The notes beneath the pieces were generated by a model that did no database searches, was not told where the DNA came from, and saw only the letters and a program-made list of their open reading frames with translations. Position numbers and translations under genes: made by a program. Shown in pieces: positions 1 through 64,000 of a stretch of DNA of 64,000 nt (within the stretch, counting starts at the first letter, position 1; every line of letters starts with the position of its first letter). Origin of the DNA: Triatoma infestans (Eukaryota > Arthropoda > Insecta > Hemiptera > Reduviidae); assembly GCA_011037195.1 (NCBI GenBank), contig JAAEAF010000254.1:1-64000 (forward strand). The letters run 5' to 3'.

Positions 1-310
1 TTTCATCAGTCTATTTGAGACATTCAACCAGTATTCATTCTAGAGAGAACATCGGTGCCAATTTTTAGTGTTTAACATTTGAGTTCAATCAATCTTGCTA
101 AATATTCTGTATATTTATAAGTTAACTGAGTATTTTCAATTAATAATTACTTGTGAATTTACTAAATTAATATATAGTTAAATTATTTATTGAAAGAAGT
201 GGTGATTTCTTCTTTACATCTTGATACTTCTCTCTTCTCTTAAACATATTCACAACGCTCACACCACAAGCTAACATTCACACAACTACACCTAGCCAAT
301 CACATAAAAT
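1..310 (+). repeat. 5' LTR (3' portion) of a decayed Gypsy-like element
   Basis: This stretch matches 8248-8564 almost base for base, starting with 'tctatttgagacattcaacc' in both, in the same orientation and about 8.25 kb apart. It is followed at once by a primer-binding-site-like TGGTGGCAGCGGTGGGA. That combination is the layout of a 5' LTR followed by a PBS, with the LTR cut off by the window start. The two copies differ by scattered substitutions and small indels, so the element is not recent. Confidence 0.7.
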
Positions 311-328
311 TGGTGGCAGCGGTGGGAT
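311..328 (+). promoter_or_regulatory. Primer-binding-site-like sequence
   Basis: TGGTGGCAGCGGTGGGAT begins with the TGG expected opposite the CCA end of a tRNA primer and directly abuts the LTR end. In LTR retrotransposons this site primes minus-strand DNA synthesis. I did not assign the tRNA. The equivalent position after the 3' LTR copy (about 8565) lacks it, as expected for sequence outside an element. Confidence 0.55.
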
Positions 329-739
329 ATTATCAAGCAGAATCCACAAATTAACAAGTACGTGCCTTTTCAATTAGCTAATTGAAAAAATTATCCATCA
401 GATAATTTTATTGCCGCTTTCTCAGCGGAAATATCTTAATTATTCCTCATAATTGAATTTCTTTTTTAAATGTTTATATTTGCACCACTGCACCCTTATC
501 CCTTGTGAATTTTGAATTTGAGTTTTCTTAATAGATCGGAAATTGTGTAAATATTACGTGACCATAATCTCTCTCTCTTAAAGTACTTAATTCAGTTGAA
601 AAATATAATCTTTCCCCAAACAATTCACTCATTCCCAAAATGTTGGACAAGATATGAATATCGACACCGCTATTGAATACTTACTGCTCAATAGTAATTA
701 GCCAATCCTGCAGCCATCCTTAACAATCAACCTGCAAGC

Positions 740-910
740 CCCTTAAGGAATTTACAATTAATTAATAGTTTGCCCACCTTTGATGGCGAAAACTAACCAA
801 TGTTTCGAACTTCCTTGACCAAATTAATCATTGCGCTAGGCTTTCTAACTGGGATGATGCTGCAAAGTTGGAAATCCTTGCACTTAATTTTCTCTTTTCA
901 AAATTCCTTT
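740..910 (+). pseudogene. Gag capsid remnant of the LTR element
   Basis: Short stretches in shifting frames read like retrotransposon capsid: 'LPTFDGEN' near 772 and 'NWDDAAKLEIL' near 848. They are interrupted by stops and frameshifts. No zinc knuckle or protease follows, and the next recognisable coding sequence is integrase at about 1.14 kb, so most of gag-pol is deleted. The identification rests on these two short motifs and the LTR context. Confidence 0.4.
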
Positions 911-1140
911 AATTTTTCCTTGCAAAATTCCCTTTTCAAATAGCGCTCAAACGCAACCAAATCAATGCAATTCAACAGCTAAATTTACCAAAATCTCTGC
1001 AACTACGCCACAAAATTTCAGTGCCACCTCGCGCACACATAATACAGAACATACACTGTATACAAAAATTCCTCTCAACACACAAATTACGAAACAGATA
1101 TCTACCACTTGTAAAAGCTGCACAATTCAAGTCCGAATAC

Positions 1141-1437
1141 CTCGACAGGCTATTCTCCTCTTGAACTCATATTTGGTAGTAAGTTCAAATTTCCTTGGCT
1201 AACAAACTTCCCAACACGTGATCTCGATAATTTTAATATTCACAAGGACACTATACAATAAAATTAAAGAGTACGCGCTTCGGCGAAGGAAAGTAATGAA
1301 GAAGCAAAATTTACTAGGGCCAAATATTATAATCGAAATGTATGCAAACATAAGTTTCAGGTTAACCACAATGTTTGCCTCAAAATTTTCAAACCTCAGG
1401 CAAAGTTGGTTGTAAATTTTCGGGACCTACAAAATAG
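1141..1437 (+). pseudogene. Gypsy-type integrase C-terminal remnant
   Basis: The first frame encodes 'STGYSPLELIFG', the typical motif after the integrase catalytic core in Gypsy elements, and then hits a stop near 1259. A second frame continues with 'NEEAKFTRAKYYNRN' and 'KHKFQVNHNVCLK', the usual lysine-rich helix and SH3-like fold. It is a dead remnant with a frameshift and stops. It lies between the 5' LTR and the nested LINEs and belongs to the same decayed element as the pol tail at 7.74-8.08 kb. Confidence 0.6.
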
Positions 1438-1645
1438 ATAATTATACCTCAACCATACTATACGCTTACGTATGAAAGACAGCAAAAAGGTGGTACAATT
1501 AAAACAGCGGTAAAATTAAAAAGACATGATAAGGAAAGTCCCAGAATCCCAAAATAAACCTATGGTTCTGCGCGACCAACGTAAATCATGAAATTCTAGA
1601 AATCATACTCACTCTACATAACACAATTCTCAAACTCTACATATT

Positions 1646-1654
<9 letters not shown>

Positions 1655-1685
<31 letters not shown>

Positions 1686-1801
1686 AAATTAAAGAGTACG
1701 CGCTTCGGCGAAGGAAAGTAATGAAGAAGCAAAATTTACTAGGGCCAAATTATATATATATAATGGTATATATATGTTTGTTGTATATATATATATATAT
1801 A
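1655..1801. repeat. (TA)n microsatellite, interrupted
   Basis: Runs of alternating TA occur on both sides of the duplicated integrase fragment. They mark the junction between the LTR-element relic and the LINE fragment that begins at about 1811. Confidence 0.85.
1681..1749 (+). repeat. Duplicated integrase fragment flanked by (TA)n
   Basis: About 69 bp starting 'taataaaattaaagagtacg' repeat 1254-1322 of the integrase relic almost perfectly. The duplicate sits between two TA microsatellites (about 1655-1680 and 1749-1801), which suggests a slippage or template-switch duplication at the TA tract. Confidence 0.75.
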
Positions 1802-1810
1802 ACAAAAGAG

Positions 1811-3255
1811 AAGCCAAATATTTGCATTTTTTGTGGATCTTACTGCGGCTTTTGATTCTATTGACCGCTATGCCTTGTCATATAAGCTTTATGAGATAGG
1901 ATTACCCACTAAAATAATTCGGGTAATAGAACAATTATATCAGGGTTCGCTTAGTGGAGTGTGGTGCAAAGAAGGAATTACGGACATGTTTGAAAATAAA
2001 ATGGGCTTGAGACAAGGTTGTTTGTTAAGTCCTCTGTTATTTGCGCTATTTATTAATGATTTAGAAAACTATCTCCCGGATGGAGTATTTTTAGGCAATA
2101 TCAATATAAAACTATTGGCGTATGCCGATGATATTGTGTTATTATCATCTGATGTAAAATCATTACAGAAGTCCATTAATGCTCTGGAAAATTATTGTCA
2201 AAGATGGAATTTAAAACTTAACCTTGGCAAATCTCAAATTATGGTTTTTAGGAATGGAGGTAAACCTGCTAAGTATGAAAAATGGTCGTACGAAAAGAGA
2301 AAATTCATGTCGTTAACAGTTATAAATATTTGGGTATCTTATTAAAGCCAACTTTATCTTTTAAAAAACATCTATCAGCAGGACTATCGAAAGCAAAATT
2401 AGGGCTCAATTCAATTTGGAAAAATGTAATATTGAATAAGAACAAAAATTTTCAGCAAAACGGAATGTGTTTAATTCTGTATCAAGAGCTATTTTATGCT
2501 ATGGCGGTCAGATATAGGGTGGAAATGCTTATCTAGAAGTAGAAAAACTGCTTAGATTTTTTATTAAAAAAATATTACAGTTACCTCAGTATACGCCAAT
2601 ATATATTTTACATCTTGAAACTAGAATTTCGCCCTTGTACCTGTATACTTTGAAATTGCAACATGATTATATTGTCAAAACTTTAAATCTGCCAGTAAAT
2701 AGACTTCCTAAATTATTGGCATGTAAAACAATTGAGTCTAAAACATATTGGTTTAAAGATGTGGCAGAAGTTTTGGCAAAATATAGCATTAATACTGTTC
2801 TGGATTTTGGAGATACTCGAATCTTAGAATGTCAGTTTAGAAAATTGAGAGATGAAATTTCAATTCAAACAAATAACGAGTTTATTACAGCTGCAAGAAA
2901 TTCAAAAAGATTTTACTGTATAAAGATTTAAGTTATAATCAAAGTTATATATGACATGCTATTAAAAGATGCCATTTGGATCATTAAAATAAGAGGTGAA
3001 TTTTTAAATCTGAATGGTAAACCTTTCACACAAGGACACTCCACGTGCCCTCTATGTTATATATGTGAGAATGAGGATGTTTACCACTTTGTAGCTATTT
3101 GTACAAAGCTAAGCGGTATTAGACTTAAGTGGTTCAAACAAGTATATTTAGAAGGTAATGAGTTTATTAATTGCGTCAATGGAGATAAGTGGTCGAGGCT
3201 TATAGGATATCGTAAAGAGGCATGGTTGTATAGAGAAAGATTTTTAGGAGCATAA
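1811..3255 (+). mobile_element. 5'-truncated LINE: reverse transcriptase to C-terminal zinc motif
   Basis: This is reverse transcriptase of a non-LTR retrotransposon, which would copy element RNA at the nicked target. Visible motifs, in order: 'FVDLTAAFDSI' (first catalytic Asp, about 1832), 'GLRQGCLLSPLLFALF', 'LAYADDIVLLS' (catalytic YADD, about 2115) and 'NLKLNLGKSQIMVF'. After frameshifts near 2340 and 2535 comes a thumb/linker region, then a CX2C-X7-HX4C-like cluster ('CPLCYICENEDVYHF', about 3045). The sequence stops at 3255 with several in-frame breaks. The 5' end is truncated within the RT. The same C-terminal style is seen in the antisense LINE at 11.76-13.67 kb, so they may share a clade, which I leave unnamed. 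It is nested inside the LTR element. Confidence 0.8.
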
Positions 3256-4277
3256 TGGTATATTTTGTGACATGATACTAGTTCTAAATGGACAAGGTTT
3301 ATTATGTACTTATGCTTTATATCTATAGAAAAAAAAAAAATAAGTTGTAGTTTAGTTCACGTTGAGAAAGTTTGTAGAAAGCTCCCGTTGAGATTTTAAG
3401 TTGTTTTTTAATTTCATTACGCATTGTTTTGTAACCCATCTTATAATTTAAAAAACAGCTTTTATTATTTCTCCTGTATATATCTCTGCGTTCGTTCAAA
3501 GGTAGATAATTTTTCTTTGAACTCCTCGGACGGTCTTTTGACCACCTAGTATTTATTGTCATTTTGTTTATACCAGGATTATTTATTTTGTTTTATATGT
3601 AAATAGTTTTGAAATAAAGACAATTATTATATATATATATATTATAAAATAAATAAATAATTAAAAAATAATAAAATAAATAAATAAAATGTATGGAATC
3701 AATTAGTCTTAAGAAAAAAAAATGTATAAAGTATATTGATACAATTAATTTAATGCTTAATTAACATTATTTTTGTTACAGTAGCGCCACTTCGTCCCAG
3801 CAGTTTAAGAATTCATTCATTTAATTTGGTGTATTGTTTTTGGTTATGACAATATTTTTAAATAACAATTACCAATTTATTTTTGTTACAGATTCCAACA
3901 TCTGAAGGCTATGATTCGAATCATTGTTCTTCATCTTTTTTAATTTATTTAATTGTAATACAGTACAAACAAAAAATTATTTTGCCTGTAATGCTGTTGT
4001 CTGGCGGGTAGAACGTGTGCAGGTACTCCATCCAATGATGGCCCTGTTGGAGTGATTTGTTTATGAAGTGAAGAAATGAAATGAATGTATGGGTGTGAAT
4101 GTAATTATGCTAGTTCATAATGTCGTTAGTGAGGTCTGTCAGTCAGTATGAAGTTTGTCTTCGGTGGATATAACAAGTCTTGTGGTCATTAATATATCTA
4201 TTTTTTTTTTATACGTTGACTATTTAAATTTGTTTGATATTTTTGTATGATAATATTGATGTATTTGTATTATATTG
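3256..4277. other. AT-rich stretch without recognised genes
   Basis: This holds the 3' flank of the LINE fragment, a (TA)n run near 3625 and A/T homopolymers. I see no convincing coding sequence on either strand. It contains two short 'ttttgttacag'-type motifs (about 3771 and 3881). Confidence 0.5.
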
Positions 4278-4381
4278 GACTAATTTATCTTAAAAAAGAT
4301 CTTTATCTTTATCTTAAAAAAGATCTTTATCTTTATCTTAAAAAAGATCTTTATCTTTGTCTTAAAAAAGATAAATTAGTC
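4278..4381. repeat. 24-bp tandem array enclosed by inverted arms
   Basis: A unit close to 'cttaaaaaagatctttatct' plus 'ttat' is repeated about 3.5 times. It is bracketed by the perfect 14-bp inverted pair gactaatttatctt (4278-4291) and aagataaattagtc (4368-4381). Confidence 0.85.
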
Positions 4382-5225
4382 AACAATAAATAATTATTTC
4401 AGTAATTAGTAAACAATAAACTAACAAAAAAGTTATATTCGCCTAAAACTTCGAATAATTAATCGAATATTCTATTTCATTGTCGTATATAAGTGTTTTG
4501 TCATTTTAAAAATTTTATGTTAAAGGTATCTAGGAAACGCAGCGTAGCTGAGAAAACTGATTGCCATACAAACGGCCCAAATAAGTGTGCATACTCCTCA
4601 AACTAGCTATTTCAATAGCTAATTATTAAAACATATCTAAGTTATCTTCAAAATTTGCAATAACCTTCAACATCCATTTATTAATTAAGTGCATGTGCAA
4701 TAATATAATTGCATGTCTATGAATATAATTGCATATCCATGAATATAATTGCATGTTAGTTGTAAGAATGAATTAAATTTATGTATCATTTAAATTCATT
4801 TGAGAATATCATTTATGCATCACTCTCAGATCTACAACGTTCTCCGAAAGGAATAGATCTTCAACTTGGGATTCATCATAATACTGCGATCATACATCCC
4901 TGCGCATCCTGCCAATCTGCTCGCAAATGAAACTAAACACAAATAAAACTAAACTAAAAACAAATATAACTAAACTAAAATAAATAATTGAACTGAAATA
5001 AATAAACGTAAATTAATTAAATTAACTGCAATATAATCACTATAATATAATATGATATAATTTTAACTAACAAACAAAACGTATTTAAAGCAAACAAACA
5101 TTTAAATACTAATAAAGAATAGACGATTCGCTAGCTACACAACACTACGAGAACTACGAACTACAATTAAACTATACGTTTACAATTAAACTATAAATTA
5201 AATAACTTCTAAACTCACGTTTTTT
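4382..5225. other. AT-rich spacer with minor tandem repeats
   Basis: A roughly 23-bp unit ('atgaatataattgcat' core) is repeated three times around 4695-4760. A degenerate 'aaactaaactaaa' run lies around 4925-5000. No coding sequence is recognised. Confidence 0.5.
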
Positions 5226-6668
5226 CTTTTAGAAAATAGTGTCATCCCAGATAATCAGCATGGATTTCTACCTGGTAGATCTGTCCTCAGTAATTTGCTG
5301 AGATCTGTAGACATCTGGACCAAAGAATTGGAGGATCATAGACCCGTGGACGTTATTTACATAGACTTTAAAGCCGCTTTCGATTCAGTTCCACAAGGCT
5401 TCTCTCGTACAAACTTGAACATATTGGTATAAGGAATAATATTCTGTTATGGGTAGCTGACTTCTTATCGGGACGCACGTTTCAAGTGACAGTTGATGGA
5501 ATGTTATCTGCTTCTATGGATGTACTCAGCGGAGTTCCACAAGGTTCCGTTTTGGGTCCGCTGTTATTTATTGCCTATATCTCAGATCTCAACTTTCTTT
5601 CACACTCCGAATACTATGCAGACGACTGTAAGTTTTTTAATAACCCCCTGACAGATAACCACACAATCAAGCAGGATTTAGTAAGACTTGAGCTTTGGTG
5701 CAGTCTGTGGCTTTTACAAGTCAACACAAGTAAATGTTCAATATTACACTTGGGTCATAATAATCCATGTCACCTTTACTGTATAAATGAAACACAGCTC
5801 AATCTGTTGAAGAAATCTTGGACCTTGGAGTGTTGGTTTCTAACGACCTAAAGTGGGGCAAGCAAGTGACTAAAGTAGTTAAAAAATGCAATAGTTTAAT
5901 GTATATTATAAGAAAGTCTTTTCCTGACATCAGCCCAGACAACCTGAGAAGAGTCTACACTACATATGTTCGTCCACTCTTGGAATTCGCTATTCCGATA
6001 TGGTCTCCTCATCTTTCTCAGGACAAAAATCTCTTAGAATCAGTTCAAAGAAAAATGTCTAAAATGTCTCCATCTCTGAAAACTCTATCTTATTCTGAGA
6101 GACTAAAGGTGCTTAATTTATCCGATCTGGACACTAGAAGAACTAGAGGGGATATGATCGAGGTGTTCAAGATTTTAACTGGATATTACACATGTGACAT
6201 GTCTTCTCTCTTTGTAAGAAGATATTTGAACTATTTACGGGGCCATCACATGACTCTAGAATGTTCTCACAGTTCGTTCTGTCTTCCCATGGAATGGCTT
6301 GCCATCTACTGTTGTTAACGCTTCATCTAAGAACTCTTTTAAGTACAAATATGACACTTTTCACAAAGTTACATAAATAACGTCAACTATATTTTCTATT
6401 TTTGTATTATGTGTCATTTACTTTTAGGTATATATGGTTAGTGCTATATTTAAGAAGTTTCAATTTATTTAATTTTGTATACGTATATTATTTTTCTATA
6501 TTCTACTTATTGTTTCTAAATTCTATATTCTGTTGTGTAATATATTCTAAGTCACTTCATTAACCTAAGTACTTTAATTTTGTTAACCTCTTGTACCAAG
6601 CTATTTTGTACAATTTTGCGAGCTATCACCGGCTTTGCCGCTTGCTCATTCGTAATAATAATAATAAT
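5226..6668 (+). mobile_element. CR1-like LINE, 5'-truncated, with (AAT)n tail
   Basis: RT motifs in order: 'NQHGFLPGRSVLSNLL' (about 5257), 'VIYIDFKAAFDSVP' (first catalytic Asp, about 5351), a frameshift near 5400, 'GVPQGSVLGPLLF' (about 5531) and 'YYADDCKFF' (catalytic YADD, about 5612). A second frameshift near 5815 is followed by 'LGVLVSNDLKW' and 'RPLLEFAIPIWSP'. It then ends in 'LSYSERLKVLNL' and 'TRRTRGDMIEVFKIL', a C-terminal block characteristic of CR1-superfamily LINEs. The 3' end carries (AAT)n at about 6651-6668, as is common for CR1/L2 tails instead of poly(A). Frameshifts and 5' truncation make it non-functional. It is nested in the LTR element. Confidence 0.8.
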
Positions 6669-7736
6669 TAAAATTAAATCAAAAATAAAATTATAACCTA
6701 CAATCATCATAGTAAATAAGAACTAAAACTAAAAATTATACATATGCTTGCAAATGCAGGAATTATTATTACTAGAATGTACGATTAGGTTGACAATAAA
6801 TTGTTATTCCACAAATGAAAAAGATGGACACCAACTAACTGGACGCATTTCCGAAGGGAATTAATAAAAAATATACAATAAATATGCCGGCATATGCAGC
6901 AATTATTAATTTAGGTTGACAAATGTTACTCCACAGATGGATCAACTGGACTTATTTTAAATGGAAATAATAGACTAACTACACAATTCCAAACGGAAAT
7001 TGACAAATCACAAAATTTCAAAAGAGAAATAAACTAACTGCACAACATTGCCAAATGAAAATAATAGACTAACTGCATGACATTTCCAAATGGAAATTGA
7101 CCATCTACACATTTCCATAGGGAAATTGATAACATACTAACTAATACACTAAATCACACTAAAAATAAAACATTAAATCTATAACTAGAACTAAAATCTT
7201 ATACTTTATCTTAGTAATTAGCTGTTTTATGTGTTAAAAACCTTATTCAATACCCTTCCTTCATTTTTTTTTTTTTGTATTATTAATCACCACACTAATA
7301 AAGAGTTTTTCTCATTTTGGTGATATATATACAAATTATAAAAATGTATGTAATGTTATTTTGTAATTTTTCTTGTTGTTTTACATATAATTATTATTAA
7401 TTTTCCTATTTATTTTAACTAATATGTTTGCATTTTTTGAAATATCATGGTGTATTTATAATTCTACTAATTCATTTAATTTTCATAAATTTTATTGCCC
7501 TTAATTTTCTTTAAATGTATCTAATATGTGTTCAATTTTTTTAGTTATTTAAGATTGTTTTTTCGTTTATGTATAGTCATTTCAGGAAAGTCATACGCAT
7601 TTTGGTTTATATTATTAGGAAGACACATTTGCATACTGAGTCACTTCAACAATTCAAGAAATCAAGAAAGTACATGCATCCTTACAGTACCATCACGCAG
7701 AAGCCTACATTGATCGCCTTGTCTACCCTTGCCAAT
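6669..7736. other. AT-rich interior of the LTR element
   Basis: Degenerate repeats of a 'ttccaaatggaaattga'-like motif occur between about 6840 and 7135. The rest is AT-rich with no recognised protein. I read it as decayed internal sequence of the LTR element. Confidence 0.4.
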
Positions 7737-8080
7737 TACTTGTTCCAGAGCAACGCTTAATCTCTCAAACAGCGTTCGCTCGAGAAAAAGACGTTCCACC
7801 ACCAGAGCAACGCTCAATCACTCCAGCAGCGTTCGCTCGAGAAAAAGACGTTCCATCACTAGAGCAGTGCTCACACATTCAAGCAGCGTTTGTTCCAGAA
7901 AAAGATGCCTTAGTCTCTCGCACGACTACCTTGCGGAGGTTAGACACACGCCTCCCGCCAGGCCAGAGGTTAACCTTCAAGCCTCTACAAGTCGACATTA
8001 CCTCCCAAATTTTTCGTGCCGAAAAATTTCTCCAGGGGGGGGATAATATAGTGGAAGAAGCATATAGAAATTTGAAATAG
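7737..8080 (+). pseudogene. Pol C-terminal tail with a 54-bp repeat
   Basis: One open frame runs from about 7737 to a stop at 8078-8080. It contains three copies of an 18-residue unit around 'AFAREKDVP', encoded by a roughly 54-bp repeat, then 'RLDTRLPPGQRLTFKPLQ' and 'FLQGGDNIVEE'. The frame runs through the polypurine tract (about 8033-8043) and ends about 36 bp inside the 3' LTR. This is how many Gypsy-type pol frames end, so I assign it to the tail downstream of integrase. The rest of pol is missing here. Confidence 0.5.
8033..8043 (+). promoter_or_regulatory. Polypurine tract
   Basis: The tract cagggggggga lies directly before the 3' LTR. This is the usual plus-strand primer site of an LTR retrotransposon. 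Confidence 0.6.
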
Positions 8081-8564
8081 ATTTTATATTTTAAGTAAAT
8101 TCAGTTTTACAAGGAGAAAGGTACATTGACTGGAAAAAGGGTAAAACCCAGGTACAAGACACCGTTAGAGAGAACGGAGAACTTAGCCACTCTTTGTCTT
8201 TTACCCCTACTAGAAATAAAATATAAAAAGGCTACCAAGAGAAGCATTCTTTCATCCGTCTATTTGAGACATTCAACCAGTATTCATTCTAGAGAGAACA
8301 TCAGTGCCAATTTTTAGTGTTTAACATTTGAGTTCAATCAATCTAGCTAAATATTCTATATATTCTATATATTTATAAGTTAACTGAGTATTTTCAATTA
8401 ATAATTACTTGTGAAGTTACTAAATTAATATATAGTTAAATTATTTATTGAAAGCAGTGGCGACTTCTTTATATCTTAATACTTATCTCTTCTCTTAAAC
8501 ATATTCACAACGCTCACGCCACAAGCTACAAGATTCACACAACATCTAACCAGTCGCATTAAAC
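8044..8564 (+). repeat. 3' LTR of the decayed Gypsy-like element
   Basis: It begins after the polypurine tract. Its second half (8248-8564) duplicates 1-310. A TATA box is visible at about 8221-8229 (atataaaaa), and the copy shared with the window start begins some 25 bp downstream. U3 is therefore roughly 8044-8250, and R/U5 roughly 8250-8564. The LTR is about 520 bp. The precise ends are uncertain because no clear TG...CA boundary is visible. Confidence 0.65.
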
Positions 8565-8904
8565 TAGCTAAAACCGCTATAACTAACCCAACTCCAAGGT
8601 GAAACAATAAATTACTGAAACACAAAACATACACTCCGTCTACCCAAGTAAATCTCCCCAAGTTATTGGTCGTGACAGGGTGAGCACTGCGAACTTAAAA
8701 GCATTATATGCACTCACATTTTTTAGCAGTAAGGAAAAAGAATCATTATTTAGGTCAATATGAAAACCAAAGGTTAGATGTAAATTTATGCGGATATCTT
8801 CGCAGCACATACATTCTAAAATATGTTCCGCTTTTCTTCTTCACCGACAACGACCATCTTTCCCAAACTCATTCCACACATTTGCCTTTTTTTTGTCCAT
8901 GCCC
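8565..8904. other. Stretch with no recognised feature
   Basis: Sequence following the LTR. The open frames here are short, and I see no protein family in them. Confidence 0.4.
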
Positions 8905-9335
8905 AGTCACCATCTCGATACTGCATAAGAGAAATCTCTAGGGACTGCTGTAGGTCCCGCTGTCGCAGCGGGTAAAAATTTGCAGGTTATCCTTCCTTTT
9001 AAAGATGTGGACCAATGGAATTTCCATTTCTCAGGCAGATCTTGCTGAAGTTTTTTCCTTCTTGCATTTGTTAACCAAATGTTATAGTATTCACTTAAAT
9101 CTCCATCTGGCAAGGGTTCCACTGAAATTCTCCCAAAACCCACTGTTTTTCCCCCTCCTGAAAAATAATTTAGGGCCAACTTTATAATTACTACATCCAG
9201 TGGAAGACATCCTGTCAAAACCTGCAGAGCCTCAGTTGAAGTTGTGCGACTGAAATTACCCATGAGTAGCAACATAGAAATGTGAATTGCCAACACATGT
9301 TTAGAAAACACCGAACTGCATACCCTGTGTGACCA
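8905..9335 (-). mobile_element. R1/I-type LINE fragment (post-RT region)
   Basis: The minus strand encodes 'TTSTEALQVLTGCLPLDV', a typical block between the RT and C-terminal domains of R1/I-type LINEs, then 'WLTNARRKKLQQDLPEKW' and 'GRITCKFLPAAT'. No RT core or RNase H motif is present, so this is an internal fragment truncated at both ends. It contains no stop over about 130 codons, suggesting a modest age. Confidence 0.65.
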
Positions 9336-10184
9336 TACACAAGAGCAATGTAGTAGTGTAGCAAGTAAGATCTTCCGTGCATTATCTTTACTGTCTTCTT
9401 CTTAAGACACCAGGCCTTTCACGTGACATGTGTTACCAATTAATCTCTTACGTCTTTAATTCTTTAATATGGGGGACAAAGCATAATTTATTGTCCAATA
9501 CATACTTAAGTATTTAACCTGCTGGACCATTTCACATGTTGGCACTAAGTGAACTATGGCTGCCTAGTTAAAGCAAGCCTATCTTTACACAAAATTGCAA
9601 CTGTTTTTTCATATGACTTACGAAGCTTATTTCAGTGCTCCATGCATACAGCGACGAAAGCATTTAATTCTAACTGAGCATGACTATGGCCACCTATCAC
9701 AAATACGAATCATTAGCACATGTGATCTCCACCTAGCTACACCAGGTATACTTGTGGCGCGTTAGTAATTTAGTCATCCAAAAAACTGAAGTCTGATCTT
9801 ACCACTAGTATTCTATACCATAAGAATGATGAGTTTAAATAAATTTATCGGAAAAGACATTAACCTAAGTCATGCAAACAAACTTTGCCATCAGAGATTG
9901 TCAAACGCACTGCGATATCAATAAAAATTCATCACGTACTTGAAATCTACATTTATGGATTTTATTAGTGACTGAATTGCATCTTCCTTACATTTCCCAG
10001 GTTCAAAACCGTGTTGTACAGTGCTAGGCCTTTCCTTTCATATAAACTAACAAACTATACAATGTACATTGCGTTCTAAGATTTTGCCTAAAGTTGAACC
10101 AAAAATCGCAGAAAGTTCAAAGTAAATATTTCGTTAAATATTTAGTCTAAATAATTACACTAAATCTTCTCAGGACACCTGAGA
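9336..10184. other. Stretch with no recognised feature
   Basis: Mixed-composition sequence. I see no coding family, no tandem array and no RNA gene. Confidence 0.4.
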
Positions 10185-10640
10185 ATAAGCATCTCATAGA
10201 AATCGTTCAACCGGAAGTGCCACTTTACTGAATGGTTTCTTCAGTTGTGATTTTCTCGAACATTTTCTTTACGATTTCTTTAAACTTGGTATATCAACTC
10301 ACGTACAAAGAGCTACAACTTTTATTTGAAACATCTCTCAGAGTAAATTCATTTAAGGCGACTTTTGGGGGAAGGGGTGGGGTTATAATTTCCTCTAAAG
10401 TGCTGTCATAGTTAATTATGACAGCACTTTAAATTTCTCTCATCTAAACAAAATTAAAAGAAATAAATAGATTGCCCAAATTCCTAGTGTCAAGAAAATT
10501 AGTTCACTGGAAGTGCGTTTTTACTGAACAGTTTTCCATTTTTCGCGATTTTCTCCATAAAATCACCGATGATTTCATCAAATTTGGTACACTAACTATC
10601 AAATTTGTCAATTACAATTTTGTAAACTGCAGAAAGAGAA
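10185..10640 (+). repeat. Two diverged direct copies of a ~130-bp unit
   Basis: The blocks at about 10200-10330 and 10490-10640 share 'ggaagtgc', 'tttactgaa', 'gattttctc' and 'gatttc...aaa.ttggta' in the same order. They are about 295 bp apart. Between them lies the perfect hairpin at 10396-10431. Confidence 0.55.
10396..10431. repeat. Perfect 15-bp inverted repeat (hairpin)
   Basis: The arms taaagtgctgtcata (10396-10410) and tatgacagcacttta (10417-10431) are exact reverse complements around a 6-nt loop, gttaat. Confidence 0.95.
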
Positions 10641-11204
10641 AGTCGTGTGAGTGGTTTACGCCAGTCTTTTTTATTTCCGGAACGCGCTTCAGCGAGTGCA
10701 CGGAGAGCTGGGGGGGCGGATCCCCCGAATAAGATCCGTGTTCTCGTGTGGGGTATAAAAGGCTCCCGATTAATTAATAAAAAAAAACTTATCAATGTAA
10801 ATCACTAACACTGAGCAAAATCAACTTTCCTTACATACACGCTCGAAAACAAATGAAAATTTCTGTAGATTTCAGTATTGGCAGCAGTTACTGATAAGGA
10901 TCAGATAATTACATCATACTATACTATTAATTATTGTATATATGTAATTATTATTATGTTATTATTTCTTTCTTTTTACTTTTTCATTTTTCGGCTGCCC
11001 CCAAAGTTGCCGCCCCGTGCAATTGCACGGCGTGCACTGCCGATAGAGCCGGCCATGAAACCTCAACGTATTCAGAAATTGTCTGATTAATTCTGAACTG
11101 ACCATTCATGTTCTTTCCTAATAATAAAGGTGTGTCATTAGAGTAATTTTGCAAATCAGAAATAGTATCATTAAAGAAAACAAACTTTCTTATAGAAAAA
11201 CTTG

Positions 11205-11337
11205 AGTGTACAAACTGATTTTGGTCGATGCAAGTCTGTGTTATCACACTGTTTATCAAGATATATTGATGATGTGCGAACGCCCGAAACCTGTCGATAG
11301 CCACAAAATGAAGCAGACTATCACGGAAAATATCTCT
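11205..11337 (+). repeat. Hammerhead-like short repeat, copy 1 (degenerate)
   Basis: It aligns along its length with 56455-56586, sharing 'gcaagtctgtgtt', 'gcgaacgcccgaaacc' and 'cacaaaatgaagcag', and with the end of the window on the opposite strand. The core reads TTGATGA instead of CTGANGA. It is followed directly by (ATT)n at 11338-11361. Confidence 0.75.
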
Positions 11338-11361
11338 GATTATTATTATTATTATTATTAT
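11338..11361. repeat. (ATT)n microsatellite
   Basis: About eight ATT units directly abut the end of the short repeat. Confidence 0.9.
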
Positions 11362-11762
11362 AAATGCTTTATTAGATAATAGTAATTTTACATGTTTTAT
11401 TTTTACAGTCATTTAACGCCTTGATCAAATGATCGTCAGACGAGTTCCGCACTCCTCTGTTATTATTTAACACTACTACAATAATTGCAAGTTAACAATT
11501 GTTTCCATAGAATATAGATTTTCCATGGACTAATCAACACTTAATAATATAGATTAAACAATCAATAAAATTACACAAACTATACCACTAACAAACCAAT
11601 AATACTCCTAGAAATAATATACTGATATAATATAGAGATAGTACTGATATAATATACATATATATAATGAAATAACAGTAGTAATAATATATCGTTTATA
11701 AAATAGAAATGAATCCTTCTAGATGTAGTTTCGCTGATCTTTCCTTGCCTGTATTTATATGC
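11362..11762. other. AT-rich spacer
   Basis: No recognised coding sequence. It includes a 'gatataatataga' repeat near 11620-11660. It may hold the 3' untranslated tail of the antisense LINE that starts at 11763. Confidence 0.4.
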
Positions 11763-13668
11763 CTATTTTATATATGATGCAAGCGCGATCCAGTTTTTGC
11801 CATTGATTAACTCCAAAAATTGTTCACTTGTAATTGTAGCATTCCCAAAGTATTGCTGCCTATACTCCGCCAACCCAGCGCATTCTGTTAAAAAATTATG
11901 TAAGTCCTCTGTGGTGCACCTATTGCACAAGGGGCAGTAAACTAACGTTTCGGGTACCCAAGGTTTATTAGTCAAGTTCAACATATCTGACTAATTTTAA
12001 TTACTAATCTGCAATTTTGGAAACTTCGTGAATTCAGATAATGTTTTTGCAAGGAGTTTAAATAACTATAGAGAGGGTGATATGTGCTATTTGTATCTCT
12101 AGACCGTAAATGGCTCATTTCATTTTCCGCCATCTTTTTCAATAATTCCTCTATCTCTCAGACTATTATCCATATTTGTATTTGGACTCAACTTCTCAGA
12201 CTATTTACTCAACAATTTGTATTTGGTAAGTAATTCGAACTACTCCCCAGCCCAACTAATTCTCTTATTTAATATTTTGATTGCCACAAATTTAGGCAGT
12301 CTATCTTCAGACATATCACACAACCTTTTTAATATATCTGAGATGTAGACGAAGAGTATATAAATGCATACTTTGCAAACCAGTTTCCAACAACAGAAAA
12401 TAGCTTGGGGTACTTTGTGGAAGGCCAAAAACCTTTTTAAGGAAGAAATATTGAACTTTTTCCAACTCTTCGTATTGTTGCCATCCCCAGCTTTGCGCGC
12501 CATAACATAAAATAGCTCGCGATGTTACATGGAATAATTTCACTTTGGTGGAAAAACTAATATCTTTATCGGACAAGAGAACACCACCTACCGAGTTCAG
12601 AGCTAATTTTGCTTTACTGACTTTCCAAACTACGTGTTTCTTTATATTTAATATCGAAGCGAACTTCATACCAAGATATATTCGTTTACGTTACCAATTA
12701 TTTGGCCACGAAAGTACCATCTTTCCCCGCATTTGGCTTAAAAATTACAATTTTTGACTTTTTCAAGTTAATATCGAGACTCCACTTTGTACAATATACT
12801 TCCAAATTTTGTATCATTCACCTCATGGTAACTATATTGTCTGATAATATCACAACATCGTCCGCAAAGGCAATAATTTAATTTTCTTTCTATCAAGGTT
12901 AATACCGCCATCAAGTTCATCATAAAGATCATTCAGGTATAAAGCGAAGAGTATTGGGGAAATCGAGCAACCCTGTTTAAGCCCCGTGGAGACGCCGAAT
13001 TCACTTGTTATACCTTTTTGTGTCCACGCAGAAGCGGATGTATTATTATATAAACCTTGCAAGGCAGTTAATATTTTTGTTGATATTCCAAAATTACATA
13101 GTTTGTAGAAGAGTGCACGTCTATTCACGCAGTCAAATGCGGCTCTTATATCAATAAAAAAAAAGCATAAACCTTTTTATTAGTGCCTCCTCTAGCCCAA
13201 ACTAGTTGTATATTATTGTAAAGTGAAAAAAATTGATCTGTGGTAGAGTAGCCCGAAAACCTGCTTGAAATTCATCTAGTAGACCTTCTGAGTTTGTCCA
13301 ATCAATAATTCTATTTTTGAGAGTTCCAGAAAATAATTTAGTGATGGTGATAATCCTCTATAATTTTGTAACTTTTTTGTAAATAGGGAAAATTATTGCA
13401 TTGGCAAAACTATTTGGAATTACTCCACTCTCATATATAACATTAAACACCTTCACAATGTCCAGCAGAAATTCAGTCGGTGCGAACTTATAGAATTCAA
13501 ACGGAATTCTGTCTTTTCCGGGAGCTTTATTTAATTTAGTTTTCGTTAATACTTCTTTTAATTCATTAAACGTAATTTCCTTAATTATTTATTAAACGTA
13601 ATTTCCTAAATATTATCATAAACGTCTAATTCATAATTATTTATTAACGGTTCCGCGTATGATAAGAG
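11763..13668 (-). mobile_element. LINE, 3' half: RT domain to C-terminal zinc motif
   Basis: Read on the minus strand from 13668. The RT finger region has 'LNKAPGKDRIPFEF' (about 13530), then 'NYRGLSPSLN', 'STGLKQGCSISPILFALY' (about 12960) and a connection/thumb region ('KAKLALNSVGG', 'AILCYGAQSWGWQQ'). It ends with a zinc-like cluster, 'CPLCNRCTTEDLHNF' (about 11930), and a stop at 11763. Several frameshifts break it, and the YADD stretch is spoiled near 12860. Its upstream continuation (linker, endonuclease and ORF1) resumes at 17285, so this is the distal half of one LINE split by the 13.67-17.28 kb insert. Confidence 0.8.
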
Positions 13669-13674
13669 AACATA

Positions 13675-14045
13675 GACTATTTGCCTTGGGGGCTGGTTTA
13701 GTTAGGCTAGGCAAAATGTAATAGGTCAGATTTAGACAAAATGTCATTTGTACCAGCAAATTAGATTATTTTATATGAACTACGATAAATGGGCGAGGCT
13801 TAAGTGCTCGTCGAAATCGATGATTAGTCGGTGGGCATGACGCATCTGTACTAGCATGCATCTTGGTCATAATTGTGCAAAGGTTTAATAGGCTGGGTTA
13901 GGTTTAGGTTCAGACAAAATGTCATATGTTCCCGTACAATACATTATTCTTTATAATTTTGCGGTGCAAATGTCATTTTGTCTAAATCTAAACCTATTAC
14001 ACGTTGCCTAGCCTAACTAAACCAACCCCCAAGGCAATTTGTCTA
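13675..14045. mobile_element. Fold-back element with ~75-bp inverted arms
   Basis: The left arm (about 13675-13751) reads gactatttgccttgggggct and onward. The right arm (about 13965-14045) is its reverse complement with few mismatches, and the loop is about 215 bp. The loop contains a third related block, 'gggttaggtttaggttcaga' (about 13895), and the promoter-like motif shared with 17.07-17.15 kb. There is no coding capacity, so I call it a MITE or fold-back element. It sits exactly at the left end of the sequence that splits the LINE. Confidence 0.75.
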
Positions 14046-14639
14046 ACTCTAAATATATTTTGCCCAACCCATCTAAACCAAACCTTTGGCTAATTGTGAT
14101 CAAGAAATATACTAGAAATGATGCATTAGAGTATTGCAAACTATAATAGCACAAATAGTAGAAATTGGTGTGATAGGGGACCGGAAATTCTAGTGATTGA
14201 CCTGTATATCCTATGAGCCTAATAGCAAAATAAAATAATTAAAAAAATTGCATTGGTTAGGAAAGATGATGTCAGATTTTGTTATATTATTTTTTTCTTC
14301 TTTCAACATCATCTTTATAAATGAAAATGGAATGCCCAGATAACAATGATAGGTTATAACTTATAAAGCATGTTGGAACCTGTACAAGAACAGCCCCTTA
14401 TACATATAATATATAAATATAAGAACACTTTTAATAGTATTATTAGGCATTAATGATAGAACAGCATGAGGATGACGCGTATATTTTTATTTTTGTTGGT
14501 TGCAATATTCAATATACAGAAATATAAATTATATGCCAATGTTTCTAAGCTTTATCATGATAATGATTATGAATAAGAGATCAAAAACAATATCAAATCT
14601 GTATAAGTAATCATAGCGAGGGTGACGGAGAGTAAGAGT

Positions 14640-14795
14640 GGGGAACTATATTGCAATTCTATTGGCTGACTAGAATGTGACGTCATGCGTGCCGAGTGGA
14701 GGAGACGTTATTGAGCGTGGATGACAATTCATCATTCGTCATCTATACTCCAGTGAGCTATCATCAAGTGCAACCTCAGGCTAACAAAGTAATAA
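14640..14795 (+). promoter_or_regulatory. Promoter-like region and leader exon of a compact gene
   Basis: An inverted CCAAT box (attgg, about 14662) is followed by a perfect CRE palindrome, TGACGTCA (14679-14686). A possible donor, aaa|gtaata, lies near 14790, and a T-rich short intron ends in 'ctatttcag' at about 14874. The same architecture (CRE, TATA-like element, short exon, donor) recurs at 16.04-16.19 kb. Function is inferred from motifs only. Confidence 0.4.
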
Positions 14796-14916
14796 TTATT
14801 TTTTTTTTTATTCCCTTAATTTCATATTTATTTTTTATGTTCTTACACTATAAACTGATGATTCTATTTCAGATGTCTTCATTGGCAACTTTTTAAATAA
14901 GGTTAATAAAAGGTCT

Positions 14917-15168
14917 ATGGGCATTGCCAGACTTTCGGACCTAAGAATTAGGTACGCATATGAAGTGGATAGCGCCAAATTTGGAATTGCTGTGATTGCC
15001 CACATAAATTACATTGGACCAACAGGGTATGAAGACCAGCCGAGGAGAGTATTTCTACAGATCAGATTTGCCACTGAGATTACCGACGAGATGATTCAAG
15101 AATATCCGCAGGGGCGGAGAAAAATATCCATTTTATATAAGAGTTTCATCAAAAGAGATAGAAATTGA
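14917..15168 (+). CDS. Unrecognised 83-aa protein of a compact gene
   Basis: I do not recognise the family. The frame is open upstream to the acceptor at about 14874, and the first Met is at 14917. The 83 residues begin 'MGIARLSDLRIRYAYEVD' and are mixed alpha/beta in character, with a basic C-terminus ('YKSFIKRDRN'). No signal peptide, membrane segment or zinc site is visible. A candidate leader exon joined at 14790/14875 would leave an in-frame stop before this Met, so the leader would be noncoding. A poly(A) signal (aataaa, about 15219) lies some 50 bp after the stop. Promoter, short intron, small ORF and poly(A) signal fit within about 600 bp. The gene lies in the insert that splits the LINE and could be element- or virus-derived. 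Confidence 0.4.
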   Translation: MGIARLSDLRIRYAYEVDSAKFGIAVIAHINYIGPTGYEDQPRRVFLQIRFATEITDEMIQEYPQGRRKISILYKSFIKRDRN

Positions 15169-15390
15169 ATTTATTTAAGTGTATAATAATTTTCTATTTT
15201 GTAAATAGAAGTTTGATAAATAAAAAAGGTTACTTTATTTATTTGTTATTATTTAATTCCCCATGTTTCAATGAAATAATAAGAATATTTTATTCTCTGT
15301 GGCACGATAGAGGTAAGTAACAGGTAATGAGTTTCATAAACAAAAATAATAAAAAGGGATTAAGATAATAAGAGACATATTTTTTTTTTC

Positions 15391-15600
15391 TTAATTGGAT
15401 TAAGTATTGCAAAACATGCCAACAAGACCTGGGGTAACATGTCTGGACAGGCGAGATATGTTAGAAATAAATAAAATAAACCATATCCTAGATAATTCTC
15501 ATTGTATGTAGTTGCATTTTTCTTAATAGGATTAAGTATTACAAAACATGCTAAGAAGACCTGTGGTAACATGTCCGTGCAGGCAAGATATGTTCATTTG
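15391..15600. repeat. ~126-bp tandem duplication
   Basis: Two copies share 'ggattaagtatt', 'caaaacatgc', 'gaagacctg.ggtaacatgtc' (imperfect) and 'aggc.agatatgtt'. They begin near 15391 and 15517. A third, weaker trace ('aataataaaa.g.gattaag') follows at about 15625. No protein is seen. Confidence 0.7.
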
Positions 15601-15824
15601 AGTACAAAGTTTAGTAAACAAAAATAATAAAAGCGATTAAGGTAAGAATAGATATATTTTTTTTTTCAAATTAGGGCAAAGTTTAATTTCACAACGTTAT
15701 GCAATAACTAACCTGTTGTGGTAGAAGAAAATAGATAGTGTTTTTCTTATTAATAAATTATATTTATAAAATCGATATTAATCAATATGAATAATCGATT
15801 ATTGCGATTGGCAGTGAAACACTA

Positions 15825-16190
15825 TAGGCTGTGCGACATCATCGGAGTGGGAATTATCTAGAAGGCACTGGAAATAAATAAATGAAGATGTACATTTTTA
15901 ATCAATAAGGCAGTGGCAATGCTATTGCTGTGTGACGTCATACGAATAATATATTGAAAAGGCAGTGGTTTGATATACAATATAATAAAATCGATAATTC
16001 TAATCATTAAGGCAGCGGCACATTGATTGTGCGCATGCCCGAAACTAGCAATGACGTCATAGGAGTGGGATAAAAGTTACTGCAGTAGATTGTATTGCTA
16101 GATGCAGTTCAGTTCTTTGTAAGTGCGCGTCGTGTTAAGTAGAGTGAAATATCAGCAGCAGCAGGCAGCTGGAAGGAGTAAGTCAATCTT
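15825..16190 (+). promoter_or_regulatory. CRE-containing repeated promoter-like region
   Basis: Two perfect TGACGTCA sites (about 15943 and 16053) and a decayed one ('gacatcatcggagtggga', about 15835) lie in related repeats that also share 'aaggcag.ggca'. The last is followed by a TATA-like ggataaaag (about 16065) and an arthropod initiator-like ttcagttc (about 16107). A short leader then ends at the consensus donor gtaagt (about 16179). I see no downstream coding exon, so any transcript could be noncoding or the gene broken. Confidence 0.4.
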
Positions 16191-16350
16191 TTTTTATTAT
16201 TATTATTAGTTTGATTGTGTGGTGAAAGTTAGATGCCACTCCGCCATATCGTTTTTTTTAATTGAATTTTTGGTGAGTGGGTTGAACGGGAATAAATTTA
16301 TGATTGTGCGGGGGGATGGTTAAGATAGAAGTGTACGTTGAAAGCTAGAG

Positions 16351-16415
16351 GACCATTGTGGCCGACTGGTTATGATGATGGACTTCCAACCTGAAGATTT
16401 TAGGATCGCAGGTAA
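16351..16415 (+). repeat. tRNA-like unit, copy 1 (degenerate)
   Basis: A box-A-like TGGCCGACTGG (16358-16368) is followed about 35 bp later by a decayed box B, GGATCGCAGG. There is no matching acceptor stem, so this is a tRNA-derived relic and not a working tRNA. It is half of a 186-bp tandem duplication with the copy at 16537. Confidence 0.5.
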
Positions 16416-16536
16416 GACAGGTTTTTTCATATAAAATAAAAAAATAATTCCCCTCCCGCCCAGAGTAAGGTGATGATGGCGAGAGGTGGGGAAGTTAAGA
16501 ATAGAAGTGTTCGTTGGAAACCACAGCTAGCGAGAG

Positions 16537-16602
16537 AACCATTCTGGCCGAGTGGTTAGGGTGATGGAATTCCAACCTAAAGATTGTAGGATCGAATCCC
16601 AG
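16537..16602 (+). repeat. tRNA-like unit, copy 2
   Basis: Box A TGGCCGAGTGG and box B GGATCGAATCC match the internal RNA polymerase III promoter consensus at tRNA-like spacing. The downstream sequence ('cccagagtaaggtga') is shared with copy 1. The acceptor stem and a clean anticodon arm are missing, so I read it as a tRNA-derived SINE head or tRNA pseudogene. Confidence 0.55.
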
Positions 16603-16728
16603 TTAATAATTTAAAGTTTTTTCTTATTAAAATAAAATAAAAAATACCCCTCATGCCCAGAGTAAGGTGAGAGGTGGTGTTACAGTGTTAGGCTACGCCA
16701 TCTTGTTGTGGGGATGGGCTTTCAGGAT

Positions 16729-17050
16729 GGAGGTGGAAAGAAAATGGAGTCATCGGTTTGGATGATAGGTTAAGAAGTGGGGGTAAAAAGAAAATGGAGT
16801 CATCAATTTGGATACCAGGTTAAGGAATGAGAGGAGAAAATAAGGTCATCGTATTGGATGTAGATTAAGGAGTGGGGGAGGGAAAGAAAATGGAGTCATC
16901 GGTTTGGATGTTAGGTTAAAGGGGTGGGGTAATGGATTGAATTTAGTTAAGAGTGGGGGGAGAAATAGGGTCATCGGATTGGATGATAGATTAAGGGGGT
17001 GGGAGGTGCAAAGAAAATGGAGTTATCGATTTGGATGATTAGTTAAGGGA
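16729..17050. repeat. G-rich minisatellite, ~6-7 units of about 50 bp
   Basis: The unit core is 'aagaaaatggagtcatcg' + 'tttggatgataggttaag' followed by a G-run. Units start near 16738, 16790, 16838, 16884, 16962 and 17012, with a partial one between 16925 and 16960. The plus strand is strongly purine-rich. Confidence 0.85.
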
Positions 17051-17240
17051 GGGGGCCTGGTTTAGGGCTTGTCAAAATCGATGATTGGTCGGTGGTGGTG
17101 GGTAAGTGGGCGTGGCCTAAGTACCCGTCGAGTTCGATGATTGGCCAGTGGAAGAGGGGCGTGGGTGGAAAGTGGGCGTGGTTTGGGGGGTAGGTGGGTT
17201 AAGGCCGTAACCAAAGGGGGCCGGGGTGAGGGGAAAGTTG
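17050..17240 (+). promoter_or_regulatory. Duplicated GC-box/CCAAT-like motif block
   Basis: A block with GGGCGTGGC, 'taagt.c.cgtcga' and 'tcgatgattgg' (inverted CCAAT) occurs at about 17067-17090 and 17108-17152. It occurs again, in the same orientation, at 13788-13835 inside the fold-back loop, so both ends of the 3.6-kb insert share it. Further GGGCGTGG boxes and G-runs follow (17158-17233). The regulatory role is inferred from motif content only. Confidence 0.4.
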
Positions 17241-17284
17241 CCACTCAAAAAGTGGGCCAGAACCGCCATTTCCCCTCTACTCAG

Positions 17285-18165
17285 GCACTTTTGAATTTAT
17301 AATTTATGTTACTCCCTTTATACTTGCCCAGTTCAGCTGCTTTTTTAATGTCGGATATTAATCCATACACTGATTTCTGTGTGTTATCGGAAAGATAGTT
17401 TTTGTTGGCCATTTCAAGTTAGTTTTAGTTTATCTTTATAATATTTTTTATCTCTATTAGTAAGAATTAACCTGGGTGGTAATGTTATTATGTTATTTTT
17501 AATTTTATCTGGTTTCTTATCGATATTTAAAGTTAACACTATGGGCATGTGGTCAGAGTATGTTTCGGCTTAAACTTCAAAACTGTTTATGTAATTAAGC
17601 ATGTGATAAGGGACATAACACAGATCAATGACTGAGGTCCACAGATATGAGTTCACCCTCGCTATCATCTACCGTTCTTCCATTTATTGTGCAGAAATTA
17701 TTATCTTCACAAAAATTTATAAATTGTTATCCCTCATAATTTAATACTTTATCCCTTGATTTTCTTATGCACTAATTCCTGGCCCATCGATTCCATCAGG
17801 CGTTGTGAATCAGAAATTCGAGCGTTACAATCTCCTATCATAATACAATTGTGCATATTATTTTGTATAAAGAAATATTCAATCTAGTAAACTCTCTTGC
17901 CCAGGAAGTGCAACTAAGGTAGACTGGTAACAGTCGCATCGTTTGTTTACCTTTATTTATTTTAAGTAAAATTGTGTCATTTAACGTTTCAGCTTGAACA
18001 AAATTAGTTAATTTTATATGATACGCTATTAACATTCCACCCTTGGCACGCCCAAATTTGGGATTTTCTTTTTTCACTTTAACCCAAGATAATTTGCGAT
18101 TATGGAACAGACGCTCATACACACTTAAATCACCATCCACTAAAAATCCGTTAGAGTTTTTTTGA
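17285..18165 (-). pseudogene. LINE, 5' half: endonuclease and linker
   Basis: On the minus strand 'ERLFHNRKLSWVKVKKEN' and 'RAKGGMLIAYHIKL' (about 18000-18110) match the middle of an APE-type endonuclease. 'CIMIGDCNARISDSQRLM' (about 17800) matches the endonuclease motif in which the Asp-Asn-Ala triad coordinates metal. The linker toward the RT continues as 'SVYGLISDIKKAAELGKY' (about 17330) and breaks at 17285. The frame has stops and shifts. It continues, after the insert, at 13668. Confidence 0.65.
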
Positions 18166-18199
18166 TTTCTCTCCTATACGACAGCAGTTTATTCCTTCT

Positions 18200-18950
18200 C
18201 TCTCTTGTTTGGAGCCCAAAATCTTGCTGAATATTTATACCAGTCCTTTAATTTTTCTGATCTTTGACATAAACAGTGTTACTTCCTTGTTAGATGCCAA
18301 TTCTACAAACACTGTATTCTGTTCAGTCTCAGACTTCACTCTTCCAATTGGAAATGCTCGCACTACATTTATTTCATCTTTTAACTCTAATATATTCTTA
18401 CAAATATCTTTAGCATTCTTCTCGTAATCGCTGCTTGCCGGTAGTCCTCTAAATATCAAGTTATTTCTTCTCGTCTTATTGCCCAAATCTTCCAATTTTT
18501 GTTTTAGCTGCCTATTCTCTTCTTTTAATTCCTTAATTTCCTCTTCCATCTTGCCTATGAATGGAAGTGCTTTCTCTACCTTTTCATCTAACTTGATGAA
18601 ACAAGGTCTTCTTTCGTGTCAAGGTCTACTTTATTCGTCTGGTCTTTCATTGATTTCAACATCATTTTCATATTACTTAACCAGGCAGGCAGAATATTCC
18701 CGCATTCGCCTTCCATGGTTGTTATCGGAACGTGCTATTTCATTGCTTTCCGCTTCAGGAGGGCTTGCGCTTCGCCTTCTCTTTAGAATTTTTGTATTAG
18801 ATAGATATTTGTCAAGAGTACCCTGACTAAATAAAATTAAATTATGGCCAATAAACTGATTGCAATATTTTAACGCATTGTAAATTATGTAGGTAATAAG
18901 TGTATGTACACCAAGCAGTAGAGACACACATACATATATCCCCACCACTC
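18200..18950 (-). pseudogene. LINE ORF1 remnant (coiled coil plus RNA-binding region)
   Basis: On the minus strand the N-terminal part has 'LDKYLSNTKILKRRRSASPP' (about 18780). After a frameshift near 18600 comes a coiled coil, 'EEEIKELKEENRQLKQKLED', then 'RRNNLIFRGLP' and 'NVVRAFPIGRV'. These are typical of the RNA-recognition-like domain of LINE ORF1 proteins, which coat element RNA. It is the 5' ORF of the LINE whose RT lies at 11.76-13.67 kb. There are frameshifts, so it is a pseudogene. Confidence 0.7.
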
Positions 18951-19718
18951 TAACCTTATTAACTTTAATGTATAACCTTGATTAACTTTAATAAATATGA
19001 AAACAAAATTATACTTTTATAATACTTCCTGTGCACCGAAATTCGCCAAATTCAAGTTTAATAAATACTAAACAGAACACTACAATACTGCACAATAAAT
19101 TTTTAATAAACTTTTATGAAAATCACTAAAAACAAGCATCACACCAAGAGCGAATTGAAACACGTCTGTACACTACTGTGACCAGCACGGTACTCCCGAA
19201 AAAATAACTCAGATGCTTTCCAGCTCTGCGGGGATCCAACAACAGAAACTATGAAAAAGATTCATTCCCTCTTGCTTCGAAGATTGTTAAACGTGATTTC
19301 GGTAAAATCTTTATAGGAAGCACGTGAATTACAAGATCAAATGATTGCGCACTTATGAGGAAGGGAGGTTCGGACAGGGAATATGGACTTCTAATAGCAA
19401 AGAACTATTGGCTTCCGTTAAGAAAAATTATATGTAGGAGTACCTCTTAATAGGATTCCATCAGTGGCGGGTGGTACATAAGCTCTCGACACTCCCAGAA
19501 AATAACTACAAAAATAATTTATTTAATTTATGAAGAAAAAAAATAAAAACATTTGAATCTTTGCATAATTATTACCTAAATAGCATGAATAAACCCGTTG
19601 CTCGCAGGGCAGCATTGATTGTAATTGTGTGCGATTTTATAGTGTAGAGGTGGTAACACTGGGTTAGAGCGGAGAAGTTTTCAGTTATCCCAGTAAGTAG
19701 AGATAAACTCTATCATGT
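18951..19718. other. Spacer, probably including Gypsy 5' LTR remnants
   Basis: No coding sequence. The last 250 bp before 19719 should include U5 of the following Gypsy element, because a primer-binding-like site begins at 19724. I could not define the LTR start because no second copy is visible in the window. Confidence 0.35.
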
Positions 19719-19723
19719 TACAC

Positions 19724-19734
19724 TGGTGACCCCG
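19724..19734 (+). promoter_or_regulatory. Primer-binding-site-like sequence of a Gypsy element
   Basis: TGGTGACCCCG sits about 90 bp upstream of a gag start (19818) and is a PBS form common in arthropod Gypsy elements. Confidence 0.55.
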
Positions 19735-19817
19735 TAAATAAGTTTTATTGCTTTCATTTTACTACATTTGGTGCCCGGATATATTATTTTTTATATTCTT
19801 ATTATTCGGTGTCAAAT

Positions 19818-19979
19818 ATGTCACATACAAACAAGGGCGAACTTTCAATTAAAAGCGAAAAAAATGTGGCCGTTGCCAGAGTTGTGGTTAAATTACCACC
19901 ATTCTGGAGGCAAAGAAGCACTGTGGTTTCGTTAAGTGGAATTAGAGGAAGATTTTCAAGCAAAAAGAAGGGTAGATAA
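19818..19979 (+). pseudogene. Gypsy gag, first part
   Basis: 'VVVKLPPFWRQR' (about 19885) is the usual N-terminal motif of Gypsy gag. The frame ends at a stop near 19977. The next gag block (20445 on) repeats the last 35 bp ('agcactgtggtttc..aagtgga'). Gag therefore resumes with an overlapping duplicate on the far side of the inserted RTE fragment. Confidence 0.55.
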
Positions 19980-19999
19980 GAAGGAAGATATTCTACAAG

Positions 20000-20440
20000 G
20001 GTATAATAAAAATAAAGGCGGATTTTAAACCGAGGGTAGATTACTACAGAGACGAACAAAGGAACCTCGTAGGGAATAGAGAGGAAATTCTAAAAGTATG
20101 GGTGCAGCATTCAAGGACCTGTTTGACACATCTGGAGAACAAGAAGTGGTAAGCGAATTTGAAAGTGAAGCTAGCGACGATGCTGGAGCTGATGAAGTAC
20201 CTTCGGAAAAAAAGGACATCGAAGAAATAATACTGGCACTAAGAATCATCCCCCTGGCATCAAGAATACTGGCGCCCAGGCATAGATGGGATCCATGCTG
20301 AATTCCTCAAGCACGCAGGTGATGCTGTTGTAGAGCAGCTCTATACGCTGATTTATGATATTTGGCAAAGTGAAAGGACGCCAGGCGAATGGGGTAGATA
20401 ATCTTATGCCCAATTTACAAGAAGGGAGGCAAGGCAGAAT
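20000..20440 (+). mobile_element. RTE-like LINE reverse transcriptase fragment inside gag
   Basis: The frame 'VPSEKKDIEEIILALR' (about 20195), then after a +1 shift 'GIDGIHAEFLKHAGDAVVEQ' (about 20277) and 'LIYDIWQSERTPGEWGR' (about 20350), is the finger region of an RTE-type RT. Both ends are truncated. It separates the two overlapping gag pieces of the Gypsy element. Confidence 0.65.
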
Positions 20441-20444
20441 GCAA

Positions 20445-20706
20445 AAATCCAGCACTGTGGTTTCCTCAAGTGGAGGCCAATTTTTTTACAGCAGGTGTGA
20501 CACAGGAGGTAACGAAATATACTTATGTAATTGCCGCCTTAGACTCTGACGCCATTGAACAAGTATCGGACATACTACAAAGTGAACCGTACACAGTTCT
20601 CAAGAATACACTTATAACGCGTTTGATACCGCAGATAAAAAATTGCGCACCCTCCTCACTGATGTACACCATGGTGTACTTCTCCCCCCAACGTCTACAA
20701 TATTAG
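20445..20706 (+). pseudogene. Gypsy gag, second part
   Basis: 'GVTQEVTKYTYVIAALDSDA' and 'SDILQSEPYTVLKNTLITRL' match the capsid N-terminal region of Gypsy gag. The frame breaks near 20640 and decays into the 20.7-21.0 kb spacer. Confidence 0.65.
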
Positions 20707-20999
20707 TCAGGAAAACCCCTCATCAACAAGTAAGACTCAACACTTGACAATATTAAACAACAACTGGAAGCACTACATTTCACAGTAGCCGCATTAACAA
20801 ATAAGGTAATAGCGCGAGTGTCAACGAGTAACAAGGATCACACTCCTCGAACCCGCCTGCGATTCGACTCTCGTTCCAGAGTACTCAGCTTGTGCTGCTA
20901 CCACTGGCGCTTTAGCGACGCTGCTCTGATGCATAGAACCCTGTACTTATAACAATAAGGAACCTCCGCAGGAAAATACCAGCACCCATTGTTGAAGGC

Positions 21000-21326
21000 G
21001 GTAAGTGATGGGCATAACCACAACCGCCAACCATGTTTGTATGTTACAGACTACAAGCTAGAAGTCAATTTTTTGGTGGACACTGTGCAGCAGTCTCTGA
21101 GCTACCGCCGTCGCCGTCTGAACGCCGACAGCAGGGACACCAACGCTTGTACTCTGCAACAGGTTCACTCATAACGGCATTCGGCACGCGTTTGGCGGCT
21201 GTTAATTTAGGCTTACGGAGAGATATGAGCTGGGTATTTGTTGTGGCTGACGTTACATCTCCGATCTTTGGCGCGGATTTTTTAGAGACATTCGGTCCCA
21301 TAGTCGAGCTTAAAAAAGGTGCCTGA
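21000..21326 (+). pseudogene. Gypsy protease remnant
   Basis: The aspartic protease active site is split by a frameshift. One frame reads 'YKLEVNFLVDT' (about 21052), and the other continues 'CAAVSELPPSPSERRQ' and 'LGLRRDMSWVFVVADV', ending in the flap/C-terminal 'GADFLETFGPIVELKKG'. Together these cover the normal protease fold of about 100 residues that cleaves Gag-Pol. As it stands it is inactive. Confidence 0.7.
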
Positions 21327-21543
21327 TAGATGAAACAACCGGGCTATCTACAAAAGGCACAATAGCCCGCTTACCGGCAATATGATTTATATGCACTGTT
21401 CCACCCAACTGCAAATAGAGCGACATATTGCTTCTGTACCCCATCCTCTTTAACGAAACGCAAAACGTTCCGACAGAAGAATCACGGTTGCCCACGTCAT
21501 CGAAACCCATGGACCACCGGTTTTGCAAAACCACGCCACCACC

Positions 21544-22168
21544 TGATAAGTTAATGGCTGAACGCACAGAATTCCAACTCCTCTGCAACCTTGGAATCTG
21601 CCGGCCATCAAGCAGTTCTTGGGCATCACCGCTTCATATGGTCAAAAAAAAAGACGGCAATTGGCTACCGTGCCCTGAACTTGGTCACTGTAGCTGATCG
21701 TTACCCTATCCCAAATCTTTCACATTTTCACGACGAACTAAATGGCGCACGTTTTTTCGAAAGTAGATCTCGTTAGGGCAACCACAACCTTCCGGTAGCG
21801 AAGGATGACGTTTCCAAAACGGCCATTGTCACACCTACTCTATGGCCGAGCGAGTAGCTGCCGTTAAGAATTTTCTTTTGCCCAAGACGGTACTAGAACT
21901 TCGACGCTTCCTGGGGCTATTAAATATTTATCGTCGGTGTCTACCCAAAACCGTAGAAGTGCAAAATTTGTTATTTGGGTTGATACAAGGCAACGTCAAA
22001 AGGAATAACCGTGAAAGAAGGTGGCCAGAAGAGACGAGAAAAGCCTTTCACGCATTAATAAAATCAGCGCTAGAGGATGCTACACTTCTCGCACACCCAC
22101 ATCCGAGTGAGCAAATATTTCTTACAGAGGATGCGTCACAGACAGCCATTGGTGCTGCCTTGCAATAA
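21544..22168 (+). pseudogene. Gypsy RT remnant, catalytic core deleted
   Basis: 'FQLLCNLGICRPSSSSWASP' and 'LHMVKKKDGNW' are the first RT motifs. A frameshift leads into 'ALNLVTVADRYPIPNLSHFH'. After 21.8 kb the sequence resumes in the thumb: 'NFLLPKTVLELRRFLGLLN' and 'YRRCLPK'. It then runs into the connection/RNase H start, 'SEQIFLTEDASQTAIGAAL', where the Asp of the RNase H site is visible. The YxDD box is absent. Confidence 0.7.
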
Positions 22169-22930
22169 AAACAAGGGACACGCACTGTACCCTTGGGTTT
22201 TTTCCAAATCACTCAATCCAACATAACAGAAATACTCGACACATGATAGAGAGTTCCTAGCAGCCTATGAAGCGGTAAAGTATTTTCGCTCAATGCTAGA
22301 AGGACGAGAATCCACCATCTTTGCCGACCAAAAACCATTAGTAAACGCTTTTCTCCAACACCCTGACAGAGCGTCGCTTCGACAGTTGCGGCATCTCGAT
22401 TTCTTGGCTCATTTCATCTCAGATACGTGCCAGGAGGTGAAAATACAGAGCAGATGCGCTCTCACGCATCGCAGCCAAATAGTTGTCTGATACCGAATTC
22501 TTTAAAGAAGTCGCAGCATCTCAAGAATCAGATCAAGAACTTCAACAACTTGTCACCAGCGATACCAACTCACAGGTGTGACAAATCAACAGGTAGTGAC
22601 TGACATCTGCCTGCTGTTTTTCGGTAAGAAGTGTTCCAACGCCTTCGCGGACAAACACATCCAGATATCAGATCTACCGTAAAGCTAGTCACTTCAAAAT
22701 TCGTGTGGCCGTCTATGCAATCCGACGTTCGCGCGTGGACAAAAGGTTGCCTTGCTTCGTAGGCAGGGATTTGTCCTCAGTTACACATGTTTTTCTGTGT
22801 GTCGATACAGTTCGGTCTCCTCTTGCACCACCTCAATAAAACTCGTATCGCAACATCAAGAAGTCTGACAAAACATTCACAATAGATGTTCGGGCAAGAC
22901 AGGCTAAAGGTTTGTCATAGCCTCCCTGAA
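22169..22930 (+). pseudogene. Gypsy RNase H and integrase scraps
   Basis: 'TIFADQKPLVNAFLQHPD' and 'QLRHLDFLAHFISD' belong to RNase H. Scattered short blocks follow: 'VWPSMQSDVRAWTKGCLAS' in the zinc-binding N-terminal region of integrase (about 22710), and 'THVFLCVDTVRSPLAPPQ' at the C-terminus (about 22780). The integrase catalytic core is deleted. Confidence 0.6.
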
Positions 22931-23101
22931 GACTTCCCGCTAGCAACTGACATCGCAAATCAAGACAACCTAACAACTACAACATCAGCACTAACGCCCT
23001 CAACTTCATCTCCCACTGCAGCACCACCAACCTGCTCGGTACCTGCACCAACCTGTTCCATTCCTAACATTATAATTCAGCAAATAGCAGTTAGTACATG
23101 A

Positions 23102-23595
23102 TTTCTCAAATAAATAAATTTAAATCTGCTCTAACAAGCGATCTATTTTTGATAACAAATTAATTGTCGGATTGGTGAGTTATTATATTAGCAAGTCCAA
23201 TGATTTGTTTCCAACTCCATACTTCCCGTGATTCTCGAAAGAACAAAAAGTTCAATTTCTGTCATGTAATCAGTATACTCTGAATACATACATAATTGCT
23301 TTCAGTTTGCAAGCAACTTTAGTAGTTGCTCCATTTATGCTTGTAATATGTAGGTGTATACCTATTCACTTGAAAGGATGAGTTTTGAGCTTATGATTCA
23401 GCTATATAGCTTGACTGTGATCCTGAATCGAGTAATGGCTGTAGCAACTATTCAGTAACCATTGCTATCAATCTAACTACAAGAGTTGTAGATTAAATAG
23501 TTTGACCTGTCAATGAATTATCTTCTTTGTGATACGAACTACAAGATGCGACTGGTTTTGAGATTTCTTTTTCAACTTCACTAGTTGGGTTCGGG
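23102..23595. other. Stretch with no recognised feature
   Basis: AT-rich sequence after the Gypsy element. No coding sequence or clear repeat beyond the start of the 57-bp duplication at 23585. Confidence 0.4.
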
Positions 23596-23992
23596 TTTAT
23601 ATTGGGTTGACTATTTTGTTTGAAGAATTATACAACTTGTTGGGTTCGAGTTTACATTGGGTTGACTATTTTGGTTTGAAGAATTATACAAATTTTTGCA
23701 ATTAATTAAGCTATGCTGCCGCGAACATAGAGCACATTTTTTTGAGTGAGCTAAATAGCATTTAGTATCTGCTGTTCTTTCGACATGTGAGAAGAATCCT
23801 TTTTCTATTATCATGAAGAGTAGCTCTATTTGTTTTTTCTTTAGCTCTCGCAACTGAATATAAAACTGTACATCTTTCTTTCACAAAATTGTGTAATTCC
23901 TTAAAACTGTCATTCGTAATCTTTATAATCTCCGACCTGATCTCCGAAGATTTAACTGGCTGCCCTAGTACTTCAATTGCACGAATTGACAT
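23596..23992 (-). pseudogene. BEL/Pao-like gag remnant with zinc knuckle
   Basis: The minus strand reads 'SIRAIEVLGQPVKSSEIRSE' (about 23960) and, after frameshifts, a CX2C-X3-HX4C knuckle, 'CALCSRQHSLINC' (about 23735). The layout resembles the end of BEL/Pao gag, where zinc knuckles bind element RNA. The downstream part is duplicated: 'gttgggttcg.gttta.attgggttgactatttt' occurs at about 23585 and 23640. No pol is present. The assignment to BEL/Pao is tentative. Confidence 0.45.
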
Positions 23993-25290
23993 TCAATAAC
24001 AACTTAGTTTGCTGCATAATCAAAACATGTTTGAACAGCTTTTTTTTAGATACAACACAACAAAATTTCAAGTTCCAGATGTTTCATTGGATTCTTCTTA
24101 TTATGTTTGCTTGATCTAACAGTTGTTTTTACACGATAAATAATTTAATAAATTTGAATTTTTGGCTTATTCAATTTTTATCACATCAGAAAGGAATATG
24201 TATTAAATTACAGTTTCTATTTTGATCTCTCAGCAAAAAAATTAAAAAAAGCATTTCTTTAAAGCAATGTATCATATAGTAGTCACTTTTCACCAAGTTT
24301 GGTGAGCAGAATTTGCCCAGTCAGTTTGTATTTTACCAGAATTTTATAAGTCAGTTTGTATTTGTATGGAACTGCATAACTTGTAATGGAATTTGGTAAA
24401 TATTGCAAACTGAAGTTAATTTAAAATTACTACAATTAAATTTGTGTGTACTTTCTTTTTCCACACAACCTGGGACTTCACAAAAAACTTATGCCAATAT
24501 ACTTGAAATATATTATTGCGAATATAATATACCGTCACCAAATTTATTTTGCCACTTTGCCTAACATCACCCTGCACATTGTGGAGTGTTTTCTTTCCTC
24601 ATTTCATTAATTTATTAAAATTATAATTATGTTGATAAAAAACCCTAATCATTTAAAAAGTTAATAATATAATTAAGGAAAATACTCATTATTTAATTCT
24701 GAGTATACATTCAGGGATACTCGCGCAGAACGTTTGCTAGGGCCTCATGTAATCACTCACTATTAGATAACTTTTCTCAACAAAATAAAACAATAAAATC
24801 CACTATGTTGAGCTCACTAAGAAGAGAATGCAAACTTAAAGGATTTTGTTAACATTTCTTTTTTGTACCAACAGTAAAGGGACAAATTTTTCGTCTCGCC
24901 GTTCCTTATGTTCGTGCTTGTGGCTGCCCCCCAACTAATGTTGGTGTGATATTGGAGAAGCCCGCCTAAAGTAAAGGTTACCCCCTTCTAAGAGAACTTA
25001 ATGGTGTCTCCTCAACAAGTAGAGTTCGCATATTGTTTTTTGCTTTGCTTCCTAATAAGACTTAAAACTTTATTTAGTTGTGTATATTGTAGCAAAGCCC
25101 GCAAGTGGTATCTGTTGCATGGAGTTATTTGGGGAGTAACGACCCCAGAGGTTACCATGGCTCAGTACTTGTACTTCGACGCATTAGTACAGAATATAAC
25201 ACTTACAACTACATACACTACTCTTTACAGGCAAGGACAAAGAGTACACAAACTAGGGTCTCCGACCCCAGTTAATTGGCCTAAGCCAAG
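23993..25290. other. Stretch with no recognised gene
   Basis: Strongly AT-rich to about 24.7 kb, then mixed. An open frame on the plus strand from 25001 shows no family resemblance and runs into the SINE, so I do not call it coding. Confidence 0.4.
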
Positions 25291-25295
25291 GGAGA

Positions 25296-25525
25296 AGGAA
25301 GGGATTAGCTCAAAGGTAGCGCGCTGGACTAGCAGCACGGAGGTCACAGGTTCGAATCCAGCATGCTGCCCTTAGATTTTCTCTCCCTAGGAGCCTCTAC
25401 AATTCACTGTCCGGTGACGGGCAGTGTTGTCTGTAGCGAGAGAACACTGCTTGGAAGCCGGCAGTGCACTGAGAAGGCTCCGGGGGGCACAATAGACCTT
25501 GAAGGTCGCAGTGCAATAATCCCCT
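25296..25525 (+). repeat. tRNA-derived SINE, copy A
   Basis: Box A TAGCTCAAAGG (about 25306) and box B GGTTCGAATCC (about 25349) form the tRNA-like head. They are followed by the body shared with copies B, C and D: 'gcctctacaattcactgtcc', 'ggcagtgttgtctgtagcg', 'gagaacactg' and 'gcagtgcactgagaaggctcc'. No poly(A) tail is visible. Confidence 0.85.
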
Positions 25526-25771
25526 ACAACAATCTACAATCTATAGTCCTTGTCCCACACATAACACCATAATTGGCAACCACAATAAATTGGTAATTAT
25601 AAACTGACCATCCATATGCTCAACGAGCTTATAAATATCGCAAAATATTGCCAACAGGCAATACAATGTAGCAATTATGAATCAACAATAAGTTAATTTA
25701 TAGATCCTTCTCTTTGCTTGAATTTATTGGTTTTGTCTTGTCTCAACACACGACTTGCAAGTGGGTCCCTC

Positions 25772-25960
25772 AATAGCGAATAGCGGAAAACTCGGGTTCG
25801 AGTCCAGCTGCGCTGCCCTTAACTAGTAGCCTCTACAGCTCACAGTCCGGTAATGGACAGTGTTGCCTGTAACAAGAGAACACTATCCGGAGGCCGGTAG
25901 TGCATTGCGAAGGCTCCGAACACCAATGACCATAGATGTTTATGCGCCTTAAATTAAAAA
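25772..25960 (+). repeat. tRNA-derived SINE, copy B
   Basis: Box B GGTTCGAGTCC (about 25795) and the body 'agcctctacagctcacagtc', 'ggacagtgttgcctgtaac' and 'gaggccggtagtgcattg' align with copy A. It ends in the 'gcgccttaaattaaaa' tail. The box A part is eroded. Confidence 0.85.
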
Positions 25961-26519
25961 ATAAAACAATTAAAAATACTTAAGTAATGTAATTTTATCC
26001 GGCGAGGAGTTTGCGTCTACCTTGATACAATCGATCCATTGTCGTAGACGGAAGTGGATAGCAACTTACTTTACTCAATTTCTAATATTAAATGCATTAA
26101 AAAAAAAATTCAAGGTCAGCACCGGTAATACCTAATTAATTAAATACCTAGTTTGGCCTAAAAAGCATTGAAGGATGCATCATCTATATCTACAAAAATT
26201 CTGCATCCGTATGTTTGTGCCCGCAAAACTCGAAAAGTAGTCGATGGATTGACTTGAAATTTTTGCACAACGTTGCATTTCTATATAAGAGTGTTTTTAT
26301 ATACTTTTTATTCCGAAGTTCCCACGGAAACGGGAAATTCCGAGCGTTTCGCGGGGTCGGCAGAAATAGACAGACACAGACGCGTTGCGATGGTGGATTT
26401 TAAATACACGAGAAGGATCCAATTGTCGTTCATCTTGAAAACGGACAAAAAGTGTATTTCACGGTACAACTCATACACGACAGAGCAACAAATCAACCGA
26501 ACACAACATTAACAGGATT

Positions 26520-27235
26520 TTTTCAATTATGTCAAACAGATGATTTTGCAAGAATTTTGATGTATGCAGACATTCCGACTTATTACACTTGGAATGCAAC
26601 ACGAAAGAATTTCGAAAGAAGGAAGAGAGGCAAAGCAGTAGTTGGACAACCTGGCATATTTTCATCTAATGCTTTAGGAAGCATTACACTACACATCCGA
26701 TCCACGCAGAATGCATCTATTTAAGTTGGCTTCTAATTACCGTTCGTGGTCCAACATCATTTATACACTTGCGAACAGTGGATGGAATAGTACATAATAC
26801 GTATCGGAGTGCGTACAAGGCACTTAATTTGCTGGAAAAAGACAATCATTGGGATAAGTCAATTGATGATTCATCGGCTACTTCTAATCCATTTCAAATA
26901 CGTACGCTGTTCGCAATTATTTTTTTTACATGTTTCCCGTCACAACCACTACAAGTGTGGGAGAAATACAAAGACTACATGGCCGAAGATAATCTGCACA
27001 GAATGCATCAAGAAACACATAATCATGGCTTGGATTTCGCAGAAGAAATATACATGAAGCGCTAATCTTCATTGAGGATCTTCTTCTTGCAATGTGTGGC
27101 AAGTTGTTGGCACAATTGGGAGTAACAGCACCGAATAGGTCGATCAATGCAACATTCGAGAGAGAACTGCCCAGAGAGCTGTTTTTCCCAGAAAATACAC
27201 TGAAACTCCTTCAAGAACAAAAGATATTATTTTGA
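26520..27235 (+). pseudogene. Helitron helicase N-terminal/linker region
   Basis: Blocks in shifting frames match the linker between the Rep and helicase domains of Helitrons: 'DIPTYYTWNATRKNFERRKR', 'LRTVDGIVHNTYRSAYKALN', 'LLEKDNHWDKS', 'RTLFAIIFFTCFPSQPLQVW' and 'LFFPENTLKLLQEQK'. There are stops and frame changes, so it is not translatable. Confidence 0.75.
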
Positions 27236-27244
27236 TACCATCAT

Positions 27245-28066
27245 ACAAGCTGTGGCTAACCAATCCGGTGGACTGTACTTTTTGGACGCTCCAGGTGGAA
27301 CTGGAAAAACGTTCTTAATTTCCTTAATCCTGGCTAAGATCCGTTCAAACGGCCATATTGCGTTAGCACTTGCTTCCTCAGGTATTGCTCCTACATTGAT
27401 GGAAGGAGGTAGAACAGCGCATTCAGCTCTTAAACTGTCACTAAACATGCACTTAACAGAAAGCATAACATTTCTAAAACAACAGGAATGTGAAAGGTTC
27501 TTCGGGCGTGCAAAATCATTGTATGGGAGTGTACAATGGCTCTCAAGAAGTCATTGGAAGCATTAGACTTGCGAAATAATCAGGTTCCATTTGGTGGAGC
27601 ATTGGTGTTACTATCCGGTGACTTCAGACAAACGCCTCCAGTCATTCCTCGCTCAACAGCAGCTGATGAATTGCATGCCTGCTTGAAATATTCAATTCTT
27701 TGAAGCAAAAAAAGAAAAATTCCTTTAACAACGAATATAAGAGCTCAACTTTAAAACGATCCAACAGCTGCCATATTTTCAAGACAATTACTTTCAAGAC
27801 AATTTCAAGTCGATAACGGCACTGCACCTACAAACCCAGAAACAGGAAAAATCACCTTCCCATATAATTTCTACAACATTGTACATTCAAAAGAAGATAT
27901 TGGTAGACAAAGTATTCTAAAGCATCGAAACAAATTATCAAAATCACGCATGGTTAAGCGAAAGAGTAGTTCTAGCGGCTACAAATGTCGACGAACTCGA
28001 TATGAACAACATCATTCTAAACCGAATCGCAGGTGAAACAGTGACTTACAAAATTCAAAATTGAGC
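27245..28066 (+). pseudogene. Helitron PIF1-type helicase, motifs I to about III
   Basis: The Walker A motif is intact: 'LDAPGGTGKTFLISLIL' (about 27285-27335), followed by 'IALALASSGIAPTLMEGGRT' and 'AHSALKL'. Motifs further on are broken by frameshifts: 'VLLSGDFRQTPPVIP' (about 27606), 'GKITFPYNFYNIVHSKED' (about 27848) and 'ERVVLAATNVDELDMNN' (about 27963). A working enzyme would unwind DNA during rolling-circle transposition. It is cut by the LINE at about 28066. Confidence 0.8.
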
Positions 28067-29605
28067 ACACTCTTGGCCACCATACTGAACGCATAGCGCC
28101 AAAACCGGTGCCTATGGTCACTTAGCCTTGACTACATAGTAGGCAAGTTTCCATCCCTGCCACGTGGAGGCGGATCTCTACATATCCGTCTAGTCCGGCG
28201 CATTACCGCTACTTCACGAGCAAACTCGACAAAGTCTTTAAAATTGCTAGCACTTCTTATTAACTCTTTACAATCTCCCGGCCAGTTCTCTCCCCTCCTT
28301 TTCAGCTTGAATTCCATGTGGATTCTTGCTCATCGAGGAGAGGACACCGGAAGAGAACGTGATGCACTGTGTCCCATTCACCGCATTCGCAATTCGGGGA
28401 ATCTTTGAAACCCAGCTCCTGGAGCTTAGAATTGAACTCCCCATGGCCCGTGAAATATTGCGTTACGGTTTGAGATAGCTCCAGCCATCGAATCGATAGT
28501 CTGTGATGCAGATTTGGGAAGAACTCGTATGCGATTCTCCCTGTCTCTGCCTCATCCCAGCGTCTTTGCCACTTCCCAATCTCGTACTCTCGGATCTTTT
28601 TCTTTGCAAGAGCAGGAGCGTCTGACTGGGCAGTTCCTCATCATCAAGGACAATCATTACCCCTTTTTTATACTTATGGGTAAGGGCTCTCATCTCCACA
28701 AGGAGATCAAGCGTCAACACACCAGCGACCACCGGTAAGGAGGCCGTGGATGATGTCGCATAGGCCCTTGTTACCGAGCAGAAAATAGCTCTTTGCATTC
28801 GCAACAGAGTGCCGCTTACGACTGCATGTCAAGCTTATCAGCCCAACAGGCAGCTGCGTATGCTGCGACATTCTCTATTACGCCCCAGTAAATGGTTAAG
28901 GCCACACCAGTCTTCAGTCCCCACTCAACACGGGCTACTCTTTTTATTCCCTGGTATAATTGAGACATCTGGAGGCAACCCACTGAATATGGGGCTTAAA
29001 AGAAAGCTTCCAATCCAGCAGCACGCCCAGGTACTCAAACTGGGTCACATGGACTATTCTATGATCGTCCACCTTAATCCAGGGAGGACGACTGGGATGA
29101 AGTTTGCCTTTCATTAGCATCACTTTAGACTTCTCGAACGAAATCTGCAGCTTCTCCCCTTGACACCAATACTTTATTCGGGTCATACAGCGCTAGCACG
29201 CTCTTCTAACTCCCGACGAGAATCACCATGGGCGACTATTGCAAGGTCGTCAGCGTATGCAACCGAATTACAATAATCCATGTTCTCAATATGCTTTAGC
29301 AATCCATCCAACCAAGTTCCGCAGGAACGGGCCCACCACCGAGCCCTGCGGGCAACCTTTAGTTACTGGCCTTGAAATTTCGCCGGCTTGAGTCACTAGT
29401 ACCGCCACCCTTTGGGGGAGGTAGCTTTGTATCAATTTCAGAAGAGTCGGTGGACAATCTCTGAGTGACTCCAACACAGTCGGCCACCAGATATTATCGA
29501 AGGCACTAGCTATGTCCAGGAAGACTGTGAGGACATATTTATGCCCACAGTGACTTAAAATCCATTGACTCCGTGATGGACCAAAGTGAAGTAGTGAATT
29601 TTCCA
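28066..29605 (-). mobile_element. R1-like LINE fragment nested in the Helitron helicase
   Basis: Minus strand, from 29605 leftward: 'TVFLDIASAFDNIWWPTVLE' (first catalytic Asp; 'FDN.WWP' is R1-like), 'VTKGCPQGSVVGPFL', then after a frameshift 'DYCNSVAYADDLAIVAHG' (catalytic YADD, about 29250). Next come 'LQISFEKSKVMLMKGKL' and 'YLGVLLDWKLSFKPHI'. The C-terminal block has 'WDEAETGRIAYEFFPNL', 'YFTGHGEFNSKLQELGF' and 'CECGEWDTVHHVLFRCP', a cysteine/histidine cluster. The 5' end is truncated inside the RT. The frames are broken, and I could not identify a target-site duplication. Confidence 0.8.
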
Positions 29606-30055
29606 ACGGAATTTCTTAGTTCACGCGATGTTCCCGGATTACCGCCACACTCTAAATTTGAAAATTGGAGTGCTAATTATATCACTCCGCATCAATCACC
29701 CAAAGTTATGCAATTGTAATAGTAGTTAGAAAATTGATGAATAATCTAATTGAAGAGACAATTCTCACTGGACCTCATAGAGGTGAACTACTTCCACGAA
29801 TACCACTCATTCCGACAGATATTGCGTTCGAGTTCAAACAACTTCAATTTCCAATACGCCTTGCGTTCGCTATGATTATCAATAAATCGCAAGGGCAATA
29901 ATCTTTGCAATTGTGCGATTCGAATTTAGAAAACGATGCTTCTCTCATGGGCAATTATATGTCGCATGCTCAGAGTCGGTAAATTATCTGATATTTATAT
30001 TTATGCAGAAAACGGAGAAACAAAACAAGTAGTCCATTCACTAGCTTAACAATAA
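29606..30055 (+). pseudogene. Helitron helicase C-terminal part
   Basis: After the LINE the helicase resumes: 'EATILTGPHRGEL'-like sequence around 29755, 'FEFKQLQFPIRLAFAMIINK' near 29830 (with one frame change) and 'ENDASLMGNYMSHAQ'-type decay before 'DIYIYAENGETKQVVHSLA' (about 29990-30047). The 'NKSQGQ' motif VI is recognisable at about 29878 but followed by a stop. Confidence 0.7.
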
Positions 30056-30240
30056 AAAAAAGAATTTCAGTTAAAAACATTTTTTCTTTCTTTCCTTTCA
30101 GTTTAAAGCATGCAAAGTAGGGGTTTTTAAATGGAATGGTGTGTTTTCCTGCTGAATCTGTGTTGACTACAACACTTCTATTTACTTCCCTAATAATTAA
30201 AATCAGACTAGCCAAGCGAAGCGTGGATGGGTTTACCTAG

Positions 30241-32217
30241 TTTAAGGTATGAAAATAAAATATTATTTTCTATTTAGAAGCAAGTATACAGGAATGTATG
30301 AACAGAATACTTAAGTGTCAAGATGTATGATTTGTCAGAAGAAAATTGGTCATTTAAAGAAGTTTCAGAAAGTTGTACTGATATACTTCAGTGTCTGGTA
30401 TTTTATTCGCTGTAGGATGTTTATTTTGTTGTGCCTAACCGGTTTCGGATTCTCAACTTTCATCAAAGTAAGGCTATCAATTCGTATAGAGAGTTGATTT
30501 CAATTTAAGGTTGCACCACTTGTTGATTCAGGCTATCTACACGAACTTCATAGCCTTCCCCTGACTATGAGGATCCGAAATAGGTCAGGACAAAACATAA
30601 ATAAGCATGCTACGACGGGTAAAATCCCAGATGTTATCCAGGTAAAAGTGCAGAAAACGGGTGCCACTGTATGTTAGGTTACAATATTGAGTAGGGGCAT
30701 GTAGATTAAGTGGGTAACTTCAGAATAGGGGGTGCTATGTATAATATTGAGGGGAGGTAAATGAAAACAGTGACACCCGTATTCCGAACTTAACCGTTAC
30801 ACAGCTTGCGGATCCATCAACATATTCAACAAATAGTTTAGTATTTAAAATTTTGAAGAGATATGTTTATACTTTATGTATCTTAGTTTACAGCCAAACA
30901 TTTTTAAATAAGCAGCAAATTTCTATATTATAATGGTAAATCTATCTGAAGATGTCGATCTTGGCAAGTTGACGTCATCAACAAGTAAAATGATATTTAA
31001 AATAAATTATTTTAAATGAAAATATAACTTACCTCCAAAGTATTAATAAAAGTGAATCCTTTAGATGATACGATTATAAAAAGACCAAGAAGTACAGTTC
31101 TTAAGTAAGCCATTTATTTATTATAATGACAACTAATACCAATCGATAATCAAAGAAATTAAATTGTTATCTGAATAATTCGTATGTAGGATAAACAGAA
31201 GAATGTTTAGCGATAAGAAACATGGAGGTCAATTATAGTTTCCAATCTCGGGTCATCCGATTGAATTCATGTCGAAACAATCCATAATATTGATTAGATG
31301 TAATAAACAAAACTGACGTCTTCTTTTGATTTTATTATTTAATTTATTTTATCTTGTTTATGTATCATAAAAATAATGTAATGAAACTGAGAATTGCAAA
31401 ACTACTTTTTTGGGTTTCCACTCATTTTTTAACATCTAAAAAATAGAAAAATATTACTAATCTTGATTACAATTAATTACAATAATTTTTATTCACAATA
31501 ATGTATTTTCAATTGAAGAATTTACACATAGGAAGCGACTAACAATTTCTTCTGGGCTCTTGCTTCTCTGCAGGTATCCCAGCCTAACGCTATCACTATT
31601 TATATAAATTTTTGCTTTCCATATTGAAAATGCTACATTTACATTGGCTGTATATATAAGGTCTGCAGAGATACGTGCAACTAATTGGATTTAGCGAACC
31701 CTTAGGCAACTCTATCTCAGCACTTAAGAGTCAATGTACAATTGACCCACAGATGGCAAACATGGCGCCATACTAGATCTTCTAGATCGAGTTGAATTTG
31801 GCACTGTACTCACTATTTCAACTCATGTATATCCACAATGCATTTTGTGCATATTCTGGATCTATATGGCAAACTTCAATATAAAATTCCTCTTGTTAAG
31901 TTTACTACTCCTACAGTGTAGCCAACGAGATATCAAATTTATAAGCTAAACTTCTGGTGAAACCAGATATTTCTAATATGAAATATTAAAATACTTTCTT
32001 ATGTAGTCTCTAATCTCTACGTACCTGGAAAAAAATTAACTGAAGATTCTGAATGTCTGCCTAATATTCAGCTGTATTTCTCCTTAAAACTGCTCACCTT
32101 GTAAATAATCTATTAAAGATTCAGTACTGAATACAAAAATAATAAATTAAATAAAAAAAATATTCCATGAAATAATGAACTTCAAAATTAAATAAGAAAA
32201 AATTGATTCAGAGATAA
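30241..32217. other. Intergenic sequence and probable COX18 3' UTR/flank
   Basis: No convincing coding sequence on either strand. The right part should contain the COX18 3' untranslated region, read leftward from 32217. Around 30440, 'ctaaccggtttcgg' resembles the conserved stretch of the hammerhead-like repeat, but the rest does not align. Confidence 0.4.
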
Positions 32218-32427
32218 TTATTTGTCATGTGATTTTCCTCTTGTTTTAAACAAAACTTTGAATATTCTGCCTCTTTCTTTTATATCAATCATAAGTTGTA
32301 GATAAGGGTTGTCTAAGGTAGATGGCGTATCTGGAATATGGAAAAAGTGTCGGACACGATTTGACATTAAAAAAAGATTTTGTCCCAAACCAATAATACT
32401 TGAAGTAGTCCAATAGAGACACACGGC
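32218..32427 (-). CDS. COX18: COX18 exon 6 (terminal)
   Basis: Residues 316-384 and the stop TAA (32220-32218). It starts after tttactgcag with 'AVCLYWTTSSIIGLGQNLFL' and ends in a basic tail. A longer open frame on the 5' side of this acceptor is intronic read-through. Confidence 0.92.
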   Translation of the reverse strand, partial: AVCLYWTTSSIIGLGQNLFLMSNRVRHFFHIPDTPSTLDNPYLQLMIDIKERGRIFKVLFKTRGKSHDK

Positions 32428-34906
32428 CTGCAGTAAACAAAATAAAAAAAATTGGCATGATTACAATACTTCCTCTAACAACAGTTATAGAAAGTAAAAA
32501 GTAAAATGAGATCATCAAATAATATTGATATGTTTATGGACATGTGAATATTGAAATACATACGGAAGGCACTGTAGCTGATATTGGTATCAATGCAAGA
32601 CTCAAACACCGAAAGGAATTAGTGACATACCTCTGAAAGTTGTGCCCTTGGCGGACTCTTCTCAGTGCTTGCAACTACAACAAACATTTTAAATCATATC
32701 TCTTAAAATTTACAAAATTTAGAAGGAGCAAATGCGAAATTTGTGGTATCAAACACTATGTGCTCTGTTTTAAAAGACGATTAGCAACTGAAATGACGGC
32801 TTATCAACCGTACTGACAAAGCTGGGTACTCCCTCATGTCCGTCTCAGCGTGAAATCCCACAGAATTATAATCCAACTAAAATTTTCTTAGGAAACTTAC
32901 TATCCACAAAACAAAATCTACAGTTAAGAATAAAACGGCAAGAAGAAATTGGAAACAATGAGAGAAGCAAATCCTATTAGCAACTGGAGTTAACTTTTAG
33001 GATTTTGAATCTGAATATTCACAAAAAAAATAATTCCTTATTTGAGTAACAATATATGGCTAAAGACCAAAGTAGTCGATGCCATTAATCATATTAATAA
33101 ATACATAAAGATTTAAATTATACAATAATTAAGTAAATATATATCATTACCTCTATTATAGTTAAATTGGAAATGCCAAGTATAGCAGGAAAGAACCAAG
33201 TGTGGTCGGGTAAGGTTAAATTAGGAATCCAGAGAAAGCCTCCGACGCACATCTGGAGATACTGCACCTGAGCAGCTGCAATTATTAAACAAAAGAGGAA
33301 ATAAAAATCAGACAATATAAAGGCCTTTTCATTTGCAAACAAACTAAACTACTGTGCTGCTGAAATTGGCGATTTATAAAAAAAATACCATTATCCAAAA
33401 GTAGTGAAACAAAAATACTGCTATAATTAAAAGACAAGTTATATAAATAAAATACATGTAAACGATTTTTGTAACAGAGCTCTGGGTATAATATATAAAC
33501 TATTTCCCTTGCCAAATAAAAATTCTGGTTTCGGTTACAAAAAATAAAAATTAATTTATTATCTTTACATACGGTCCATACTTAGATTAATAGACTCATT
33601 TCCCAGATGGACTCCTGTGATTCAAATGCATGCAGTTGCTAGACGTGTCTAGTATTCTACCAAAATCTACTGTCTGCTGCTAAACTATGATTGAAATTCC
33701 TTATGTTATAAGAAGTATAAACATAAAAGAAGAAAACATATTTTGTTTAAGCATTCTGCGTTGTTAAGGTTTTTATATTTTCTTTTTCCTTAATTTTAAA
33801 GATTGTTTTATTTAAATTTGTACCAACTTAATATTCTTTAGCTGAGTGTACACAGGCATTGCTGCCTGAAACCTCAAATACCACTAAATTTCCTTGTACA
33901 TCTACATTCATTATTGGAAATAAAAATATTTTGAATTTAAAAAAATGAAATACATTTGTATATTTGTATTTACATATTCATTTGTAAGAAAACTATATAA
34001 TTTGTTTCTTTAAAATTCATGAATAAAATAATACCTGCGTCATCATATGGAGTTAAATAGGCAATGTTACGCAGTGCTGCAGTAAGGAAAACCCACATAG
34101 GTAACTGAAACCATAATGTTATAGTTCCTTTTAACGGATGGCAATTGTCTCTCACTACTAAGCTGTCCCATTTACCTTTCAGCTAAAATCAGTTTCATAA
34201 TTACCTTCAATGAACATATTCATAAAATAATGATTTATTAAAAGTGTTCCTTATTAATCACCATCCTTTTATATACTATTTGGGTTCGTCTGTCATCCCA
34301 TTTGTTTTTTAAAGCAAGATTAGCGACTTCCTTTTTCACTTCTCTAGCAACTTCAGGCATATCGATAAGTGCTAGATTTTCCACTTTCGAAATTATATAA
34401 GCCTAAAATAATGAGGTTAATTTCGTAATGTTTAAAGGTAATATATTATTTCAAATATTTTAAGTACATTCAAAAAAATCTTTTACCTGATAAATAGCAA
34501 GCGGCAGAGTTATGGTACCTCTAAGGGCAACTGTAGTGCAGATAATTGTTCCCCACCATGGCAATCCAGTATAGTCATGTACGGACACAAGAAAATTCTT
34601 AGTGTATTCAACAGGAGTACTTTCTGCCAGCCAGTTATAAAACACTCTTCCATCCATGAAGTCTTTAGAAAAATGTCTTTTTTGAAGCTTGTGACTTTGT
34701 TTACCATTTAAAAAATGAAAAGTAGAATTGACTGCGAAACTCGCATTGTAAAGAACGCATCCATTTTTCATAAACTGATTTCTGGTGCACTCACAGAAGC
34801 CTCGAGCTATATTCACAACTGAATTAGATTTCAGGGCGAAATTAATATTAATATGGGGTTGTATGTTAACAAGTCTTGGCACTAATCTGACCGAAACGTG
34901 ATACAT
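32218..34906 (-). CDS. COX18: COX18, mitochondrial inner-membrane insertase (six exons)
   Basis: COX18 is an Oxa1/YidC/Alb3-family insertase of the mitochondrial inner membrane, needed to translocate the C-terminal tail of Cox2 during cytochrome oxidase assembly. I placed exons at 34906-34487, 34402-34262, 34182-34035, 33275-33151, 32674-32564 and 32427-32218. All have GT/AG borders and fitting phases, giving 1155 nt and 384 aa. The N-terminus is basic, consistent with a presequence. 'TGLPWWGT' (113-120) opens TM1. 'VRDNCHPLKGT' (197-207) leads into TM2 with 'WFQLPMWVFLTAALRN'. 'GGFLWIPNLTLPDHTWFFP' (248-266) precedes TM3, 'LIPISATVPS' lies at 306-315, and 'CLYWTTSSIIGLGQN' (318-332) is TM5. 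Block order and spacing match animal COX18. The length is slightly above the human protein. No break is visible, so it should be functional. Confidence 0.93.
32564..32674 (-). CDS. COX18: COX18 exon 5
   Basis: Residues 279-315, 111 nt, found by matching the family between TM3 and TM5: 'LQALRRVRQGHNFQRYVTNS', then 'CLSLALIPISATVPS'. Acceptor gtttgttgtag, donor gtatgt. Too short to stand out as an isolated open frame. Confidence 0.88.
33151..33275 (-). CDS. COX18: COX18 exon 4
   Basis: Completes Ala237 and codes for residues 238-278 ('QYLQMCVGGFLWIPNLTLPD' to 'SNLTIIE'). Acceptor taattgcag, donor gtaatg. Confidence 0.92.
34035..34182 (-). CDS. COX18: COX18 exon 3
   Basis: Residues 188-236 plus the first base of codon 237. 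Contains 'RDNCHPLKGT' and TM2. Acceptor gattttag, donor gtatta. Confidence 0.92.
34262..34402 (-). CDS. COX18: COX18 exon 2
   Basis: Residues 141-187, the matrix-side charged loop ('SKVENLALIDMPEVAREVKK'). Acceptor ttattttag and donor gtgatt. Phase 0 at both ends. Confidence 0.88.
34487..34906 (-). CDS. COX18: COX18 exon 1
   Basis: Codes for residues 1-140, from the ATG at 34906-34904 to the donor CAG|gtaaaa. It contains the presequence, the intermembrane-space segment and TM1 ('TTVALRGTITLPLAIYQ'). Phase 0 end. Confidence 0.92.
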
Positions 34907-35766
34907 GATTACTACTAACTACTAAGCGAGATTAGTTATTCTTTTGATGGATATAAAAAGTGGCGCTCTCGTGTGTACATAACATTAAAAAGCCATAATC
35001 ATTGACTTCTTAAAAAGGTGAACCTGGCTAATTACTGGATACTATTATTAACCCTCAAATATTGTTATTTAGCTAAATTATGGACAAATGTTTTAAATAA
35101 GAAAAAGAATATCGATTTGTGGCACGTTTCAACAAATGAATTTTTGGATACAGATTTAGTTCCTAAATCTTAAAATTTTTGTAATACAAGAACGAACTTA
35201 ACAGTTATTCTATACTCATTTTTTTATATTTTTATCAATGAATATCTCGTTAACATCATGCACACTTAACTGCTATAAATAATTACACTTGCCAACAAGA
35301 CCTTTGTCATTCTACGGACTTTATATATATATTATATAGTACAGCAAGTTATCTTGAGAAATGATTAGTTTTGTAATTACGTTTCAAAGCTCTTTTATTT
35401 TACAAAAGATAAAAGTCAGCTATATCACTAGTTTTTAAGTCAGTTAATCAAATCGAAAAAATAATACCAATTCTAGAACTCGGCATAATAATACGATAAG
35501 AACAATAGTTTTTCTACAACCATAAGCAGGTAATATGCCTCATTTGATTGAGAAACTGGCAGCAGTCTGCAGCACTGTAGAAAGTTGTGGAAGCAAGAAG
35601 GTATGAACTATTTGAAGAAGCGTTTTATTTCCTAACCTTAAAGCCAGTGAAGTATTGTGTGTTGAAGGACATGTTATTTAACATAAAGTATGGTTCTCTC
35701 GTGATTTGTTTGCTTATTATCGGAGAAAATTCAGTCTGAATTCTGTTTATAGGTTTCATTTGGCAC
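34907..35766. promoter_or_regulatory. Divergent intergenic region, COX18 / zinc-finger gene
   Basis: This separates the COX18 start from the first candidate exons on the plus strand and could act as a bidirectional promoter. A possible leader exon lies near 35535-35600, ending at the consensus donor aagaag|gtatga. Its ATG (35535) would be out of frame with the main product, so it would be an upstream ORF if transcribed. No clear TATA box is seen for either gene. Confidence 0.35.
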
Positions 35767-35795
35767 ATGTCTTCGGAACTGATTGGTGAATTGGG
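35767..35795 (+). CDS. Candidate first coding exon
   Basis: The exon begins after tctgtttatag (35752), carries an ATG at 35767 and ends ttggg|gtaata. It codes 'MSSELIGEL' plus two bases, which fit the one base left over at 36572. It is short, with a weak start context. Chosen only because it is open and phase-compatible. Confidence 0.3.
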
Positions 35796-38700
35796 GTAAT
35801 AATTTGTGATTTTCTTCTTACTAGAATTGTATGCTGTTAAAGAAAACTCGAAATATCATTTTAAGTTACATTCAGTCAGTCTTATTGATCTATATTGCTT
35901 TACAGGATTTACAGTAATTGCATTGGCTTTTTTATTAAAACATTTCATAACTCGGGTGGATGGTGTGTGAGGTTATGTATTGTCGAATTAAGTTTCATTA
36001 ACAAGGATTCGTTTTACTTAGGCTAATAAATTTTCTAATGAAACTGCTTCTTGGTCAACTATTAAAAAACCTTCAATATTGCTGAATTTTCATATAAAGT
36101 CAATATAACTTATAAAATCATAAAAATTCGTTTGTTTTACAGCTAATTGCTTTATTTGCTGAATTTAGTTGTTAGTTTCACTGTCGGCCATCTGTTTAAT
36201 ATATAATTTTCAATAACTTAATTTGAAATATTATTAACAGAAGATATAAAGAAAAAAATCGAACGCCATTATTTAAAATGCAATTAATTCATGAAATTAA
36301 CTTGAGAAATATTTATTTTAAGTTACTTTCCAAGGGAATTCTGTATTTCATTGCTTTTTATAAATATAGCATGTTTAATGTTACAATTTAGATCATAATT
36401 TTTTCTCACATTTCACAAATGAAGTTGAAAAGAGGTTTTGTTTAAACATGCAAGTAAAACATTTCTGTTTATATTTCTGGTTTGGTAATGTTAAGGATTT
36501 TTTTTTTAACCGGTCACATGATTTGGCCAGTAGTACGTTTGCATGTGTGTGTGGTGTATGATGTGTTACAGGCAAGTAGGCCTAACTATTGGCCAGAGTC
36601 CAGTATCTAACAACAACACTACCACTCCAGTTGGATGCACGAGCGACGAAAGTTCTCCAGAGAGGAAACGTCAATGGTCAGTAACATCTTCCGGTAGGCC
36701 TGTAAATCGGAAACGATTTCGGCACGCCTGGCTTATGTTTGATATATTCAAAGACTGGTTACGCCCACATCCAAGTCCGGAGCTAGCAAACTGTATCGTC
36801 TGCAATCGAGTAATCAAGGCAGGCAAAAGTGAACTGGAAAAACACGCTGCTGGAAAGAGGCATCTGAGCATGCTGAACGGAATGAACGCTGGTGGAGGCG
36901 GGGGAGGAGGAGGTGCAGCAGAGGGACGCCAGACTCGAGGTCATACTCGACATGTGGTCATACTTGATCAGGATGTGGTCGATGTAGATTCTTCATATGA
37001 TGGTCTGTATCTTATACAACTTAGTCCTTTACTATACCTATTTTGGTTAATTGACAAATATTTTCTCTGCTCAGTTTATTTGCAGTCCTAATCTATTAAA
37101 AAAGAGACAAATGTAGTTTTCATGTTGTGTATTATAAATAGAATTCTTTTCACTTCCCTAAAGATAAATATATTTGTATGTTCATTTATTTTTGAATGAA
37201 TAATTGGATACAAACTAGTCAGTTTTTGTTTAAAAAAATCAATTACTATTACCAAATATTAAGCTGTGGTAGATTTGTATTTATTTATTTATTTTTATAA
37301 AATTTAACAAATGGTCTATAGCCAAAATGGGTATTGGTATAATAATTTTATAACTTGAAGTATATTTCTGTTCCAAATATTAGAAAAAGTCTTTCACAGA
37401 AATGTTTTACTCACTTATTATTTTTTCCAAGAATAGTGACCGAAAATATTAAATTCAAATACAGAATCCTCTTTTTCATTTACGTTTTTAAAAGAATGTC
37501 TTTTCTCTTCTTTTTATCATTTTTACTACTATTTACATACTGTTTCGTATGTCAGTGATGAATTGTGATAAGGATTAGTGCGATTTAAATGAAATTGAGA
37601 AAGTCGATTTTGAAACAGAAAAGTGGTTGGTATGGGTCTGGACAGCGGCCTGGTACATTCTGAGGTGGTTGTCATGGAAGAAGAAATGGTTGTCTCCAGT
37701 GGCACACTAGTCTACCAGCAACAGTTACCAGCCGTTATTACTGCATACAATGGCAATGTGTTACTGCCTCCGGACTCCGCAGAAATTACTTCAACTCAGA
37801 GTTCTGAAATTACTCAGACTGTGAAATTTGAACCAACTTCTATTGATGAAATGGAACAGGATATAGCTTCTTCAGATGATGTATCTCAAGAGAAAGTTGC
37901 AGATTCCAATAGTGCAGTTAGAACCACTGCATTAAAACTTTATCCTAGTATGTCATTGGAAGAGCTTGGTTGCCACGACAATAACACAGTAATCGAAGAA
38001 GAGGTATGTTGTCAAGAAAATGATCCCACCGCGCCTCAAAAGCTAAAGACGAGAGATTCGATTTCAAACTTTTCAACGAGTTCGTTATGTAAAAGTTATG
38101 CATGCACTCCAGATCCAGGCACTGCTACTCGACGTGGTGGACCGGGACCAACTAAACGACATTCCCAGCGGTATCGCCTAGCCTGGGAACAATTTCCAGA
38201 ATTCAAGGACTGGTTGACATCTCATCACAATGTTTATAGAGCTGTTTGTAGGATTTGCAACAAAGTTTTACTGGCTGATTTTACAGTTATTAAAGCTCAC
38301 GCAACCGGTCGCAGACACATGTACCTCGCAGAAAAAGTTACAAAGGGAAAACAGCGCTTATCAACTAGCAGAGCGGAAACCTATTTGGAAGAGAATGTGG
38401 AAGGCTTAACTGTTTCTTCAGGTGATTGTAAACACTTATGGAACTCGGTCTGTCCTGGGTGGAACGATCCTTATTTGCAAGTCCCACCGACATTCTCAAT
38501 TTCATTTACATTTACCGATCGGTCCACCCAAGATCTGGCCGAACGGACTTAACTGTGCTCTTTGCTTACCTCTTCATGGCCACATTAATAGTAAAACAAA
38601 GCCGTCGCTAAATATATATTTACCTAAATTAGAAAACTTGCATGCCATTAATTTTGATGTAATGTAAAGCAACTTAAATTTCTCTGTTTTAATCCATTAC

Positions 38701-41700
38701 GGGACACTCACTAACAGTTAATAAATGTAAATATTGATTGCCATAAATAATCTTTTTCACTTTTGGCTAGTGGAGAGTTATTACTAAAGGCACAGATTTT
38801 TTTGGTTATACTATTTATTCATTCCTCTCTTTGCTTTTATGTAGTTTTTTATGTCTAAATTTACTTTGCTACATTAGTCCCCAGCATATCAATTTACAAA
38901 ATTAGTAGATTAAATTACGTTACATACATTCTACAAAAGGCACAAACAAGATCTCTATTCAATAAATGTACTCTAGCCATAAATCCTAAAATTATTTCAC
39001 TACTACTGTCATTATCGAATTAATTATAATAGATAAAAAACAGTTCATCTGCGTTAGGTAGAGAGTATGATTAGGGATGAGAGCAAGATCCAGACCAGGC
39101 GCTGCAAATCAATGAAGAAAGGAGAAAGATTTATTTCGATTAACGAAAGTTGCATTAACTTTCTTTAAGAAAAGTCTATACACGAATTTGAAAAAAGGAA
39201 CTTTGCAGTTCGCGGTCTGTGGTTCGGTCTTGGGGGGAGGGGGAATCTTATGATGACATCGCCATTGACAGAGGGAATCTGTCCTATCTGGCAGAGCAAA
39301 TTACATGGATTCTCTGAGAATCCTGCATAATCATATCTACGATCTTTTGACAAGCTCCGTTTGTAGAGTTTAATTTAAAAGCCCTGTTTATTTAATTTTT
39401 ATTTTTCTTTCTTCTTCAACTTCACCCTGTTTATATTAGTTTCGTAATGTTGATGTCTTATTTGACTTGAGGTTGCCTCATGAAAATTGATCAGTAGACT
39501 GTGTTCTTTGGCAACTCATTGGAATTGAGTAGTCACTTCATTTTGGTTTGTCGCTGTAATCTCTCTGTAGCTTCATTTCTGATACTGGATTTCGACCTAA
39601 TGTCTTTTAACATCTGTAAATTGTAAATATATATATATATTAAACTGTTTTTTTTTTCTCTATGCAAATAGATTTATAGGATCTCATTTGCTCTGATTTC
39701 ATCTGTAAAAAAAAATTTTGTTTTAATTAGCTTTTATTTCCAATTTTACGAGAGGGTTTTAAAGTATATTTCGTTTTGAAATTAGAAAACAAATTTAAGA
39801 TAAAATGATGTGACCAATATGCATCTGTGATACTTGCACATATTACTGGTAGTGTATCACCGGTTTCCTTATCCCAGACTAAGTCCATTTCTCAGGGGAC
39901 TACTGATTAACACAGTCTTAAGTTCGTCATCTCCAAACTGCTGCGTGCAAGCTGTTTCCTGAAATACATAAAGATATATTATTGGCGCCAGGTTGGAGCT
40001 ATAGGAGGTATGATCCAAAATTTCCCAGTGAAATTTGTCGCAATATTTCATTAGTTTGAGCTACAGTGTGCGGTCTAGAAATATCGTTCACAATTACGAT
40101 CCCAGTGTCGGCACCTTCTGTTCAGAAAACTTAGATGTGCTACCCAAAGCAAAAGACGGTGATTGCTGATTAGAGAAATCTTTTTTTTTTTAAATTTTGA
40201 GAATTTCGTGGGACATTTATGACCAACTCTTAGCTTATAGCTCCAGTGAATACCATCTATAGGGAAGGGAATAGCTAAGTGGCTAGCGTACTGAGCTCCC
40301 ACGCAGAGGACCCGGGTTCGAGTCCAGCTGTGCTACATTTAGATTTTTCTTCTTCTTACGAGCCTCTACAGCTCACTGTCCGGTGATGGACAGTGTTGTC
40401 TGTAACGAGAGAACACTGGTCCGGAGGCCGGCAATGCACTGAGAAGGCTCCGGGCTCCAATGACCATAGATGTTGACGCGCTTTAAATTAAAAAGAAATA
40501 CCATCTCTCTGAACATTTAAAAAAACGGATTGCACCACAATAATTTGGAGTTGATAATGAACGCAGTACTCAGTTGATCACTAGAACAAGGAAAGTGGTG
40601 ACTCGCTATCAGAAATTTGTGTAAGTTAATGGTGACCATTTGAAAAAAAAAGAATGTAATATATAGATATATTTTGGCTGTTAAAAATATATTTATTTTT
40701 TATAGTTTTATCTTAATTTCAAAAGGAATCTTACCTTAAAATGCATTTGTCATTATTAAGCAGGTGTTTGAGGAATAGTGCTGGACATTACTGCTTCTTC
40801 AGTATTCTTTCAGGGGAGCCAACATTTTGAGAGAGTTACAGTATCATTTTTATTCATTTCTTGATTTAAGAACAAACATATTTATTAAGAAAACATGGCG
40901 ATAATCCCCATTAAAAAGGGGTATTAGAGGAAGAGGTTCCTATTTCTTCCCATTCTCTTTATTGTTACATTCTTTCAGTAAATTATTTAAGTGAATGATC
41001 CCCACCAGAATATTTCCATTCGGTTCAATCAACCAACTTATATATTATATGTAAATTATTCTGCTGTGCTATAAACAAAGTTTTTATTTTAAACAAACTC
41101 ATCAACGAGAGGACCTTCACCAAAAATGTTTAATCATTTTGAAAGTCCCGGGCACCCGTGTATGCTATAGCTAGCTTCCAATCCTTTAGTTAAATGATTG
41201 AGCCTTTTGTAGTTTGTAGAGTTTTTTTTTTTATAGAAAATTTGCTTTCTTTGTTAGGGAAAAAAAATTAGGTAATGTGTAAGTGAAATAAAGATTTGCG
41301 CGCAGAAAGTGGAGCAATGAGCGGAGGAGCAGAAGGAGAAAGCAGTTACAAGGAAGACTATGACCGCAATTTGGCAGATCTGAACAGAAGTAACAGTGGA
41401 GCTGGAGGAGGAGGCACCGCCTCCGGACCTACTCAGTCCGGTGACAGCTCGCAGCCCAACTATACCACAGGCATCTATGTGCCCCAGCAGAGAAATCTAC
41501 CACCACCCCATAACCTCTCCAAAGCTGTGGGTATGCGAACTTATGTCTTGCTTTCTCTCTTTGAAATTATTTGTAATAGATGAATCTTTCCTTTCTAACA
41601 GATACAAGTTCTTTATAGAAGATACCAATTGGGAAGACACTGTGTTGATAGATTAGTTTCTGCAATTCGGATACAATTGCGAATGAGATTCATAAAGACT

Positions 41701-44700
41701 GGGGTTCTGTTAAAGCTTCTATATATTTTTCTCTAAAAAAACTTTTTAGAGAAATACATTTAAGTTAAAAGGGGACTTGAACATTATACTTGAAGTTGCT
41801 TCAACTTGCTCTTTTTGATTTGAGGAGAATAGAACGAAACGCTCTAATCAATTGGTTCAAAAAGAAATAAAATAGATTCAAAATTTAATTTACAACTTTT
41901 GTCCTTTATAAAATTTAGATGGGATGGAATGGACTCCATCAAACTTTGTTTAAAGTCGTAAGAAGATTGATGATCATTACTCAAGCTTTTAATATGTCTA
42001 TAAAAGGTGTTAATTGTGTAATAAAAAGATGTTATGTAATAAAAGAGTTTTAATTGTTTGTTCGCGAGAAGAGAAGCAGAGTTTATGATAAATTGTTTAT
42101 TTGGCCTAAAACGGATTGGTATATAAAATAGACCAATCCTCACTTCTAAAGGCAAACATAGTTGTTAAGCTGTAAAGGACTTCTGAAACAAAAACTTCCT
42201 TTTCTTCTTATGAAGCATTGCATTACTATTCTTTGATCCTGTCCACTATGTAGAGATGAGGCTGTAGCATTAATTTCATTTGCGCGCCGACGTTGAGAGT
42301 GCATCCAATTGAAACCTTGAAAAAAGGTTTATTTTCTCCAAACACGTTGGTAATAAAATAAATCGTTTCTTAGAGATGTCCAGCTGTTGGTTCCTTAAGA
42401 GAAGTTTCCTAACTTTGCAAACTCTTAATTTCACTATTTGCATACATTTTTCCCTATATTTTGTTGCTTAGAACAATTCAGACATTAATATCAGATATTC
42501 TGCACATAATTCTAGTTGTATTGCAAACTTTATCTACTTTTTCAAACTGTACATTTATTTACATATATTTTTCATGTATCTTCTGATTCTTATATTTTAT
42601 TTTCTAGTGATGAGTCCAGCACCGAATTGGAAAGCCACAGCCATTGTTAATGGTCACGTGACCAGACTTGATTTGAGCGATTATGTTGGAAGATACTTAA
42701 TACTAGTTTTTTATCCTCAAGATTTGTGAGTATTTGTTGGCACTAATTTATGTTTCAGAATAATGTTAGAAACTAATTGAAATTGTTGATTCTAAACTTA
42801 TTCACGCTTATTTAATTTAAACTTTTCATTTATTTGACCTTAACTGCATGTTTCACAAAAAAGTGAACGAGACGCAATTTGCTACAAGAAATGTCAGAAT
42901 TGGCGACGGCTAACGCAGCGCAAATAAATCGTCACATTTTTATAATTTTGCAAAAAATTTATAATCTTATCTTCTTCGGAAATAAAAAAATCTGGTATGT
43001 AACTACTTTCTTTTATTGCAATTTACGTAGCTATATAATTTAGTTCAAACAGATTTTTACTTAAGTGTAGATATTATATGTATAGCTGGAAGAACCTAAA
43101 CCAAAATATATGGTGAGAAACACTCACATAATTTTCTCTAACGTAACTGTGATAGCGCATCAGCCAACAAAGCTTGAGCTCTAGAATCCCCAAATATCAG
43201 TTTTTCTGGAAAAATGTTTCAAATAAAAGCGAATGTTTTCATCTATCTAGATAGCATTTCAGATTTAAGGAAAATCATGGTAGCTGTTTTCGAGAAAACT
43301 TCAAAAAAACTCAAGCCCAATTCTATAAAGTCCCGTTATTCGAATTTGTGTTTGGAATTCTAGCAATGATTCTAATATATCTTAATATTATATTATTATG
43401 TAAAAACCACAAATTCAGTGCCGGATTAAACCCTGTGTGATCCTTAGTCATTAGAGACCCCCTCGAAATATCATCCCATACGTTTTTGATTCTACCAACT
43501 TACAATTTTCATAACCAGTTTTATTACAGAAACTAGACACTAATTGTATTAAGATTTCTTTTGCTCACAAACTTTTTCAAAACGAATAGTTAATCAAATA
43601 AATAACTGGAGAAAAATTAAAATTAACTGCTCAGTAGTAAAAATTAATAAATTCCTAAGTCAAAAAAAAGGGTTATAACTGTTTACATTCAGAGCAACAT
43701 CATCTAGCGGCAAACATATGTATCAGAGGTCCGTCATATACTCCCCCTCTGGTTCACTGGTGGTTTCAGCAGACTAAGCAAAGACTCCAATCTTCTTTGG
43801 CCTACCTCTTTTCCTCTTTGGACCATGGATTTCTGCAGTGACGTTTCCCCTCCTTTTATGTTCGGGGTTATTTAGGAAACATGATATTTGTCTATACATT
43901 CACCTAACCATCAGTTCGTCCAAGTTCATCGGAAGTAGTGGAAATTTGTCCTAGAATCAAATAGGGACCTTCTTTCTGGGAACGAATTTGCTACAAATTC
44001 CCTTCGCTATGTCGCTCAAAATATACGTGCTTAGAAGCACTTTTTTTTTTCATCGACATATAGTCATTCAGCCAGCATCCACCTCAGCTGCTAGGATACT
44101 CCAAGTGTTACAGCTGCGCACCTAAAAATTACGAATCATGCTTACGAACTTTACATTCGCAGACAACTCTAAATTCATTCGTTCACTCTTCAAACACTCA
44201 TTTGCATTTTAGCTTTGAACAAACTTAGCTTAATTAACAACTTAAACTATGGGGTGGGGTACTCTATATTCCGCCACCCCGTCAATTCAGCTTATTCTAA
44301 ATTCACATTCACGCCAATAAATACATCCACACCATAAAACTCGACATATACATCTTAACATTCATACCTTTAATAAATTCGAAAATGCCTGTAACACTGG
44401 AGCACTGTTAGAAAATAGAATATCCTCTTATAGGAAAGGGGCAACCAGGTAATTATATAATTCTCTATACAAACAATCTCTTTCGCTTTCATATTTCTGA
44501 CATTCCATCATTATGTGTTCGAAATTTTCTTCCTCATTACATACTGTGCACATCGGAGTTGTTCATTGGGCTATTCTGAATAGGTATGCTCCGCATATAG
44601 TGTGATTCGATGTTAGGCTGCTAATAGTTGTTACTGCGTTTTTGTTCATAGAACTTCCTTTGAACCCTTCCAGCCCCAGGTAGTTTGACCGTTATTGCTT

Positions 44701-47700
44701 CTCCGTCTCTTGCAGCTTCTTTTGCGAGAGCATCTAACGTTTCATTATGCAATAGCCCACAATGTTCCTTTATCCATACAAATCTAACGTATATGCCCCC
44801 TGCCTTTAACATCGTCACTAGTTCAATTATTTCTAAAACGATATCATCTACCCTATTCGATTTATTTATATTTGTTAATTTAGTTACTGCACTTAGGCAG
44901 TCACTTAAAATAGCAAATTTACTATACGGAAGAGTATAAATATATTTTAATGCCATTGTAATGGCCACCAGTTCAGATCTAAACTGAAGCCTGCTCATTC
45001 AATCTAGCTAACTTACAAAAATTCCTTTCTGGATCGTACATGGCACAGCCTACCTTGTTGTCAGTCTTGGAGCCGTCAGTATATATACAATAGCTATTGG
45101 GACAATTTCTGTTGATGTAATCGTTAAATGCTGCATTTTTTATAAGTTTAGGTAAATTGGCTATGTTGTCACACAATTTATATCGATTTTATTGAGTAAA
45201 AATTCATAATCTACTTTGTATACTGGAAGTTTACTACCAGACTGAATTGTTTCCTTATATTTGGATATATTAATAAAACTTTCTGTAAATAGAGGCGCTT
45301 TCTTTTTTCGCCAAAATCGGTATGTCAGTACTTTTGTATTTAAAATGTAAATCTGTTTATAAATATCGTTATTATAATTTAGCAATCTTAAAACGAACCG
45401 ATCAGCTAATACCTGAGTTCGATATAATAAGGGAAATTCACAGGCTTCAGCATACATAACATCTATAGGGTTACTGTTTAAAAACCCCAAGCATAGTCTT
45501 AAGCACTTGTTTTGCAAAATTTCCACTGGACCCAATACAGTATTACTTGCTTGACAGTAAAACATACTCCCGAAATCTAAAGTAGCACGAATTGTAGCTC
45601 GATAAAAGGTTAAAGATATTTCAGGATCAGCCCCCCATTTTTTGTGAGAAATACTTCTTAGTATATTCAGGTATTTTACATTTTTTGCCAAAATATTCCG
45701 AACGTGTCTTTTCCAATTAAGAGCTTATCTATCATGAGTCCTAGGAACCTGACCGATACCACACAAGGGAAGTATTTATTGCCTAATTTGACCTCATTTG
45801 GTATATTTAGTCTTCTTTTCCGAGTGAAAGGGCACAACGAAGACTTTTTTTCGGACTTAGTATACTTCCCTGCGGTTAACCAACCCGAGTAGATCTAGAT
45901 CCCACTATCTCGTCATTTATTTTGAAGTACTATCGCCTATCATGAATTAATGAAATGATATTTTTTAATAAATTTACTCGGAAGTCAAATCTCTCCCATT
46001 TTTTCGATTAAAATTGGCCTTTGTTCGCAATCATATGCCGACGTAAAATCTAGAAACAGGGCTAACAGTGTTTTATTAGAAGTGAATGCTGACTGATTTT
46101 TCCATTATTAATTGAATGTGGCTATGGTAAACGGAATAACCTTTTCGAAACCCATACCGGGATTTAGGGAATTTGCCATTGTTTTCCAGCCACCACTGCA
46201 GTCTTCATATTATCATTTTCTCAAATATTTTCATTAGACAAGAAGCCAATGATATTGGACGATATGATTCGCTTTCGTCCCGATTTTTATTAGGTTTCAA
46301 AATAGGAATTATGAGATATTCTTTCCATTGAGGAGGGAAATTTCCTGATGCCCACATTATCTTAATATATTTAATATGACACTTCTGACCGTTAGAGGGA
46401 GATTGTGTATCATAGAATAATGTATCTGGTCCAAGCCAGGAGCTGTATTTGAGTGACTAGAAATAGCTGGTCTAATTCTGTCATTGTGAAAGGTTTCAAC
46501 AGCATATGAGTGTTGTCTGTTTGTGAATCGTCGATCGGAATATCCAAACAGTTTTGTACGTAAGGGGGGCTAGTCTGTTAATAAACTCATTTGTCCAGTC
46601 ACCTTTATGAAGGGCCGTGTTTTTTTCCGAATAACCATTTATAGACTTGATACCCTGATTATAGACTTTATATGGTCTTAACTGGAGTGCTTTTGTTTAG
46701 CTTACTACAGAATAATGCCCAAGATTCCTTTTTACATTTATTTATAATTAGTCTTGTTTCAGCAACCTGTTTTTTATATTCAATGAAATTATTTAAATTA
46801 GAAGAATGTTTATATTTGGTGAATGCTGCCCTTCGTTTTTTAACACTTTCCTCACATTCATCATTCCACCAAGGTTGGAATTGCCGATAACTCGTTTCAT
46901 CTTAGGGATTGACTTTTCCTAAACTTTGTTTAACGCTTCAATAAAACTATTATAATCTTTGCATTTGTTTAAACCATTAATTATGCATTCTTTTTGGAAA
47001 TAATCCCAATTTGCTTTATTTAAATTCCACTTCCTTAAAGAAGAATTATTACTATATTTAACTGATTTCGCGTTAGACGTAATCAAAATGGAGAAGTGAT
47101 CAGAGCCCAGAGTGTCATCATAAACACGCCAACTTAATATGGGGGACAAAAATGCACTACAAAATGTAATATCAACAGCAGATTTGTTTTTTTGTCTGAT
47201 ATTATTTAAGAGAGTGGGAGAGCCGTCATTTAAGTAAATAAGGTTGTTATCTGTAATTGCATCCAATAAACTTTGACCCTTTGAATCGGTGAAACTAGAG
47301 CCGAATGCCCGAGAGTGAACATTGAAGTCCCCTCCCACTATGCAAGGTTTGGATATACTTTTCATGAATTTATCCCACTCCCTGTACAATATTTTATTTG
47401 TTGGATTATTGTAAACAGATATTATGGATAAAAATTTATTATTAGACATAGGTATTGTTATACCGATACACATTAAATTATTTATATTATATAAATGATT
47501 AATTTCTTTAAAAGGTATATTTTTATCTATTAAGATGGCACACCCAGCTTTACCATTTTGACGATCGTTTCTAATTAATTGAACCCCAAAAAATTTATTT
47601 TCATATTTGGTTTGAACCAAGTCTCACTTATTAGTTTATATTTTCACTTTTCAGACACATTTCCAAGCTCCCTTTGTTAATTACCGCCGATCTAGCGTTC

Positions 47701-50700
47701 CATTGTAAAATGTTAAGCTCTTTATTCATTAATTATTGTTATTGTGAAAGCAATCGCCTTCTGCTACGCTGGCGCATGTTAGAAATTTATGGTAGTAGTT
47801 TTCTTGATTATGTATATTCTGGTTTATATACATATATACACAAATACACATACATATATACACACATATACAAACATACATATGCATATATATACACTCC
47901 ACGCGCATAGGTACACGTATTAACTCTTGTATACGCGTATACAATATGCACAAACATATCATCTATATACATGACCACACGAACACAAATACGCACCCAC
48001 CAAGCACCTATATACCTACATATGTACTATATATACACATTTACATACAGATATAAATAATTGAGACCATATACATATATACATGCAAACCTCTTTTTGT
48101 TAAGTACCTTGAAATTTGGAACTTACGACTATATAAACTATATACAATTTCAAGCTGTGCAGATCCACTCATTTTTGTAAATAGAATTTTGAACATATTT
48201 ACAGAAAACTCTAGAACATTAGAATTGGTACTAGTTTATCAGTTAATAAAGCAAATCGAGAAATTATCAGATTTTACCATCTTGTTATATCGCCTCATTC
48301 AAACTAATCACTCTATCTCTAATCATCAATTTTAACTAGTCGTCAGCTATTTTTTCTATTTCTGCACCATTCATACTCTTTAAAATAGAGTAGACTGCTT
48401 CGTATAATATATCTAGATTAGAGTCGCTATGTTTAATTGTTTTATCGATTTCCGACGGGCGGTAAGGATTTTGGGACACTAATCCATCCTTAATATTTTT
48501 GCTAACTGAGGGCTGAATTAATACGTCCCTAATTTCTTTTTCATCAAAGCTGGGGGAAAGCACTATTCTATTTCGTTTCTTAGCCCTTTTATATGAAATG
48601 GTGGATGCAAAAGGCCGATTGCTGTTCACAGTGCTTTTATTTAACGAAGGGAACTGCTTAAGGTCATCCAACATTGGAGCTTCTTTTTCCGCAAGGGAGC
48701 GAAAGAGTTCTTATCTAAAAATTTTCTGGCGTCCTTGTACGTTATATTGTACTCACCCATTATTTGTTTTAATATTTTCTCTTTTTTATACTGAGGACAA
48801 ACATTAATATTAGAAGCTGGGTGGCTAGAACTACCACAGTTTACACATTTATTTTCGGTACTGTCACACTCTGCAATGTCATGATCACCCCCCGCATCTC
48901 TCACACCTAACGCTACCCCGGCATTGATCTTTGAAGTGACCAAAACGCAAGCACTTTTTGCATGTATAACATTTTGAATCTAATTCTTCACTTCACAGCG
49001 AACATAATGGATATAAACAAATTGGGGGAGCTGTTGCCCCCTAACTGACATCAGAACGGATTGAGTTGGAATGAATTTTGTATCCCTATCTGTAACCTTT
49101 CTTTTCAATCTTCTGAGCTCTAATAATTCAAAATGTGCCCCAGGCAAACCCTTAATCACTTCCTTTATTTCATCTTCCGACAATTCTGTGTCTATACCTC
49201 GAATTATACCCCTTCTCTGTAGCAAATATCTAGGGATGTAGACTTTAAAACCTTTTTTTTTTAATAAAGGCGATCCCAGTAGTTTATTTGCAGAAATACC
49301 ATTATTTAATTCTACTCGTAATCTATTAATGCCCATTTTTTTAACAGAATATATATTTTTTGAAATTTCGGGATAATTAGAATGAAGTAACTTCCCAATA
49401 GACATTGGGTGTACCCTTGAAATACCTTTTTTATCTCTATTTGTACTCTCAATAATAACATAAAATGGTCCCAAATCCGAATTTCTGTATTCCATATTTA
49501 TTACATCATTGCTTAGACTCTTTACCTTATTGTTTGCCACATTTATAACTGAATTATTCAAACTTACTTTACCTTCGTGTTGATTACTACTTACACCGAT
49601 CACATCTGCAATCATTTCTATGTCAGTGGTATACCCACCTTTCCTCCGCTATCGTCCAACATAATTTAAATAAAAAGATCACTTTTAAAATAAAAAGAAA
49701 CTCTTCTAATAACTATTTACAGCAAAGGAAAAAAAAGAAAAATAATTAGAAAAAAGAGAAGGAAAAAAAGAAAGAAAAGAGCAATAATTAATATTATTAA
49801 TAAAATAGAAAAAGGAAAGAAAATTTAGAAGAAAAAGAAAAGGAAAAATGAATAAAAAGAAAAAGAAAAATAAGAGAAAAATAAACTAGACTGTTGAACG
49901 CCACAGATAGAGCTTGTGAACTTTGTTCCGCACTCTACAGAAGCAAAACACAGACTGAGCACTAAATCTTGGATTTTGTAGTCTGGGGCTGGTCTTATAG
50001 GTTATAGTAAACTTTGCCGATCTTGTTCCTGCTCAACGGACTCGTGAGACTAGTTTATTTAGATATGGGTAATCTGACGTGAAGTTTTCGCGTCTAAGAC
50101 GCGTTTCATATCGTGTTTTACATTGTCTGGATTCCTCAGCTCCCTACCAAATGTTAATAGGCTGCTGTATGTTTGGTACTATGGCAGGTTACGGTATTCA
50201 TGAAGAGCCTTATACTCGGTAGTTTTTCATCCCAGCCACTATGATCCTTGCCAACTAAGATCGCTAATTGGGGCTTTAGGTCTCTATTCCTCCTTTCAAC
50301 TACATTCGTAGAAGGGTGAAATATTCGAGACAATGACTGCTTGATGTTTAGCATATGGATTGTTTGCTGCATCACCCCAGACACGAATTGAACACCATTA
50401 TCACTGGTTATCTTTCTGGAGAAAACATATCTTAAGAAGATCTCATTTATGAGAGCACTCATAAGCACTGGCTTCTTAGAGAGCGAAGAGTTCTACCCAG
50501 CGGGTCTAAAAAGACCCACTGATATAACGTCAATTCGTTCATTACTTGGCGTGGTCTGTAATAGACCAGAGGGTTTCGTTGTTTGAACCTTGCATTTTTG
50601 ACAGATTGCACACTTCTTGACATATTCTTGTAAGTACTTCCGCATACCATACCAAAAGTATCTGCAAGTTATTCTGTCGAAGATTTTCGCAACGCCATAG

Positions 50701-52082
50701 CAGTGGGCTCATCTGGTATTCTTGTTGTATACGATCTTTGTCGCTGGCTGGTATGGTGTATTGGGCGTCTTCAGTTTCAGCATCCGGGTTATATCTGCAC
50801 AGAATTCCATTCGACATGATGTAACCGCGGATGGTCCAGTTGAGGCATTCTCACCATCTGGAGTAGTTTCGAATGCGTCTATTATCTTCGCGACCCAGAG
50901 TCAGCCAGTTGTTCAAATCGCAAGCTTTCGCAGGACTTTTTCCCGAGTTTCATGCTGATGGTGCAAATAGAGATTTCATATTCGTTTTCTGTGGTGAGAA
51001 CCGGTCTGGAAGGTGTGTGTGCCACTCTGTTGACTTTGCCAGGGGTGTAATCTATTTTGATACCATATGTCTGAAGCGTCAATGCCCACGAGCGCCCAGT
51101 GGGTGACTTTAAACTTATCAGCCACGGAGGGACTGATGATCTGTTCTTATTAATACTTGTGAACATTCAGTATAGCCCCGAAAACGTTGTACGGTCCAAA
51201 CTACTGCAAGAGCTTCCCTTTCGGTAACCGTATATTTTCCCTCTGCCGATGATAACACTTGCCAACACAGGACTTGCCAAGCGGATCTGTGCAATAATTC
51301 TTAGTATTTTATTGGAGCATTCACTAAAAAATAAGACTGCTTACTATTATAATTGCTGATAAAACTAATATAACAATTTAATTTTGTATTGTAGAGTTTT
51401 TCAATGTTATTACTAATGAGGTACAATTTAAAAGCGTCAATTAATCTATTTTTATTTCTAATCAATTCACTGCAATTTTGTGATTCCCAAAAATGTATTG
51501 CACCTATTTTTTCCAATGAACATTTTAAAAACCGGCACCAATTAAAAGGAATCTGATCAAAATGTATTAAATTTACCAGCCATTCAAAACAATTTCGGGA
51601 TACGATCACTTTTCACTTTGAGTAGGATTATCCACCATCCGATCATCCTTTTAAATATAAAGAAATCTAGATGTATTCTACTAACTTCATGTCGTAGAAC
51701 AGCATCAGGGGTCGATTTTGGAAGTTTTAGGAGGGATTTAAAATATTTTATTTGAACTTTTTCTAGGATGTCACCGTAAGGAGCTGCCCAGATCTCTCGA
51801 ACCAATTTTCTAGTCTATAATCGTGCGGTCCATTGTTTTCATTACACAACTAGATAACGCGATTGGTCTATAAGAAGAGGATTCGTCTTTTAGCTTATTA
51901 TTTTTTAATACCGGTATGACAGTATACACTTTCCACTCTGTTGGGAAGGTACCCTGTTTCCACAATGAATTGTATAATATTAATAATTAATAGAGTGTAT
52001 TTACTTGAGGTGGACAATAACAACACAATCATCAAAAAAGAAGAAATGCAGTTTTTTTATTTATTTATTTATTATATTTCTA

Positions 52083-52123
<41 letters not shown>

Positions 52124-55100
52124 ATCATTTAATTAATGTTCAGTATTGACTATATTCATTAAATACTGATATACAGAGTGTCCCATTGAAACGGGCCACT
52201 TTTGAAATAACTCTTAAACGAAGGAAGATGTCAAAAAAGTGAACATAACGTTTGTGAAGTATTTTCGCTCTAGTTCATGATCGTGTTAATGTTTTTTGAT
52301 TTTATTACCGCCTCATACCTTAAATCAGTGGTTGAAAGTGGCGATTTCCTTTTGATCCCCATTTTTTACTAACTATTGAAAACTATTAAAACAATGAAGA
52401 AAAATGCCCTTAATTTCTCTACCGTAAATATTTCAAACCGTTGCTGAGATATTCCATCATAAAGATTAAATTTTCGTTGTTTTTTTCCTATTTCTCTGTT
52501 TCATAAACTGAAATTAAAAGCAGATTTCTTTTTAATTTCTTATAAATAAGAGAGTTCAAATGCCGATAAAACTTAAAACCTATTTTAATTAAAGCCATTA
52601 GGGACTTAAAAATCAGGTAAAACATCATTAAAACAAAACAATATTCCAGTTTATTTACAAAATCGATAATAAAATATTTCCTATTTATTCAAAATGACCT
52701 CCTTGGCTTAACGGCACAAGCGCAGTCGCTACCCAATAGATGAAGTTGCTAATCGTATCATGTCTGCCGGGATTGCTAAGCAGGTTTGGATTAAAATCTT
52801 CTCTAAATGCTTCTGAAGTTGTTGGTTCCCTGACATAAATCTGGCGATCTGAAAGGCCAGCTTACAGGTCCCTGTCTCCCGATCTATAGCGGCTACTGAA
52901 CACCTGTCTGTTAATGTTTGGTGCGGAATGGTTGGAGATGAAACTATTGGCCTCTATATTCGGCCAGGTACCTTAAATGAGCAAGAATACGCTAATTTTA
53001 TTCGCCAAGAATATAACAGTTGCCATTGAATGTCAGAACTAGAATGTGGTTCCAACAAGATGGTTGTCCCGCGCACTATGCTTAAGTGGCGAGGAGAGAA
53101 GTGAATGAGATGTTTATCAGGATGTTGGATCGGGAGACTGGGACCGGCAGGCTGGCCTTCCAGATCGCCAGATTTAACCACTCTTGAATTTTTTTCTTTG
53201 GGGATATCTCAAAGATCTTATTAGAAATAAATAAGAAAATCCGCTTTTAATTTTAGTTTATGAAACAGAGATATAGGAAAATAACGACGAAAATTTAATC
53301 TCTATGATTGAATATGTCAGCAACGGTTTGAAATATTGAAGTGAAATAAACGGCATTTTTCTTCATTTTTTTTAAGTAGTTTTCAATACACTAGTAAAAA
53401 CTGGTAAAACACTAGTAAAAATATTACATGTTTTTATATGGCAAATTATACAATATAACTGAAATATAAAGCTCAATAGTTATATAAAATATAACAATAA
53501 TTATTATACAAATGTAAATAATTGATGTTTACACAGAATAATCATAATAAATATTAAATAATCGTTCTAAAACAGACTTTAAACAATTATATATTTAAAC
53601 ATTAAACAATTATAACAATTATATATTATACAAACTGAATAAATAAAATTATTTTTAATTTTAACATTAATAGAATATTGAAATTATATACAAATTCATC
53701 TAATACAATTTACAAATAAAATTTACCAAACAACACCAAATGGATTTTTCTTACTTACTTATCGGTAACATATCTATGGTTCTGTGTCACTTTAAAACTT
53801 TCTGCTTATCTACTATCTACAGAACAATATTGTTAAGGAAGTGAACAAATATTTTGCAGAACTTCTTAGATATCAGCTGTTGTTTTCCAAGAGGCCAGCC
53901 TTCTCCCGTGGTTACAGCCGTTCTTATCAGGTCCGATCTTTCTCTTTGAAATCTCTCACAGTCAAATATAATATCATCCCAAGATTGAATTGGACCATTT
54001 TCTGAGCAGCTGCACAGTGCACTTTCAACAAGGCCAAATCTTTGCAAATATGCTAAGTTTTTCCCATGTCCGCTGATAGCCTGTGTAAGCATAGGGTCTA
54101 TTGTAAAATAGCTTGCCAACTGTCTGTCGCGAACGCATGGAAAATAATCTTTTGTTTCCTTTCCATTTTTTGTTGCCTTCCATCCGCTTCCCATTTGAGG
54201 TAGGAGTTTTCCCTGTTAAAGGATTTTAGCATGGAAACAGGAGCTCTGGGATAGACTGTAGGTAGAGCGCTAAGTGCGGCCACCTTTGCAAGAGTGTCCT
54301 GCTCGCTCATTCCCCTCGATTCCACAATGAGCTTTTATCCATGTTAAGTGCAGAGTCCAACCTTCCAGCCTCAAATTGCGCAAATGAGTTCTTATTTCTT
54401 CTAATAAATATAATTTTTTGAAAGGATTTTTCAAGCTTAATATCGATGCCATGCTGTCAGATTTGATGATTGAAGTTTTTGTCGTAATGTCTTTTTGCCC
54501 CTGTAACCATTTCAAAGCACTCAGAATGGCAAATAGTTCCACCTGGTTATTCGAGCACATTTCAGCCAATTTGAATTTTGATTCAAATACACCCACCCCT
54601 CCCGAACTGTATACAACAATGGCACAGCCAACCGATCTCTCTGTCTTACTTCCATAATATACTGATATTGACCACACATGTTATCTTCTGTATCCGTGAT
54701 TACCCGAGAATTAAGGGCTAGTCTTTATGAGGAACAGATTCTTTATCTCAAACACTGCTATTGCTGTTTCCCTAGAGTGGGTTACATTTTTAATTTGTTC
54801 ATACAATTTGACATGTTCCATCGCTTTGTGTGTGTATGTGTACCATAAAAGAAAATAAAATACCTTATTTCGGAAAGTATTAAGCTGAATCAATTATTAT
54901 TATTATTATTATTATTATTTTTATTTTTATTATTACTATTATTATTATTGTTGTTATTTTTTTCAATTTAATTATTTTTATTTATTTTAACTTTACCATT
55001 AATATTTTTTTTTCTTTAAATCTTATATTTTTTATTATTATTATTATTATTTTTTTATTTATTTATTATAATATTTTTTTTTTTTTTAATCAATCCTAAT

Positions 55101-58100
55101 TCGAAATGCTGATGATTCGAAAAGTACTAATCATTCAAAAATTTAAATATTTCAGTGATATATTTATTAAATTGAGAAGAATAGTCCCTCTGCAGCAAAG
55201 TGTACTTTGTAGGTGGCCAATGTACGCCACATGTTGCAACAAAATTTGCCTTGCCGGAAGGAGGGCGCTGTACTCCCAAAGCAGATGATCCACCGTCTGG
55301 GGAGAAGTCTGGTCACAATAACATACTGGGTTGGTAGAATGTTGAACCTATGAAGATAGGCTGCCATTTTGCCATGCCCTGAAAGAAGTTGTGTCAGCTT
55401 GTAACTGATTTTGAGATGTTCGATTTCAAGACGCACCGCAATGGATGGAAAAAATCCCTTGGTCAGTTGGCCCGTCAAGGAGTCTTTCCACAGCTTTTCC
55501 CAATGATCTAAGCTGAGTTGTTGGATCCAGTCATTTAAAGCAGTTAGCGGAAAATTGTTGTAATTGCTTAGAATGTCCTTATCTTTGGAGGCCGCTTTTG
55601 CCAGCTTTTCTGCACGTTCGTTACATTCCACACCAACAAGGCTTTCACCCATGTCATAGAGATAAGGCAACGCTGCCTGAGTCTAGATAGCCTAATTCTA
55701 ATAGCTTCAATGAGCGGAAGATGGATAGCAGTGTTTTTCAGAGAGTCAATAGTTATGCGGCTGTCTGTTGCGATTCTGATTTTTTCATCAGAACATACAT
55801 GTTGTTCCAGCCAATCCAAAGCCTTCACAACTGCCAGCTGCTCCGCCTGGTTGTTAGAACAATCTCCATCTAGCCTACATTTTTGTTCTGCAACTGGCTC
55901 TCCCTTCCTAAATGCTACAAAAGCACAACCGACATTATCTCCTTCCTTGCTTCCATCGGTAAATATCTCCAGGTCGAGCGGGGTCTCAAGATCCATGCTA
56001 ATGGCCGGAATAATCGTGGATGCTGCAACGTTTTGAAATCCGTAGGCCTATCCAACAAAGATCCATTCAATCCGTCTACTATTTTACCGTCTTGTATTTT
56101 ATCAAGGAGTATCAAATCCTGTATTTGCAAACAGATCGGCTTTATCCCAGCAATCACCCAAGCCGCATTATAAGAAATAGTCCGGTAGCCCTTAATTAAA
56201 CGTAGCAAAAACACGCGCTCTCAAGTTTGCTTCTGTTTTTCTTTAGTTTTAATGCTGACTGCCATACTGGGACTGCATATAACAACAGAGGCAGAAATGC
56301 TCCCTTGTAAATCACAGTCAATGCTTCAGCTCCTAGAACCCCCCAATGCACTTTAGCAGCTCTAGAAAGTACATTTACAAACTGCCAGCTTTTGTCGCAA
56401 ATGTAACTGATATGTTCGCCCAACTTAGCCTTCTGTCAAATATAATTCCGAGATGTGAAAACTAAGTTTGCTCTGTGCAAGTCTGTGTTGTCACACTGTC
56501 TGAAAAACGCATCCTGAAGATGGGCGAACGCCCGAAACCGGTCGATGACCACAAAATGAAGCAGGCTACCACGGAAAATGTCTCTGATAATTCCGAGATA
56601 TTTAAGATTTTCTACCATTTCTAATTTTTTGCCGCCCAAATATATTGATACATCCTCCGACTTGAGACTCAATCTTTTAGAAAGGTACATAATTTTCGAT
56701 TTATTTGTATTGAATGTAATTTTGTGTTCGGCAGCCCAAGTTTCAAGATTCGTAAAACCCTGTTTCCATCGACACTTATTTCCAATGCAGTTTGTCCTGC
56801 CACTAATAAGAAGAGATCATCTGCAAAAGCAATTGCTTGACTATGACCAGGAAAAGTAAGCCTTAGTAACCTATCGTTCATTAAAATCCAAAAGCAGGGC
56901 CCGGAGCAAGATCCTTGTGGACAGCCTCTAGTTGCCTGGGCATCTTTTCGTAAGGAATTTAAGCTCAGACTAACATTTCTACCTGAAAAGTAGTTTCTCG
57001 AGAGATGGTAAAGGTTCCTCGGACATTTCCTTTCTCTCAAGCTTTTTAAAGTACTAGGCCACCAAGCAGCATCGAAAGCTCCCTCTACGTCTAATGATAT
57101 AAGAAGAACTTCCCACCTCATATCTAAGTATTCATTAATAAATTCAGTGGCTGATTTTAATGCACTAACCGTTGAAGTCTGAGGTCTAAAGCCAAACTGC
57201 CTGCCAGACAGAAGACGATTAGAGTACATATGATACGTAATACGATCAATCATTAATTTTTCAAGAACCTTGCCTGCTACCGGTAATAAGCTTATAGGCC
57301 TTAGCCTGGACAAATCATTCATTTCCTTCTTTCCATTTTTTTCCAGAATAACTAAGACAGCTTTCTTCCAGCACAATGGAAACTGTCCTCTGGATAGACA
57401 CTCAACATAGATTGAAGTAATAGCATCTGGATAAAATTCGAATACCTTCTTTAATATCTCAATTGTCAGACCATCCCAACCTGGAGCCTTATTAGAACGC
57501 ATACTTTTCAAAACCCTTTCAACTTCGATTCTTGAGAAAGCCACATCATTATGTGTATCCATCTCTAAATCCATTTCTGCCCTCATAATCTTGGGAATCT
57601 GTAAATCTTGAAGCAAGTTATCTTGTGGAACAAATTTATCCAGGATAACTGCAACGGTTTTCTCCAAATCGGCCGTATATTCACCATTCTCCTTCAGCAC
57701 TGTGGAAATGCAAGTACTAGATGTAAGTTTTCCAGCTGCCAGATAAGTAAAATTCCAGGGACTGTTAGCTGATATGCCACTACAAAATGCTTTCCAAGAT
57801 TCTAGTGTGGCATCATTTATTTTGGTTTGATACAAACGCCTTAAATCGAAATAACATTTTTTTCTGGCTTCACGAAGAGATGGGTTATTATAGGTTCGTT
57901 GGTATAATCGTCTGCTGGCATTAACCTTTTTTCTCAGGATATTTAAGTCTTTATTCCACCAACTAACAGTTTTTTTGACCGGTCTTTCTCTCTTCCGATT
58001 AGCAGGAAAGGATCTTTCACATGCCATAATAATTTTATCATAAAACTTCTCAACAGATTTTTCTAAACTTTTGTTACTGCGAATAAAGTCAACCAAACAG

Positions 58101-61100
58101 CCATCTAATCTTGTCATATCTATTGTTTGATCCTTTATATTAACCAGATTGCCTAAATGTTTATGTAACTCCTCACGAAATTTTTCTCAGTTAGGTTTCT
58201 TAGCATTAAATCTGAAAATAGGAGGATCTGATGTAAGAACGTTCATGCAGCACAAATTGACTTGGAACATTAAGGTTGCCTGGTCGGATAAGTTTTCTTC
58301 TAGAGGCTGACACCATTCCGCAACGTATGGGAGCAGGGAAGTGGCAGAAATAGTTAGGTCAATGTTACTAGAACCCCTGATACTTTCAAATGTTGGCAAT
58401 CCACTGGTTCGTTCAATATCGTTAATGAACGACACGCTGTGTAATCCTCTAGAACATGACCTCTGTCATTAGTCACTGTATCGTACCAATTAATGGACCT
58501 AGCGTTGCTGTCCATTCCTATAATTAATCTCCCAGAAGAAGCGGACAGAAACTTGTCTATACCCTCCAGACCTGATTCGATTTGCCCATCATATGCCATG
58601 TAGATACTACCGACAACAGAAATGAAAATTACCCACAGTAAGTTCTACTAGAACTCTATCTTCATTAGAAACTTGTGAATAAATGACCGCATCAGTTTTC
58701 GTATTAATAATAATGACTGCAGCTCTAATCCTATTTTCACCTTTTTTAAAAATGTTACAGTAATTTGGAAAAGAAGAAATTTTGTTTGCAATAGTATACG
58801 GTTCCTGAATAATAACGACGTCTACATTATTTGATTTAATAAAGCTTTCCAGAATGTGGTGCGCTCTATGGGATCTTCGAAGATTTAATGGAACAAAGCG
58901 AATGTTGGCTAAACTGTTGATACGATAATTTAAACTATTGTGATTAAGAGAGTTAACATTGTTCATTTTTTTGTTTACATAATATTTGTAAGTAGGACAG
59001 GTTATACTGAGCGCAGCATGGTTGGTATTTACTTTATTACCTGCAGGTGAATATTGATTGTACTGAGTACAATTTACACAGGAAAATTCATCTTCTTTAG
59101 ATTTATATTCCTTCAATGAATGGTTAGCAGAGCACAAAGGACAGATGATTGATTGCATTGTGAAGTATGATGATTAAATTTGTTACAATTAAAGCATCGA
59201 ATTGCTGAAATGTGATCAACAGCTTTACATTTATTCCAATACATCTTTATTTTTCTTTCTAAAAATAATTTTCTTAAGTTAGGATTAACTTCTACTACTA
59301 AAAATCTGTACCGCTTCGGTTCTGCCATAAATTTTTTACATGAATTATATCACTATCTTGAAATAGTTCTTCATTCTGTGATCTAATTATTTCTAACACA
59401 TTTTCTCTTGTAAGCTCCTCCGGAATGTTACAGATTTTTAGCCTGGGTAAAAATTTGTTAACTTTTTCCGCTTGTAAATTCTTACTTCATGTTGAATTAA
59501 TTTCGTTGCAAAGTGTTTGAATATCATTTCTATCGGAACATTCAACGATTACTCAACCATTAGATATCCATCATGCTTTCTACACAATTTTTAGGTTACA
59601 TGGATTTAACTTCTCTTTTATTATTTTCCTAGTTTCCGAGCTACTTTGCCCATTAGGCTTAATAATAGCCTTAAAAGTAACTTCATGAATTTTACTGACT
59701 AACCTCTTAGTTGATTAATGTACCTTTTCGGCGTAACGCACTTTCTGTACCGCAGGTCTAACCTCTTTTATTCTATGTTTTCTTTTAATTCTATAATTCG
59801 TGATTTGTAGTTTAATTGCACTTCATTTAAAATTTCAATTAATTTTAAAATATCGCGTTTTAATTCATTTTTTAGATTACCGCTTACAACAGTTACAACA
59901 TTTCTTAACAAAGTGATCGCACTATCAAAACGCTCTTCATCAACGTCCGCCATCTTTCTCTCTCTCTCTCTGTCTCTGTGTTTTTGTTTGTGAGATATAT
60001 ATATATAACTGTATTTTTTTGTTGGCTAGTCGGCTTGGTGTGATAAAGTAACAGAAGAATACAAAGAAGAATTTTTTTTTTTTTTTTCAATTTTTCACGT
60101 TTGTGCGGATATTGTTTGCCTTCTTCAGAGGAACCCATAAAAGTAATAGAAAAATTTAGTGATGTTGAAAAATGATAATGAAATTTAGAAAAATTGTTCA
60201 CATTCATACAGGCCTTAAAAAAGGAATTTAAAATAAATTAATGTTCACACTGTCAGTATTAGTGCTGTATTGCCGTAAGAAGATAATAAGGGTGATGGTG
60301 GGAGGTAAGAAAAAACTGTTTTTCAACTGTACGGTGGGGAATGATGGATACATATTATATGCTTATTGTGTATACCGAAACCCTATCACCCCGGGCCGAC
60401 TAGCCAACAAAAAATTTAAAATATAAGTTATTAATATAACTTCTTTGGAATGTTAAGTGAAAGTAATTGCATTAAAGCTTTCTATTTCACAAAGTGAAGT
60501 CAAAAATAAAAAGAAAAAAATAACACATAAAATAGATGTAATATAAACACAAAACACATTATTAAGAAATACAACAAAACACAATAAAATAAGCAATATA
60601 GATTCTACCACAAAAAAATGGGACACATATTTTTATATATAGAAACACAATAACTCTGTACTCGCTTTAGTATTTTGATTATACTAACTAAATGTTAGTA
60701 TTGGTTTATAACTAACTAAATGTTATTTTCAAACTTAAAAACTCCAAACTTTCTTGAGAATAAAAATTGAAAGCAGTAGAAATTCATTTAGTGTGGCTTT
60801 CTGGACAAATCAGAAAGACCAACATTGTAATGATTTCTTTTTTATTAATCCACATTCTTTTTAATTTTATCGTTAAATTATTTTATGCTTAACATTAATA
60901 ACAGAAAAATGTCATTTCTGTTGAGGATGCCGTCATAGCAGTCGTTCTTACAGAGGAAGACATAGCGTTCGATTTATGGCATAACGCTAAGGTCTGTTCC
61001 ATCGAGCAATCGTATATTTTTGGCAAACTGGGGATATGGTCGGAGCCCAGACGACCATTTATTTCGCTCTCAGTCCTACGCAGTCGGTTTCTTACCACTC

Positions 61101-62015
61101 CATTGCCCAGAGATAACTTACCAGAAGGGGAGTAACGGTTCAAAAACGATTGCAAGAAGTAAGTCTGAAGACTAGGAAAAGTAGGTCATCAGGGCCAGTA
61201 CAAGCAAGAATCATCATCGTGTGCTTACACGATTAATGCAGTACTGCCGTGAGAGGAGACTAAGAATAGTAAGGCTACCCTTGGATTTTCTCTTCCTGGG
61301 AGCTTCTACAGCTCACTGTTGGTAATGGGTTATCTGAGGCACAGACACCGCCCGGATGGCGGCAATGAACTGAGATGGCTCTGAGCGCCAATAACTACAG
61401 ATGTTGACGCACCTCCAATTAGAAAAAACTATAAAGAAAGTGACTTTTCATATGATTAACCTAAAATTGATGTTATTATTACTACTTTTATTTTGAAATG
61501 TTGTAATTGTTTATTGTTTTAGTTCAAAGATTTGTGCTAGCGAAATAAATGCTTTGAGTGATCGCTCTTATGAGTTCCGCTCTATTCAGACAGAAATTGT
61601 AGCTTGTTCAGTGGACAGTCACCTGTCTCATCTTACATGGTCTAAACTTTCACGAGCTGATGGCGGTGTTAGCCTTCCTAAAATCCCTCTGATAGCGGAT
61701 CCTACCCATGCCATAGCCAAAGCTTATGGAGTATTGTTACCAGACAAAGGACATACTCTAAGGTAGTTGTGGCTACTCTCTGCTATCATTTCAAATGATA
61801 GTTAATCTATTTAGAAGTAGTTAATGGAGTCTGAATTTGGTTTTGGCAGAGCTCACTTCATTATAGACAAGCGAGGTATTCTACGGCACATGAGTATTAC
61901 AGACACATTGGTAGGCCGAGGTACTGATGAACTACTTAGAATTGTGAAGGCATTGCAATATGTCGATGAAGTTGAAGAACCGGTACCCGCTGATTGGACA
62001 CAGCCAAACGAATAA
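35767..62015 (+). CDS. Candidate zinc-finger/peroxiredoxin fusion gene (gene-level entry)
   Basis: Seven exons can be joined in one frame: 35767-35795, 36572-37002, 37624-38421, 41306-41530, 42608-42725, 61523-61762 and 61850-62015. That is 2007 nt and 668 aa. Order: BED-like zinc finger 1 (C84, C87, H101, H107), a Gly run, zinc finger 2 (C362, C365, H379, H385), a Ser/Gly/Pro/Gln-rich linker (about 420-490), then a peroxiredoxin domain (about 496-668) with peroxidatic C538 and catalytic R614. Seen directly: open frames, splice signals and matching phases. Inferred: that all exons belong to one transcript. The zinc-finger part would give DNA or chromatin binding, the other part thiol-peroxidase-type chemistry. 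The alternative is two genes, the second starting at Met 41317 (245 aa). The first exon and the donor at 37003 are the weakest parts. Confidence 0.45.
36572..37002 (+). CDS. Exon with BED-like zinc finger 1
   Basis: After gtgttacag the frame encodes a Ser/Thr-rich stretch, 'RPVNRKRFRHAW', 'FDIFKDWLRPHP' and a zinc finger CX2C-X13-HX5H: 'CIVCNRVI' ... 'KHAAGKRH'. A run of eight Gly and an acidic end, 'LDQDVVDVDS', follow. The W..F..F.DWL lead-in before the finger is typical of BED-like fingers found in transposase-derived and chromatin proteins. The donor at 37003 (gtctgt) is atypical and uncertain. The open frame extends to 37091 if no splice occurs. Confidence 0.7.
37624..38421 (+). CDS. Exon with BED-like zinc finger 2
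   Basis: About 265 codons. The N-terminal two thirds are acidic and Ser/Thr-rich ('EEEMVVSSGTLVYQQQ', 'FEPTSIDEMEQD'), like an activation or interaction region. The C-terminal part repeats the finger of the previous exon: 'YRLAWEQFPEFKDWL', then 'CRICNKVLLADF' ... 'HATGRRH', again CX2C-X13-HX5H. The donor ttcag|gtgatt at 38422 leaves phase 1. Without splicing the frame stops at 38552 after 43 unremarkable residues. The acceptor aaaag at 37623 is the one that fits phase 1. A cag acceptor at 37618 would need another donor. Confidence 0.75.
38553..39838. other. Intronic/intergenic stretch without recognised genes
   Basis: AT-rich. A (TA)n run lies near 39629. An open frame on the minus strand (39353-39165) has no family resemblance. 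Confidence 0.4.
39840..40080 (-). mobile_element. Mariner-type transposase fragment
   Basis: On the minus strand 'EILDHTSYSSNLAP' (about 40020) corresponds to the 'HxPYSPDLAP' motif before the third catalytic Asp of mariner transposases. It is followed by 'FQETACTQQFGDDELKT'. Stops and substitutions (SPD to SSN) show it is dead. No inverted repeats were found. Confidence 0.6.
40261..40498 (+). repeat. tRNA-derived SINE, copy C (most complete)
   Basis: Box A TAGCTAAGTGG (40272-40282) and box B GGTTCGAGTCC (about 40315) are both intact. The body includes the self-complementary 'cactgtcc' / 'ggacagtg' hairpin, 'gagaacactggtccggaggc' and 'atgcactgagaaggctccgg', and ends in 'gacgcgctttaaattaaaaa'. 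It lies in the intron between the zinc-finger and peroxiredoxin exons. Confidence 0.9.
40499..41305. other. Intronic stretch before the linker exon
   Basis: No coding sequence or repeat family recognised. The last 90 bp are T/A-rich, as expected before a 3' splice site. Confidence 0.45.
41306..41530 (+). CDS. Linker exon upstream of the peroxiredoxin domain
   Basis: The acceptor ttgcgcgcag ends at 41305. The frame is open through the acceptor, and the phase fits the donor at 38422. An internal Met (41317) could be a start for a separate peroxiredoxin gene. The product is low-complexity: 'SYKEDYDRNLADLNRSNSGA', a Gly run, then 'GIYVPQQRNLPPPHNLSKAV'. The donor gtatgc (41531) leaves phase 1. 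I do not recognise this segment in known peroxiredoxins. Confidence 0.6.
41531..42607 (+). other. Intron of the peroxiredoxin gene (1.08 kb)
   Basis: Bounded by gtatgc and tattttctag. AT-rich, with no transposable element recognised. A minus-strand open frame at 42155-41844 is unremarkable. Confidence 0.7.
42608..42725 (+). CDS. Peroxiredoxin exon: N-terminal part of the thioredoxin fold
   Basis: 'MSPAPNWKATAIVNGHV' and 'LDLSDYVGRYLILVFYPQD' match the start of 2-Cys peroxiredoxins (AhpC/TSA family). The acceptor is tattttctag, and the donor gtgagt at 42726 splits Phe111 (short-form numbering). The Pro of the PxxxT/SxxC active-site motif is the P of 'FYPQD'. Confidence 0.88.
43680..43890 (-). 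pseudogene. Possible LTR-element pol tail and polypurine tract
   Basis: The minus strand encodes 'HGPKRKRGRPKKIGVFA' then a stop. After about 25 bp comes a purine tract, agaggggga (about 43745). A basic tail before a polypurine tract fits the end of an LTR-element pol, but no LTR pair or enzyme domain is visible. Confidence 0.3.
44621..45125 (-). pseudogene. I-like LINE RNase H domain
   Basis: 'CIYTDGSKTDNKVGCAMYD' (about 45090) has the first catalytic Asp. 'SELVAITMALKYI' has the Glu, 'AILSDCLSAVTKL' the second Asp and 'HCGLLHNETLDALAKEA' the fourth motif (about 44750). All four catalytic acids are recognisable despite one frameshift near 45000. It would degrade the RNA of the RNA/DNA hybrid. 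Confidence 0.82.
45161..46620 (-). pseudogene. I-like LINE reverse transcriptase remnant
   Basis: 'FPPQWKEYLIIPILKPNK' and 'SYRPISLASCLMKIFEKMI' (about 46360-46230) are RT fingers. 'FPKSRYGFRKGYSV' follows near 46150. The palm with YADD is missing or unreadable. 'VVLFTRKRRLNIPN' comes near 45830, then 'YLNILRSISHKKWG' through 'ADRFVLRLLNY' (45690-45380). This region is heavily frameshifted. Confidence 0.72.
46919..47730 (-). pseudogene. I-like LINE endonuclease domain
   Basis: 'LNILQWNARSAVINKGSLEM' (about 47725-47665) holds the first Asn. After a frameshift come 'KPCIVGGDFNVHSRAFGS' (about 47345), with the Asp and Asn metal ligands, then 'KSAVDITFCSAFLSP' and the catalytic 'LGSDHFSIL' (about 47115). 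These are the APE-type endonuclease signatures that nick the target. The 233-residue frame ends at a stop at 46919. The RT linker continues in other frames. Confidence 0.82.
47818..48070. repeat. CA/TA-rich microsatellite inside the I-like LINE
   Basis: Alternating purine-pyrimidine runs (tatatacaca, acatacatat) over about 250 bp lie in the gap between ORF1 and ORF2. Confidence 0.9.
48336..49615 (-). pseudogene. I-like LINE ORF1 (Gag-like, three zinc knuckles)
   Basis: The Met at 49615 opens 211 codons of RNA-binding-type sequence ('SIGKLLHSNYPEISKNIYSV', 'KVYIPRYLLQRRGIIRG'), up to a stop at 48980. In the shifted frame, 'CKKCLRFGHFKDQC', 'CERCGGDHDIAEC' and 'CVNCGSSSHPASNINVC' are three knuckles (about 48960-48800). 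The C-terminal part (48674-48336) is in another frame. ORF1 would coat element RNA. Two frameshifts inactivate it. Confidence 0.8.
49661..49895. repeat. Purine-rich (A/G) tract
   Basis: Nearly continuous A/G with 'gaaaaag' repeats lies at the 5' side of the antisense LINE. It may be part of the LINE 5' UTR or simple-sequence expansion. Confidence 0.7.
49940..51290 (-). mobile_element. Gypsy fragment: RNase H end to integrase
   Basis: On the minus strand: 'LTLQTYGIKIDYTPGKVNRV' and 'AHTPSRPV' (about 51070, end of RNase H), zinc-binding-region pieces (about 50650), and the integrase core 'KITSDNGVQFVSG' (second catalytic Asp, about 50410) and 'HPSTNVVERRNRDLK' (catalytic Glu, about 50310). It fades through 'FGRELRNPDNVKHDMKRVLD' (about 50130). 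Frameshifts separate the blocks. No LTR or PPT was found. It is antisense within the peroxiredoxin intron. Confidence 0.78.
51300..51965 (-). mobile_element. LINE scrap with internally deleted RT
   Basis: 'GTFPTEWKVYTVIPVL' and 'SSYRPIALSSCVMKTMDRTI' (about 51950-51835) are RT fingers. They join directly to 'LVREIWAAPYGDILEKVQIK' (about 51810) and 'YFKSLLKLPKSTPDAVLRHE', which belong after the thumb, so palm and YADD are deleted. The tail has 'IPFNWCRFLKCSLEKIGAIH'. It directly follows the Gypsy fragment. Confidence 0.7.
52083..52125. repeat. (CT)n(AT)n microsatellite
   Basis: About 12 CT units are followed by about 10 AT units. Confidence 0.95.
52174..53405 (+). mobile_element. Tc1/mariner-superfamily element with long inverted repeats, right end truncated
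   Basis: The left end, CAGAGTGTCCCATTGAAACG after TA (52172-52173), is typical of a mariner terminus. The region 52357-52555 is the reverse complement, with modest divergence, of 53223-53405, so the inverted repeats were about 380 bp long. The right one lacks its outer ~185 bp. Between them lies a deleted transposase on the plus strand: 'SVNVWCGMVGDETIGLYIRP' (about 52910) and 'YANFIRQEYNS', then a broken 'QQDGCPAHYA' (about 53056, second catalytic Asp). The final DDE region is decayed ('IFFFGDISKIL', about 53188). It is not autonomous. Confidence 0.82.
53406..53759. other. AT-rich spacer
   Basis: 'aattatata'-type low-complexity sequence with no recognised feature. Confidence 0.5.
53760..54680 (-). 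mobile_element. R1-like LINE 3' fragment (RNase H and C-terminus)
   Basis: Minus strand: RNase H with 'ERSVGCAIVVYSSGGVGVFE', 'MCSNNQVELFAILSALKWL', 'SIIKSDSMASILSL' and 'HLTWIKAHCGIEGNERAGH'. After a frameshift comes the C-terminal block 'AISGHGKNLAYLQRFGL' and 'CSCSENGPIQSWDDIIFDC', stopping at 53817. The first catalytic Asp is lost: the TDGSK motif reads YYGSK. It is related to, but clearly diverged from, the larger element at 55.16-59.96 kb. The 5' end is truncated at the RNase H. Confidence 0.78.
54681..55159. repeat. (ATT)n and T-rich low-complexity block
   Basis: Two blocks of TTA/ATT repeats (about 54893-54960 and 55033-55060) and T-runs up to 15 nt lie between the two R1-like LINEs. 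They may be the 3' tail of the downstream LINE. Confidence 0.8.
55568..55996 (-). pseudogene. R1-like LINE RNase H domain
   Basis: 'LEIFTDGSKEGDNVGCAF' (first Asp, about 55970), 'SNNQAEQLAVVKALDWLE' (Glu), 'RIATDSRITIDSL' (second Asp) and 'SMTWVKA' precede a frameshift near 55660. Beyond it, 'VGVECNERAEKLAKAASKD' completes the fold. The usual HxG motif reads as broken at the shift. Confidence 0.78.
56196..56690 (-). pseudogene. R1-like LINE RT thumb/connection, split by a short insertion
   Basis: 'LSLKSEDVSIYLGGKKLEMV' and 'ENLKYLGII' end at about 56587. After a 132-bp insertion the frame resumes 'FDRRLSWAEHISYICDKSWQ' and 'VNVLSRAAKVHWGVLGAEAL'. Joining across the insertion restores the normal 'YLGI.FD..L.W..HI' motif. 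Confidence 0.8.
56455..56586 (+). mobile_element. 132-bp hammerhead-like element, copy 2, with 13-bp target-site duplication
   Basis: The element is flanked by the exact direct repeat ATAATTCCGAGAT (56442-56454 and 56587-56599), and removing it and one repeat restores the LINE frame. It contains CATC (56510-56513), CTGAAGA (56514-56520), an extra T, a GGGCG/CGCCC stem (56522-56533), GAAA (56534-56537), ACCGGT (56537-56542), C and GATG (56544-56547). This is the order of a type I hammerhead ribozyme with a minimal stem III. Copies 1 (11205) and 3 (63922) are less complete. Self-cleavage is unproven, and the extra T and tiny stem III are deviations. Confidence 0.75.
56669..58117 (-). CDS. R1-like LINE reverse transcriptase (long intact frame)
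   Basis: 482 codons without interruption. The linker has 'VSWWNKDLNILRKKVNASRR'. RT fingers show 'MRSNKAPGWDGLTIEILKKV' (about 57490) and 'LRPISLLPVAGKVLEKLMID'. The palm shows 'LISLDVEGAFDAAWWP' with the first catalytic Asp (about 57090). 'ATRGCPQGSCSGPCFWILMN' and 'AIAFADDLFLLVAGQ' follow, the latter with the FADD form of the catalytic box (about 56830). The frame then shifts at about 56690 in the thumb. The core looks chemically complete, but the element lacks an intact thumb and endonuclease, so it is unlikely to be mobile. Confidence 0.85.
   Translation of the reverse strand: MTRLDGCLVDFIRSNKSLEKSVEKFYDKIIMACERSFPANRKRERPVKKTVSWWNKDLNILRKKVNASRRLYQRTYNNPSLREARKKCYFDLRRLYQTKINDATLESWKAFCSGISANSPWNFTYLAAGKLTSSTCISTVLKENGEYTADLEKTVAVILDKFVPQDNLLQDLQIPKIMRAEMDLEMDTHNDVAFSRIEVERVLKSMRSNKAPGWDGLTIEILKKVFEFYPDAITSIYVECLSRGQFPLCWKKAVLVILEKNGKKEMNDLSRLRPISLLPVAGKVLEKLMIDRITYHMYSNRLLSGRQFGFRPQTSTVSALKSATEFINEYLDMRWEVLLISLDVEGAFDAAWWPSTLKSLRERKCPRNLYHLSRNYFSGRNVSLSLNSLRKDAQATRGCPQGSCSGPCFWILMNDRLLRLTFPGHSQAIAFADDLFLLVAGQTALEISVDGNRVLRILKLGLPNTKLHSIQINRKLCTFLKD
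58187..58989 (-). pseudogene. R1-like LINE endonuclease, catalytic His replaced
   Basis: 'IRFVPLNLRRSHRAHHILES' and 'VDVVIIQEPYTI' (about 58900-58790) contain the first Asn and the Glu. 'RLIIGMDSNARSINWYD' (about 58530) holds the Asp/Asn/Ala motif. 'SSNIDLTISATSLLP' follows in a shifted frame, with 'LEENLSDQATLMF' (about 58285). The final motif is normally SDH; here it is SDQ, losing the general-base His. There are two frameshifts. Confidence 0.75.
58990..59955 (-). pseudogene. R1-like LINE ORF1 remnant
   Basis: It opens at 59953 with 61 codons ending 'IIELKENIE', then is heavily broken. It is recognisable again from 59328 ('PKRYRFLVVEVNPNLRKLFL') with a knuckle, 'CFNCNKFNHHTSQC' (CX2C-X4-HX4C), and a second partial one, 'CVNC' ... 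'HAALSITC', near 59080-59010. The frame carrying the second knuckle runs without a stop into the endonuclease. Confidence 0.65.
60015..60414. mobile_element. 400-bp MITE with 31-bp terminal inverted repeats
   Basis: The left terminus ttttttgttggctagtcggc (60015-60034) continues to 60045. The right terminus is its reverse complement (60384-60414) with about three mismatches near the inner end. The inside is AT-rich without coding capacity. It sits just upstream of the R1-like LINE 5' end, next to a (TC)n(TA)n tract (59949-60008). The superfamily is not clear; a target-site duplication was not securely identified. Confidence 0.82.
60415..61254. other. Intronic stretch without recognised gene
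   Basis: AT-rich to 60.9 kb. A minus-strand open frame (61155-60895) shows no family resemblance. Confidence 0.4.
61255..61428 (+). repeat. tRNA-derived SINE, copy D (head truncated)
   Basis: The body 'cttctacagctcactgtt', 'ggcggcaatgaactgagatg' and 'actacagatgttgacgcacc' aligns with copies A-C, but the tRNA head is missing and the middle is diverged. It ends in 'ccaattagaaaaaact'. It lies about 95 bp before the peroxidatic-Cys exon. Confidence 0.75.
61523..61762 (+). CDS. Peroxiredoxin exon with peroxidatic cysteine
   Basis: Follows an intron of about 18.8 kb (acceptor ttattgttttag). Joined to the previous exon it reads 'FYPQDFSKICASEI'. The peroxidatic Cys (61533-61535, C115 of the short form) and the Ser of the PxxxSxxC motif are present, but the usual VCPTE is changed to ICASE. 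It continues 'TEIVACSVDSHLSHLTW', 'GGVSLPKIPLIADPTHAIAK' and 'YGVLLPDKGHTL'. The GGLG motif linked to overoxidation sensitivity reads GGVS. The donor aag|gtagtt splits the catalytic Arg codon. Confidence 0.9.
61850..62015 (+). CDS. Peroxiredoxin terminal exon, resolving Cys missing
   Basis: Acceptor gttttggcag. The first base completes Arg191 (AG|A). It reads 'AHFIIDKRGILRHMSITDTL', 'VGRGTDELLRIVKALQYVDE' and 'VEEPVPADWTQPNE', then TAA (62013-62015). In typical 2-Cys enzymes the C-terminal block is VCPAGW. Here it is PVPADW, so the resolving Cys is replaced by Val, and no YF tail follows. If active, it must work as a 1-Cys enzyme or with an outside thiol. A strong donor, ccag|gtatgt (62023), lies just after the stop, suggesting a 3' UTR intron. 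Confidence 0.88.
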
Positions 62016-63921
62016 GAAACCAGGTATGTAAGGCGCTTCTTTTTTTTTTTTCATTAATTACTCATTTTCCTATTTATAATAGAAAATTATGGGACAAATT
62101 AAAACTGGAAACTGAACAGTGACTTGACGGATTTTTTTATATTTCTCTCTCTTACTAATAAGAGAATGTATTGCGATCATTGAGTTTCAAACGAGTTTTC
62201 TTCGGAAGTATTTGTTGTGTGGTCCTACAGTTTTTGTTTTGAGAACAAAATATCTTTAAAAAAATCGCAGATTCCTAAAAGTAAACGTGTTATTCCGTTT
62301 AATCACTAAAATTGCATCCGTCATTAGGTTTGGCCCAAATCATAAACCGGAAGTATGCTTTTAATGCATTTTGTTTTTGTTTTTGCAATTTTGTCCAGAT
62401 TGTTTCTAATCGTTACAGCTACAACACACATAAAGGTCTATCACTTTCATTTGAAATATTTTTTCTAGGAAAAAAGATTTTTGAAAGGTTTTTGGTGAGC
62501 TGCATCTTTACTAAAATGTGAGTTCTCAGTAAAATATAATGTACGGTTCTGCCACCTTTATCATACTAAAGTACATTAAAGCATTGTTAGAATGCCAAAT
62601 TTGAAAACGAAATGGAAATATGTCTTAACAGCTTTCTGATTGAAATTTTCTCAACACGGCTCTAAATATTTTCTTTAAACTTGGAATGGTAATTTCAGGG
62701 TTTTTCCGTGGAATTTGTGAAATCAGGCCTAACTTTAAGCTGCCGGTACAGATAGCGCTGGAAGACCTCACATTTTGGCAGTCCTTATGTTATAAAAACC
62801 AACATCTATAATCTCTTCCATTTACATTGTGTGCGCGCTGAAGCTTAGTAAAAATTCCATGTTTGAAGCAAGTTTATAAATTAGAATTGTAATAATTGCA
62901 TCACGCGAGTGTTTCCTTCGATATTTTTATTTAGTGACACCTGAAATCGCTGGAAACATTAGCATTATTTCGCTCGGCATAATAAAGTGAAATTAGATTA
63001 TGCAAGTATGTAAAATCTTACTAAATAAATATTATTTTTTAGATTCGGCGAGCAAAATGGCAGCGAGTCTATGCATGAGATGTTGATGATGAGCTATGGT
63101 TGCTTTAAGTTCGAGAACATACTCACAGCACCTCAATTACACAACTTTATATAATTTTAAATATATATACTAAAAACTATCTCCTCAGGGTATTACAAAG
63201 CCTCCACTCAAACTATACAATTAGTTATTTATGGGTCTGCTAATTTTTAATATGATGCTGAACAAGCTTACGACAGAAGCATTCGTAGATTTTACTAATT
63301 ATAATTTGACAATTTTTATTTATTTACTTTTATTTGTTTGTTTATTTAATTCAGCAATTTGGTCATTGGAAGATAATTTATAACTGCATTAATAAATAAA
63401 TATTTGTAAGTAAAATATAATTGCCCTGTGTAGAATTTGGAGATAACGTTTTAAGACATAAAAAGAAAGATCAGGTTCTTGAAGAGTTACGTTCTTAAAC
63501 TCTGAACATGTCATTTGAGTAGTATTTAGTTCAATGTGTTTTACTACCTGAATTATACTTAAATGTTAAGTAATTATTTAAGAACTTAATTAAGTTGAAA
63601 GTAATTAGGCAACACTTTGTGCTTGTGCAGTGTGCTTTCACCGTGTGAAGTGTTTATAGGTTATATACAATAGTTTGTAATATTCATTGTCATTAGTTAA
63701 TGTTATTAAAGCATCTTTCAGAAAAAAAAATTCTTATTTCACCATTTTTAGACTTTTGTTATGAAATTTCAGGAAAAAGAATTTATGTAAGATTTATCAA
63801 GTTCATGACTTATATATTATGTCTCTGCTCTATGTGTGCTGAGGTGCGGCAAGTATTTAGAGCAGGTACTCCTGCAGTCGGTATGTTTGTTATCATTTAA
63901 TTGTTGTGGTTGGTTCCGCAG
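62016..63921 (+). other. Peroxiredoxin 3' UTR/flank and spacer
   Basis: A strong donor, ccag|gtatgt, at 62023 suggests that the 3' UTR is spliced. Possible poly(A) signals (aataaa) lie near 63026 and 63393. A frame at 63700-63900 ends in 'AEVRQVFRAGTPAVG' next to a gtatgt donor and could be an exon of another gene, but I see no family resemblance. Confidence 0.4.
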
Positions 63922-64000
63922 AGCTGGAAAGGATCAGAGATATTTTTCGTGAAGCCTGCTTCTTTTTGTGGTCATCGACCAGTTCGCCCATCATCAGGAT
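63922..64000 (-). repeat. Hammerhead-like short repeat, copy 3 (cut by window end)
   Basis: The reverse complement of 11205-11337 and 56455-56586 begins at the shared boundary 'atcagagatattttt'. On the minus strand it reads CTGATGA then TGGGCGAAC, but the second stem half and the GAAA box are lost. The rest lies beyond the window. Confidence 0.75.

Follow-up and report, generated by a model that had tools for sequence, protein, structure and literature searches.

Peroxiredoxins carry a site of the form PxxxT/SxxC, which holds the peroxidatic Cys, plus an Arg, and BED fingers are defined by aromatic residues followed by a CX2C-Xn-HX3-5H spacing. To our knowledge, the routes by which peroxiredoxins pass peroxide signals on to transcription factors involve separate proteins. 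The exon choice described below is familiar from the mutually exclusive clusters of Dscam and Mhc, which likewise have adjacent related exons of which one is chosen, two or none breaking the frame, whereas the swapped unit here is a zinc finger ahead of an enzyme. In human cells, PRDX2 and PRDX4 that have entered the nucleus hinder the binding of HIF to DNA, with no need for catalysis (PMC4872721). The resemblance to the mechanism proposed below lies in a nuclear peroxiredoxin affecting a transcription factor, and the difference in that PRDX2, PRDX4 and HIF are separate proteins with no fused finger.

We analysed a window of 64,000 nucleotides (the whole stretch of DNA studied) from Triatoma infestans in which, judging from the sequence and its homologues, a BED-like finger and a peroxiredoxin are near certainly encoded together by a single plus-strand gene, with a linker exon at 41306 between them. 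A preliminary description of this DNA knew of no described protein joining the two. That statement holds for the open-licence literature, where we found no description of a finger-peroxiredoxin fusion (subscription papers being outside the search), but sequence databases already contain fusion proteins, labelled for instance 'peroxiredoxin-4-like', 'peroxiredoxin-4-like isoform' or 'uncharacterized protein'. Such a fusion may let a cell tie peroxide sensing directly to DNA or RNA binding, and the gene, together with a look-alike in ticks, would offer a natural and genetically tractable test of direct peroxiredoxin action at DNA or RNA.

Gene structure and alternative finger exons

The gene runs from a first exon of 10 residues through either of two zinc-finger exons and the linker exon to three peroxiredoxin exons (a slash marks an exon boundary; P numbers denote database proteins):

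35767..35795, plus strand: exon 1, MSSELIGELG, common to both isoforms; ends in phase 2; donor GGG/gtaata
36572..37002, plus strand: alternative exon A, 431 nt, finger kind A (FKDWLRPH...CIVC...AGKSELEKH...H); donor ATG/gtctgt
37619..38421, plus strand: alternative exon B, 803 nt, finger kind B (WEQFPEFKDWL...CRIC...H...H); donor CAG/gtgatt
41306..41530, plus strand: linker exon, low complexity; phase 1 in and out; contains ATG 41317
42608..42725, plus strand: peroxiredoxin exon 1, VMSPAPNWKATAIVNG...FYPQD; tblastn 92% to P0001/P0002
42726..61522: 18.8-kb intron with retroelement fragments on the minus strand
46919-47623, minus strand: endonuclease, within the 18.8-kb intron
55568-56047, minus strand: RNase H, within the 18.8-kb intron
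56669-58186, minus strand: RVT_1, within the 18.8-kb intron
61523..61762, plus strand: peroxiredoxin exon 2, from tblastn; peroxidatic Cys (PQDF-SKIC); ends HTLR
61850..62015, plus strand: peroxiredoxin exon 3, from tblastn; stop; no resolving Cys (EEPVPADW) and no YF tail

Several elements of this structure had been proposed before. Pattern matching bore out two exons with one CX2C-X13-HX5H finger each, the downstream AhpC/TSA exons do lie on the same strand as the finger exons, and the linker exon at 41306 is open through its own acceptor, as claimed; the four peroxiredoxin exons of the preliminary description become three, 41306-41530 being the linker. The exon 1 peptide is identical at 10/10 positions in P0001, P0003, P0005, P0012 and P0033, at 9/10 in P0013 and at 3/10 in Lycorma P0017. 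Exon A was matched by tblastn with Rhynocoris P0001 (E 5e-54) and spans 36572-37002 with the donor GT at 37003, as 431 nt require; this donor, rightly called weak, receives indirect support from P0001, in which ...DSAYD runs straight into the linker, as GAT G/AA AGT GGA does here. Exon B was found in the search of the insect's own genome, at 77% over query positions 11-278.

The N-terminus of P0033 from Rhodnius prolixus, MSSELIGELGKVVGMGL, sets the acceptor of exon B between 37618 and 37619, and exon 1 joined to 37619 reads MSSELIGELG-KVVGMGL, the same start as in P0033. With this acceptor the two finger exons together run into a stop at codon 184, and with neither of them a stop comes at codon 29; the lengths of exon A (431 nt) and of exon B (803 nt) each equal 3n+2, so exactly one must be used. 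Isoform A, via 36572-37002, has 402 aa and matches Rhynocoris fuscipes P0001 at 77% over its full length, and isoform B, via 37619-38421, has 526 aa and matches P0033 at 83% over its full length. Rhodnius is an assassin bug (Reduviidae), and Rhynocoris belongs to the same family. Relatives' proteins thus carry either exon alone (A in P0001, B in P0033), as mutually exclusive exons do, and no single reduviid species had both isoforms among the database proteins examined. The sequence thus supports one gene, with a disordered linker between finger and peroxiredoxin, that gives two proteins of 402 and 526 aa differing only in the finger exon; this anatomy, near certain in itself, forms part of a best explanation that we consider, taken whole, reasonably probable.

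Two other ways of reading the exons were weighed against this arrangement. The preliminary description put both fingers in one protein of 668 aa, its 2007-nt frame including an exon B of 798 nt. That frame can indeed be spliced open, with the acceptor at 37624, and there are psyllid proteins that carry a pair of fingers (P0035, P0036, P0037 and P0039), but the acceptor lies five bases off the 37619 (803 nt) implied by P0033, with which the stop at codon 184 puts the two fingers out of frame together. Moreover, among the hemipteran proteins examined none beyond the psyllids has two fingers, and the second finger of P0035 and P0036 groups with kind A. If all other junctions are left as they are, an open tandem frame results from 18 of the 53 AG sites between 37.3 and 38.1 kb, in keeping with the earlier caution that phase agreement may be chance, and an open frame from exon 1 to exon B results from 10 of the 53. 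Since open frames by themselves are weak, the gene model is supported by protein homology and not by phase. On the Rhodnius junction and the frame arithmetic we reject the tandem protein, which we regard as very improbable. Just as improbable is a pair of adjacent genes, a finger gene with its stop beyond 38.42 kb, followed by a peroxiredoxin gene whose start is ATG 41317 or lies further on: exon B does read on to a stop at 38550, ATG 41317 is in frame and a finger-less Rhynocoris model of 180 aa exists (P0002), but by eye this ATG is not conserved, corresponding to Val in P0001 and Leu in P0033, and homologues continue across the junction, 29 of the 33 hemipteran-group proteins having both finger and peroxiredoxin. 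On the internal ATG and these homologues we reject the separate genes.

Returning to the single gene with alternative fingers, its parts differ in conservation. Between isoform B and P0033, 53/54 residues agree in the finger region, 168/174 (97%) in the peroxiredoxin and 58/75 in the linker, with 125/182 in the part of exon B before the finger and 25/29 after it; between isoform A and P0001 the counts are 51/54, 163/174 and 44/72, with 33/47 before and 18/35 after the finger in exon A. The fingers are conserved about as tightly as the enzyme domain. A pseudogene or a chance frame is rejected on the strength of this conservation.

Relatives in Hemiptera and ticks

Protein database searches returned 32 proteins (search 1), 367 proteins, 120 of them among the matches listed (search 2), and 16 proteins (search 3). 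We examined 33 hemipteran-group proteins, with P0003, P0013, P0014 and P0022 placed by sequence, and 17 tick-group proteins, with P0042, P0045, P0047, P0054, P0130, P0131 and P0133 placed by sequence. At least one W-x8-W...CX2C-X13-HX5H finger occurs in 29/33 proteins of the hemipteran group and in 17/17 of the tick group, and in 0/83 of the other fetched proteins. Peroxiredoxin and finger coincide in these 29/33 hemipteran-group and in 16/17 tick-group proteins (P0131 has no peroxiredoxin), which upholds the joining of the two in one gene as originally proposed. The finger is absent from P0002 (the same Rhynocoris gene as P0001), the partial P0004, the short P0029 and Bemisia P0023; this whitefly protein has the same tail as P0024. 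The Hemiptera with the gene include species of plant-feeding and of predatory or blood-feeding habits.

Two finger kinds on one peroxiredoxin tail were found in six other hemipterans. The tails are identical over 218-237 aa between finger kinds in Cuerna, Macrosteles, Nilaparvata, Clastoptera and Diaphorina, and in Bemisia they are identical for 179 aa, followed by one inserted residue, the first 11 residues being also the same. Several entries of Cuerna, Graphocephala, Clastoptera and Lygus are presumably transcriptome translations, so the fusions in these insects would be real RNAs.

Finger number and kind vary further. The four psyllid proteins are the only hemipteran proteins examined with two fingers; P0035 and P0036 have one kind-A finger and a second one that is B-like by pattern and groups in the finger tree with kind A and the ticks, and neither finger of P0037 and P0039 groups there. 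Cimex lectularius seems to have two loci, on contigs of one and the same length (1,706,060), one with a kind-A finger and peroxiredoxin and one with a non-A finger and a divergent peroxiredoxin (P0012, P0025), possibly alternative exons split into two tandem genes. P0022 (aphid-group) and Kerria P0038 have a kind-C finger, a third 5' cassette. A third finger exon of this kind in the window was rejected, lenient tblastn finger matches falling only at exons A and B, and searches of the genome for a repeated finger family with P0033, P0001 and P0047 matched only the window's two fingers (15-16 candidates scored per search).

The peroxiredoxin domain and its origins

The whole AhpC-TSA domain is matched with 97.8 bits (Pfam cut-off 26, E 5.6e-28), and the window has the site PQDFSKIC and the catalytic Arg. 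Active-site rows were compared for 33 hemipteran proteins (window included, P0029 excluded) and 15 tick proteins (P0130 and P0131 excluded). The peroxidatic Cys is present in 31/33 hemipteran and 14/15 tick rows, the catalytic Arg in 33/33 and 13/15, and the resolving Cys at the aligned column in 20/33 and 0/15, some ticks having a Cys one residue further on. In tick-group P0133, Pro stands for the Cys and Lys for the Arg, and in Ornithodoros P0132 Asn stands for the Arg. The window's protein has no C-terminal resolving Cys and so departs from the typical 2-Cys type; it ends in ADWTQPNE and not in the YF tail seen in the reference rows P0040, P0069 and P0082, and none of the fused rows shown of the alignment has YF. 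The mirids P0005 (Lygus) and P0008 (Nesidiocoris) have Asp for the peroxidatic Cys (FSKVDASE) and keep both the peroxiredoxin domain and the fingers. The loss of the resolving Cys in 13/33 hemipteran rows and of the peroxidatic Cys in mirids suggests that peroxidase activity is not essential everywhere.

Positions 48-241 of the query match 3qpm, named Prx4, with E 2.3e-60. The fold searches were taken up by peroxiredoxins, and under VIA-align the chains of Prx1, Prx2, Prx3 and Prx4 tie. The same genome has elsewhere a Prx4-like gene (L009), a Prx1/2-like gene (L010) and a Prx3-like gene (L011), named by similarity. The introns of the fused gene at AV/ (phase 1), DF/ (phase 2) and LR/ (phase 2) agree with those of the Prx4 gene in place and phase. 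The DF/ intron is common to L009, L010 and L011; the AV/ intron is absent from L010, and an intron of L011 seems to end a few codons from its place; the LR/ intron is absent from both L010 and L011, which read straight through. As DF/ is common to all and L011 may have an intron near AV/, LR/ is the one intron that clearly singles out Prx4. In addition, L011 is broken at TPRK/SGGLG, a break that Prx4 and the fused gene do not have. The Prx4 copy can be read as far as GQDT, where a donor-like GTAAGT follows; a further exon should therefore encode its tail, and the fused gene stops before that point. By eye, the N-terminus of the fused protein is MSSELIGELG plus a finger exon and not a Prx4-type secretory signal.

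The peroxiredoxin tree agrees with the intron places and phases shared with Prx4 in the same genome, since the hemipteran fused domains form a clade together with sequences of Prx4 type (99/92). On this evidence the fused domain probably derives from a duplicated Prx4 gene that retained introns while the ER-signal start and the C-terminal tail were lost. It resembles Prx4/PRDX4 in sequence, fold and gene structure and differs from it in the Prx4-type N-terminus, the YF tail and the resolving Cys, all missing, and in the finger exon and linker placed in front.

The tick proteins present a different picture in their two parts. Their fingers group with the hemipteran kind A and the two psyllid second fingers (99/97, in a tree of only 54 columns). 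The peroxiredoxin of tick P0047 matches P0068 and P0069 (named mitochondrial, i.e. Prx3) at 61% and the Prx4-type P0040 at 58%, and the hemipteran fused domains at 48-49%, below canonical peroxiredoxins; in the window's genome, its matches to the Prx4 gene and to the Prx3-like gene are about equal in sum, and those to the fused gene are less. The peroxiredoxin tree sets the hemipteran and tick fused groups apart, and a test of one clade gave p-AU 0.129, which does not reject it. We therefore favour, but do not demonstrate, two separate fusion events, one in Hemiptera and one in ticks. A search with the tick finger returned 16 proteins, named or placed as ticks, among 48 candidates and missed the hemipteran proteins, which indicates its short reach.

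Finger class, proposed mechanism and flanking sequence

Both window fingers fit the CX2C-Xn-HX3-5H spacing and resemble BED-type fingers in this and in the preceding aromatic residues, but they are fused to a redox enzyme and fall below the Pfam cut-off, with 14.4 bits versus 20.6 for zf-BED in the window translation. Among relatives, zf-BED is matched in 5/21 members of alignment A2 (best E 5.1e-5) and in 4/24 members (best 0.007), and there are weak matches to zf-U1 (5/21, best E 0.019) and to SF3a60/Prp9 (10/24, best E 0.001). Against solved structures, the finger profile best matches the double-stranded RNA finger protein ZFa (whole-sequence E 1.3e-4; 0.16 and 4.2 with each finger alone), followed by U1-C at 0.02. 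These H-x5-H fingers are the best, though weak, solved-structure matches, and they differ from the window's fingers in that the conserved W-x8-W lies outside the matched part.

The best explanation, to which as a whole we lean with some confidence, is that the gene encodes a nucleic-acid-binding protein that oligomerises and responds to peroxide, with fingers that can be swapped. The protein would be cytosolic or nuclear, and its peroxiredoxin part, with the peroxide-reactive Cys and the Arg, would form dimers or rings like Prx4 and so present several fingers at once. Oxidation of the remaining Cys by peroxide could then shift the ring or dimer state or make a mixed disulfide with a partner, the avidity of the fingers for DNA (or double-stranded RNA) would track the redox state, and splicing would pick the finger and hence the targets. 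Mirid bugs, having lost the Cys, would retain only a scaffold role, for which the action of human PRDX2 and PRDX4 on HIF (PMC4872721) is a precedent that would also fit mirids. A bolder version, in which a direct peroxide-to-genome switch arose two or more times (in Hemiptera from Prx4 and in ticks from another peroxiredoxin, perhaps Prx3-like), with ring-borne fingers, an oligomer state and binding set by peroxide and targets chosen by splicing, we consider unlikely.

The same anatomy could serve other functions. If the finger is of the U1-C/ZFa-like H-x5-H type, it may bind RNA, and the protein would act on RNA and not as a transcription factor; the ZFa, U1-C, zf-U1 and SF3a60/Prp9 matches point that way, but all matches are weak, zf-BED is the stronger Pfam match in A2 and the W-x8-W before the cysteines is BED-like, which leaves RNA binding possible though doubtful. 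Somewhat more doubtful is a finger that works only as a nuclear or partner-docking handle of a nuclear peroxidase with no specific nucleic-acid binding. The catalytic Cys and Arg kept in nearly all rows and the basic stretches seen by eye beside the fingers are consistent with it, but two conserved finger kinds used as alternatives across several hemipteran groups suggest two ligands, and mirids keep the fingers while having no Cys.

Next to the fusion gene and head to head with it, frames of a COX18/Oxa1-like mitochondrial insertase lie at 32218-34918 on the minus strand, with about 0.85 kb between exon 1 and the end of the first of them. When joined, the insertase pieces score 33.8 bits for 60KD_IMP, slightly short of the cut-off of 35; taken singly, they match very weakly at best. 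The insertase frames and the fusion gene may share a two-way promoter around 35 kb. When 34.8-36.6 kb was scanned for promoters of bacterial type, 9 sites turned up, against 10.7 in shuffles. The 18.8-kb intron also holds an integrase fragment on the minus strand, below threshold (22.2 bits, cut-off 32.6). ARAGORN tRNA and Rfam scans found nothing. Finally, two similar stretches were seen by eye at 40250-40490 and 61290-61430, with CTTCTACAGCTCACTG or close to it followed by GGCAATG, ACTGAGA and GATGTTGACGC; the stretch at 40250-40490 is preceded by a tRNA-like box, GGTTCGAGTCC, and the two are perhaps a tRNA-derived SINE.
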